This document shows, piece after piece, positions 1 to 64,000 of a stretch of 64,000 bases of DNA. Location: positions 30,360,906-30,424,905 of the forward strand of contig OY987264.1 in assembly GCA_963920665.1 (NCBI GenBank), in the 5' to 3' direction. This DNA comes from Straminergon stramineum. Lineage: Eukaryota; Streptophyta; Bryopsida; Hypnales; Calliergonaceae. The notes under the pieces were generated by a model, which made no database searches, was not told the origin of the DNA, and saw nothing but the letters and a program-made list of their open reading frames with translations. Numbering within the stretch: the stretch's first letter is position 1; each line of letters begins with the position of its first letter. The position numbers and the translations under genes were made by a program.

Positions 1-490
1 CTTCTACTTAATAAGTTTTTTACAAATGAAATTAAATGTATTTTTTTTTAATTCCTGGACTCTCAACAGTAATAGCATGTAAGTGCAAAAATGTGAGCTT
101 ACAAACCTTGAACCTAGTATAGGTATATATCTACAACCATTCAAAGGTTCTTATATCATATGTACCTATAACATAAGTATATTATTATAACATGAAAAGA
201 GTGTATAACATAGATACCTATACCCATAGAAGATGTCTATAATATAGACTTCTAAGCTCATGGCCTCATCTATTATAATAATTACAAACTATCTAAACCC
301 CTTTCATGACTTGTTGTCACAAAAATGGTCACTTTTTTATCCCAAATATTTCATCCTGAATGTTTTTCATCCAATCCATATTCTCCTAAATTCAATTAAT
401 ATTACACTGCAACATGTCTATTCTAGTAGATTCTATGCTCACATGATAATACTCCCCGGTAAATGATCACTTTATGGACCTCCTACCTTA
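1..490. other. AT-rich intergenic DNA with repeat remnants
   Basis: No credible gene is visible. The stretch at about 300-420 (phrases such as ATCCCAAATATTTCATCC and AATGTTTTTCATC) resembles the tandem unit at 42505-42632, so it is probably a diverged copy of the same dispersed repeat. The segment ends with GGACCTCCTACCTTA (476-490). The same string recurs at 49531-49545 and, in near-identical form, at the right end of the small element at 63588-63728, so it is probably one end of an old inserted element. Confidence 0.5.
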
Positions 491-778
491 TTCCCTGCTT
501 TTCTTTCTCTTTTCTTTCTCTTTTCTTTTACTTAAGCTCGTTCCCTTTTCTTTCTCCCGGTCCTCGTTTTGTGTTTCTTTTTGAGCGATTGCTCTGTTTC
601 CCTTCGGCTTTGCTCTAGAGCTGGCCTATTTCCGCGATTCACGCTTCTCTCAATTCTGTATCCCGCACTGCTGCGGCGACGATGACAGAGGGACTGATGG
701 TCGCAATTTTTGTTATAAAGAAGGATCCATGGTGGTAGCACTGAGGAGCAGCTGGAGAACGGAGAAGACGGCGGAGCT
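491..778 (+). promoter_or_regulatory. Probable promoter / 5' UTR of the ATG18 gene with two uORFs
   Basis: Composition changes abruptly from AT-rich intergenic to a pyrimidine-rich tract (CTTTCTCTTTTCTTT repeats around 496-535) and then to GC-richer sequence leading to the ATG at 779. Two short upstream reading frames are visible if transcription starts far enough upstream: 682-738 (18 codons plus TAG) and 729-782 (17 codons plus TGA). The second overlaps the main start as ATGA, its stop sharing bases with the main ATG. No TATA box is asserted. Confidence 0.4.
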
Positions 779-3700
779 ATGAGCCTGAGTACTTCTTCGC
801 CGGGCGATCGCCGGCTTCTCTCGCTCGCGTTCAATCAAGACAACAGGTGTGCGCTCGTGCTTCACAATCGATTAGGAAGTTCAAATTTTACGCTCAATCG
901 AATTCTCTTGCGCCGATAACTACAGTTTTAGGGCAAGCTTAAAAAATTATCCAACTCTAGATCGTCGAGAGGAGTCAATTTTCTATTCAGGTGTATTTTA
1001 TTTTTAAATTCTGAGAGGGTCTGTGAAGGTACGGGGTTGATCGAGGTATCTTCTCATTGATAGGAGTAGGAAATGAAAATTCTAAGCTCAATCGTCTTCT
1101 GTTGCGCCAATAACTAAATTTTTAGGTCATGATTTTGAACAATCCAACTCCAGATCGTCGTCGAGAGCATACAGTTTTCATTTAAGGTGTTTTTAATTTT
1201 AATTTTGAGGAAGTCTCTGAAGGCACGGCTTGATGGTGACAGTGTCTCGGTGACGGGAGTAAAATTCGAAAATCCTAAGCTCAAATGCGTTGTTTTGCGT
1301 CAATTACTACAGTTTAGGGCGGGCGTAAGAGAATGTCTTTGAAACATTCAACTCTAGATCGTCGAGAGCGTTCAGTTTTCTATTCTGGTCATTTTAAGTT
1401 TAATTCTGAGAAAGTCTCGGAAGGCACGGCTTGATCGACGTTGTTTCTCGGTGATTGGAATGATATGAAAATTCTATGCACGATCGCTTTGTTTGCATCA
1501 AAAACTACAGTTTTAGGGCAAGAACGTGCTTTCATTGACTGTTAATTTTAGTTCTGAGAAGGTCTCTGAAGGCATGTGATTCTATCAAAAGCAGGTGATT
1601 TAGAGTCTAGCATTATTGTAGTTTTGGATCCTGCTCCTTTGCAATTCCTGTCATCGTATGCATGTTGTGTTATAGGTTCATTTTGAGGATTTCTTGGAAG
1701 ACAAGGATTGATTATGTTTTGTTCATGGGACCTTTAGTTGTCTGGCAATTGGCACGAGGAATGGTTTCAAGATTTTCAATTGCGATAATTGCCGATGCTG
1801 CTACGCGCGATGTAAGTAATCTGCCCAAGGCGTTGTTAAGATTTTGTCAATTTGCCAATTTGATAATTTGATAATTCTTTGAGTTCTTCTAGTTCAGTGG
1901 AGATAAGTATTTGCTTAAGGGTTTGGACATTGGAGGTTTGCACAGCTGAAGGAGCAATCAATGTGGTGGAGATGTTGTTTAGTACGAGCTTGGTGGCGGT
2001 TGTCGGAGCTGGCCAACAGGTTTTTTATTCTTTCTCTCCGTATCTCCTTTGACTTGAATTTTTGTTGGGGTCAGTATGAAGTTTTGATGAGCTCAAAAAT
2101 TATTATTTTGCTCAGAGAATCTAGGGCAGCAATGAGCAATGAGGTATGGTCTTGATGAGAAATGGTTTTTGATGAAGATAGTGTTGTTGCAGCCAGCGCT
2201 CTCTCCTCGGCGATTGAGTGTCTTCAACACCATCACGGACACAATTCAAGCGGAGCTCAACTTTGTGTCATCGATTCTGTGTGTACGCATGAACCGTAAG
2301 CGGTAATATTCGCGACCTTTGCAATTTGGATGCATGGTTCCTCCCACCTTACGTAAGTTCTTAATTTTAATCAAACCAAGCACGTCAGTGCTTTTCTACT
2401 CTTTTAGAGCTTCTCCAGCTTCACGAACTTTTTTGCATGCTCAATGAAGCGCATCTTGAGTAATGGTTGTAGATGAAGTTTTTTGCTTCCTTTTCTAATT
2501 TCTTAGTGTTCTTGAAGTAGAATCATTCCCTGCTCAACTTGTGAATCTCAGATCATTCTCCGTTGATGAACAGATTGGTGGTAGTTTTGGAGCGTAAAAC
2601 GTATATTCATGACCTGGGCCAGTTGACAATATTGCACACCATTGACACCGTTCCGAACGTCCGAGGTCATGCACTTACACATTGTGTTGTAATGGGGATG
2701 TCGGAATCACGAATCATTCAATAACTAGTGATTAGTGGAAGTATTACCTACTTTGGCCTTAGAGCTAACTAGTGTGATTCGACTAATTTGTCACAAGATT
2801 TGTGTCTTTGAAGTTATACTTCGTGAGGATTCACAATAAGGTGCTGTGAGTTGCCTTTTGACTCCTTTGTTTATCTCCTGCGCATGTTCTGTTCTGTAGC
2901 CTTGTGTGCACTGTCTCCAAATCAAGAAAACTGCTACTTGGCTTTACCGGCGAGCACGTCCAGTGGGTCAGTATTGGTATTTGACTCATTGGATCTCCAT
3001 GCCCTCTGTCAGGTAATTAAGCTACATGTAATTCTTCTGCCATAGTTTAAATATCTTTTTCTATAGTATCGCATCATATCGAGTGCTTGTGGATGCCTTG
3101 CCGATCGAAACTTCTCGGTTCCCATCAGTTTTTTACAGGCTACAATGTTTATTCTATTTAGTGTATGATTCACTATCTCGTAATCCTATGGAGCACTACA
3201 TCTGCCATGAATTTGTGTACCTATTGATGATTACTGAACTTTGAATTTCGTCTTGGTCACTGGTTGACTGGACGCTTGTTGCTTTAGTGAATATTCATTA
3301 CTATTTATTCTTTATGGTGATCTCGCAGTACACAGTTAACAAAACGTAATTCATTTACTCTATGGCACGTTAATTGGATGTTCCATTATATCATGGATGA
3401 CAGTAAACAGAATGAATCGTGTAGCTTTTTTAAGTTCATATTTGAGTTCTTCCATATAACTGATGGGAATAACTTCTGGATTTCGCAGATTCAAGCACAT
3501 AAGTCACCCTTGGCAGCCATGGCTTTCTCCTCAGATGGCTTGCTTCTAGCCACAGCTTCTGATCAAGGCACAGTAATTAGGGTTCACAGCATACCTCAAG
3601 CCTCCAAGGTGAAATGATCTTGATCTTGATCTTCTCTGGGCTATTCGTGTGCAATTGCTGTCATTATGGTATAGGATATCATTTGCATCACTTTGAGCAT

Positions 3701-6009
3701 TTAAACATATCTAGGAGTGTGATCTTTGGGACCTGAGCTGTGGAGAGATCTTTGGGTACAATAGCCAAAATCTGTTGAGATCAAATTTTTTACCGTTATG
3801 TATGAATTTCCTTTGCAAATTTGAAATTGGTAAGTTGTAGACCTCTAGTAGTGACAGTAGATAACTCCATTTCCATGGAAATATCAGTGGCCGTAGACAT
3901 TTACCTAAGACATGCTTTTCCTACTGATAGGTCCAACTAATTGTAGATGAGTTGCATTTGGTAACAGGGTTACTATAAGTGACGAGAGCGTGTCCCAATG
4001 GTTTTAGTATTCTCCACCTCAATCTTCATTGCTCATGTGAACGTTTGCAGGCGTACACTTTCCGACGTGGAAGTTATCCTGCCACAATTTACTCCTTGTC
4101 CTTTGGGCCACCTTCTCAAGTTCCACAACTACTTGCTGCTTCATGTGCTTCTGGTACCATCCACGTGTTTAAGTTGGGGATCCTTGCAAGATCTCGGTAA
4201 GCTGAGTTCTTCTCGCTTTGTTGTGTAGTAGTGTCAGAGGTGTACTCTACTGATAGGGAGCACCTCATTTTCTGGGATTCTCCTTCGTGAAGGCAGGAGT
4301 GTGTAGACTAAATGCCAACTTCTCCATATCTTTTGCCAGTGAGCCTATTTTTTCTGTTTTCACATGGCAGAGTTGCCCTGTCGGTTTTTTGGTTGCCGAT
4401 TATCTTCTGCTTAGAACCACTGTTTGCACTTTTTATTGGAAAGTTCTCATGTTTTGGTACAAATCAGTAACTGTGTGATGGGAGTAAGAAGTAGGGGAAT
4501 TCCGGACCGCTTAAGTGGATGTTCGCATGGTGAAACTGATAGGAAATATCTTATATTTCTTTGTTCAGAAACGAGGATTCGACAGGCAGCCTGGGTCAAT
4601 CAAGGTAAGAACAAATGTAGTCTTCTGAAGCACCCATGATGAGCTTATGTGTCTCTGGTGCATTGAACTGTACTTCGATGGGTCTTTATGCTAAATCTTA
4701 ATGTTTGCCTGAATACAGTAATGGCATGGCTGCCGGTCTGCTGGCATCAGTAATACCAAACTCTATGAGTGACATGGTTGAATCAGAGCGCTGTTTTGTT
4801 ACAATCAAGAACGGATCTCCTCCTAATATCCGCAGGTATGCTCTTCAAACTGCTTGCACCTATTGGGAGTAGACTTCAGTTATTAGATCTCCGTAAGCAG
4901 TATTTCAATGGACGTAAATTCAAACCCAAAGGGCCCAATTAAAAAAATTGAAATTTCACTTTGTATGCGAATAGTCAATTACAGAAGCTTTCAAAATATT
5001 ATTGTCTCATTCAAGAATGTGGGGTATGAATTCTTCTTTCTCTTGGTGCAGGTTTCCTAAAAACTTCCTAAATGATTAATTTCAATTCTTATAACTTTAG
5101 AAGCGGCAACTTTATGGCCATTTGGGGCACTTAGGGTTTTATGTCGTCAAGACTTTGAGTACGCACTGCAATTAATTCATGACCATCACAATCAAATCAA
5201 GGTTAAAAATTATTCGCATAGGAATGACTGCGCATCGGGAGTGATTCTCGTTATATGCTATTTTAGTGGTACTTCGTTTGAGGAACATTGTCTGCAGCTC
5301 TTCTAAGTCTCTCATTGCGTTCAATTGCGACAGCCATTGTGCTATAGCTGCGCATTTGGAAGATGCCGGAGAAGATGGAGATGTAGTGCCTGCTGCCACC
5401 TCGAGCAACAGGTGAATCACAACATTTCACTCTCTTTTTCCATGACTGTAGGAGAGGTCCGCTTGCATTAGTTGTACGACCCATTTGAAAAGATTGCAAG
5501 CAAGTTTACTTAGAATATGCCAGTTGCTTTGAACGGTGAGTAAGGTTTCTGCACTTCAGCAAACACTTTCTAGGAATTTATGAATATTCTGTTGGATGAG
5601 TGGGTCTTGATCACGTATGTATGAGGAGATGCTATTGCATGTTCGTGTATTTGTTGACCTGTTCATTTGAGTCTCTTAGAGAGGTAGCATCTGAATGCCA
5701 TTTCTGTCCTTCAGAGGGATACTGGTATGATATCTTTTAATCTGCACATGTGCTGTATGATTGTTTCTTGCTGCAAGTTGGTGCTTTACTGTACGTGGCG
5801 CAAATAGTTGGACAGTCTATTGTGAGATATATTTTGATCATTTTGCGTTATGCTGCAGAGCCAGAATATTTGTAGTCACTGCAACTGGGTTTTTTCATGA
5901 ATGGTCAATTACTGTGGGACGCGGTAGGGAAAGTACGTGCACCTTGCAACGGGAAGTTTCTTTGCTGAGCAGCAGCTCATCTGACGAGATATCAGCACAC
6001 TTTGTGTGA
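779..6009 (+). CDS. ATG18: ATG18-type PROPPIN (WD40/WIPI autophagy protein), 12 exons, 392 aa
   Basis: Exons: 779-846, 1738-1811, 1946-2019, 2193-2302, 2574-2665, 2900-3012, 3489-3608, 4051-4196, 4569-4604, 4719-4835, 5334-5411, 5859-6009. All junctions are GT-AG and the frame is continuous to TGA. The predicted protein is a seven-bladed beta-propeller of the PROPPIN family, which binds PI3P and PI(3,5)P2 on pre-autophagosomal membranes. The lipid-binding FRRG motif is at about residues 221-224 (context [16 protein letters not shown]). Other family marks are SLAFNQDN at the N-terminus, [31 protein letters not shown], and a C-terminal blade containing [12 protein letters not shown]. Length (392 aa) and the absence of the long C-terminal extension seen in ATG18f/g-type proteins point to the short ATG18a-e class; resemblance is closest to ATG18b as I recall it. 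Intron 1 carries a diverged tandem repeat. The 3' UTR probably continues into 6010-6450. Confidence 0.93.
885..1600. repeat. Diverged ~180-bp tandem repeat inside ATG18 intron 1 (about four units)
   Basis: Four successive stretches repeat the same series of phrases: a start like TCAATCG...TTGCGCC, then ACTACAGTTTTAGGGC, AACTCTAGATCGTCGAGAG, CAGTTTTCTATTC, TTTAATTCTGAGA, GTCTCTGAAGGCACGG and a TTCTCGGTGA-like end. Units begin near 885, 1075, 1270 and 1460. The last is shorter and lacks the ATCGTCGAGAG portion. Copies differ by many substitutions and small indels, so the array is old. Confidence 0.75.
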
Positions 6010-7180
6010 CCCTACGACGCGCAGGACTTTGCGAAGGCGTACCTTGTATTCAGAAGACAATGTATCTACTGCGAACCTGTAAAGAAGGGTTCGAGGATGG
6101 TTTCCTACTTATCATTACGCGGCGCACAGTTGCAGCTGGAGTAAGTGAACGTCTTTTTCAGCTGTACAATTCAAATCTTGAAGGGATGCTGTTGGTTGTG
6201 GACGTAAGACTGTGGACTGTGGAGGCATTTAAATATAATTGCTCCTCCTTTTCCCATTAATACAGGATTTCATCCTGAACCTCGTGTTGAAGATTTGGAA
6301 GAGCTCTGTTGTAAATACTTATTTAACAATTGGTAGAGTTGGTTAGTTATTAGGGAGACCTTCCTCAACTTTGGGGGCCTTTTTGCAGGCGACAATATTA
6401 TTTAAGGATAGAACCGAAATCTTGTATTGAGCCTGGTGATTCAGAGATTCAACTGCATACTCTTTTTCACCTCGACAAGTCGTGGGCTTGTGAATGTACT
6501 ACTGTAGCGCCCTTATGGAAATGTATCAGAGCATGGCCACCGTGGCCCTTGCAAACTGACGCGCCCTTGTGCGGTGAAGGCCCGAGAAAAATTCCCAGCC
6601 CCTCACCGTTCCTCGCTGATCATCTCGTTCTACTGTAGCATCTGCTTCGTCCCAAAACTACTGCGCAAAGTCATATTTAGACAAAGATTTTCCACAATCT
6701 CTGGTTTGGAGTTATTGAAAGGGCTCGCTACTGTTGAGTGGCCGGGTTCATTTTGGAAGTGGCCGTTCCAAGAGCGACGGTGGGGAGGAAAAAGAGGCAA
6801 GAGCTTGTCAAGTTGCGTTGAGGCCAGCTCCTGCGGGCCACGCTGGCCATGCTCTCATTCGGTAACAATTACAATTTGTTCTCTTCTGTTCCATTGTAAT
6901 GTGAGGATTTGATGTACGGTACTGCTGTATTGGAATCACCCGAATTTGCACTCATCCAAAAGTCATGTAATCAAGTCTATTCACCATCTTTGCCAAGGGC
7001 ATTTTTTAGTAATACTAAGGTATGTGCCTAGATTTCAACACTTCAAATATGAGTATGAATGGTGCAAAAAGGCATGATGAGAAGGCCTTTGGGAAGAAGT
7101 CATTGAATATGTGTTATTCTAGGAATTCTCCATTTTGTATGTTGCTTGTATTTATTTCAGTTTAAGTTGTGCTTGATTTA
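6010..7180. other. 3' flank of the ATG18 gene, no second gene seen
   Basis: About 6010-6450 is probably 3' UTR. Around 6480-6900 the DNA is less AT-rich than the following intergenic region and contains an open frame of about 110 codons starting at a GTG. It shows no recognisable protein features, so I do not call a gene. I see nothing further to 7180. Confidence 0.4.
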
Positions 7181-7680
7181 GAGCATCCCCAACAAGAAAT
7201 TCTACTCTATCCCTATCCCCCTTTGGATAAAGGGGGACCAGATATGGGGATAGGGAATGCTCTTCCCTACCAATGTTGCTCAATAAATTATCATCAGGGC
7301 TTTTTTTTTGGACTAGTGTCCCCTATGTTGACTTCACTACATAGGCCAAATTTTGGAGGGACAATTTTACAATGGTCAAATTCTAACAAATTGGGCAAAA
7401 TTTTGCCAAAAAAAAAAAAGCCATGATTACCATCATATTACTATCATTGGCATTAGTGGTTGGCTTGAGTATACCAATGGTAAACAAAAAGGTGATATGA
7501 ATATCATTGGTATATAAACAAGTGATTTTGAATTCTTTATATATACTCCCTTGTATTGAATTAGACCCCTTCCCTCTAATTTTTAGGTATAGAGGCCCTA
7601 AGTGGAGGGGATCTTCCCTATCCATATGAAATACATCATGATAGGAATAGGGATAGGGAGCACAACTAGTGGGGATGTTT
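7181..7680. mobile_element. Probable MITE, about 500 bp, imperfect terminal inverted repeats
   Basis: The left end begins GAGCATCCCCAAC and continues to CCCTATCCCC. The right end carries the reverse-complementary series GGATAGGGAG then ACTAGTGGGGATGTT. Inverted subterminal tracts (CCCTATCCC against GGGATAGGG) strengthen the pairing. There is no coding capacity, and target-site duplications are not clear. GAGCATCyCCAAC ends are common on plant non-autonomous DNA transposons. The family is not assigned. Confidence 0.55.
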
Positions 7681-10600
7681 TTATGAATATCCCTATTGTT
7701 CTATAGGTGTCCTAATTATGGATGCTTTCTTTAGTTGAACTTTGAAAATGAATGTCACATTGTTTATTCTAATGAAAAAAACGAAAAATAAGGAAAAATT
7801 TGTTAGATAGTGTATAAATCTACAATGTGGGTACAATATTTTATTCTTTAGTTTTATAGCATTTAAAAATAAATGAAATAGATAATAAACAAGCCTCAAT
7901 GCTCTGAGAAGTTTTGAACATATAGATTTTGAAATGAAAATATTTCAATTCATTATGGAGATTAAATTGATGGTTAGTGAGTAGGATATTGTTAGTGTAA
8001 GTGTTCTATCCAGCATCCTTCATAATATTATTGACCTAGTACTAGGATTCCTTTGCCTTCCCCAATATAAATGGAGCCTTCTAGTAAAATAATTTTTTTC
8101 AGTTTTATTTATTGCCTAGACTATCCTTACATACATGCTTTCTAGTTGTATTAAATTGACGTCCCTCTAAGTATCCCACATAGGGATTTTTCTCTTTGGG
8201 GGGGCTTATGCTTAGGAGAAAATTAATTTTATGTTATACAATATTATGTTCTTTGATATATTTAAGAATATTAGATTGTAGTATGCTATAGCATTGGCTC
8301 ACATTCCAAGTAAAGACTTACTTAAATTTTTGCACATTCAATACAAATATAGATTTTGTCAAGGCAATACCTTCAACTTCAAAAAATAAATGGCTATACA
8401 ATAGAAAGGGCTTTCATTTATAGCAAATATAACATTGGCTCAATTTTCAAGAAAAGGGTTATGCAAAGTACTTCACAATCATAGTAGATGCAGGATTGGT
8501 CAATGCAAAGCCTCTCTATTTTGGTTCAAAGCCAATAAGGTAATCAAAATTTAAAGAATTTAAGTGTGTCTTCTACTAACTTTGAAAGGCCTAGGAGTCC
8601 TTTTCATAAGAAATTGTCAAAAATTGCCATTTTTTGGTGAATTGAAAAGAAAATTGTGTATTTAACTACAACCACATAGAAATGCAATAGAACACTGTGA
8701 AAATGTGTGAAAAATATTTTAGACTAGTTGACTATTCAACATGCAAGATTATTAATATTTTGAAGGGAGTGAAAAGTATTTTTTTTTCTACAAAGTCAAC
8801 AAACTTTGAGCCCTCTTAGAATGAGATTGTTGTTTCACTTACAATTGAGTGTCTATACAATTGAGTACTACATCTTCTTAAATACACATATCCAAAAATT
8901 GTGAAGCATTGAGAGATCTACATTACCATGTAATATGAAGAGGTCAAGCAAAATGACAACATACTAGCCATTTCCATTGACTTCTTATGCACTAGGGATT
9001 TATTTGTTTTTGAATTCTAAATGGTGAAATCATAGATCCAAACATTAGAATATATGAATTTTTTTCCAAAACTTTGACTATGCACATTGCAAGATTATAG
9101 CGTTCAAAGATTGAAGAAAATGTATTTTTTCATGCCTTGTGTAAGAGATTAGTAGAATTTGATTCAAGATTCTTTGAGTGAGATTTCCACTAAGCCTAGT
9201 TCTTTTTCAATTGGTGGTTGTACACTACATCATGTTAGTTACAAACTCATGCCAATCTTTAAAATGAATGAGGATTTGGGCACAAGGTACCCAAATTGCT
9301 CAAGTTCTTTCAAAGCATTACAATTGTTGATCCAGGTATCCAATTGAATTATTTTTTTTCCACAAAGGAGTTATATTTTTCACAACTTGTGCCTAATTTC
9401 CTTAAAAAATTCATTTATTTATACTTCATCATCACCTATAAGAATTTGAATAGTCCCTTTAATTGACCTTTCATTCTCTACATCCTTACTCCAATTAAGA
9501 AGAAATTACTCATCATATAATTTGAGTGTTTTGATTTGTCTTTTATATTCATCATTTGTAATTTTCTAAAAAAACAAAGTCAAGTTCTCCTAACACTTCA
9601 AAGCCTAAGGTGACCAAAAGGTAGTTTTTGGGGTGAAGAAAATAGAGATAGCTCATAATCTGAGAGGAATTAGAGGAGAGTTAGGAAATGGAGGTCTCTT
9701 ATTTTTTTTTTGATAGAGAATGAATTGGAGCAATCCAATCTCAAAAATACAAATGCATGCTACAATTGCACATGTGCATTTATACATTGCTATGTCTCCT
9801 TATAATCTCTAGATCTCCATAAAATTTATGAAAATAATTTGTCAATCTCTATATAATACATAGAAATACCTTGAAAAAGTTATAAAAGATGTGTGACCTC
9901 TACATTTTGAACAACATTCATTGTGTTTTTTTTGGGGGGTAAACAAGTACAAATATGGCACAAGTGGATAGGCACTTTCTAAAAAACCGTCATATAGAAA
10001 TATAGTGTTTTGCACTGTGTATAGAAATGAATTTAGTACTCTCAAGTATAATGGTCAAAAATGTGCTTTTTCCGAGTCTTTTTCCATCTTTTGTTGTAGA
10101 CATTGGCTTTAACTACCCCTATATAGGTGTTAATCACAAAAGAAGCACATCTGAACATATGTCAATTTGAGTAGAAGATTTTGGATATGCCCATTTTGAG
10201 TATTTCTCATATTAAGCATGTATTTTTACACATAGAAGGTGTATTTTTGGTGTTGATTGATTTATATAAATCATAAGACCAATGTCTACCAAATCCAAAG
10301 ATCCTTGAAGTGATCTTTTATAAGGTTGCTAGTGTTACATGCTTGTATTTGTGCATTTCACATATGTCAAATTCAATAACATTGTTAGGAAACTCTAAAT
10401 TCTCACATTACCAATGGTGGATCATCCTAATTTTTTGCACACTCATTGTCTATCACTCATTCTTCAATTTGGTACAATTACCTCCTTCACATCATCTCTT
10501 CTATTTTCAATAATCCCACATCTACTTAAGATTTTATCTATATTCTTGCTCTGACCAAACAACCATGCATTAACCTTAACCTCAAAAGGACATTGTGGAT

Positions 10601-11535
10601 GTTTTTTTTATCTTTTGGATGACTTCACATGAGATTGTAGAATGGAAGAAAAATAAAATTTCATCCGATTTTTTTTAAGTTGCTTGAGTACATTTTTAGT
10701 GAATAGTAGTTGAAATTCCCTCATTATGGTATTATTGACATTTCTATAGAAGAAGATGCTCAATCCACGAATCACCCTTGTAGTGTTTTTTGACCATTTC
10801 TTGATATTTACACTTGATGTGAATTTTATCCATAAAAACGATAATTTTTTAATTTGAGTCCAACTTATGAAATGAAGCTTATCAAGTGCAGTTTCTACAC
10901 CAATTGAAAAATTTGAAAAATTTGTAAATTTCAATATTGTATATAGCAATATGAACTTTGGGCCTATAACCATGGTTTGTTGATTTCCTAATTTTAAAGT
11001 GACACGATAACTTTGGTTTATACCATGATGTTATGAACTATAATATACATCTATCGTGAAATTTTCATACTTTTTGAGTATATTTTGTGTTTGGTATGAA
11101 TTTTCTTCATTTTTTTCTTAAGAAATTCATAGTATTTTCAACTTTTTCCAAGAAAGTTAGAAAATTTTATGACTTGTATTAGACATATGATCTCATCTTT
11201 GAAAAACAAATAAATCAAAATTTCCTTCATATCTAGTTGTAAAATGGTGGCAAACAAAATGATGGAAAGTGAGGCTAAAAATCACACCCATCCTTCTAGG
11301 CTAAATCCCATAAGGACTAAGATGACACAATGTCTCTTCATCAAATTTTCAATGGTAAATTCTTAGTTAGGTGAAACCATGAAACAGATCTCAATAATTT
11401 TTAAAGTAGGATCTTGTAGAGTAACAAGTTGACATACTTGTTGCATTTTCCAATTGTCAAAATTTCAATGTGAGAAGTATTTAAGACTCTCTTTAGGAAA
11501 CGTAGTCTAATAGAAAATAAAGGAGTGAACATAGT
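7681..11535. other. Gene-free AT-rich intergenic DNA
   Basis: The stretch is very AT-rich with long homopolymer runs. Open frames reach 121 codons (10608-10973, minus) but consist of low-complexity codons rich in Lys, Asn, Phe and Ile, with no family signature and no supporting exons. I see no RNA gene and no intact mobile element. Confidence 0.5.
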
Positions 11536-11920
11536 CATTAGAGAAAGTTTGGACTCTCCGGAGGGCTGTAGGGTTTGACAAACCAGTCTATTTCTGGAAC
11601 CTATTGAAGCTACTCAGGAGAGGGAATTTTCTAACAAAACAAAGATTCACCTTGTGTGAATATCGAGAGTTCCAAAAGTATATTTCAGTTTTCTATTCCA
11701 CAATTGTCAGAGGGAGGTGCTTCAAAGGTGCTTTCAAGTATCAAAACAACACTTGTCACAACCCTAACTAATAGTACTTGACAGTTAATGCTCTGACATT
11801 TGAAAGTGATGAAGTGCAGAAATAGGGGAAAAGTTCCTCAAACAAAATAAATGTAATACAGTGAGGGTCCCTACCGGCACTTCTTGGCAGCCCTCCGGAG
11901 AGTCCAAACTTTCTCTAATG
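11536..11920. mobile_element. MITE with perfect 33-bp terminal inverted repeats
   Basis: Positions 11536-11568 (starting CATTAGAGAAAGTTTGG) are exactly reverse-complementary to 11888-11920 (ending CCAAACTTTCTCTAATG). The 319 bp between them have no coding capacity. The only flank duplication consistent with the ends is a TA dinucleotide inside the outer CATTA/TAATG. Perfect arms imply recent insertion or gene conversion. Confidence 0.8.
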
Positions 11921-11994
11921 TTTTTTTCTAGTGAAAGGAATAGTAGGGATGGAAAAAAAATTTGCTTGGACCTTCATGGAATTAGTTACGACTT

Positions 11995-12148
11995 TTTGAA
12001 GTTGAAACACAGTGGTCAGTAAAAGTGACCACCTCCTGAAATGTACACTATTGGAACATTGAAGAAAGAAAAATATACCTCATTGTTAATTAGTGGTCAC
12101 TTTTAGAATAGGGTCGCTTCTGGAACAGAGCGCCTCAACTTCAGTGAT
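11995..12148. repeat. Short inverted-repeat element
   Basis: TTTGAAGTTGA near 11995 is mirrored by TCAACTTCAG near 12138-12147. Inside, CAGTGGTCA...AAAAGTGACCAC pairs with GTGGTCACTTTT. It looks like a small MITE or decayed foldback of about 150 bp. No target-site duplication was established. Confidence 0.4.
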
Positions 12149-15100
12149 GTATCCTTTGGGGTCCCTGGAATTTATTTTAACCATTTGTTTAAGAAAGGAA
12201 AGAATTAATTGTCTTCTCACTTTTCTAAAAACAAATGGTGGAAAAAAAAATTGTCTTTAAAACCCAGTTGACATTCTAGTACGGTATTGAGATCCGAGAT
12301 GGAAATTCGTTTGCTTATTTTGTTCCTCAATGAATTCATTCTAAATTTTAAAGCATAATTATTCATTCTCCACTCACATTTTCAATAATAAGTGAAGGTA
12401 GAATAAGTTATTTATATTGTCATTAATAATAACATTCTGATTTCTGAATCCGCCCAATGGACGGTATATTTGTTGAAAAAATTATTTATATATTCTTTCT
12501 TTTTCACTTTGAGAATACGAAGGCATTAAGATGGGTACCCCCAAAATTATCATTTTTTTTTTTTTTAAAATTTTTCATATTTACTATTATTAGGCTGGTC
12601 AAATTTTCATATTTTCTTGTTGGCAAGTGAAAGAAAGTTTCAATGTACCAAAGAATGGGGCATTTGGATACTATATGCAAAAGTTATGAAGGGTCAAATT
12701 TTTGGAGGGAGGTTCTAAAATTGTTACTTTCTTCCACATAGGTACATGTTGATTTTGGAGATGTATACAAAGTGATGATGGCAGTTTGGGGGAGGTGTGA
12801 TTTGAGATGTATCCTCTTTACACGGACTAAGAGGAAGAAGTTTCCACCAAACAAGAAAATTAGTTGTACTAAAAAAAATGGACAGTTCAAGGGTTTGGAG
12901 TACTTTGGAGTACCCGCATGATCTAAATCATCTAAAGCTGAAATTTTTGTAGTCTATTCCCACAGTAAATGGATATGTTCTTACTAAGGGAAATCTAAAA
13001 ATATATTATTTTATGTTCTCCCCATTTATGCAAATAGGGCTTCCTAGCATTCATACTTTTGGACATTGAAGATGGTTTTAAGATCATTATTTTGGTGATA
13101 TCTCATCACCATCAAGTCCTCATAAATTTCCAATTTTTAGTTTATTTGTAATCTTTTTTTTCTATTTCTTACAAAATAAAACATTAAAGTACCTATTTTC
13201 TTGAGATTCTATACATTTCTAGTTCTCCTACTAAGAGAATTTCTCTATGCTTTATCTTCCTAGGGTACCTTCTTCTTAAAGGTGTATACTTTGGCCATTA
13301 TTTTTCTATTTTCAGTAAAAAAATTCTAAGTTTATGATACTCCCCCTAAATGCCCAAACACTACAAAAACAGGCATGTCATTCTTACAACTATCTTTTGT
13401 CCCTTTTGAATGAAATATCAATGACAAAAAAATAGTCACTCTCTCCCTATTCTGAAGTCCTTGCAACTTTTACACAAGTAAGCCTCTACAATAGTTAATT
13501 TAATTGAAGTAAGCATCCCAACCCTTGATCACCACCCTTACAAGCCAAAGTTGGCTCGGTTGGCTTTTGGAATTCTTAGAAAAAAAATAGTACTCTATCC
13601 TTTCATGACTTCTCCCAAAAGTGAATTTGGCCTAGGAATTTTGGAATGTTCTTCATCACCTAGGCCTTGCCCTTAAATTCCACATTCACTATTGTGATCT
13701 TCTAGATTCCATAATTCATTTGATAGGAACAACATGAATAGGATGTACAACAACGTAAATATTATAGGACTTTATAGTTATCTTATGTGGAAATTGAATA
13801 GAAGATGAAGATGTCTATTTAAGCTATTTCAATTAAATAAAAAAGTGGAAATTTTTCATTTTGAAAGTGTGATCTAAAATTGGGGTCTATTTATAGAAAG
13901 TAAAAAAATTTGAAAAATAGAATTAGCCAAAGTGTATAATAGTCACAAATACCTTTCTTGTGTATATTGAGTCTTTTGGAGCCATGTTGCAAAAGTTATA
14001 GCTAAAAGACAAATCAATTAAAGAGGTGTGCCAAAAAATACTACATTCAAGTATTTAATGCGATCACTGTCAATTCAATTTATTTTTAAAAATGTGAGAA
14101 AAAATAGAAAAAAAGAATATATCTTGAAATTCTAGTGGCCCACATTTTGAGTTTTGAATCTTGCACACTTAATTCAAGGTTTTTAGGTGAATGGTTAACG
14201 TGAACAACTTGATTCAATTGGTGGAATTCCACAAATATAGTTGCTTTCAAGGCACATTGCTTGAAAAAAATATCTACATAAATTTTAGTTTTCACATCTT
14301 GTATGGATAAATGTCACAATGTTTGACTCTAAGAATTTGGCCTATTCTACAAAATTGATGATGATTTAGGATCTCAAATCAAGATCTCCCTCATCTATGA
14401 CTATAAACTTTGAATCTTCAAAACTAAATAAGAAAAAAGGTACCAAAAGGTATACTAGTAGTTTTGATAGTAATTGATGCAATATACATTTGTCTTGCAT
14501 TGAAAATTTATTAAAAAAGTTGTATCCTTCCAAATTTGAAATCAATCCATGATTGTATAGGACCTCACAAATTTGTTATAAATTATAAATTCCATACCTA
14601 TACTCAATTTTGCATTAAAACAAAAAATGTCAAGCATTAGGATTAAAATGATCGAAATGGTCAAATTTTTAAAATGTTTAATGATTTTTAGAAAATAAAT
14701 ATTGCAAATTCAACTTCAAAGAGTTTATAAAAGACAATTTCTATTTTTAGATTTTAGATTTTCTAATACAATGGGAAAAATTGTAGCATCACTTGTTTTG
14801 TGGAAAAGACAAAAAGATTTAATGATGAATCATCAATACTAGTAATTTTGTAACTAGATTGTCTTGTTTGACATATATTTTGTACTACACATCGTATTAG
14901 ACTTTTGACATCAAGTATCATGTTCAACAAAAATGTGTTTAATAGTATACTAGACATTCAAAAACCTTTGAATATTTCCAAAGATCTTCAAATATTTCAA
15001 AGGTATACTAGAATAGTTGTTTATATTCTATGTATCTTCTAATAATTTTCTAGTAGGATAGATAGGGATTAAATACTAATCTACTAGTTAAACCTCTTAA

Positions 15101-15817
15101 ACATTGTATCCAACATTGCGTTGAGTTGTCAATTGAGACAGTCATATGTCTAATACTCATAAAATATAGAACACTCAAGGGCCATGTTTTCACTTTGATA
15201 TGAAGTGATTATGCAAAGTACACCTAAAAATAGTAAATATGATCCCCTCTAGCTTTGTACAAAGAAAATTCTTATGTGTATTTTTGGACATCCAAATATG
15301 GTTGATTTCCATTTCCTTTATTGAATTTCATCTTCAAAAAGTTCTTAAAATTAGATAAGTTTTAGTTTTTGATAGTTTGAAATTTTCTATTTATTGATGA
15401 TTTAAATGTCATTGTATCCATTTTTTTCAAATTTTGCACTTTCTTCGTTCTCGCATTTAAAAATATATTTTGGGATTGATCTTTCTAGGGTACAATTTCC
15501 TTAAATGTCTAAAGATTGAATCTATTTCCTTTTATTTTCAAATTTCAAATTTTAATTTTAAGTTACTTCTAAAATATCAACATTGGACCAACTACTACAA
15601 ATAGTACAATTGTTTTGTGGAATCATCTTTTGGATCATTTTCCTTGCAAAATACTTTGGTAGTAGTAATCATAATCTGGAATATGAATAAAAAGGAAAAA
15701 TTGATCTTTTGTGGATTAAAAATCAAATTTTGAAAAAAAAATACCGCTCAAAGAACTAGCCTAAAATTGTGCATCTAACATAAATAGGTGATTGAGGGGT
15801 GTTTTCAAGCTATACAT
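12149..15817. other. Gene-free AT-rich intergenic DNA
   Basis: No open frame with credible protein character, no RNA gene and no intact repeat pair was recognised. Confidence 0.5.
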
Positions 15818-16393
15818 TGACAAACAAAATTGAGTACAAATTTGAAACATTTTCATTCAAACATCCATAACATAAGCATCAATGGATAAAGTCTAAAAAT
15901 GTATATACAAAACTTGTAGTGTGTGACATACTACACATTACCATGGAAGTTTGAAGAAAAAATTAGTTGTGATTTGAAAGAAAATTAATTTCAAAGTTAG
16001 CCATGTCTAAAACTTGGTTTTGTTCAACATTTTTGGAATTACTTTATCTTTTGTCAATTTTTTCTTAGAACTCCAAAAAAACTCTTTGTGCATTGGCATG
16101 TTGGTATACATCATTTCAAATTGTTGTACACAAAAATTGAAAGAAATTTACATTTATAGAATTCCAAATATCAACAATTTGATAAACATGCAAATGATGT
16201 TGGTTCTCACAATATTTGAATTTTTTTTGGAATTCAAATCACAACTAATTTTTTCTTCAAACTTCCATGGTAATGTGTAGTATGTCACACACTACAAGTT
16301 TTGTATATACATTTTTGGACTTTGTCCATTGATGCTTATGTTATGGATGTTTGAATGAAAATGTTTCAAATTTGTACTCAATTTTGTTTGTCA
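15818..16393. repeat. Large inverted repeat, two ~161-bp arms around a ~254-bp loop
   Basis: The left arm 15818-15978 (beginning TGACAAACAAAATTGAGTAC) is the reverse complement of the right arm 16233-16393 (ending GTACTCAATTTTGTTTGTCA), with only a few mismatches. The loop 15979-16232 includes AATTTGATAAACATG and AATGATGTTGGTTC, which recur at 40570-40605 in a second, rearranged copy. It is a foldback/MITE-like element; its transcript would form a long near-perfect hairpin. Confidence 0.8.
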
Positions 16394-18340
16394 GTGTGGA
16401 TGCTCCATTGACTTTATAATATAGAGTGCAATTTTATTATATAATGTACATATAGATTACTTTTATTTAAATGATAATTTTGAAAAAAATTGTAATAAAT
16501 TCTTATGAATATAAAATAATTCATATATAGAAAATCTTTTGAATACACTACCTCATCGTTATATTTTTTTTGGAAATAATGCATATTTAGGGGTTCAAAA
16601 CTCTCTTTTAGTACCGTTTCAAGCTTTAATATATCTCAAGCATAGTTAATCTTTATTTTTTAATCCATCTAATGAATTGTAAACTTTGTGTTAGAACTCT
16701 TTGCATTTGTATGGTGAAGATTTTTTCACAACTTTATTTTTTTAGAAATCTCTTGAAGTTCAAATATGCTTAACTTCAAAAACTAACTTTTTAAGTTGAA
16801 AATTGACCCTTCAAAAATCGCTTCAATAATAAGTAAAATGATGTTTTTTAAATCACCACATGTAGAACTTAATATTTTGAATTCAAACAAGAAAATCTTG
16901 TGAAAATTACAATTACTCAGTTTATTGTCAATATTAGAAAGAATTTTCAATTTTTGGTTTCAATTTCTATTGAAATGTAATTATTGATTAGTGCAACAAT
17001 TGATCTAATTATGTGGATATGATCTATGTATCATATCTTATAAATTTTGCTTGAAATTCATCATTAAATTATCATTCTAAGTTGCATTTTATCACGTGTT
17101 TCTACAAGTTTGGAAATCTAGACTATCCCACAATATTTACGGGGTTAAAAAGAGAGAAAAATTCTTAGGGTTTGACTTGTGACAATCAACACCCCTTGAC
17201 TCTTCGTGGAATAAATTTTTTGTATTGTATCTAGTTGTTGTTTTTTAGAAAATTGCAGATTGCATTATGTTATCAATATCTTGTCAAATTTTTGAAGTAA
17301 AAAAGGAATTTTGCACATGTATTTTTATGCCATGTAAAAGAATTTGGGTAATATAACTTTTGATTCTAGAGCCCAATGAAAAAGTGGATTCTTGCAAATA
17401 ATCCATTTCCGTACCTTGTGTTGAAATTTTGAGAAGATCCATTCAAGATTGACTTTATACAAACCTATCCAAATTTTCATATAATTGGTTAAGTGCAATT
17501 GTCATTAGGTGTTTTTGAGCAGCCTTCAAAGGCCATTTCACGTTGATTCCCCGTGTTGGGAACCAAACAGTCCTGGCCAGAATTTGAAATTATTAAAAAA
17601 TTAATTAATTTTTTTATTATTATCTAACATGGTCAAACTTTAGCCACGTCAACTAGCTGCAGTGGCCGAGTTCCCACAGTCCCAGAACTTAGAAGAACTT
17701 ATAGTAACTTGCAGCCTTTAACAGTAGTTGAACTTCATTCAGTATTTTAGGGGTTACAGTAAGCCAACCCTACTATCACTACAATTTCTAAGTTGGTACT
17801 GAGAAAAGTGTCAAAAGAAATTTACACATCAGAAGCAATATAAAAAATATGAAAATTTCAAATTGTATTTTTCCAACAAAGTACAAATTTTGAAGTCATA
17901 CCATTATGTCTTAAAGCCTATACATGCTACTAAGTCCTTAGCAAAACCAAGAGAAAAGTGTTATACAAAGGTCATCTTACTAATCTTAAATAGCCACGAT
18001 AATTTCCAAAAATGTTTACATACTTTGATGGTTTTACAATGGATACATTCTTTTGATGGTACAATATGCATCCATATGCATAATTCATCACTGTCAAAAA
18101 TGTTTTACATACACTTGGGCCAAGAAGCAACACTAAAACCAAACAAGGTAGATACACCCATTCCCATCCCTTCAAAAACTCCTCCTTCATGTACCAATAG
18201 TGCACATTTTCTTCCTAGAATGTACTACATTTGAATATGATGACAAAATTGGGTGCATGGGTGCATCTACCTAATTGCCCAAATGTATACAATCTAGACA
18301 TCAATCCCAACTTTCTGTTTTGTACCTCCTAAGGTTGATT
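16394..18340. other. Gene-free AT-rich intergenic DNA
   Basis: No gene is recognised. A right-terminus-like string TTTACGGGGTTAA occurs near 17137-17149, but I could not find its partner. Confidence 0.45.
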
Positions 18341-18525
18341 CACTAGAAGAAATTTGGGTTCATCTACTTGATGCGTTTTTGTTAACACAAAATTGTGTTG
18401 GAAATAACCCAAATTTGCAAAATTGTGACTAAAATACTACAAAAATGGTGTTACTTTCAACACAATTTTGTGTTACTTAACAAAAACACATCATGTAGAT
18501 GAATGCAAATTAATTTCTTCTAGTA
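18341..18525. mobile_element. CACTA-type MITE, 185 bp, 3-bp target-site duplication
   Basis: The left end is CACTAGAAGAAATTTG and the right end ATTTCTTCTAGTA. Inner arms also pair: CATCTAC...GTTTTTGTTAACACAAAATTGTG against CACAATTTTGTG...AACAAAAACAC...GTAGATG. ATT flanks both sides (18338-18340 and 18526-18528). A CACTAG terminus plus a 3-bp duplication is the signature of the CACTA (CMC/EnSpm) superfamily. There is no coding capacity. Confidence 0.75.
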
Positions 18526-19082
18526 ATTTTTGGTACACTTTTCAACAATACTTATAAAATCCATAGTTTATTCATTCAATGTTCAAACAATGCAATCTAA
18601 TGTGCCTTGGAACCCTCTTTCACTTGCCAATAACTTAAGATTTATAATTATATTTTTTTCGATGATGATAGTAACAATGTTCCGTCCATTGCTATTGGTG
18701 GCGATAATAGGGATGCATTTACCTTTTAATTAGTTAGTGGAGACATGTTTTCATTTGTCACCTCCAGCTCATGCAAAGCATATCTGCACATGAACTGAAG
18801 ATCTAAATTAAGCTTAATTATAACTTAAGTTATGCCCCCCCCCCCTTGTTGTTATCAACTTGTCATTCATTTCATTGATATCTATCCTGCCACTTTAATT
18901 GAATTTATTTAGCAATTTTAAGCACTTGGTGTGAATGCGTTTCTTTTTTTAGGGTTTCTGATGAACATCTGCTTAATGAAAAAAAATGAAAAAAAAATGA
19001 ATCAGAGTTGCAGTAAATGAGGGAGACATGAAACACTTGTTTAATTGATGTCGGTGAGTCTGTGGCCACATTCAGTTCACAC

Positions 19083-19444
19083 CAGCAATCCCAAAACTGG
19101 CTAAATTTTGCTCGGTTGCTATACTAAATAGTGAAATTAGGTTGCCACACACTATAGAAATATTTGCTATTACTCTACAAAATCACACTACTCTTAAATT
19201 AGATATTGTTGTTATTGGGACTTATGAACCTTCATGTATACAAATGGAAGTATATGTAGAAATTTTTGTTGACTTTAATGGCTTGTAAAGTACTTTTCTT
19301 GGGGTAAGTCAATCTAATTGTTAAGGCAACCTAATTTCACTATTTAGTGTACTTAATTTCTTCATGCCCTCAGTGTTAAATTCAAACAAATCTTCCAAAA
19401 ATGAACATTTGGCTAATTTTTCTAAACTTGTTCTAGGATCATTG
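19083..19444. mobile_element. hAT-type MITE interrupted by a second MITE
   Basis: Ends are CAGCAATCCCAAAAC and GTTCTAGGATCATTG (inverted). They are flanked by a perfect 8-bp direct duplication GTTCACAC at 19075-19082 and 19445-19452. CAGNG-like termini and 8-bp duplications mark the hAT superfamily. Removing the inserted element (19122-19349) and one copy of its TA duplication leaves 132 bp, exactly the length of the related intact copy at 24925-25056. Confidence 0.88.
19122..19349. mobile_element. 228-bp TA-targeting MITE nested in the hAT-type element
   Basis: The left terminus TACTAAATAGTGAAATTAGG is mirrored at the right by CCTAATTTCACTATTTAGTG, and the inverted repeat extends to GTTGCC/GGCAAC. 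TA dinucleotides flank it (19120-19121, 19350-19351). The uninterrupted host copy at 24.95 kb reads TTGCTACTTAATTT across the same point, so insertion site and TA duplication are directly demonstrated. TA duplication fits the Tc1/mariner-type group; the superfamily is inferred. Confidence 0.88.
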
Positions 19445-19452
19445 GTTCACAC

Positions 19453-20700
19453 CAATCAAAGCTCCTCTTAGCTCATTTCCTCCTTCCATGAAAATGGACC
19501 CTTTTTTTGTCTTTTCCCATGGTCATTGGTTGCATCCTCTCAAGCATTAAAAAATACTTAAAATGTCAATTTTTGCATTATAGCCATTTCTCATTGACTA
19601 ATTTCCTCCTAATTGAAATTGGCATTGGCAAAATTGCTAGATTCCTATAATATATAAAATTTTAAAAAATCAATTCCAAATTGAAAGCTCTAATCAATAT
19701 TGTATCCTTCGCAAGAATTGAACTTGGCATAGCCTGTCACCATTTGAAAGGCCAAGGATCCTCCCAACTCATTTGAGATGGAGTTGGGAATAGTAATGAA
19801 AAGTTTGCATGAGATCAACAAAGTTTAGGAATAAAAGTTTTCAACTTCTTCAAATTGTTCTTTTGTTGTCCCTATAAGATACCACTTAGTATTGTTATAT
19901 AAATGTCAAAACATAGAGGAATTCTTCCACAAGACAAGGGTGTCTACTCAACTATAGCCAACTATGAAGAGCAATATACTTAAGCTAAGCAATAATGGGG
20001 TGAGTGGAGATTTGGGAGCAACAATGCAATAAGAGGAGTGTAAAGCAATGGCGAATGCATAAGAAAGGGAGGTACATTATGGGAGGCGAGAAGCGAGACC
20101 TTGGTTGATGGGAGTCCCAACATGGAAGGTCTTTTATAAATCCTAATTCCCTAATAACCACCCAATTGTTGGATATCCTACCCCTAAAGGATGATACCCC
20201 TGCCATCTTAGGTTGATACCTTGACCATTTGGCTTTGACTAGGAATTATCCTATGGCAGTTAAAATCCACCAAATGTTGAAAACAAAGGTGGGTAAAAAT
20301 TCCTCCAATTTTTTTGGAGCATTGGTTGATTTTTGACCCCACTAATTTCCTTCTAGATTTGCATCTTTTGTTTTCAGGAGGCAAACGTTTTTTTCCCACA
20401 TCTAACAAACTAATTTTGAATTAGTCATCAGGTTTTTCTAATCATATAGTCACTTCAATTTTTAATTATTAATATATGGATTTTTTCCCTTTATACTCCT
20501 TTATTTTGCACTTGTTGAAAGAAAATTTCAATTGCATTGAAATAATTACACAATTTACAAGTTGAGATTACCTTTAGATTGAAATGGCTTATAATCAAAT
20601 TTCTCTGTCTCTCTCTATATGTTACAAGTAGGGAGTAGAAGATTTCTAACATATACAACAAAAAACAATTCTTAAAGAATCACTTTTTTTTTAAATAAAA
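19453..20700. other. Gene-free intergenic DNA
   Basis: No credible gene is seen. A CTACCCCTAAAGGATGATACC motif near 20169-20189 resembles a decayed TTAACCCCTAAAG terminus. Confidence 0.4.
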
Positions 20701-20712
20701 ATTTGAAATTGG

Positions 20713-20715
<3 letters not shown>

Positions 20716-20771
<56 letters not shown>
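20716..20771. repeat. Compound microsatellite (CT)n(AT)n
   Basis: An uninterrupted CT run of about 30 bp is followed directly by an AT run of about 24 bp. It lies inside DNA related in reverse orientation to the element at 55194-56145, at a point where that copy has no such run, so it expanded after the copies diverged. Confidence 0.95.
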
Positions 20772-21451
20772 AGTGGAAAGTTTTGAATCATTCAATTTTG
20801 ATTTATGAGATGAAAGTTATAAGGAATTTTAGTTGAGGATACTTTACAGGTAGTTATAAAATCTCCACTCTAAAATAAACTTTAAAGACCTTTATTTAAC
20901 TCAATTTTTAACATTTTTGGAAAACCCCAAAAGTTAGGTGTAGATTGTTTATTAAAACATTACAGCTATTGGGATTGGCATTTTTCAATTCCATAACTAA
21001 ATTGTTAACAATTTAGTATTTTGAATCATTCTCTACTTCTTTCTACTTACTAATTTTTCCTATATGTTGTATAATTCCACATGATCTAAAATTTTTCAAG
21101 TATGTAGACAACTTGACTTGAAAAATGAATGCAAAGAGTTACAACCATTTTAGACATTTTTCATAATGATTTGACCTTGTAAAGTGCTGCTACCCGGATT
21201 TTTGAAGGGCAAAAAAAGGGATTTTTGTCACTTCAACTGCTGATAACTTGCAAGCTACACGGTGGAAATTTCTGAAATTTCTTTCATGTCTTCTGAAACC
21301 AAGTTACTACAAGATTATACGGTTAAATGTGTCCAAAAAGTGTTTTTCTTTGGGGGGGGGGGTGTTCCCAAAATTTGGTACTTGTACTAGAAATAGCAAT
21401 TTGGGAGCATTTTTGGTGAAAACATAGTCAAAAACCTTAAGGGGTTAAACT
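20772..21451 (-). mobile_element. Diverged reverse-orientation copy of the 0.95-kb TTAA element
   Basis: Reversed, this stretch reads like the element at 55194-56145. Shared phrases include GACTATGTTTTCACCAAAAA, TTTCTAGTACAAGTACCAAA and TGTACAACATATAGGAAAA-like text. It ends AAGGGGTTAA (terminal TTAA at 21448-21451), matching the CCCCT terminus of the other copy. The opposite end could not be placed; it probably lies before the microsatellite. Confidence 0.65.
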
Positions 21452-23880
21452 TTAAATATACATAAGTGTAGTAGACTATTATGGAAATGCGTGTAAAGTT
21501 TTTCTGGTCTATTTCATTTTGTAAATTGAAAGATTATAATGTTTGAAGTGAAAAAATAACTTCTTTTCATTCTTGTGAGACAGGGTCATCAAACTTCAAG
21601 CCCATTGAAGTAAATTTTTTGTTCTATACAAAATCAAGACTTTAAGACATTGATACCACATATTGAAAGGTACACATGCCAAATTTTAGAAACAAATGAG
21701 GAGTCTACTAAGTTACTCTAAACCGCCCTACAAGGAGGTCAAGTAAACTAGCAATACACTAGTCATTTTTTGATGATTTCTTGTGCAATAAAGAAATTTT
21801 TCATTTGAAATCCCAAAGATTAAAACTTAGAAACAAACACTTAGAGTATTGAAAAAAAAATTCAAGAACTTTGACATCACAAATTTCAAGATAATAATGT
21901 TTGTAGTTAGAAGAAAATGTTGTTCTTTTCAAACTTGCCTAAAAGGATTAGCAAAGTTTTGACTCCTCTTGGAGCATTTCAGGTTTTCTCACTAAAACCA
22001 TTTTTTTTAAAGTTGCCTATTGTGTCTTGTTAGTTATATACATGCCAAATTTAAAAGTAGATGATGAATTTAGCAAGAGATGTCCAAATTGCCCAAATTA
22101 CCTAGAGTTTTTTGGATAGCATAACTCTTGATCCAAGCATTCAATCAATTTACAATTTGGTAAAAGGGGGTGAATGTTCCATTGTGTGTTAGATTGTGAG
22201 AAACATTTGTTTCTTTTCCTTACTTCATCATCAATCCAAATTCCAATTGTCCTTGAATAGACACTTGGGACTTTAGAGGTGAAGTATATATTGACATACT
22301 CCATAATAAAAATGCATGGTCCGCACATCAATATCCTATATTTATTTATTTAAATTTTTTTTATATAGATGCTGAAAATGGAGATTTTTTCAATATCTTG
22401 TTTTGCACCATACAATTTTTTTCATCTTCAAAACAATTCTCAAAATCTTTGGCATGTATTTCTAGAATTATTTTCCACCAAATTTACCTTACAACTACGA
22501 TATAGGGTCTATTTGTCAATTTTTGAGCAACCATGGGATAGTTTTAGGTTGAGTACACGATATTCCTTTGAGATGAATGAAGTCAAGAAAATTTGAAGCC
22601 ACCACAACTAATACTCTATAGTTTTTAAAGTCAGAATGGTTTTGAACATTGAATAATGTTATGTTTCGAAAGAGGTACTTAAAAAGTCATAGTATATTTG
22701 ATAAAGTTTTCTTTAGAACCAATTTTAGAAGCATACATCCAATGGGACAAAAGCTATTGTCTAGTGTTTATCTTTTCACAAAACCCAACCAATGACTAAA
22801 TTCTAAGAATCAAATATAGTTTAGCAAACTTAAGTAATAGCCCTTTGGTGCTTTGTTTGGGTAGGATGTTGGTAGGACCAATATTTCAATTTGGAATAAA
22901 ACTAGATTGAATGCAACTATATCATATTGCCATTCTAAAAGAAATAAAATTTAAACAAGCATTCAAATGCAATCTAGGAAAAGAGTTGATATATGTGCAT
23001 TGTGGGTTAGAAGGGGTGAGTTTACAAAGAAGGATTACAAATTGAAAGACGCCATAACTTTTCAAGGTAGAAGTATTCAAAACCTTTCCCCTCCCCCGCA
23101 ATTTTGTCATACTTGATCTTTTGAAGTGTTATCAAGATGATCTTAAATTGTAATTGTAGAATGTTTTAAACTATGTTCATGGCACAAAGTAGGTGAAAAG
23201 CAATAAAAACTTTAGTGATGATGATTTTGAGCCTTTCTAATGGAGATTCCAAGACACAATTATATTACACATTTCATGTTCCAGTTTGGTCAAATTTCAT
23301 TAGTTTTCTGTATTAAAATAAGGTGACATTGAATAGATGGGCACTTGGAGTTAAGGCCATGTCATCACCTACTCTCGCCAAAAGTGAAGATGAAGGCCTG
23401 TTGTAGTGGATGAGTTTGGGATCACATTGGGAGGTGATCCCAAATTTTGTCTAGAAGACAAAATAAGTTTGTTCAACTTGAAAGGAATTCTGAATGAGCT
23501 TCCCTTGAAGGAACTCAAGTATAATTTCACTAGACATCTCATTTCTAATGTGAAACTATTCACCAGATGGACAAAATCAATGACAACATGGCAATTTTCC
23601 CTCCATAGTTACCAAGATGAACAATCTAGTGGACAAAGGGTCTTGTCTACTACAATGGATAATTCAAATTTGAACTTGGCCTTAGCCTTGAATTCGAAAT
23701 GGCAAGCAGCTAAAATTTGACAATTTCATGAAAGCAACGGGTACTTATCTACCTTGTATTTTTGCAGATCGGTTGGTTGCCAATCCTACCAATTTTTTTG
23801 TCTAGTTTTGGATCCTTTAATTTCACATTCCAACCGATCAATTTACCTAAGGCATTGACCAACAATGAAGTAAGGTTGTA
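21452..23880. other. Gene-free intergenic DNA; one unexplained 104-codon frame
   Basis: Mostly AT-rich repeat-like DNA. The frame at 23406-23720 (plus) has a more protein-like composition than its surroundings (start DEFGITLGGDPKFCLEDK), but it begins at GTG and shows no family signature or neighbouring exons. It could be a transposon-borne or pseudogene fragment, so I do not call it a gene. Confidence 0.35.
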
Positions 23881-24084
23881 GCACCCAAAACCAACAACAT
23901 ACTCAGTTGTGTCACTTTCTAAACAAGGCAATCATTCTAAAATGTAAATCTTTGTAGACCATAGATAGCTTATCATTTTGGTCAACAAACATTAAGCTAT
24001 CTATGGTCTACCTAAATTTGAGTTCTAAAATGACTACTGTGTCTAGAAAGTGATCTAATTATGTACATTGTTGGTTTTGGGTGC
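23881..24084. repeat. Foldback palindrome, two ~92-bp arms with a 20-bp loop
   Basis: The left arm 23881-23972 starts GCACCCAAAACCAACAA and ends GTAGACCATAGATAGCTTA. It pairs with 23993-24084, which starts TAAGCTATCTATGGTCTAC and ends TTGTTGGTTTTGGGTGC. The inner 19 bp and outer 17 bp are perfect; the middle is imperfect. The stem-loop geometry resembles a MITE or a young small-RNA-producing inverted duplication. It lies 7 bp from the TTAA terminus at 24092. Confidence 0.8.
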
Positions 24085-24091
24085 TTCTCCC

Positions 24092-25085
24092 TTAACCCTT
24101 GAGCACCCCAAAGCTTCAAATTTAGCCTTCCAAAATTAAAAGATTGCCATGTTTGACTATTATAATCTTTTCAACGGTATGGTGAAATCATTTGTCTATT
24201 TCTCCACAGCTCCAGGCCTATCTCCACTACTAATGAATATGATCAATTTCTATGCATCTCATTTAGGATGACAATTTGATTGGAATGAGTTAAGAAGAAT
24301 CTGAATTTTTTTAAACATATGTTGGGTGCTCATGGGTTTACCAACAATTCTCCCCCAATATTGAGCAAATAGGGGTAGTCACAACTTCTTCATCAACTCA
24401 AAGTTCTCTGAAGAATGAAACAATAATGAGAGAAAACAAGAGTCATTGGGGAGCAATTGTGGGTGAAGAAGGCGTGACCCCCTTCTACTGTATCCAAGCA
24501 TGGAGAATAAAAAACTGTAGAATTGGTTTACCTTGAAGATTGGATGGGGTTTTTGCCCAAGGGTTTGGGGACCGAGTCAAATCCTACCACTTCTTGCCAC
24601 CATGGGCTCCAACGATGACAACATTGAAGTCGGCAACAACTGTCAAATGGGGAGCGGAGCAATGAAACTACGGAGCAAATGGGAAAAAAAATTCGCTCAC
24701 GAAGTCTTCTCCATGCCCATTATTCACCTCTCGAGAAGAATAATGGACGTGGAGAAGACTTCATAGAAAAAATACATTCTGTGACAGTGAGACAACTTTG
24801 AGCCAACGAAAAGCCGCCATGGGACTATTATGTGGAGAATGCTCGCGTAGTGAAGAAGCCGTGACTACCCCTAATGATTCACACGATACCCCAAAGGATG
24901 ATTTCCGTGGTGACTACCCCTAAACAGTGATCCCAGAACTGGCTAAATTTCGCTCAATTGCTACTTAATTTCTTCATGCCCTCAGTGTTAAATTCAAAAA
25001 AATCTTCCAAAAATGAACATTTGGCTAATTTCCCTGAACCTGTTCTGGGATCACTGTCCCTAAAGGGTCGGGGTTCCAGGGTTAA
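24092..25085. mobile_element. TTAA-flanked element, 994 bp (piggyBac-type ends)
   Basis: The left end is TTAACCCTTGAGCACCCC and the right end GGGGTTCCAGGGTTAA. The ends are inverted-repeat matched (CCCTkGArCrCCCC), with TTAA on both outer edges. Inside are inverted GGGGTAGTCAC (about 24371) and GTGACTACCCC (about 24867 and 24910) blocks and the hAT-type element 24925-25056. No transposase was seen. It lies immediately upstream of the cyclophilin gene. Confidence 0.6.
24925..25056. mobile_element. hAT-type MITE, 132 bp (uninterrupted copy)
   Basis: Ends are CAGTGATCCCAGAAC and GTTCTGGGATCACTG, a perfect 15-bp inverted repeat. The 8-bp flanks are CCCCTAAA (24917-24924) and TCCCTAAA (25057-25064), matching at 7 of 8. 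The interior matches the 19.1-kb copy, for example CTTAATTTCTTCATGCCC and AAATGAACATTTGGCTAA. Confidence 0.88.
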
Positions 25086-26651
25086 TTAAGGGTTAAGATT
25101 CTGGCAAAAATTTGGACTGCCCGTCCCCAGCTGCCCGTCCCCAGCCTGGCTCTCTCACCACGCTTCTCTACCCCCCTCGTTCTTCCCTTTGTTCCTCCTC
25201 CCCATTGCCTGCCTTGCTTTCCCATGCTTTCCCTTGCTTTCCTTCCGCTTTCGCTTTGCCTTGATGAGCCGCTCTCTGTCTCTGCTCCCACTCCTCCCTT
25301 TTCTCATAATCACACTTTACTGTTTCTCCTTGGAACCCGTTCTCCCTGGATCCTTACACCCTCGACTCCAGTCTGGCCATGCCGCTCTAACAGGGAGCTT
25401 TCACTGCATCCCCTCCCAAGTCCCAACCCAACACCACACAACACACAACAGGCGACTTCCATGCCATCCATGCATTCCCTTCACACCGATCGAGATCAAT
25501 GTGTTTCCCAATGGTAGCTCGCAGCAACCAGTTGAGCTTCCAGGCCATGGCCATCAGCGGATCTCGCATTGGGGAGCTTCAATTGTGACAGGTACTTATA
25601 CGATCCCTTCTTTCTTGTTCGATCGATCGATCGATCGAGCTCAATGTGGGGCTCTTTTAATTACTGGGTGGAAGAGCTGCGATGGATGGATGGGTAGGCG
25701 AATATTTCAAAACGGAATTTTGAGGAGTCTTCTGCTGGATGGTGTGGTGTGGTGTGGTGTGGGTGCTTGGTTGTATGGGAGCTGCATTGGGATGCGCAAT
25801 GTGGGTAATTAGTGGGTGTTTTTGATAGAATGGGGTGAGCCTCTGATCTTTGGGTTTGACGGGTTCTTGTGGATTGTTTGTATTGTAGAACAGGAGTGTT
25901 GGATGAACAGTAAGTAAGGAATTGGAGTGGATTGGAGTCGGGTGACGTTGGAGTGCGAAGATCAGGTCCTGCGATCGGTTCTTTATCAGCTTTTGAATCT
26001 CGGGTGATTGAGGTGAGAACTTCATTGGTAGGGTCGGTGTTTTCGAGCTTTAGGTCATTTCACAGTCACAGCGAGAATGAGGAAGAGTTGAGGTAGTGTA
26101 GGACCCCGGTTTCAGATTCTGTAAGAGTTGATGCTCTTGTGGATGCAATGCGTAATCTCGAGCTTGGAAGGCTAGATCCAGTGGAATTTCAGATTTTACT
26201 CTGTTTTGGTCTTTGAGATTTTCTCTAATCTAAGTGTGGGACTCAACGTTTTAGCTGGTTTCGTCTTGGAGTGGAACTAGGTGATGGAGTGCGACTTTGG
26301 AATTGAATGTGAGGTTTACAAATTCACTATGCAACTAAGTATTGTGGAATTAGAAGTTGGAGATGCAGATGGATTGTTGAAGCAGTGTTGAACAATTCCC
26401 AAGGGCACTAACATTTGATATTAATGTGCTACTAATGTAGTAATTAGTTATATTTGTTTTTTGGAACATCAAATTTGAACTCCGATGCACTACTGAAATT
26501 TGAAACTCAAGCCAAATTTGGGAGAAATGCGTGGAAATAGGAGAACCTGACGTGGATTTTATGGTTTCTGTTGGATTTTGGTGTGAAGCTTACACTCTTT
26601 TGATTGACTGTGCTGTTGAGCATTGTGAACTTTAGAAGACTGTTGGTAGGA

Positions 26652-26880
26652 TTAACCCCAAGTGCGGAAGTTTATAAAAAATAGGAAGTCCACTTTAGAA
26701 GCTAATAGAGAGTTAAAAGCAACTTTCAAAAAAACATTCTAGCTTTTGCAAATGTAAGGTTTGATGCTCCTTTCTGTTAATACATTTTGCGACCTTTCTT
26801 GAAGCTTCCGAAATGATAGATTTCAACTCTTATAGACATGGATGCGGTTTCTTCTCGTCATTTGGGCAATTACGGGTTAA
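26652..26880. mobile_element. Possible TTAA-flanked element in cyclophilin leader intron, 229 bp
   Basis: The left end is TTAACCCCAAGTGCGG and the right end GGGCAATTACGGGTTAA. The outer TTAA and CCC/GGG match the pattern seen at the other TTAA elements in the window, but the inverted-repeat match beyond six bases is weak. Confidence 0.4.
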
Positions 26881-26882
26881 TA

Positions 26883-27176
26883 GATGACTTAGTTTGAGGA
26901 AAAGAGGCAATTGCTGACTCCTTTTGTTGACTGTAGAGTACGTCATTTCAAGCTTAGGATGTATTTGGAAGCTCTTTTGCAATGTCTAGAGTTGCTCGTG
27001 CTTGGAAACAAGAAATTGTGCAGGTAATAGATGGCGTAGATTGAGGAAATGACGCAATTGCACACTCCTTTTATTGATTGTAGAGTATGGCATTGCAAGC
27101 TTAGGATGTCTCTGGAAGCTCTTTTGCAATGCCTTGATTTGCTGGTGCTTGGAAACAAGAAATTCTGTGGTTATTG
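26883..27176. repeat. 147-bp tandem duplication in cyclophilin leader intron
   Basis: Unit 1 is 26883-27029 and unit 2 is 27030-27176. Shared blocks include CAAGCTTAGGATGT, TGGAAGCTCTTTTGCAATG and GTGCTTGGAAACAAGAAATT. The copies keep the same length but differ at many positions. Confidence 0.85.
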
Positions 27177-27484
27177 GGTCAAAGCAGAAGACTTCTTCAT
27201 GAGCTTCTCTTGTTGCTTCATCAACATTTGCTGCATTGTGGTAGCTTAAGAGGATCTCCAAGATCTAACAGTCCTGATTTAGTTTGAAGGAGAGGGTGAT
27301 GTCCAACAATCGACTTGAGTCTCTGATTCAGAGTAGGTTGAGTGCAAGTTTTCAGATGTGAGACCTCAAAATATATGATCCAAGGGGGCTGGGGACAGTG
27401 TGCTTCTGAATTGGGACTATGATATGAGCTGACAAATGTTTTTTTATTTCGTCGTTCATCATGTGCAGATAGTGCAATTCCGAT

Positions 27485-29441
27485 ATGGGATGTGGGTCGA
27501 GTAAAGCTCCTAAGTGTTACTTTGAATTAGCAGTCAATGGCGGTGTCATAGGGCGTCTCGTGGTCGAGTTGCGAGTGGACAAGGTTCCCAAAACGGCGGA
27601 GAATTTCCGAGCTCTGTGTACTGGTGAGAATGGGAATTCGTATGCTGGAAGCACCATACATCGGATTGTTCCAGGTTTCATAGCCCAGGTGAGTTTATTA
27701 CGAATGTTGGTTGAAAGCACACCTTTAGGTATTTACTGTTTTGAAGACAGTAAAGCTTAACAGTAGATTTATACTGTTTCAGGAAAGTTTTGTACATCAT
27801 CAGTGAGATATTCCCTATGATACGTGACAGGTCTCCCTATTGTCAGAGTAATTATATGGAAGTTCCGTACGATCTTTGTGGCTATAGAGAGACCTCCTAA
27901 TGAATCATGGGGAAATTTCTCTATACGATGCCGACTGAAAGTTAGTTTTATTAAGAACCTCTGTGCTTCCTTGAGGAGAACAAGTTGTGCTGTAGAATAA
28001 GGAGATTATCATTTGCCAGACCCTTCGAACAGCAGTAATTTCCATTCAGAATTGTATTCTTTTTCTATCAGGGGATTGTTTAGAATCTGCAAGTCCTGGA
28101 GTTGACTTTCGCACTTGCAAGTCTCTGAATTATGCAAATCAGAAAGTGTTCTTTAAGAAATTTCTCATTTTAGGCTGGATCTGAATTTATTTATTTTTAA
28201 TTGTATTCTAAGGGTGGCGAGTGTGGAAAGTCGATATATGGGAAGAAGTTTGAAGATGAGAATTTCAAGCTTTTGCATAAAGGGAAGGGTGTTCTTTCCA
28301 TGGCCAACACTGGTCCTCATACTAATGGTAAGCTTTTTGTTATCTCGGATGAAAATTGGATGCTAATTTTTTCTCTGTAGGCTATGAATTTAGCTTGCGT
28401 AATTTGTGAAAGACCTGGTAGTCGGTTTACTTCCTGTTGGTTATCTATCCACCTGAAGACGGAGATGCTTTACATGATGCTGTACAAATTATTTTATGCT
28501 TTACCCGGTCGTGTTGGTGTGTTTGACATACCATTCCTCTGTCAAGGATCTTGAAGAAGTCCTAGCATCTTCTTAGAAATTTTCAGTGCCAACTTTTAAC
28601 GATTTAAAGTTTTCTCCTGGTGTTGAAAGTGGGGTGCCCTCTTCTGTTTCGCAGGTACTCAGTTCTTCATCTCATTGGGTAACTGCTCTGAATTGGATGG
28701 AAAGCACGTAGTGTTTGGAAAAGTTGTTGAAGGTATGTCATCTACTCTTCAGTACTACTTCAGTGCATCCCTTGGGGCATTTTCAGATTGCATATGTCGA
28801 AGCTACAAGAAATCCATAAACCTTGATTGGTGTAAAAACGAAAATTTATCCATTTTATCTCGTTTTGCTCAATGTTGATTTATCGTTTCAAGACACTAAT
28901 TTAACGAAGTCACTATTTTAAATTAGTGCTGGGTTGAAATAGTACTGTATTCTTCTCATTTCCACCGAATCGTATTTTGTAGTTACACTAATTTTGCAGC
29001 CCTAGTAATAGGATAAATCATTGTAATCCAAGAAACTAGATTGAGCACATAGAGGTGGCGCTTGCATGTCTCCTACTTGTAAGCTGAAATTATTTAAATA
29101 CCTCTTTGAGGTGGATTGAACACTTGCTATCTCAACTGCGTCATAAATGAAATGTATGAATTTAAAGCTTGTTAACTCACCCGTAGTTGCACATGATGTT
29201 GGTTCAAATTTTAAGGTTGGACTTGTGCAATCTAAAGAGACCCTAGTTATTGTTTTTTTTAAGGTGGAATTTTTCTGAAACGCACGTGAATCTTAGGACC
29301 TTTGCAACGTGCCTTCTGATTTCTGATGTCAGTAAGTGATTTTGATCAGGGAAGGAAATTCTGGACGCTTTGAATGACTTGGGCAGCACGGAGGGAACTA
29401 CTAAGAGCACAGTAACTATTGCAAGTTGTGGGGAGCTTTAA
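27485..29441 (+). CDS. Cyclophilin-type peptidyl-prolyl isomerase with MGCGSS N-terminus, 162 aa
   Basis: Exons: 27485-27688, 28213-28327, 28655-28732, 29350-29441, all in phase. The product is a single cyclophilin domain that isomerises Xaa-Pro bonds. By alignment to human CypA, H59/R60, F65, Q68, Q109, F111, L120 and H124 keep the active-site pattern ([31 protein letters not shown]). The residue matching CypA Trp121 is Glu119, and the loop after QGG is about seven residues shorter than usual, giving [11 protein letters not shown]. The N-terminus MGCGSSK fits an N-myristoylation site (Gly2, Ser6) with Cys3 available for palmitoylation, implying membrane anchoring. An in-frame stop 15 bases upstream supports this start. 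No transit or signal peptide is seen. Length is normal for single-domain cyclophilins. Confidence 0.92.
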
Positions 29442-29811
29442 CACGAAATCAAGTGTTTATTTTGTAACAGCAAACCTAGACCCCCTCACACATCAATGAC
29501 GCAAATTTTATGTGGTGAGTTGTGCGCCTGAAATAGTAAAACTATGATTTAGAAAGTTGATTATGAGAAAACGATTGAGGCTTTTTTGTAGTTGCAGGGA
29601 AGCTCAAGTTGAGTTAGTATGCATTTCCCTCATTTTTAACATAGTGGAATAATTCGAATGGTAGCAAATTATTTGTCTGCTCAAGAGACACAGGACGTTG
29701 AACAGGCGAAGGCTTTTTTATTTCTGCCCCATTGAATGTCGAGGCATCTTCCTGGTCCCGTAACTTACCATTTGGTTTAGGCTGGTTACTTGTGCTCTTG
29801 TTACATTTTGG

Positions 29812-30026
29812 TTAACCCTGGAACGCCGAGTTGGTCATCGTGGAAATCATCCTTTTTGGTATCATGTGAATCATTTGCTTAAGAACACCCAAGAACACTC
29901 CAAAGCATTCATTGGAGGTCAAACTATTGTGGAAGACCTGTTTTTACACAAAATTTCAAAGATGAACACTTGCATTTCTATCTTACATAGAAGGATTCTT
30001 TGTCTTCCATTGGACACTTAGGGTTT
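29812..30026. mobile_element. Diverged TTAA-type element downstream of cyclophilin
   Basis: It starts TTAACCCTGGAACGCC. Its interior is clearly related to the element at 35043-35271: both contain CGTGGAAATCATCCTTTTT, then GTCAAACTATTGT and ACATAGAAG in the same order and spacing. The right end has decayed to CACTTAGGGTTTG, so the terminal TTAA there is lost. Confidence 0.6.
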
Positions 30027-31846
30027 GCAACAATGATACAAGGTTTATCAAGTATTAGTAAGTGAAATTGAAATGACATTAGTTGTGAAACAAGTACTAG
30101 AAATAATGTGAAACCAAGTTGTCAATAGAAAGAAGAAATCGCCCCTATATTTAGGGGATTGCTAAATGTTATTGTTACTATTTGAATGATAGAAATATAT
30201 TCTCAAAGTTACTAGTCATTTAGAATTCTTTTTTTACTTTACACTCTTAGAGGTTATTGTAATAAATTGCCTACTAAGAATTGTGACATGCAATTGGTTA
30301 AATATGGTAATTCTAGACATATGTGGTGATGATGTATGCATTGTACAATGTTCATTCATTTGTTGAATTTGAAAGGGTATCTACATGCCAAAGGTTGCTT
30401 AGTATAATTATATAGATTGTTTGCTTGTCATTTATCAAGCCAATCTTTATCAAAAGGTGTTAATTGTATTGATGTGAAGTTTATGATAATACACTCATCA
30501 AATGAAACCATGTTGGCATTGCTCTCACAATATCTCACCAATCTTCTTGAGTTAAATTGAATGTGCTCTTTTGTATGAGGCCCAACTTGAGCATTTCTTA
30601 TATTTATGAAGCAATATGTGTAAATGGATTAGTGATTTGTTCTCAAGTTTATGAATCCTACCTTGTTTTTCCAATTTAGTAATTTGTTTTCAAATGATAT
30701 GTTGGAAAATGCCAACTCTTGGTTTGCAAAGATGTGATCAAAAGTAATAAGGATCACAACCCTAATGACATTTGGGTGAACAATTAAATTATGTTGCAAA
30801 TTACTTTTTGAAAGGTAAAATCCAAAGTTTCTCACATTCTAGGAATTCACAAAGATGTATAAAAAATACAATATCTAATAATGATCGAATAAGGGTATAT
30901 CCAATAAGGATTGTAGTTCAAGTGAAGGGTTGTTAAAGTGTGTAAGTTTGATGATGGTTACAAAATTCAACAACATTTATGGATAAGACTATACTAGAAA
31001 GTGCCGGGTCACCAAATTTAGAAAATATTGTTCTACCTACATCTCATCCCATTGAGGAATTTTTAACATCATGTGATGGTTGGGTGAGACCTTCTAGTCA
31101 AGCCAAATGTAAGACTCTTTTGAGCCTTCTACAAGGGCATGTAACTTCTCAGACTACAATAACCTCTACTGTATTTGAAGATACAACAACATTGAAAAAA
31201 ACATAACTAATCATCCAAGAGAATTTTAGAGGAAGCTAAGTTGGTCATTCATATCCAAAGATTGTTTTTAATTGGTAAGTCATTCATTGCAAGTGATTGT
31301 AATTTTGAGGCTTGTATTATTTTTGGTACATATAACAAGTTAAAACAAGAATAAAAAAAATTCCATGTATCATTTTCAGTAATTGAATAGGATTTGATTT
31401 TTGATGGATAACTAACAATAAAAAAATCTATTATTATACCTTGATTTTTTTGGTAAATCTAAGTAGGCAATAAAGTCCTTGGTTCAAAGTCAAATTCTAA
31501 TGAGTTATAGGTTTGTTTTAAAATATGAAATCCCATTGATTCATGTATTAATTTTAAAGAAAACAAAAACAAAAATTATTAAGTGTCCAAGCATAATATA
31601 ATTATATCAATACCTCTATATTTAGATTATTAAAAAGTTGAAAAAGAAATTTTTATAAGTTTGTTATATAATCTACAAAGAAAGATTCATCAAATAGTTG
31701 TGTGTGTATTAATGAGAATAATATTAGGTATTGAAAAATGTTAGGTTTTTGTCTTCTATTCAAAGAGAGAAAAATTTATAAAAAGAAAACTCCCACCACT
31801 GGCCGTAGTTTTTGTCTATTGCATAATGAAGTTTTTGTACTTATGT

Positions 31847-32476
31847 TTAACTCCTAAATGTCCAAGGCCTTTTTTGAGCTTCTCAGAATTTGCTCTAAAT
31901 TGAACAAAAAGCCAACATTTTGATAAGTTTTGTCAATTTTTTTGGAATTGTAACTGTACAAATTCAAACAAATCATATCGGAAAAAAATATCACTTATGA
32001 TTGAAAGATTATAATGTTTGATCATGAGGGTGTTCAAATTGTGAAAGTCATTTGAGGTCTTTCAATCCTCTTTTCACATGTTGAAACCAAAAGTTGGTCA
32101 CTAAAACAATATGAGGTTAAAGGGCGAAACATGTATAACTCCAATCACTTTCCGTCTTTTCAAAATCTATTCTCCAAATTTTTAGATGAATTTCTTATGT
32201 GATTTTTTCTCCAAGTTCTATTGTATGTGAGGCTCATTTCAAAGAGCCTTCAAAACTAGAAAATTAAGATTTGCAATGGACACCCTTGTACAAAATCTTG
32301 AATAGAAAAACCATAATCATTCATTTTCAAAATCGGGTTCTTGATGCTAAAACTAGACTTCAAATTTAGAAAGTTTCAAAACTTATTATACTAAAAAAAG
32401 TAACTTGATAAAGTTTTATTTAACTTCAAAGTTTTTTTGACACTGGAATCTCATGCCTCACGCATTTAGGGGTTAA
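31847..32476. mobile_element. TTAA-flanked element, 630 bp, upstream of the kelch-like gene
   Basis: The left end is TTAACTCCTAAATGTCC and the right end CGCATTTAGGGGTTAA: an inverted-repeat match of CyCCTAAATG with TTAA on both outer edges. There is no coding capacity. Confidence 0.55.
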
Positions 32477-32637
32477 GTACAAGAATGTAATCTCCCTTCA
32501 TTCTATTTGAAAAAAATTGCAAAATATGAAAAGATTCTAAGTTTTTCTGTACTTGAATGATGTTTTCTTGCTCAAATGATCATTACATTGTGCTCTATGC
32601 TTAGAACTATTATACAAGCATCAACAATAACAAAGCT

Positions 32638-35600
32638 ATGGATGCATTGGCAAAGCCTACTTTGGATCCTAATGTTGAAAATATACCAACTGCTCCATCA
32701 ATCTCCAATGTTGAAGTCCCAACCACTCCCAAACCTCAATTAATTGCAGACAATCCAATGTCAAAGTCTACGATTCCTCGTGAATATTGGCCTAAAAACC
32801 CTCGTACTCGCGAGAGATCTCTTTTGCGGACAGTCTCTCTTTTAGCTTATAATCCAGCCGAACATTATATGGATACAAAATGGATTGCTCGTAGAGCCAC
32901 ATTCTTGCATCACTTAGACGATGGTGAAAAGAAATTTGATGCAGAACTTGTAGTTGACATGAAACGATGGAACCAAGAGATTGTTGACTCAGAATCGGCA
33001 TTGAATGACCTTGCTACTCCTAAACAAAGGCATGCATGTAGTCAAGGTAATATGCTTGATACTTGGGTCTATGAAGGCCAACTTCACACTATTGAACAAG
33101 ATTTAAGAAATGAGTGGCCACCTCTAGTGCCACACCGATATCGACACTTCAAATATGATCATGAACTAATATGTCCTGAAGATTGGGAGGAAACTCACCA
33201 AAGATCTACATTAGTGGGTAGTAAAATCCATCCTCTTGCCAAATTGTATCATGACCGTTCTCATGATAAGGTAATTTTATGTAATTCTAAGTAATTCAAT
33301 TATTATAAAATCAAGAATTGTAATAACTAATGACAACAAATATTTGAAATTATTAATTTTTAGAATTTTGAAATGCTCAAAAAAATTAGAATTTGTGACA
33401 CCAGATTTTTTCCTATAAAAAAATCCTAGATAAAAATATTGAAAGGTAGATTTTTAGAATAATATATGAATTTATTTATATAAAAAATTTCAATAATAAA
33501 AGCAATAACATTTGAGTGATTATTAAATAATACAATAGGAAAGTACAATATATGTTTGTATTCTTTTCTTTTCAAAATGACTATTTCAACACCTATTTTG
33601 GATTTCTTGTGAAATTTATTATACAAATGAATTCTTAGATAGTAGATGAGTAGAAATGAGATTTTTGTTTTTAAAATTTATGGAAATCATGATGTTTCAT
33701 AAATTCAATAACCTCATTTTAGGAAAAAACAACAAAAGAAGAACAAAGTTTTATAGATGAGAAGAAAAAAACATTAGAAAATCAACATTATGTAGCAAAT
33801 GTTCCAAGGTTTGTTTTTGGACACTATCCTGCAACATCTGAACTAGAGACACATCTTCCAATTGAGCAACATCTTGAGAAAACTCCTAAAAAGTTGAATC
33901 TTTGGCCCCCCAAACCTACAATTTATCCAAATTATCTTGAGCCACCTCCTGGTTGGCGAACATGTGAAAAAAATGCCATAACTCATTATTTACCTTCTAG
34001 TAAAATGAAAGGTAATTGTAAATTTTTAATGCAATATTTTGATTAACAATATTAGGAAATTTATTTTAGGAGTATTTATTTTAATTGGTATAATTAATAT
34101 CAAATTTTTTTAAAGTAAAATTTTCCTTCAATTAACACACAAAGAAGAAATCATGTATACATTTGGTCAAACCTCATTATTTTTCTAGGTGTTATATATT
34201 TAATGAATTCTTTGGAAAAAATCCTCATATTAAATACAATTATCTTTAAAATAGTATAAAATTTGTAGAAAAAATGGAGAAAATAGTTATATATCAAGGT
34301 GTATTTCTTGGCCTATACCTTTGTATACTTCAAAAAAGGAGAAATTCAATAGAAAAAGTTTTTAAATAGTATATTTTAAGCCTTGAAGTCCATGCCTAGT
34401 AAGATCAACAATTAAATTTTGTTTTTTTTATTAAAGTTGATTATTGAATAAACAATAGATTTTAAGAGTTACATTTTCATGATTGAGCTGAAAAGAGTTT
34501 AAAATCATTTAAAAATTTGTGTTTGACATTTGAAATTCTATTTAGGCTTGAAATCTCTTTAAAGGTTTTAGATTTAATTTATATTAATAATAGAATTTGA
34601 AAGAACATATATGATTTTAAAATTATATATTTGGTTACACTTATATTTATTTATGTATTTTTTGATATAGCTTTAAAACAACACAAGGGAAGCTTTTTCT
34701 TATTGAGACATGTCTTGTTAGTATTCAAATTGAATAAAGAATTTTGGATATATTTCTTTAGAAATTTATACAATTTAAACTACAATTTATCACTACTTTT
34801 ATCATCAAATTTGAAATATATAGAATTTTTTTTCAAAGCACCATTTTTACTTTCAATGTTAATGCATATTATATAGAAAATAGTCAATACTTAATTGATC
34901 TAGTATAGATCATTTTCTATATTTGAAGGTTTTTTAACTTGAATGTTTAGTATAGTAGAGGTATATTGATTTAAAATTTGCATTATATCAAAGGAAAACC
35001 AAATCATCTTTGATTGTTTTGAATTACTATATAAAAGTTCTTTTAACCCTTAAAAGAAGGGTTGATAACCGTGGAAATCATCCTTTTTCGTACTGTATGA
35101 ATCATTGGTTTAAAAAAATTCAGAAACACTCATTGGAAGTCAAACTATTGTACAAGACCTCTCCTTCTTGCACAAAATTCTAAGGATGAATAGTTGCACT
35201 TCTCTCCCACATAGAAGAATTCTCTATTATGCATTCACTGAAAAATGGGTGTAGCATCCTTTAAGGGTTAATATCTCTCCTCAAAGGATATAAATTCAAG
35301 ATTTTATCAATGAACTTGTCCTTGAAATAGCCATTTTGATCAAATTGTTGCAGGTCAAGAACTTTTTGATGCTTGGTCAAGATTCAATAAACATGTAAAA
35401 GAAATTATAATGTGGAATCCCAATTTTCTAAAAGATAATAATAAATATTTTCTAGTAGTGTTACATGTCAATTCTGGTAGTAATTGGATAGGTGGATACA
35501 ATCGTGAACTTCGAAATAAAGAATGCCCATGGCCATGGTTGTCAATTGCAATGATGAACTTCCTTCCTCTGGATGTCAATACGGTCATTGCCGGAGAAAA

Positions 35601-38600
35601 AGGACTTGTTGTATTAGATGGAGGAGAATACTTGACTCTTCCAAATCAAGAATTTTGGAGGGTGAAATGGCCATCCCAATCCATAACAATGGTGGTCAAT
35701 CCAATGGTCCAAACATTTCAAATAATACCTCCACTTGAAGATCCAAAATATGCTCAAGAATTTAAGATAGGAAGACTTCTTGTAGAAGAGCTTCCAGGTA
35801 CTAGAGGTTGCTATTACCTGAGCCTAGAATCACTAGCATATGAATACAAAAGTCTATCAATATCTATGTTATAGGTATCTTACTATATTATAAAAACTCT
35901 TCATGATTAGAGGGCACCTATGTTATATATAACTTATATTATAAGTGTTTATACTAAAAGCACCTTCAATGGTTGCACAATATTTACTAATATATATATG
36001 TTCAAGGCTTGTAAGCTCACATTTCTATGCTTTAAATTATGCTAGTGTTGTTGTAGGTCGAAGCAAGAGCTATTACAAACTTTACATGGTTGGAGAACGG
36101 TCAGGAACTTTTATTGAAGGAGGAGTAACATGCACATACATAGGAAGTTTGGTAATATTTTTAAAATCCATTTTTTTCAATATTATTATTTCAAAAAATT
36201 AAATTTTATTATTTCATTTCAATTTATTTTGAAATAGAAATTTAAATATTTTATAAATAAGAATGTGTTGATTTTTTTAAAATTTATTTCATCCATATTT
36301 TGTGATAGAATATGCAATTTAACCCTTAAAGTACAAATGTGACCCCTTACAACCAAGATAGTCATCTAAACTTACTATGATATTTATTCGTTTCATAATT
36401 GAGGTGCATTCTTTGTTTTTATAGTGAACAATGAAATCATCCATCAACCGCTTTGGGGCTTCAATGTCCTTTAAGAGTTAATAAGTGTTTTTTTCAAGTC
36501 CTCCACAATATCTATTAGAAGAAAAACTTTGTCAATTCTTTGCTTAACCCTTGAAGGATACTAACTGTGGATTCAAAGTGTCTTGATGGATGACTTCATT
36601 TTTCATTGTAGAAACAAAAAATGCACCTATTAGTCTAATAATCCAAGCAATTTTGGTAACTACCTTAGTTATGTGGGGCCATGTCCTTCAAGGGTTAAAT
36701 GTATATGTATATATATAATCAAGTTTAAATTCTACAAACCAATGTCTTGATTAAGGTGATCATTTACAAAAAACTTCATAATTGACATTATAATAGGTGA
36801 CAATATATGATTCTCGATCTCATACAATTAGTGACATCAACACATTTGATGTTCGGCCATCGCCTTTGGGTGTATCAAGCTTAGTTGTTATGCATGGCCA
36901 CATGATTTGGGGCGGAATACGTGTTGTTGGTCAAAGAGAGAGAATTACGGAGATAAAATCAAAGCGATATCAACCTGCTATTGGAAAACTTGAATTTGAA
37001 AATGGAATTGTATCCTATGATCTTTTACACAAAAGATTTAGATTCCAAAAATTTGCTTTACATCCTGAGGTTGGTGACCTTGGTGATGAAGATGAATGGG
37101 AATCACCAAGAATTTTATGTGCATATGGCATAGCTTATTTAGTAACTCGGAAGGTACTAATAATCGATATCAATTAATTTTCTTAAAAATATCGTTTTGT
37201 TTTTTTCAATTGGATGTGATAGAGTTAATTGTAAAGTGTGTACAATGAGGAACTTAAGAGTGGGAGTTTGAGAAAAACACAAGACAAAACTCCTTAACTG
37301 AAGTACCCAAATTGGGTTTGGATGGAGTTTGGTGTTGTATTTCTTTTGTACTATTTTTAGTTAAACCTTCCTCAGTCTCACATCCCTTCTACAAAGTGGG
37401 GTTCACTTTATGATTAATTTTAATATAGATCTTTTTTTGTTTAGTACTATATATTTTACAAATTGCAATTTTTCCAAATGAATAATTTATGATATTTACC
37501 TTGTGAAATTCTGAATTAGATGTTGATTCATTCATCCGTTCATATATTTTATTTTTATTTTTATCTCACATTTAATTGATATTCTTGTTGCTTAGAGAAA
37601 AAACACATATTTGATGGTCTATTTTTATGTCTATTTCTAATGTTATTGAAGCATATACCAGATAAGATTTGCAAAAGAATTTAAAATGCGGACTCAATTT
37701 GATTCTACCTTTTATGTCTTTCCACCTTGTGTATTTCGCATATATAATAATGCAGATCCCGTACATATTCACCCCATGTCAACCATGCCTAGCAATATAC
37801 ACAATTGGCTCTTTGGACCCAAACAAGAAGATTACAACAAATGCCGTTTTGATGTACGTGGCGGCATGGGAGAGTTGTGTATCTTTGCTTATTTAACAAT
37901 GAATTTTGCAATATGCACACCGGAAATAGACAATTGGAGGATTCTTGAAACCACTCATAATGTTTTGCCAAGTCTACCAAGGTGAATATAAATTTTCTTT
38001 TGTTAATGGTTTAATTTTTATTTTTAATTTATGAAAAAATATCTTTCTTACAATCAACAAATTTTTTTGATTTTGTAAAAATAATTTTTAAATCCATAGA
38101 TATTTCAGAACCCAAAATCTAATATTTTCACAAGATACAACAAATATTTATTTTTAATTAGATATTGAAATGCAAAATTTATAGTCCAATATATGTCCAC
38201 ATGTCAAATAATGAAGTCATCCATACATATCTCTGTTTTTTTATATTTTTTTCATGCAAAGAATTCTTTTATTACAATTGAAATCTACTTTGGAAAAAAA
38301 AATGTAGAATGCAAAATGATAATTAACAGTTTAGCTAATGTTTAATTTTAGATCTTTGGAGAGATTGAATTTCTTAAACCTTAAAAAAGATACTATTCCT
38401 CTAGGAATTATAATATTTGAATTTGAATATAGTCTAGACTTTGAATGTAACATGGTTACTATTGCGTGAAGCTTATTGAGACTAGCAGATTGTGAATTTA
38501 TTCCAAATTTTCGAGCTGAACCCAAACATCAACCTGGTGAACATTATTTGACATGGGAGGGCCAAGGAAAATCATATCCTAAGCTTTTCCGACCACCGAG

Positions 38601-38967
38601 TGAAACTCTCTTACCTAATGAAGACCACCAAGTACGATGTTGCGATGATGATCCTATTCCTTACCATGAAGGAAGTAATATCATGGGTCCACAACCGTTA
38701 TTCTTAGAGAAACAACTTCCTTTAACTACTCGTGAATTACACTACAAAGCCATGTTAGATGTAGCTGATGGTCATAGGAGGAGCTTAAGACGTAGAACAA
38801 TTGTTCCTCTTGCACGCAATTCAATGGCTACTGCAACACGAAAATCTTTTAGGAAATTAAGCTATGTGCCACTGACTGTGCCACCAAATTGGTTAGTAAG
38901 AGATAAACGAGAAAAGATAGGACCTCCACACCCACCTATAAAAACCATTGAAGAATTCAATGACTAA
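32638..38967 (+). CDS. Kelch-like (F-box-associated type) protein with unrecognised N- and C-terminal regions, 877 aa
   Basis: Exons: 32638-33270, 33723-34011, 35354-35797, 36057-36151, 36797-37153, 37662-37981, 38472-38967 (last acceptor could be 38481). Phases agree throughout, and an in-frame TAG lies 36 bp before the ATG. Residues about 309-712 look like the kelch/galactose-oxidase-type region of plant F-box proteins: WLSIAMMNFLP, VNTVIAGEKGLVVLDGG, MVVNPMVQTFQIIPPL, KLYMVGERSG, VTIYDSRSHTI, SSLVVMHGHMIWGG and GIVSYDLLHKRF. No F-box was found. Residues 1-308 (rich in Trp, Pro and His, with REYWPKNPRTRERSLLR) and 713-877 (basic, with RRSLRRRTIVP) match nothing I know. Three TTAA elements sit in its introns. 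Exon structure and intact frames argue for a real gene; the kelch assignment is inference from pattern, and the function is unknown. Confidence 0.62.
35043..35271. mobile_element. TTAA-flanked element in kelch-like gene intron 2, 229 bp
   Basis: The left end is TTAACCCTTAAAAGAAGG and the right end CATCCTTTAAGGGTTAA, an inverted repeat of TTAACCCTTAAA. It lies between exons 34011 and 35354 and is a sister of the copy at 29812-30026. No coding capacity. Confidence 0.75.
36319..36481 (+). mobile_element. TTAA-flanked short element in kelch-like gene intron 4, 163 bp
   Basis: The left end is TTAACCCTTAAAG and the right end CTTTAAGAGTTAA (one base off GGG). The interior block GAGGTGCATTCTTTGTTTTT...ATCATCCATCAA recurs, reversed, in the next element. 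Confidence 0.7.
36544..36698 (-). mobile_element. TTAA-flanked short element, 155 bp, inverted relative to its neighbour
   Basis: The ends TTAACCCTTGAAGGA and TCCTTCAAGGGTTAA are a perfect 15-bp inverted repeat. On the minus strand the interior reads AGGTGCATTTTTTGTTTCTA and GTCATCCATCAAG, matching the 36319-36481 copy. The two copies are 62 bp apart in opposite orientation within one intron. Confidence 0.78.
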
Positions 38968-40499
38968 AGATGTAATATAGCTACTCCATTTTGGTCTTCA
39001 ATTGTAAAAACCTTCTACCATAAATAATGAACCTTAATCATTCGTGTCTAAGGACTTTTTGTTGAATTTCCTAGAAATTAATTAGAATATCCAAGATGAT
39101 GAACCTTAGCAAAGAACTTTAACACATGATTTTAAAAAATTTCATTGAATTTTTTTTAATGTACATTTGAGGCAATCTCAAAGTACATTCTTCGTATAAT
39201 GGATTTTTGGCAAGATTCAATAAACTCTACTATTTTCAATAGTTCAAAAAAAAGTGTGGTTTTTTAGCTCAACTTTGTTTTATACATCTACTGGCTCTGT
39301 GTTTTTGAACTAAAGTAGATAGGGCTATTTTACACCTCATATAATTTTATTATATTATTATGTTTGTTTTTGTGTTTTTGTAATTTATGAGTTCTTACCA
39401 AATAGAATTGCTGATTTAAAGCTAAGTTTTTGAAAAATGCTTTTTGGTTAGAATTTTTCTTTTTATACAAATGTCATTAAAAAAATGCAAATTGTCTAAG
39501 TTTAGACATTTGTTAAATCGACTTCTTATGGTGTGCAATTCCAACCATTGAATTTTTATTTATTTTTATTTTTTGGTGTACAACTAAAAAAATTTTACAA
39601 AACCAATTTTAATTTTATTATGGATTATTTTCCTATTCCTTGAAAATGCAAACATCAAGGACTAAAGGTATCAACTTTCTAGAATTTCCAATCAAACCAT
39701 TTTGTTTACAAATTTTAGAGATAATTTTTCTAGTTTTGAATTTTTGGAAATGAATGTTTTCTTTAAAGTTTTGCTAATTTTTCATATATTTTTATCTTAT
39801 TAAAAGCTCACAATACTTCCAATACAATCTCCATTTAATACAAATCAACAATGATTTCTTGCAACAACCCTACTCTAGAAGATTACCAAGAGTATTTCGA
39901 CATAATAGAATGACCTCTACCAAAGATGATATTTCAATTATAAAATATGTCTAACTTTTTGAATGCTTTGGCATTAGTGGTTTTGAAAAGATTCCAACCA
40001 TGCTATTTTCTTTCAAGATTTTGGTGGAAGTTATTAATTAGAAAGTCCAAGTTTCCATAAGCTTGATGAAAACTCATTATAGATAACTACTAATTACATG
40101 ATTACCTCCAATAATATCCATTTTATGGCATAGTTCATCTCCATGCATGTCAAATATTACAATAGTGAAATGAATTTACTTAAATATTTTCATCTACAAA
40201 AAGGCCAAATATGTTAAAACCTCAAATACATCCATGTTTATATTTTATTCACCTTATAAGAATGTGGAGGCCAAAAATGGCCAATTGATGACTTTCCAAA
40301 TCATTGTAGAGATGAAGAACACACCTCTTGATCATTTTTGAGTGACTAAATAGGTTATGGGCTGTTGTTATATGTTTGAAATTTCAAGAAATTGGAGGAA
40401 TTCTAAGAAATAGCAAGATTCATTTCCAAATGATTTGTTAGTAAAAACAAATTGAACATTAAACAAAAGATAGGATCTATACATTTTTACGGGCCCTGT

Positions 40500-41130
40500 C
40501 AAAGGTATATCATTTCAAGATTGTTGTACACAAAATTATAGGAAATTTATATTTATAGAATTTCAAATATTCACAATTTGATAAACATGAAAATGATGTT
40601 GGTTCCCACAATATTTGAATATTTCTTAATGGAATTGAGAGCATAGAATTGCAATAGCCATTGTAGAGTATGGGTTGCAACATGAACCATTCTTACATCT
40701 TAATGCCCTTGCATTTGAAACAATTGTTGAATAAGACAATGCATTCAACTTATATTTTAGAGCCCTATAATGCATTTTTAGGTTTAGATATTTTGTACAA
40801 AGACTAGAATTCATGATGCATACAATTGATTCTACGAATTTAAAAAACATGTTTTTGTCAATTTTAATAATGTCAAAAAATTGTCAATATTATGAAAGTT
40901 ATTTTGTTTTTGGACAGGGCCAATTTCGAAATTAATTTTCTTTCAAATCATTACTAATTTTTTCTTCAAACTTCCATAGTGACGTGCAAGTGTTATTTCG
41001 CATACTACAACTTTCATAAATATACCTTTTGGACTTTATCCACTCATGCTCATGGTATAGTACATATTTGAATGAAAAATTTCCAAATTCATATGCAATT
41101 TTTTCCGTCACCATATGTAATAATGGAAAT
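40500..41130. repeat. Second, rearranged copy of the 15.8-16.4 kb inverted-repeat family
   Basis: Positions 40504-40628 match the loop of the first copy (AATTTGATAAACATG, AATGATGTTGGTTC, CACAATATTTGAAT). Positions about 40930-41110 match its right arm (ACTAATTTTTTCTTCAAACT, TTTTGGACTTT, CATGCTCATGGTATAG-like). Between them is about 300 bp of unrelated DNA, and the left arm is missing, so this copy can no longer fold back. Confidence 0.7.
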
Positions 41131-42504
41131 AAAGTTTTTACCCTAGATAAAACTTTGAAAAGGCATCACAATTGTAGTTTCTTGAATTTTTTTTTAAATT
41201 TACATTTTCAAGTACACCTATGATTTCTTCTATTAGGAATATTAATTATTTTCTTTAATTAAGCTTGCATTCAAGTTTGAGTACATGGTTATGGGCTTCA
41301 TCCTTTAGGGGTTTATTCCATGACATTTGGGGGACTCCCTTGTCTCCAAATTGAGCAGTCCAAACCTTGCACAATTTATACTCCAAGAATCAAATACGTA
41401 TTTAGATGAATTAAGCAATTCCAAAAATTACAATTTAGAGCTCACTCACTTAGACCCCTAGGGTTCAAATAAAATAGGTTTATAGTTATTAAGAAATAGG
41501 ATTTTTACAAAAAATATAATCAATAGAAAAATTTACAACAATAGGTTGCAACATCCAAAAAGATTCCTCGCGAAGTGATGATGGTCTAAAGGACTAAAAT
41601 TTGACTCAAGGTCTCCATCAATATATATGACATTGATTATAGTGCAATAGAAAGCATTTTAACAAAGACACAAGTACAAAAGATGTTTAAGGCTAATATT
41701 TTTTGGTGAACTATCATCATTTCAAGCTTACTCCATATACTTTTAGTAAATTTTTAATGAAAATCTCCTTAAAGGTCATTACTTATAATCTTATGTCAAG
41801 GACTATACTTATAAATTCACTTAAAACACCCCTTTCTCTTGTAGTGCTCTAATTCAAAATAACATTCAACTTATACATGATGATTAAAAGGATTTGTCCT
41901 TCAAGCATGCATAAATTTTAATTTAGGAAATGAAGGATCCTACCAATGAACCTACAATAACTCTAGCTACCTTGAGGAAGATGTTGCAATGACCTCGAGC
42001 TACCACGTCCAAAAGGATCTAGACATTAAGCATTCATTACAAATAGTCTACATTGTTGCACCTATATATGTAGTTATTTCAATGTTTTAGAAATAAAGAC
42101 TATCAATAAAAAATTCAAAATAATAGATAATAGATTTAACTTTCTTCAATACATGATTTTCTAGGTGACTCTCTAGGGCCCACACGTCTTGTTAATTCTC
42201 TGTAAAATTTAAAATTCAAATTCTATTATCATTATCCTAATAATGTCAAAAGATCCAAATAATTTTAATATTTAGAGAGAGTAAAAATATTCTTTGTGAA
42301 ACTTTTGAAATTTAAGGTAGTATAAGGTGTGCAACTAAGACAAATTTATTTTTGGAGATGACTATCAACTTAGTACAAAAAATAAACTACTACTAGCAAA
42401 CAATCAATAACTTCCATATCTAAAAAATGACATATTTATTATCTATTATATTAAATACAGATTCACGACCCCTATCATGATCTATTGTTACAAATATAGT
42501 CACA

Positions 42505-42632
42505 TTTTCATTTAAAATATATCATGCTATCATCCCAAATGTTTTTCATCTAATTGTATAAGACTTTGTTTTCATCTAAAATATATCATGTTGTCATCCC
42601 AAATGTTTTTCATTTGATTATGTACGACTTCA
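42505..42632. repeat. Two-unit 64-bp tandem repeat
   Basis: Units 42505-42568 and 42569-42632 share TTTTCATyTAAAATATATCA, TCATCCCAAATGTTTTTCAT and a final ACTT. A weaker third version may lie near 42690-42750, and a related single copy near 300-420. Confidence 0.8.
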
Positions 42633-43637
42633 ACCAGATGTAACAAATTTGTGCTAGTATTATATTAAGTATGTGATGTCATGACCCTTGTCACAAAATT
42701 AGTCACGTTTTCATCCTATAGAAATATCATTCAATTATTTCATATAGCATTCACAATGAAAACCTAGGGCAAGATAAATATTCCTATGATTTGTCATGCA
42801 CATGTTTCTTCTATCTCTTGTAAACAAAAATATGCAATGGAAGCATTGTAGCATACTTTTGTAACAATTGTATGACTAGTACTCCTCATTTTGAAAAAGA
42901 ACCCTATCTCCTTTTGTTCCTTCAAAAATAAAGATAGTATTTTGTATGAATCAACTAAAATAGGTATACTAAATTTTTTTTTTAGTGTCACCTACACTAA
43001 TTTACATAAAATGCTACAAATTTTTACTCTTGATGAATATTTTTACCAACTATGATTATACAAATCCTCTACTTTGAATAGAATCGATATCTATGCTCTT
43101 GATAGAAACATTCATCTATTGTAAAAAATTATGGCCCTCAATAAGTAGTTAGTATGGGTGAGACTAAATACAGTTTTTAGTGTACCGGTCAGAGGTGATT
43201 TGGCATTACACCAATCCATAAATGGCCATAATTATTTTTCTTTGAACACTCCAAGCGGCTTTGGCCGTGAAGCAGTGCATCGCCTTTCAAGAAAAGGGCC
43301 TCAAATGTCCTCCTTCAGTGAGTTCAGCCAAACTTTCCAAAATAATGAAAGGTTTAAATATACTATAATTCCATAAATAATCTAACTTCAGAGATTTCAA
43401 TTTTCAAATTACAATTTACATTTACACATTTTAGTAGTAACATGAATATTGTTACTACACAAAAATCTACAGATGAAGACTCATCCTGGACCCATGCACC
43501 ATGCACGGATTATCCTCTCGTTCCTTGCGCACAGGGATCATCATCTGTTTACCTTAATCATCTACCGGTATTTCTTTAGTCCAGCCAAACAACCTCAAGG
43601 TCTTGTCAGTGGAAAATTGTGAACTAGTCTTCTAGTT

Positions 43638-46600
43638 TCAGCTATGTGCAATAAGAATTTGACGTTCCTTGTCTGAATGAGACAATACCCGAACGGAGGG
43701 CGGAAGTTTGAGAGGTGGCAATCCAGGGGCCAGCTGTACAGTTTGATCTACTTTGGCGAGAAGGTTTTGAGTTGGTGGGAGGGAGCAAAATTTAGAATAA
43801 GAAGGTCTGGAGGGCTTCGACTGATACCAGAGCGTGCCGGACTTTGGAGAGGGAGAACCTGTTTTACTTGAACCATTAGCTTTACCTTGCTTTGAAGATA
43901 TGGTAGCAGGAGAACGGGCAGAATCTGAAGCTGAAGGAAACTCACTCGACAAGTGTCTGGTTGCAGGAGAATTGCACGAGTTACCAAAAGGACCTTCACA
44001 AAATTCAGCTTGTTCCAGCTCTCCATCCTCATAGCTGCCAGCCTCGTCTTGCTTCGACGGAACTTTTTCCTGCGCACAACATATTCCACCATGATCACGC
44101 TTTCTGTATTCAACAAATACATTAACGCTTTGGGTATTCGACAAATACATGCATGGTTAGCACACATCGGTAAGCTTCAATAAAAAAAGAAGTCATTCCT
44201 AGGTTTAGGGTTTACCACAGATGGGCAAAGTTGAGTTGCAGCAGCAAAACCCGGGCAGCTTCGAGCATCATAAAGCTTACGCTTTTCTCTGTTGTTCACA
44301 ACGGGCTTGTAGGATTTTTGCGTGCCAATGGCAACCCGCCATTGCCGGGAAATCGTAGCTGGGTCCCGATATGGTACACAGTAACGACACACTTTGATCC
44401 AGTCATATTTGTACACCTTAAGTGCCTGAAAAATAAAAATTGTGCATACGGGTAAGAGCCAGAATATGATCAGAAGAACATAGACCATATTGCATGAGTA
44501 TTTGAGAGATCAATACAAACTGTCTGGATGGAAGTCAACAATACAAATCACCGTCTTCTTAGCTTCATGCAAAGGATCCCTCGTTGACAAACAACTGATG
44601 AAGTGTAACCCACCTCTTCAATGCAGGCTACCTCATCTGCGGTTAACGGAGACAATTTCATTCTCCTGACAGCCTGAAATAAACATCCATGCAGCATATC
44701 AGCTCATCGAGCAACACACCAACGAAAACATAATTCTACACATACACATAATTCATTAATGATTGATACCACGGGGCTCCACAATAAACTGCGTTCAAAT
44801 CTTAATGGTTCCTGAGCCTGCTACCCTAGACGACATCCATGGTGGAAAATAGTTTCTCCAGTTTGTTAGCTCTCTGGGAAATAACAATCAAACAACAACC
44901 ACAGTAATCGGAACAAGTGAGGCACAGAGACATCATTCAAATCATTCTGTGCCACTACAGACCTTTATAGAGTTATGGGGAGCTCTTGCAGAACTGCGAT
45001 TCTTCTGCCTGACAAAAATCTGCAAACAAGGAAAGGCATAAATTCCCTCACGAACATTTCTTTGTGTAAGCAGCATGTGCAGGAAGTCACCATTCAAAGC
45101 TGGCCTCTGTAATTTCAGCTGTCAATTCTTATAGAGCGAGAACATATATGAATATTCAATATTGTGGGTTCATTCCAGAAGGCATCAAGGGGATGAACAA
45201 TAAAATGCAGTCCCAAACACTATCAGCGCACAACATCATAATTCATGACCTCTAAATGATACCACATTGAATGCAACAGGCAATAAAGAGTCTCATAGAT
45301 CAAAGACATAATATATTTATCTTTGCTTCTACATGAGAGGAATTCCTATGATAATAACTCACCTGATGCATTGACTTGGATGGCAAAAAACGTTCTTGAA
45401 TAGCTTTCCAGTCGTTGTTGTAAGTCATCAACCCCATTGCCAATAACCTTTCACATGTCACATTAAGAAAATTTGAGCCCATTGTTCAGTGCTCAGGAAC
45501 GACAATCAACACCAAAAGTATCACCAAAATGACGAGGGGTCATGACGAAACTCACTCATCCTCAACATCTGTAAACAAAAGTCGATTTGCGGCAGTGGCA
45601 GGAGGTGCTTTGCGGGGGAATAGATTGATATTGAACAAAGAGCTAAATCGCTCCATTGCTGAAGCAATATCCTTTGGAACTACTGCTATAGTTTGCTTCT
45701 TGGTACTCTCCACAAGTGCTGCTGCCATTGTCCTTTTCAGTTTGGGAGATGACTCTTCGCAAGCAAACTTTGGACTTTCACACAATTGCAGTTGCACTGC
45801 AAAAAGTGGAACTCGATTCTCACTTGAGAAATTCTGCTGCCCGGAGTCCTGAAAGACTGCAATGCATCACAAGAATATATCAGTTTCAATGCAAAGTAAT
45901 GGTAACCATCGTCTCTCAACCCACAGAAATGACCAAATCGAGAATGGAACTGCAATGAAAAGGATGAAACATACCCTGTTGAACAACTGCCATGAATTCC
46001 CTTACAAGTGCCAAAGGAGCTACATCCATTAACGATCTTACAGGACCTGAGGTTGCCGGCAGCCATTCCAAGGATAAAGACTCTGAAAAAGATGACGACG
46101 AGGAGAGAGCCGATTCACAGGCGTTGTCGATTGATTTTGTCTGATCTGAAGAGGTCTGCAGAGTGCGCCCAGAGGCCAAACCTGCGTGCAAGTTATTCAC
46201 TTGAGAAGGACAACCGAAGACCACGAAAGAATGAGAACGAAGGCCTTAATACAAGACCTTAAGAGGGGGAGAAGATGATGTAGATTGACTCTGTTAATGT
46301 AAGACCACAAAATTGATAAGGAGAGGCTAGATAAATATTGCTAGTAGATGCTGAAATTGGAATCGAGTGGAACGATGGATACAGTGCTAACAACATACTG
46401 ATGAGGACCTGAACTAGAACTCATGCGGGTAGAAGACGCACCATCTCTGCCCCTGATAACCGGAGCTGATTCTGACGATAAACTTTGAAAAGAAGAAGTC
46501 TCATTTTTAGGAACAGAAGGACGAATGTATGGAGGTCGAAAACAGAAATCGGGGAAAGCGGATAACTTCCACGATAAAACAGACTCTCGTTTTTCAACAA

Positions 46601-48047
46601 GCTCCATCAACATCCTGTGAGTATCTACCGCCGTCTGCTGCATTGCTGGTTCAAATATACTCATGGCATACACTTGTAAAAGTAGCTGCACATGCTCATG
46701 CATCAAACAATATAGCTGTCCGATCTGACGTGCTGTAAACCCACAATCTGAAGGCTGCCTCTTAGCACTGCATACCGACGGCCGGGACGCAGTCCCTGCT
46801 AGAAGCCGGCTCCGCTCACCAACTGAAACGTTCCCGGCATAGGGCAATAAAGGCCTTAGCGGGGCCTTAGCACGCCATGTATTGAGCACTTTATTCTGCA
46901 CGCTTTCTCTCTTTCGCCGTTTCCCTCTGGTCACAGGTCCGCGTGCCCGCTTCCTTTTGCGGCCAAGGCCATCTACACCTTCTTCGACGTCACTTTCTAG
47001 AGCTTCGTCAATTTCAATGACGAAATCGGCGTCTTCGTCCTCACTCTCACTTTCTTCGATCCCTTTCTCCTGCTTCAGCGTGGCATGCACAGGACGGGTC
47101 AATTCCAAAAAAACGATTCTGAAAAATCATGCTCCAAATCAGAATTAGGGTGGATAGCATCTCCCCAGCACCACCTACAGATTATGCTATTTAGTGAAAA
47201 AGCAAGAGGAGAGAAAATTTCGCATCAGTCTGAATTCCTTGTCTACAAAACGTACACTAATCACATAGTTATAGTGCAGCGAACAAAACGACAGTGGTTT
47301 AGGGTTTGCGGATTCCACATGCATTTTCCGGGTAACTACTGGGAGGTCGAATCCAGCAGAACTATAGTCTAAGTAATCGTGCCTTGTTTCTTAACCCCTA
47401 AGCGCTCAGAAGTCCATATTCTGCCATGTTCTGAATGATGAATATAGGGCTTCCGGGCAATGTTTTGTGCCGAAGTAACTATTTCTTGAATCTTTGAAAA
47501 GCAAATTCCCTCTATCTTTGACCAATTAGATGAAAGTGAGGTAAATAATATAATTTGACAAAGACACAAGCAAAGAAACATGCAAAATTTCAGAAAAAGG
47601 ATTAGGGCGTTAAAGGGTTAACACTACGAAAATAACTACTCTGGCTGCGTTCCGGGGCTTTACCAGCTTCTTCTGCTCTTCTAATCCCCCGTTCCCTTGC
47701 ACAGCCGCCAGAAACTTGCGATACTCTTCCTCATCATCCACGTTTTGGAAATAATCCTCTTCATCCGATTCCTGGAGAAACGTTTCCAGCTGATCAAGCG
47801 ACATATCCGCGAGGGAGTAGTGCGCTCGGGTGCGCTTGGAGATCGCATCCACCAGATCTTGCTCATCTTGGGACGGACGATCATCCGATCGCCTGCCCCA
47901 TTCACTACTTCGGGAGGGACTACTGCGCCACTCAGGCAGACCCTCCAGAGCGTGGCTCATCATCAGTTCCTCTTCGCCGCGATCCTGCGAAGGGGAACAG
48001 GGAGAAGAAGGCATGCAGGAAGGGCTGTCCGCGTCGTCCAGGTCCAT
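43638..48047 (-). CDS. Plant GON4-like SANT/Myb-like nuclear protein, nine exons, 798 aa
   Basis: Exons in transcription order: 48047-47664, 47069-46409, 46181-45975, 45856-45556, 45447-45363, 45019-44963, 44673-44614, 44425-44216, 44069-43638. All junctions are in phase; the second donor (GTCCTC) is weak, so that boundary is less sure. The layout is typical of plant GON4-like homeodomain-like proteins: SEWG and EEYRKFLAAV near residues 60-120; an acidic run and EIDEALESD (about 129-155); a basic RKRKRARGPVTRGKRRKR nuclear signal (about 165-182); FTARQIGQL...HVQLLLQVYAM (about 239-264); FRPPYIRPSVP; GPVRSLMDVAPLALV (about 395-410); and two SANT-like segments, GLMTYNNDWKAIQERFLPSK...RQKNR and PLTADEVACIEEALKVYKYDW, then VPYRDPATISRQWRVAIGTQKSYK (about 515-630). 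GON4/GON4L proteins act in transcriptional repression and chromatin. The C-terminal 140 residues are low-complexity, Ser/Pro-rich. Confidence 0.85.
47391..47621. mobile_element. TTAA-flanked element in GON4-like intron 1, 231 bp
   Basis: The left end is TTAACCCCTAAGCGCTCA and the right end AGGGCGTTAAAGGGTTAA. The termini share the CGCyC block with the element at 59939-60797 (TTAACCCCTCACCGCTCA). It lies within the intron 47070-47663, and its right edge is about 40 bp from exon 1. Confidence 0.7.
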
Positions 48048-48420
48048 GGCGACGACGGAGAGAAAAGGGGCCAGGGATCATAACCCTAATTTCAGAAAAA
48101 CACAATCTCAACCACAAGTTCACCTGATACTCCCAGACCCGCAACGTCAAGCACAATATCACCTGCTATTCCCCCAAACGCAACCTCGACTACTGAATCA
48201 TCTGCTACTCCCCAAACCGCAACCGCAACCACAAATTCATCTGCTACTTTCCAAAACCGGAACCTCAACGACAAAATCACCTGCTACACCCAAAAGTTTC
48301 GCAATCTCAAGTACAAATTCAACTGCTACTCCCAAAATTTTCTCAATCTCGGGCAAAACCTAAACTTGTATCACGATCCTCAGTAGCAAAGAGCAGATAA
48401 TCACGGAGCCAGAACATTTC
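48048..48420 (-). promoter_or_regulatory. 5' flank of the GON4-like gene with a 39-42-bp minisatellite
   Basis: Upstream of the minus-strand ATG, six imperfect units run from 48121 to about 48360, each starting CACCTGCTAyTCCC-like and containing CGCAACCTC or CAATCTC. Starts are near 48121, 48160, 48199, 48238, 48278 and 48320, so spacing drifts from 39 to 42 bp. The array probably sits in the promoter or 5' UTR. The plus strand is open here and would encode 13-residue repeats (HLLLPKPQPQPQI-like), but I treat that as incidental. Confidence 0.7.
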
Positions 48421-50748
48421 ACCCTAGAAATAATAATCAGAACATGAGAGGCGAGCTCCAAATAGTGCAGCAATTCTCCAGATAGTGTCCAACCAGCGGG
48501 ACCAACTAATTGCATGTTGCTTGTAACTAGTTAGCAATCTTCACTGAATACAGGGTCGTTAAGGGGACCCATACTAATTAATCGACATTCCACACTATAT
48601 AAATATCTATTTTTATTACTCAGTATATATCAGTAGTTATTGAAGTGTCCGAGGGATGTACATCATGTTTCAAACATCTACAGTTTTCCGCAATCAATCC
48701 CTTCAATTTTTTGGTCCCCCTAATATCCTTATTCAATGTTGATATGCAGTTGAAAGTTGTAGATTTTGAATTGTGGATTCCATCCGTATGATTAGATTCA
48801 CTAATGCCATCACCAATATTTTTTTTATAATTTTGAAAGAGAAATTCCAAAACTCCTTCAAAATTTGATTACAAGCAAAATATTATCATTTTTTTGGTAA
48901 AATTTGTTGGAATGGATTGGAAATGAGGTTCTCTTCACATGGTGATTTTTTGAGATTTTTGTGTTCTTAAAATCTATGACCTCATTTTGGCAAATCTCAT
49001 TCTGAACTAGAGTCAATGCAATTTTGGCTTGGTCAACCACTTGACATACTTTTCACATTGGTAATTTTAGAAAAATATGAATTCTAGTAACACCTAATCC
49101 AACCCTTAGATAGGACAATAGCTTGATAAAGTTCCTCCAAAAATTAAAATAACTTTCATCTACATAGTTAGGAGGATGAAACTTGAGTTTCAATTTGTTA
49201 ATCATCGAGAAAATGGACGTCGGAATGCTTAAGGGTTAAAGTGCCTAGGCTCTAAAATCGACCAACTCAAATGTATATTTTGGAACATGTTGCTTTTTCT
49301 TTGTACCAACAATGTACAAATAATGTACATTTGAGGAAGTGGGCAATTTTAGAGCCCTATACCATTTCAACTTCATAAAATCATAACCAATTCCTCAAAG
49401 CTCCAAAAAATATGAAACGACTTGGGCTATATGCTAATTCCATTTGCCTTTCAAGAAACATTTACCAAAAAATATTTTAAGAATTTTCACCTCCCCAAAT
49501 TCAATTTCAGCTCTTAAATGTGCGCTTTATGGACCTCCTACCTTAATATTATTTATTTTCTCTACTTGTAGGGTCTAGCAATGGTGCACAATAGCTTGAA
49601 ATTTCACATGAAAGTCCAAATGAAAGTGAAACATGTATTAAAAGAAATAGTAGTATGGTGGGGTTGAGAATCCTTCAGAATTCATTTCTTATCTTAGGAA
49701 TTGAGACATGGAGATATTTAGGAGTAGTGGCATTTTCAAATTGTCTTGTATAGATATTTATATACCAATCAAATAGAGGATTGTACTAAGGTAAATCAAC
49801 CCATTATGGACCATTTACCCATTGTGGACTCCAAAGAATGCCCCCATTATGGTTTTCTTTTACTTATTGAGATTTGGGCCACATTCAATATCTTAGCTAA
49901 TGAGAATGGAGTGATTAGTGACCACAATAGGAGCTTTCAATTTTTTAGTGTTAGTTCATTGCAAGAAGTGCCTTTTTCAGGTCTTCTATGTTAAAAAATA
50001 CTGTTACCAACATAGGTGAGTAAGATGAGTATTATGGATCAGTTGTGGTTGGTTTTGGGGTAGTCTACAAGCTCTTTTAGGCCATGCAAGGCTAAACTCT
50101 TCAAAAATTCATAACAAATTCACACTTTGTTGAAAAAATATAGTTTCAAATGCTCTTGCCATTTCTATCACTTGACTTTCTCTAGAAAAAAAGTAGAAAA
50201 TTTCATAAATGACAAGAGAGCAAAACCCTCATTTGGTCCGTAGTGGGTTGTTTTACTTTAAAGGTTATATGAAAGAAACCTACAAAAATAACACATATTC
50301 TTTTGGATAGAAATAATTGCGATTCACCGCTAACCTCGGTATTATAGTATTTGTTGTATGTATTTAATTTAGTTTCAATGTGGCCCCCTTGCATCTTAGT
50401 GGGGAGATTGCACATCTGCATAAGTACTATGAATTTACTACAAAGTAAGATTCTCCTCTACTATATGTGGATAAATGTAAAAGCATACCCCACGTTTAGT
50501 AGTCGGTTAACTTTATATTTCAATACCTCTTATTATTATTTGAGAGTCTTTGTGGTTTCAAATATGAATTCAAAATTTTTAAACTAAAGAATGTTGGCAA
50601 GACTATTCTAAAGAAATCCCTCTACATCACCTCAAATACAAACATCTACAATATATTATGTTTTTCTTTTGACCTCTTCTAAGAGTAAGTGCAATTAATA
50701 ATCAATGGAACACATTCCATCTTTTTAAACTCCTACAAACATCAATTT

Positions 50749-51662
50749 TTAACCCCTAGAGGACCAACATGAGGTACAAAACTACTTCAAAATACTCATC
50801 CTTAAAGTAAGGTCGAAATCTTTTATCAATATTTATATTTTAACAAATCCAACCGTAGGATCCTTTGGTTAACTTGTTCAAGTACATTGTCCCAAATTTT
50901 TAGAATGAATATCTTGACCAATTGCAAGTTCAATGTCAATGTGACTAAACTTCAAAATGTAGCTTTTCTAGCCCTTCCAAATGGTGAAGTTTTGTCTTTC
51001 AACATTTTTAGAAAAAAACAAGTATATCATGTAACTTGTGCATTTTAATCAATGTATTGAAAAATGGGTTAAAAACATATATAAAAAATTTCAATTAAAA
51101 ATACTTTCATATTCATCTTTAGAAAAATTGTAAAGTGGAAGGTAGTATATATTGAATGAAAGAAAAAGCTAATTTGCTAATAATTTTTACAAAAATTGAA
51201 AATTCTTAATTGCAATGGTGAGAATTTTCTATTTAAAAGTTTGTATTCATTATTTTTATTTTTATTTTTTCAAAGTCGAGAGCAAAAGACAACTTTATAT
51301 GATTTTTTCTACCTTCATGGTTGACAAAATAAAACTCCTCATAATTTTTTTTCATTATTCTGAAATTGAAAGGTTCTAATGTTTTTGAGTAGATTTTAAT
51401 CTATATAATTCCAAAAAAATAATTAATATTTTTTTAGATTATATTTTTTGTTGCCCAATTTGACATTGAAGTCAAAAAAGTCCCTCTAACTTTTTCAATA
51501 TTTATCAAAATGACATGAAAACAAAGCTTCACTCATAGATTTTGATGAGTAGTATCCATTGGACTAAAATATTCTTGCCAAAATTCCAAATTATGAAGTC
51601 AATAGAAGTTGCCCAGGTTCTCAAAAAGCCCTAAGTGGGCTCCTTGGTCCTTTAGGGATTAA
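50749..51662. mobile_element. TTAA-flanked element, 914 bp
   Basis: The left end is TTAACCCCTAGAGGACCAA and the right end TTGGTCCTTTAGGGATTAA, an inverted repeat of about 18 bp with two mismatches and TTAA at both edges. The interior is AT-rich without coding capacity. Confidence 0.75.
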
Positions 51663-54600
51663 TCAATTCAAACATTAGAGGTCTAGATTTTGGAAGTTGA
51701 TGGAGTTAGTTCCTTCAACTTGAAATGGGCACCTTCAAATTGCACCCTATCTATAAATGCCATCATCATTCTATGTTCATCTCCAAAATCCATGTATATA
51801 TGTAGAAGAAACGTGATTTTAGAGCATCTACCACAAAAATTTGACTCTTCATTAACTTTTGCATACATTGCCTAAATGTCATGGTCTTTGTTGCGTTTGA
51901 ACCTCCCTTCGCTTGGCAACAAGAAAATATGGAAACTTGATTAATGTAATAATAGAAATTATGCACAATAGTAAAAATAGCATTTTTGGAGGTACCCACT
52001 TCACAAGGTTGCTCAAGAATCAAAAAGTAAAATACATCCCATAAGGTCCTAATGCACAGTTCCCATAATGATATTGAAAAAAAAATTGGTAGTCATAAGG
52101 GAATTCTAGATTTTTCTTAGAATGCATTTTTTGGACACCATATGAATAAACTAAGATTTTTCAAAGTGTTGAAAATAGAGATTTCTAAAACTGACCATAG
52201 ACTCTTATGAATAGTGGGCGTACATTTTAAGCAAGAATCTAGGGTGAAAAATTAAGTTTAGTTACCTTATCCATTTCCTTGCAACCATTCGAATTCAAAT
52301 TCAAACAAGACGTGTGGGCCCTAGAGAATCACCTACAAAAACAATATTATACATCTACATTGAAGAACTTGTTCTTGCAAGATGTAAATCGGGATTATTC
52401 TTAGGGAACGAGTAATATTGTTTGTAAAGCCTCCGGGATGACTAACATATATCTATTGAAACTGCATGAGTTAAAGAGGTATAGAAATGGGGACCATTAC
52501 ATACTTGGAAAACTTGAGTATATTACATACTTGGAAAAATTTAGAGTTTTACATTTTTACATTACATTCTAGGTATATTCTATGCATATTCTAATTAGAT
52601 TTTCAAATTTCTTCTCTTGTTGAGTTTAAAGAACGTTAGATTACATGTAAAATTTTATAATCTGTAAAAATGTTTCCTTTCATGTTACCCTAGGTACGTT
52701 TTAACTCATGTGGTCTTCTAACTCAACCCAAGTTAGGCCTTCAAGCACCTATTCTAGCCAACACAACACCCATCCTACTATGCTCCCTAATCAACCATCT
52801 AATGAGACCTTTATAAGTGTTTGAGCCTCCATAAGTGTTTTCCTTTCTTTTGGGAAAACAATCAAAACATGTCCACTTAAAACTTCAAATATACTATGCA
52901 AAGGAAAGAAAAATAAATAGATAAAAAATGAAATCCATGAAAAAATGACTTCCAAAAATTGAACCTAATTTTCACTCTAGAAAGGTCCATAACCATATGA
53001 AATACAATGATGTTGGCACAAAAGAATTCATTTTTAGATATTGATTTCATTTACTCATACTTTAATTACTATAAACCCATTTCCATGTGTTTATGTTATA
53101 AAAGAAGTTCACATATATAAAAATTAATAGCTGTGACAACCATATTTATCTTTTAGAGTCTATAAATTAATGTTGATAGACATTGGTTGTCAAAAAAAAA
53201 TACATTGATGTTTTCTTCATCAAGTTCTTATGTTTCTTATCCAAAAATAGCATAAGGAACTATAATACTTTGTGTGATATTCACTTTGGAATACATACCC
53301 TTCCTTGAAATCAACCTTGTCACAAGGTTATTCAAACATCAAACCATGCATCCACCCCACATTCTCTTATATTGCACGCATCTAAATATTAAAGCCCTTT
53401 GTATAACACAATACAACAAAATATTCCATGAGCTCCCGAAAATGATATTATTACGTATAAAATACAAATGCTTTGTATTCATGAATGCATGAAACTTCAA
53501 AGAAAAATCCTTGGAAAACACCACCCCACAACCCCATCATAACTATACCTTTGTTATAATCCTAATTCTATAAATTGTACATGTAATGCCCACTTATACT
53601 ATGATATGCTTTAACTTAGAACAACACCTTTCCAAAAGACCTCCTTCTTGACTACCATATTACAACAATACAAATTTCATGCAATTTATTGAATTCACAT
53701 ATTGCAAGGACAAATTCTCTCCAAAGTTTGTACTATATGAACTTAATAAATACCATTCACTCATTGCCAACATTAGAACCTTAGGTTGGATTACACAACC
53801 ACAATTACTATATGTCCCCATGGTACAACTCAAATCCCATTTGTACAATTACTTTTCCAACATCTTCAAATCCCCATTTTGGCTATAAAACAAATAAAAT
53901 TTCAAACGTTAATAATAGTGCCATTACATACACCACTTACATATTACTGTACACACAACATTTTGAAAACAATCAAACACTTTCAAATATATGCAAATTA
54001 TCCTAAAATAAATAATGCTCCTCACATCTCCTCTATTCCCCAATCCTACACTCATCACACATCCTTTTTACAGCTCAAGCAAATTACTCAACTCTCGACC
54101 TACTCCCCATTCCTTCTCAAATGAAATTAGTTAGTATAGTCTCTCTTTTTATAGAGGTATGTAGTTTAGGTGTCGCTCGGACTAGCTTTTTAGAGCCAAA
54201 TATGGGAGCCTAAGCAAACAAAATTCATGATTTATGCCAACTACCTAGAATGGTTGGATTTTTTTTTTATTGAAGTAAAAATTAAAGTATGAAAGCTATA
54301 AATATGGTAGAGGTTGAAGTAATTTAAAGATTAGCAAAGGTTGAAGTAATTAAGTTAATCTTGAAATTCTTGTTCAATTCAAAAAGTATTCAAAGAAAGT
54401 CTTCTAGTTTTTACAAGCAAGAAAGTTTTTATCTATAAATTTATCCAATATAAGGATGAAAAATACAAAAGATTTTATATTTATATTTTTAATTAATAAT
54501 TTAAAAAATTAAGAAATTAAGAAAGAAAAAATATCAAGCACATTTTCTATCTAAAATCTTAGATCTGATTAGTTTTTGAATATTTAATGCAAAAATAAAG

Positions 54601-55193
54601 ATAATTTAGTTCCTTAGGTGATCCAACTATTGAGTAAATTATTTTTGAATTTCTTAGCAACAAAATGTCCAAAAAGTAGTGTCAAAAAGTTCTAACATGA
54701 TGATATTACTCGAAGTGAATCAATACTTTGACTTATAATGAGTGTGAGTTCTCAAAAATCTTAATTTGAATTGTAAGCAATCCTATTTTGAGAATTAAGT
54801 GATACTTAGTTCATAGTGTGAAGTTCAATAAGAAATATGATTTTCAGATTTTCCAAAATTTTAGTATTCAATAGCCTTGCTTTTGAAACTAGCAATAATA
54901 ACTTCAAATTATGTCTTTGGGCACTTAGATTTCAAAAATGGTAAAAAATTTGAGTAAAAATCTTTCTAGGGACATTCTACATGAAGGTAGGGTTTGACAT
55001 CCTATGGTTACAATTTTCATTGATGTATTTTTTCCATCCCCCAAAATTGAACCCAAATTACCATTTTTTGCAATTCATAGGACTCAAAATGCAAAGGAAT
55101 TTTATGGGTTAGCAATGTGCATAAAAAAATATTATACTTCAGCTAGCTCTATATCACAAGCCTTGAGGAGTGATGCTAATTTAAGATTGAAAG

Positions 55194-56145
55194 TTAACCC
55201 CTCAAGGTTCTTGACTATGTTTTCACCAAAAATGCTCTAAAAATGTTATTTCTAGTACAAGTACCAAATTCTGGAAAAAAACATTTTTGGACATATGTAT
55301 TTGTAGGATCTTGTAATATGATGGTTTGAAAAGATGTGAAAAAAATTTCAACAATTTTCACTATGTAGATTACAAGATATAAGTGTTTGAAGCGACAAAA
55401 ATCCCTTTTGTTGTCTTGCAAAAATTTGGGCAACTGCACTTCACAAGGTCAGATCATTATGAAAAAATGTTCAAAATGTTTTCAACTCTTTTGATTCATT
55501 CTTCAAGGCAAGTTATCTATATGCATTGAAAAAAATTTAGATCATTTGGAATGGTACAACATATAGGAAAAAATTAATATGTATAAAGAAGTAGAGAATG
55601 ACTCCAAATATTAAACTATTAACAATTTATTTATAGAATTGAAAAATGCCAATCCCAATAGTTGTGATCTTGTAATAAACAATCTGCATCGAACATTTTT
55701 ATTTTTTTCCCGAAAATATGGAAAATTGAATCAAATAAAGGTCTTCAAAGTTTATTTTTGAGTGAAGATTTCATAACTACCCAGAAACTACCCACAACTA
55801 AAATTCCTTGTAACTTTCATCTCTTAAATCAAAATAGAAAGATTCAAAGCTTTCCACTCATAGATAAATCTAGAAAACCAATTTCAAATTTTTATTTCAA
55901 AAAAAGGGATTTTTAAAGAAGTTTTTTTTGCCCAGGCTGCCTACTGAGCAATGAGAAGTACATATCATATAATAAATTTTTAATGATGTATTCAGAAGTA
56001 ATGAAAATTGTTGGGTCTTGAAGCTACTCCTGGAGTATATGATATGTGAAAATTTCAAAGAAATAAAATAAAAATTCCAATCATAGTAAATCACCCCAAA
56101 TCGCTATGTTGCCAAAAAAATGCTATTTGGTGCTTTAGGGGTTAA
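55194..56145 (+). mobile_element. TTAA-flanked element, 952 bp
   Basis: The left end is TTAACCCCTCAAGG and the right end GGTGCTTTAGGGGTTAA. The interior matches 20772-21451 in reverse orientation over most of its length, which shows a dispersed family with defined ends. No transposase frame is present. Confidence 0.75.
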
Positions 56146-56734
56146 GAGAATAGTTGTTCCATTCTGAGGGCTTTTCGTTGCAGTAACTTAAGTTACTCTA
56201 AGTAATCATTGATGCAGTTTGAGCTAAAAACATTGCACAAATAGTCTAGGTGTGGTCAATTCTGTCCAATAACTTACCGGTAAATATACCGCCAACCCAA
56301 CGTTCGTTCAATTCTGTTGTACTGTACTGTACAGTACTGAACATGGTGGAGAATTCAAATTCGAGCATCAGGCTACGGCAACCTTGATTTGCTGATTTTG
56401 TTAATAATCAGAGGATGACAGCACAGTTGAGAATTAAAAGTTAAGCAATTAAGTATGGGAAACGGGGCAAAGTTTCAGGTTGAGTCCTCTTTTGTGATGA
56501 TGATAAAGAGACAATTGCTTGGAAGCAAGAGTAGCAAAACTAATCTTGTTCTGAGCATCTAACAGCCGCAGTATCAACTAATCAAAGTAGGGCTCCTCTG
56601 CCGAACGTCAATGTTCCACAAGTGTAAGTCCTTTGTAGAGTTACTTCCTATTTAAATAGTATGGGAATGATGGTCCTTGGCTGTTCATGGCTGTTGATTT
56701 GGAGTGCTCAAATTTACTGCTGAGTGAAGATAGC

Positions 56735-58331
56735 TTACAGTCTTAGGGCCTTGTTAGTGTCGGGGTTATTGCCCAAAGCCTGACGAATGAGCCTTTCGGG
56801 GACGACCGTCTCTCCAATGAAGCGCAAAATTTGATGAGTAAAACGCTCCACCAACTTGAATCCTCGAGAAGTTTTTTTCTTCATGCTACAAAGTTGATAT
56901 AGGATTTTGGAGATCCTCTCAAGGGTTGCTGCTTTTTGAACTGCCTGAGTAACCTGAATAATATTGGTCCCTGACTTATAATCGGAGAACATGGCTTCGC
57001 CGAGCAAATTTTCTTTGTTTTATTTAGAGCAAATTGCTGAAGCATCAGACTTGGCCAGACTCTCATATATACACTGTTATACATTTGTTTAGTCGGAATC
57101 ATACTCTTCAAATCTTCTCCGCACACGTCCATCTTCCCCTCCTCCATAGCTCCCGCTTCAATAATCCAGCGGTAACAACTTGAATTTTCAGATCTGGAGG
57201 TGAAGGTCCTCAACTCATGAATTTCAAAGTTTTTGGCACAATGAGTTCCTATTTGAATCAATTTTCAACAAGATGGAGAAGTATTCATACTTTTCTCTAG
57301 CTCTAATCAGCTGCACAACACTCTCGTCTAACATGACAGAACTGACGACTTTGCCAGCCAATTCATCACTCGAATTCGGTTCATCCGTTTGCCTGCCTTT
57401 CCTTTTCCGACTTCTTGATTTGTCTGGCAGAGTCGACACCTCCTTTTTTTTCGATTTTCTGTCACCCTCTGCAGCTCCCTTCTTGCCCTTTTTCTTTGAC
57501 CGAGCCTTTCGCTTCTTTTTCAGTTTTGCAGCTAACCTGCAGACCGATTTACAAGAATCAATCCTTCAGCAAGATTACCAAAAACAATACCTCTGTTCTC
57601 CAATTTCAGATTCAGGTGTAATTTGAATTTCGTTTTACATCTTTCAAACTTTGTGTGTGTATTAACAGTTTGAGAATGAAGTCTATGAAAACAGAATAAA
57701 AAATTGAAGCCTAAGGTAATCCAAAAAACAACTGAAAAATGGAATGAAACGGATACCCTGTCCTCAGGTTCCCAAAGACCCTCGACCGGAGTAGACTTCG
57801 CAACCTTGGTCGCAACATATGTGAAATTCAACAACCGAAAACATTACGTTACAAAGAAAACACATACCTCTTCGAATTCTCTTTCCCATTCCTCCGAGAC
57901 TGCTCTGCCTCCTCTCGACCCTAATCACAAGAAAACCTATAACCAAGCGAAATTCAAATTTCCTGAGCACGAATGCAAGGCCGAAAACTACACAGTATTT
58001 AAAATCATACCAGCACGATCTTGTCACCTCCAAGCTTCCTATGAGCATACCATCACCTAAAAACTGGTGACCCTAATTTTCCCACAACTACACAAACTTA
58101 TCACCTCCGAGCTTCACGAAAGTGCATTCCATCACCAAAACAGGGAAACCCTAACTCTTCTACACCGCACAATCTTATCACCTCCGACGAGCTTCCCATG
58201 ATCAACAGAAATGTAATCCATCAACAATTTTTTTCGGACACTAAGAAGCGCAGCCGATTTCTTTACCTTACCTTGTTTAAAGTGATCTCCTCAGAAGCAT
58301 CGTCGTCTGAATCAACCAGAGGATCCGCCAT
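56735..58331 (-). CDS. Unrecognised basic nuclear-looking protein, five exons, 232 aa
   Basis: Exons in transcription order: 58331-58272, 57920-57868, 57536-57291, 57193-57073, 56953-56735 (last acceptor could be 9 bp later). All are GT-AG and in phase. The protein starts MADPLVDSDDDASEE. Residues 38-90 are extremely basic (KLKKKRKARSKKKGKKG, KSRSRKRKGR) and likely a nuclear or nucleolar signal. A conserved-looking block VVSSVMLDESVVQLIRARE follows at about 101-119, then CYRWIIEAGAMEEGKM. The C-terminal 70 residues are predicted helical and contain LERISKILYQL, FKLVERFTHQILRFIG and PERLIRQALGNNPDTNKALR. I do not recognise the family. It is divergently paired with the HACD gene and probably shares its promoter. 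Confidence 0.62.
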
Positions 58332-58703
58332 GTCGCCTTAAATTGACAGAATTCCAAATTGCTAGACGATTCTCTCGCTTCTAAATGCAAGGCAACGCTC
58401 CAGAAGAGACAGCAGCAATACTAGGCGATTCCGCGACGGAGATGCTCACAACGTTCCCCGATGCTCCCACGTTCCCCGAAATTCGCAAAAGTTCCCCGTT
58501 AGGGGCGCGTAAGCGTCTCCTAACGGGGCCCATAATAATTCAAATGACCATTCCATTTCCTCCGTTCATTTTGCGACGGAAAGAGGAAGCCATTTAGCAA
58601 AACTCGAAACTCATATGCAAGCTTATATTCATCGCCATCAATTAGGGTTTTCCTTAGAAACTCTGCTTCACTTTGCTTGCAATTGCACCGCCAACTTCTG
58701 GCT
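58332..58703. promoter_or_regulatory. Divergent promoter interval, 372 bp, with a GC-rich hairpin
   Basis: Start codons of the two flanking genes face away from each other across this interval. It is GC-richer than the surroundings. It contains repeated CGTTCCCCG (about 58452 and 58470) and a further GTTCCCCG (58491-58498). The last runs into an inverted repeat CCCCGTTAGG (58494-58503) / CCTAACGGGG (58519-58528) with the inner halves GGCGC/GCGTC partly paired. This may be a binding site or a duplicated cis-element. Confidence 0.55.
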
Positions 58704-61700
58704 ATGGCCACGGCATACCTTGCATGCTACAATGCTGCTCAATCGATTGGCTGGTAAGATTTTAGTCCAATTTCTCGCCTTTTTAAGTCAAGGATTTCCT
58801 GTCGTTTTTTTCTCTGCACATTTCTCTTATTCCTTGCGTCGCCATCTTGTATGGAGTACGACACGAATTTAATGCTCGACTCGCAATTCGCTCTGCAATT
58901 TCTGGAAGGACGTACGTTGTTATCTTTACATTGCTGAGGTGTGAGGTTTATGATTCTCTGAAACTTGTTTGGACTTGTTTGGACTTGTCAGGGCGGTAGC
59001 ACTTGTACGCCTCATAAATCATGTCGGCGAGACGAAGTCATTGACGGGAGGATTTTCAGCCGCCGGCAGTGTCGTATGTAAGTTCGGATAGCTTCATGTT
59101 CGGTTAGTCCTCTTTTAATTCGCACTGCTTTTAGAATCTCTTTGGCTCTTGGTGGAAGCACTCTGTAAATTGTCTACAGTTGTTAATTTTGGCGCGATTC
59201 AAAGCGCCAGAAATTGTGGCATTCAACGGTACAAACGTTTTAAAAAAATTGATTGGAATTGGTATTCGTTTCAGCAATGTATGTGTCGAGAATTTTCACA
59301 AATTTAACGAAATTTAGGTTGCAGTGTATGGTTACAAATTCTTTATGTCTATTCTCTGCTTTCGAAATGGAGGTACTGGCGTGTTAAAGCCCGTTCTTTC
59401 GGGTATTGATTCCCCGTTTAGTTGAGGTGAAAATTTTGACGAGACTGATGTACCTGTGTTGTATTTGCCCAGGTTTCCTCCAGCTGGCTGCTTTCCTAGA
59501 AATCGTGCATACTGTTCTGGGTGAGCGCATACCTGTACGCATTCGTCAAGTTCATGTAGCCACAGTGTACTTTGAATTCAACCTCCAGAATGGAATGCTG
59601 GCTTCCGTATATTAATAGCCAGTGTTGAAGTAGAATGTTGCAGAGACGCAGGTTAAACAGCCTTTGCTTGCATCTGCGTTTGTTCTAGAACCTTGCAAAT
59701 TTTAATTGTGCAAGATGGTTTTGTTGTGAAGGTCTGGTGCGCACGAGCACCCTTTATGCATTCATGCAATGGCTGGGTCGAAGCCATGTCCTTTTCGCAA
59801 TTATAGCCAACGTTCCTGAGGTAAGGCCTGGCTTGCTAGATGACCTTACATTCATTTTACATCTTTGCTAGCTGTCTTCTTGCTGTACGGGACGCGGTCT
59901 GTTTATGCGGCTAATGCATAAATTAAAACCGAAGTACCTTAACCCCTCACCGCTCATGCTCGGCCGCACTGTCATCAAGGCTTTGCGGGACCAACGCAGA
60001 AATTGCTCCGCAACGTAAGATTGGGGGTGGAATTGGTCAAACTCACCGCAAGGATTGAAGAAAGCCTTCGTAACAAGGCCGCTTGTGTGTTCTGATCGAC
60101 TTTCCACCGGTCCGGTCCGATTATGTGCAATTTGCATTTGATCTCGCCGGAAAAAGAAAAATCTGTCACTTTTGGGTGCACTGTCTAGTCGTTCAGGATT
60201 TATAGCAAGCGGAGTGATTGAAGCCTGGGCTACAAAATTGGTGGGTGAGCGCAAAGAAGTGCTCTGTTAGTGTCAAAATTTGTGCGATCAATAAGCATGT
60301 GCATTTATCTCCATCTGACAGGGTTCTTTTAACACAGATACCGGCAGTGATCTGCTGGGAAGTCCGTAAGTGACCGGCAGTCGCAATCCATGAGTGAAAC
60401 AAAGAGTGCAGAAAACATCAAAATTGATAAAACTTTCAGAAACCAAGATGTAATCACCTTCGCCATGACGGAATAAGCTCAATGCAGTCAAGATTCTGGA
60501 GACTCACAACACAATTTGGCCGAAGCTGCCGGACACATCCAGAGCCCAGCAGTCTCAAACCGCCCTGAACAAACTGCCTTGTCCGATTTTGTAGTTCTTG
60601 CCAATCCAAGCCCTGAATTTCACGAATTGTACGCCTAACTGTCTTGGCAATTGCACAACCTTATTCACGACACTGAGCCTAACAGGATTTCTCATCGCAA
60701 CCCACAATTTGGAGTCCCAGTGAAGCATTGGGACTTTGGGAGCCTTTGTTTAATCCTGTGTGGACACTTTTGGTCCCCTTGGGCGGTCAGGGGTTAAACC
60801 ATATTTCACATGGTAAGCGATGAATTATGTAGTTGTGGTGCCGGCTCTCAAATATACCTGTTTACTTGCGCAGGTGCAAGAACAGCCTCCAGTTATGATC
60901 ACTTTCTTAGCATGGTCCACAGCTGAGGTTTGCTTTACCAAGTTGACTTTTATTTGGCTTATATTGCTGGTGTTTTTTGGATTCTTTTGCTGTGCATTTC
61001 TCAATGACATTTCTTAGGAACATTTGGCCCAAAGTCTAACCCAAAATATTCTGTATTGATGTTTCGGCAATTATATATGGCTTCTGAGTTTGTCAAGTTG
61101 TATTGAGATTGGTTGATAGGTGATACGCTATCCACAGTATACCCTTGGGATTCTGGGCGTGTGTCCTCGTTGGTTGACTTGGCTACGGTGCGCGGCTACA
61201 TTGTAGATCTTAATGTGCACTGATTTCTCAATATTATTCTTTAATTACGTGTTTCCTTTGAGTTATACTTGGAAAATATTGATCCGATATGGGGTTAATT
61301 GTGCTAGGATTTTTAAAAGTACTGTGTTGTTTTGAATATATGTTTTGTTGAAAGTTGTTTTGTCTTCCAGTTAATCTGGAAGAAGTTCACGCATTCTCAT
61401 CATGCATTTCTTTCATCTTGAATTGGATTATTAGAGAATTCAGATATCTCAGACATGGCTTCCGTCTCTATTTACTTTGCCAACTTTTGGGTCACGAAAT
61501 CATTGCACTTAAAATATCTCTTGGTGAGTCTTTGCAGGTACACTGCATTCATCGTCCTTTACCCAATTGGAGCGCTTTATGGAGAAAGTAAGTGCTATTT
61601 TGATTATCGTCCTACATTCTTAGCTATGCTTTCTCTATTGACTCATCGTTATTTTCTTAATTGCATTTTCAATCTACACGGAGAGACTTCACACACATAA

Positions 61701-62545
61701 AAAGCTCTTGAATATATCACTGGTGAATTTAAATTGAGGACACGTACTCCGCATCCATTGTTACAAAGACAAGGACGGCCAAAGCTCTGAGGCCTATCAT
61801 CGGTGCATCAGTTATCATATAATGTTAGGGGGCTGTAATGGCATCCCTGTCATGTTAATCTTGTCACCTGTTGACATTCTTTGATGTTTAATGACCGGAA
61901 TTTTCACTTCGATTTGCAATTTCACCCCAGTAATTCTCAAAATAATACGATTCTATTATGTGTTTTGACTTGCATGCTTGGTTTGAAGTCAAAATGTATG
62001 CTTGCCAATTCGTGTTACATTGTCGATACGTGTGAGACTCGAGCTGTGAGCTCTTAACTGCCGCTATTGCTATTGCACTGCAAATATATTCTAACAAGCT
62101 GACCACTTTTCCTACATGCAGTGCTAGTTATGTATCTTTCCCTGGATGTAATCAAGAAACGACACCTTTATGCGAGTACTTTCAAGTGGCTTCCCTTTGA
62201 CTATCACTCATTTGTTGTGGTGACTTTTCTAACTACCCTTCACAAGTATATTCTCTTTGTCTCTGAAGTAGGAACCTTGGAAGTAGGCCTTTGAGTTTGA
62301 AGAGGTTATTAAAAGAGGTTTTTAGGAAACCGGTGATCTTGTCATTTCCAAGGTTGGTTCTAATTTGTAAGCTTGATAAGGACTATTTGATTGAATGTAA
62401 CCATCCAGTGCTTGTCTTGGTGATGCAGTGGGTTATGATCGTGTATCCTTTTCTGTGGCTGTTGCTATACCTCCACATGTTTCGGCAGCGTAGATCTAAA
62501 CTGGCAAAGAGAGGGAGCAGCGGTGGCAGACGCAAAGTTGCCTAA
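58704..62545 (+). CDS. Very-long-chain 3-hydroxyacyl-CoA dehydratase (PTPLA/PAS2-like), nine exons, 219 aa
   Basis: Exons: 58704-58753, 58992-59077, 59473-59520, 59732-59820, 60874-60927, 61120-61187, 61538-61587, 62122-62219, 62429-62545, all in phase to TAA. The HACD/PHS1 family performs the third step of very-long-chain fatty acid elongation in the ER membrane. Family marks are YLACYNAAQSIGW at the start, FLQLAAFLEIVHTVLG, WLGRSH, EVIRY (residues about 109-113), WLRYTAFIVLYPIG with the candidate catalytic Tyr140, GE with candidate Glu148, and a basic C-terminus FRQRRSKLAKR typical of an ER-retained membrane protein. Length equals the family norm (about 220). The start and the RRSKL end resemble the PTPLA branch more than PAS2 itself. 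Tyr-Glu spacing is eight here against seven in the PHS1/PAS2 members I recall. Intron 4 is enlarged by a TTAA element. Confidence 0.88.
59939..60797. mobile_element. TTAA-flanked element filling HACD intron 4, 859 bp
   Basis: The left end is TTAACCCCTCACCGCTCA and the right end GGGCGGTCAGGGGTTAA, an inverted repeat of about 17 bp with few mismatches. It takes up most of the 1053-bp intron (59821-60873), while most neighbouring introns are shorter. It is GC-richer than the intergenic elements. An open frame of 128 codons on the minus strand (59868-60254) crosses its left edge and is not credible as a gene. Confidence 0.78.
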
Positions 62546-63587
62546 ACCAAAGCTAGTCGAATATGTCTTGTAAACAAAAATTAGGGGTAGGCTTTATGTC
62601 GTCCTGCAGGTAAGAGACCGAACATTCAAAGCTCTCATGGTACATTCACACTTGGAATGAATGTGTATTACGATATTTCATTTAATTTGGGCGGTGCAGA
62701 AGCGATCTTCGTTGAAGTGATGAAGATATTTCCCATGTTTTGCGATTCATCTATTGAGCAAGAGGAATATAGCACCAAGCATTCTTTCGATGATTTTATG
62801 TATCGCAATTGAAACCTTGTCAGGAGTTGGTAATCTGTTGGTGCGAATCCTTTAAGAACAGAGCCCATGTAGTCAAACTTTTAAATTCTTTGCTCGGCAT
62901 TCTCCATTTTGCCACGATATATATATGAGCTCTTTTTTCTAATATATTTTCAGACTTTCATAGATGAAATCATGTTTTTATTTACTACTGAAAATCTTTA
63001 TCTTTTTTGCCTGACTTTTTAGCCTTAACAATGATAACTTGTTGCCCTTCCCAACTGCCAACTGAAGTGGACAGTTAATATGTTCAACTTCTTAAATCAG
63101 ATTATATGATCGGTCTGTGACCCTTGAGTATCTTTGGCATCATTGGGGCAATCTTGTAGTTCCTATGGGATGGAGATGATGGGGGTTGGTCCATGGCTTT
63201 TTGTTCCTTTCTTTATATTGTATATAAAGGGTTGAAGAGAAATAGGGTATCAAGCTATTTGCAAGGGCCAACTTGATCCTCTTCCCAAGGATTTTAGATG
63301 AGATAATCCTAGAAGAACCATTGACTCCAACTATCATCTAGTTAAGATCTATATCAGATTTAACTAACTATCTATCCTACCTTCTCTACACTCTCAATAG
63401 CATGTCTTTGTCTCAACAAAAAAAATTTAGTGACAAGTTTCTATCCTCTTTTCCATTTTTGAAAAAAAGGAGCTATCAATTTAGGTAAAATATACTATCA
63501 TTATTGCCTAGACAATTAGGGCATCCAACTTGTAAGAAAAACAATCCAATTGCAAGGGTGGTGTTCTATTAATTGAGCTATATCCCC
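62546..63587. other. 3' flank of the HACD gene and intergenic DNA
   Basis: The first few hundred bases are probably 3' UTR. No gene was recognised beyond it. Confidence 0.4.
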
Positions 63588-63728
63588 TAAGGTAGGAGGC
63601 TCTTGAAGTGTTTGAGTTCTAATTGCAAATCCTATCTAGGAATGAATGACATATTGTTTGAAATATCTATTATTGTCAAAGATGAGTTAGGTAGGCTTAA
63701 ATGGACACTTCAAGGGCCTCCTACCTTA
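63588..63728. mobile_element. 141-bp MITE-like element
   Basis: The left end TAAGGTAGGAGGCTCTTGAA and right end TTCAAGGGCCTCCTACCTTA pair with few mismatches, with TA at the outer edges. The right-end string CCTCCTACCTTA also occurs at about 479-490 and 49534-49545, which supports a dispersed family. Confidence 0.7.
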
Positions 63729-64000
63729 TACCCAAGCCAAGTGATGCATGCATGAAAATTTTTTAATCATTTCCTTTGGAGCAACTAGGCTATCCTCAAC
63801 TTGAACCAAAGCCCTTGTTCATAAAATAAATTATTGAACCTATTCTTCAAAGTATAAGTATTTTATAGAAGCAATTAATTCTCCCCAAATGTAGCACACA
63901 ACTTTTTGTTGTACTGCACTCACTAAGTGCTTATTCTCTATTTTCCTTTTTTAATCTTTTTTTCTTTGATAATAGTAAAATTTTTAAAAGAAAACTTTGA
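63729..64000. other. AT-rich intergenic DNA to window end
   Basis: Nothing is recognised. Confidence 0.4.

Follow-up and report, generated by a model that had tools for sequence, protein, structure and literature searches.

Known piggyBac transposons are mainly animal, and the superfamily is defined by inverted ends of 12–19 bp with the terminal motif CC[C/T]T (PMC2872659). The same coral study describes CMITEs, piggyBac MITEs with TTAA edges and CCCTTT or CCCCT ends, of which family III ends in CCCC, along with the coral elements AmiPB1-6 (PMC2872659). Among plants, a survey of 207 genomes places MITEs in five superfamilies plus Micron, its main text naming neither piggyBac (nor "piggy") nor TTAA (PMC12550479). 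Two sources count against novelty: a fern repeat table that gives 1,230 PiggyBac copies (PMC6890710), and a plant review that includes PiggyBac in its account of superfamilies (PMC10794571). Natural piggyBac in a moss appeared in none of the titles and abstract openings among the matches listed, in a search with thin preprint cover.

The elements described here come from a moss, Straminergon stramineum. Like the plant MITEs of the 207-genome survey, the window elements are short, non-coding and bounded by inverted ends (PMC12550479). Coral CMITEs measure ~100 bp and have one conserved interior, whereas the moss elements run from 149 to 994 bp and fall into several interior families (PMC2872659). 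Full-size elements also differ: the four found in the moss are 5.1–6.6 kb long, compared with ~2.5 kb in T. ni and 2.2–3.7 kb in corals.

Results

The window is the whole 64,000-nucleotide stretch of DNA analysed. A preliminary description had proposed that it holds a dispersed family of piggyBac-type elements running from TTAACCC to GGGTTAA, in a plant. The family is real, and the plant is a moss. TTAACCC occurs 10 times in the window and GGGTTAA 14 times, forming 8 convergent pairs 150–1200 bp apart where 0.1–0.3 are expected; in 100 simulations at each of Markov orders 1, 2 and 3, mean pair numbers were 0.32, 0.13 and 0.11, with maxima of 2, 2 and 3. The opposite orientation of the two motifs gave 1 pair, and replacing TTAA by each of the 15 remaining palindromic 4-mers before CCC gave 1 pair for AATT and 0 for all others.

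The ten elements first listed were placed exactly to the base, save that those at 31847, 36319 and 50749 each have one imperfect end and 26652–26880 stays unproven (Table 1); the last has no relatives by BLAST in the sequence examined. Both copies described as decayed belong to families of the window: 29812–30026 is a relative of 35043, and the copy given as 20772–21451 is a shortened member of the 55194 family.

Table 1. TTAA-bounded elements of the window, in order of position.
Element	Position	Strand	Ends and relatives
F950 copy, truncated, inverted relative to 55194	about 20758..21448	+	80% identity over 698 aligned bases; TTAACCCC end retained at 21448; homology lost past ~20758, save a 58-bp piece at 20661–20718
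TTAA element, 994 bp	24092..25085	+	left end weakly like third transposase-bearing element, C1:3382959-3389515; stretch ~170–210 bp from right end resembles F229
Possible decayed element, unconfirmed	26652..26880	.	TTAACCC and GGGTTAA present, termini agree poorly
Decayed F229 copy	29812..30026	+	73% to 35043 over 191 bp; right end lost
TTAA element, multi-copy family F630	31847..32476	+	left end imperfect (TTAACTCC); relatives L010:3026-3670 (76%, TTAA at both edges), L062 (77%), C2:30483138-30483732 (68%, right edge not seen)
TTAA MITE, family F229	35043..35271	+	relatives 29812, L008:2438-2668, three more in 214-kb region
TTAA MITE, family F150	36319..36481	-	ends TTAACCCTTAAAG / TTAACTCTTAAAG; right end imperfect (TTAACTCT); 69% to 36544-36698
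TTAA MITE, family F150	36544..36698	+	TTAACCCTTGAAGGA at both ends; relative C2:30314598-30314746, 73%
TTAA MITE, family F225	47391..47621	-	one end TTAACCCTTTAACGCCC; relative C2:30358510-30358731, 74%
TTAA element, 914 bp	50749..51662	.	ends TTAACCCCTAGAGGACC / TTAATCCCTAAAGGACC; right end imperfect (TTAATCCC)
Non-autonomous piggyBac element, family F950	55194..56145	-	952 bp, both ends TTAACCCCT
Non-autonomous piggyBac element	59939..60797	-	both ends common to 5,149-bp C2 element

The preliminary description had also proposed looking in the genome for a DDE_Tnp_1_7 (PF13843) transposase flanked by the same termini. The assembly holds at least 118 PF13843 matches, all above the curated cut-off (best E 7.8e-79), a lower bound since scoring covered 116 of 473 first-look candidates; 14 control genomes gave no such signal. 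A TTAACCC end lay within 1.5 kb at 4 of 12 transposase loci inspected. At all 4 loci with both flanks fetched, among the at least 118 matches, the transposase sits between termini of this kind. The resulting four full-size elements of 5.1–6.6 kb have TTAA at both edges and inverted ends starting CCCCT. Three have TTAACCCCTSASCGCCC ends and were selected on the strength of an end found earlier, among the 12 loci; the fourth, a 6,431-bp element on C3 with TTAACCCCTAAAG ends, was picked for its unbroken frame. Past the TTAA, the inverted ends are perfect over 13–14 bp in the three and over 9 bp in the C3 element (15 of 18 positions counting TTAA), in keeping with the 12–19 bp of the superfamily definition. 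A 4.2-kb segment with two good termini, C2:30318556-30322740, was considered as a possible full-size copy and rejected, its 12 read-through frames giving no Pfam match above cut-off and one weak match (E 0.054).

The C3 frame runs uninterrupted for 935 codons, counted from a GTG called as start. It carries the motifs LTIDEM, VLVMDSFF and MRGVDVADQ and six cysteines in its last 70 residues, and matches the solved structures of piggyBat (9c0f, E 3.4e-25) and piggyBac (6x67, E 3.7e-21). Myotis piggyBat and T. ni piggyBac have the same TTAA edges, CCC ends, PF13843 domain, motif aspartates and Cys-rich tail, and identity of the moss transposase to named animal piggyBac proteins is 29–31%. The three motif aspartates of the frame align on those of piggyBat; we take them to be the catalytic triad of a piggyBac transposase. 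These matches support the piggyBac-type reading first proposed.

Sola3 is another TTAA-targeting superfamily. Membership in it or in Kolobok, with a likeness to piggyBac in looks only, is very improbable: where elements with these ends encode a transposase, it matches PF13843 and the solved piggyBac enzymes, and for the 55194 and 59939 families the ends common to piggyBac donors refute a Kolobok-type reading. Kolobok, with the T2-MITE of Xenopus, likewise duplicates TTAA, but its ends are AG/RR against CCC in the moss (PMC6004289), and Kolobok identity was rejected on that ground. A Tc1/mariner- or pogo-type origin, with a TA duplication inside TTAA, could draw on a pogo-like frame ~25 kb past the window (DDE_1 / HTH_Tnp_Tc5, 807 aa, L016:5411-7831). 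We set it aside, at a negligible probability, because neither TTAACCC nor GGGTTAA occurs in 1.5 kb either side of that frame; the window-element ends found on piggyBac donors count against it as well.

The piggyBac reading is most direct for two elements, 55194–56145 and 59939–60797, which carry both ends of a donor, from first to last base, in the right order and orientation. In the former, bases 901–952 correspond to the 5' end of the C3 element (86.5%, E 1e-11) and bases 1–389 to its 3' end (66.7%, E 4e-24), so that it lies in reverse orientation relative to that element. The latter matches C2:35082734-35087882, the 5,149-bp transposase-bearing element, at both termini: identity is 87% across 60 bp in one (E 1.5e-15) and 92% across 26 bp in the second (E 3e-5). 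Among 100 shuffled C3 elements the best match was no better than E 0.012. At 24092, the first 48 bp resemble C1:3382959-3389515 (75%, E 3e-4), a weak match at one end; the element at 50749 has no more than an 18-bp terminal match to the C3 element (E 0.012, weak), and partial interior relatives. Read-through frames gave no Pfam match above cut-off in the interiors of 24092 (six frames; one weak, E 0.048) and 59939 (four of six frames), the weak matches over the two having E values of 0.048, 0.099 and 0.24.

Deletion derivation had been proposed for several interior families sharing the same ends. It holds up for the 55194 and 59939 families, which the terminal matches support as putative deletion derivatives of transposase-bearing piggyBac elements. 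No subterminal match to the four donors was found for 31847, 35043, 36319, 36544 or 47391, and none of F229, F150, F402, F225 and F630 can be assigned a proven donor. Derivation could be confined to the first two families, some of the shortest (F229, F150) being unrelated repeats with ends alike by chance or choice of examples. F229 and F150 match the four donors over no more than 16 bp subterminally, and TTAACCC survives at both ends in just two, 35043 and L008, of six aligned F229 copies, which are 62–79% identical among themselves. Against this, the ends of F229 and F150 conform to the same 13-bp pattern, their copies have differing flanks, and both ends were inspected for no more than 4 of the transposase matches, which number at least 118; we consider such a restriction unlikely. 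We hold with high confidence that the window elements are non-autonomous piggyBac-superfamily transposons of a moss, presumably mobilised by transposases from elsewhere in the genome.

Homology between copies ends at TTAA in F402, in F950 and in the F630 pair of window and L010. The three F402 copies, outside the window, are 85–87% identical in the core and 24–36% in the 25-bp left flanks, with a mutation at one edge of the six, in L003. F950 copies are 83% identical inside against 32% in the flank; 55194–56145 and C2:30336447-30337401 form the 83% pair, with unrelated flanks. In gapped alignment, left flanks of F229 and F150 copies do not exceed 50% identity. L049 and L058 agree at 93% of positions as far as the terminal TTAA; past it they look divergent by eye, yet their BLAST alignment ran ~33 bp further. 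The L011/L012 pair was set aside as boundary evidence, since its shared flanks make it uninformative. When the flanks of 20 elements were joined and matched to the sequence examined as empty sites, junction-spanning matches were to self only. Divergence among window-family copies is K2P 0.19–0.55. These copies are old, so their present mobility is not demonstrated. C3-family copies that were sampled share 96.6–98.3% identity.

One earlier expectation failed. Genome-wide, the 10-mer TTAACCCTTT on its own shows no enrichment (1127/1129 against 1333/1430 for the reversed control), so the simplest test proposed at genome scale gives a negative result for this short string. Across 20 consecutive sites of the 10-mer, 3 scored above 20 bits and 7 fell within range of the matrix's own ends; a partner of at least 8 bits lay on the opposite strand at 8 of 20 and on the same strand at 6 of 20, no clear excess. 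We rejected it as a diagnostic motif. The full terminus discriminates better: its matrix gave 45 matches of at least 14 bits in 214 kb and a single match in one shuffled copy. Up to 26 of those 45, however, were themselves used in building the matrix.

Discussion

The four elements seen suggest that the moss genome carries several full-size piggyBac lineages with a DDD-type PF13843 transposase. Internal deletion of such elements would leave short copies with both ends kept; transposase made elsewhere in the genome would bind these ends, excise the copy at TTAA and rejoin it at a new TTAA, presumably by cut-and-paste that leaves no footprint. The remaining window families may have been moved by other piggyBac lineages, and the system may be active at present. 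We offer only tentatively the fuller picture of a moss with a living, plant-native piggyBac: several high-copy transposase lineages, a family whose frames are unbroken and which has moved recently, and their attendant derivatives.

If true, land plants would possess a DNA transposon of their own able to excise footprint-free. The combination, in one moss, of at least 118 transposase matches with unbroken frames and derived MITEs amounts to sequence-level proof of piggyBac in a land plant and opens the biology of plant piggyBac to direct testing. Annotation of plant MITEs by five superfamilies could miss or misname such elements.

Among 36 curated ends, not independent and with TTAA and CCC partly fixed by selection, the fourth terminal position is T in 20 and C in 16; all four transposase-bearing elements end in CCCC, as against the textbook CC[C/T]T. 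One end of 47391–47621 is identical, at 13 of 13 positions, to the left TIR of coral AmiPB2, CCCTTTAACGCCC, as published (PMC2872659); with one terminus so close to coral piggyBac, horizontal spread would fit. Seven of the 36 non-independent ends (1 of the 7 in the window) match at least 11 of 13 positions of one of 12 published coral ends, compared with 3.0% of 601 control CCC[CT]T 13-mers.

Results

TTAA-bounded pairs and their termini

In the 64-kb window, TTAACCC occurs ten times and GGGTTAA fourteen times, and together they form eight convergent pairs spaced 150–1200 bp apart. Across 100 Markov simulations at each of orders 1, 2 and 3, the mean number of pairs was 0.32, 0.13 and 0.11, with maxima of 2, 2 and 3. 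The opposite-orientation control gave one pair in the window, and among fifteen other palindromic 4-mers joined to CCC, one gave a single pair and the others none. The TTAA-bounded CCC/GGG pairs of the preliminary description are thus real, with exact element coordinates. For 26652–26880, which it had listed as weak, the motif coordinates hold and the element status is unproven: its ends match poorly, and no relatives were found in the window, the surrounding 150 kb or the five further loci compared. Separately, window positions 48103–48340 contain six 39-bp tandem units, 69–74% like the first.

The 36 ends of 18 elements define a terminus of TTAA, CCC, T or C, T, mostly A or T, A, A, any base, G, A or C, C, C. 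Selection of the ends had itself relied in part on TTAA and CCC but not on the positions past CCC (T 35/36, A 35/36, G 30/36), although for some of the 18 elements it had favoured pairs with similar ends. Outside the TTAA, the commonest base at any position never exceeded 19 of 36. Full-matrix matches of at least 14 bits numbered 45 in a 214-kb region, up to 26 of them the matrix's own ends, versus 1 in one shuffled copy. The simple genome-wide frequency check that had been proposed showed no enrichment: the bare 10-mer TTAACCCTTT occurs 1127 and 1129 times, and its reversed string 1333 and 1430 times. Scored with an 18-bp matrix, 20 consecutive TTAACCCTTT sites included three above 20 bits and seven in the score range spanned by the ends that built the matrix; eight had an opposite-strand partner of at least 8 bits by the same matrix, and six a same-strand match.

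Dispersed copies

The assembly comprises 326 Mb in 59 contigs, with the window inside contig C2, and copies were sought in the 150 kb around the window and at five further loci. A full-length relative of element 55194–56145 lies 80 kb from it (C2:30336447–30337401, 83% core identity), and a truncated one is within the window (20758–21448). Homology starts at TTAA in all three copies and stops at TTAA in the two complete ones; the flanking sequences are unrelated. A relative of 31847–32476 (L010:3026–3670; L numbers denote loci of the assembly) has TTAA at both edges. Copies in the 35043, 36319/36544 and 47391 families are more divergent, and most of the 35043 family have lost one end. Outside the window, a 402-bp family has three copies (L003, L009 and L010) with 85–87% core identity and 25-bp left flanks only 24–36% identical; the L003 copy has lost TTAA at one edge. 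The window elements are mobile elements. Because K2P distances between copies span 0.19 to 0.55 in the window families and 0.15 to 0.17 in the 402-bp family, these copies are old. On contig C1, a 585-bp TTAACCCTTTAGTGA-ended stretch (L011 and L012) sits within two longer segments that are similar past its ends, and is perhaps part of a larger repeat.

Transposase genes and transposase-bearing elements

A search for the DDE_Tnp_1_7 transposase (PF13843), as the preliminary description had called for, returned at least 118 matches in the moss's own genome, a count from scoring 116 of 473 first-look candidates. All exceeded the curated cut-off (best E 7.8e-79), and none of 14 control genomes was positive. 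Some frames carry the domain without a stop. Those at L051 (contig C3) and L053 (C1) run to 935 and 893 codons, both counted from GTG by the tool, and over the 893 codons compared they differ by 9 synonymous and 12 non-synonymous changes, length differences aside. L050, L051, L053 and L054 are 96.6–98.3% identical in their longest BLAST segments (3.2–4.1 kb) and 92–98% in the second ones, which fall in the repetitive 5' part; L050 is broken. Matches to the L051 protein include piggyBat (9c0f, E 3.4e-25) and the piggyBac of T. ni (6x67, E 3.7e-21). Its three motif aspartates, which we take to be the catalytic triad, align with aspartates of piggyBat, and its last 70 residues include six cysteines.

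A TTAACCC end lies within 1.5 kb at 4 of 12 transposase loci. Both flanks were examined at four loci, three with such an end already seen plus L051, picked for its unbroken frame. TTAACCCC ends bound all four, consistent with the earlier expectation of a transposase between termini of the same kind.

Transposase-bearing elements with both flanks examined
Element	Coordinates	Length (bp)	Transposase domain
Transposase-bearing element	C2:35082734-35087882	5,149	broken
Transposase-bearing element	C2:2299996-2305120	5,125	broken
Transposase-bearing element	C1:3382959-3389515	6,557	broken
Transposase-bearing element (L051)	C3:43274771-43281201	6,431	unbroken

At L062/L049, a 31847-family relative ends at the TTAA where the 5,125-bp element begins, as expected if one took the other's TTAA as target.

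Shared ends

Reversed, window element 59939–60797 matches both ends of the 5,149-bp element: the 5' end over 60 bp (87%, E 1.5e-15) and the 3' end over 26 bp (92%). Element 55194–56145, also reversed, matches the C3 element over 52 bp at the 5' end (86.5%, E 1e-11) and 389 bp at the 3' end (66.7%, E 4e-24); its relative at C2:30336447 carries the C3-element ends at 89% (5') and 67% (3'). The 55194 and 59939 matches run from the very first and last base, in the right order and orientation. When the C3 element was shuffled 100 times, nine matches reached E 1 or lower, none of them below 0.012. By these alignments, a donor family is identified for the 55194 and 59939 families. Element 24092 weakly matches the C1 element at its 5' end (48 bp, E 3e-4), and 50749 has only an 18-bp match, to the C3 element. 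The four elements compared, of at least 118 transposase matches, include no donor for 31847, 35043, 36319, 36544 or 47391.

Since transposase-bearing donors share both ends with 55194 and 59939, the piggyBac interpretation first proposed for the window elements is supported. Most likely, the transposase would bind the inverted ends and cut at TTAA, the element would be rejoined at a new TTAA, and deleted copies keeping both ends would be carried along. We infer that the moss proteins would catalyse these steps with footprint-free excision, that the other families would be mobilised too, and that the system may be active at present.

Discussion

piggyBac is a known superfamily, and the moss belongs to a host group in which it has been little documented. 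Coral piggyBac elements and their MITEs carry TTAA, with CCCTTTAACGCCC, CCCTTTAAGCCCTA and CCCCTCAGTGTCCG among their ends (PMC2872659). The left end of coral AmiPB2 equals one end of window element 47391, and also one end of its relative, at 13 of 13 positions. Agreement of at least 11/13 with one of twelve published ends occurs at 7 of 36 moss ends (one in the window), versus 3.0% of 601 control CCC[CT]T 13-mers. The textbook piggyBac motif is CC[C/T]T; the fourth place in the moss is T in 20 and C in 16 of 36 ends, and C in all four transposase-bearing elements. Kolobok ends start AG (PMC6004289).

A MITE survey of 207 plant genomes covers five superfamilies plus Micron, and its main text contains neither "TTAA" nor "piggy" (PMC12550479). 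PiggyBac has already been annotated in a land plant, since a fern repeat table lists 1,230 copies (PMC6890710). Protein searches with two moss transposases returned 47 and 94 proteins, of which the closest (71% and 83%) belong to records without an organism name; all named organisms in both lists are animals. Proteins of Ceratodon, Physcomitrium and Sphagnum are present in the database, and at the sensitivity of this search its annotated proteins therefore include no close relatives.

Beyond the window on C2, about 25 kb past it, L016:5411–7831 is an uninterrupted 807-aa frame with DDE_1 and HTH_Tnp_Tc5, a pogo-like transposase gene with no TTAACCC end within 1.5 kb. About 15 kb before the window lies a trehalose-phosphate synthase frame (L022) whose closest named match is from Ceratodon purpureus (84%), versus 73–74% for Physcomitrium and Sphagnum. 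This one gene identifies the host as a moss, other host-like frames having been judged by eye. By eye, L020 (C2:30484906–30494905) holds axonemal dynein heavy chain-like frames, which fits a plant with swimming sperm.
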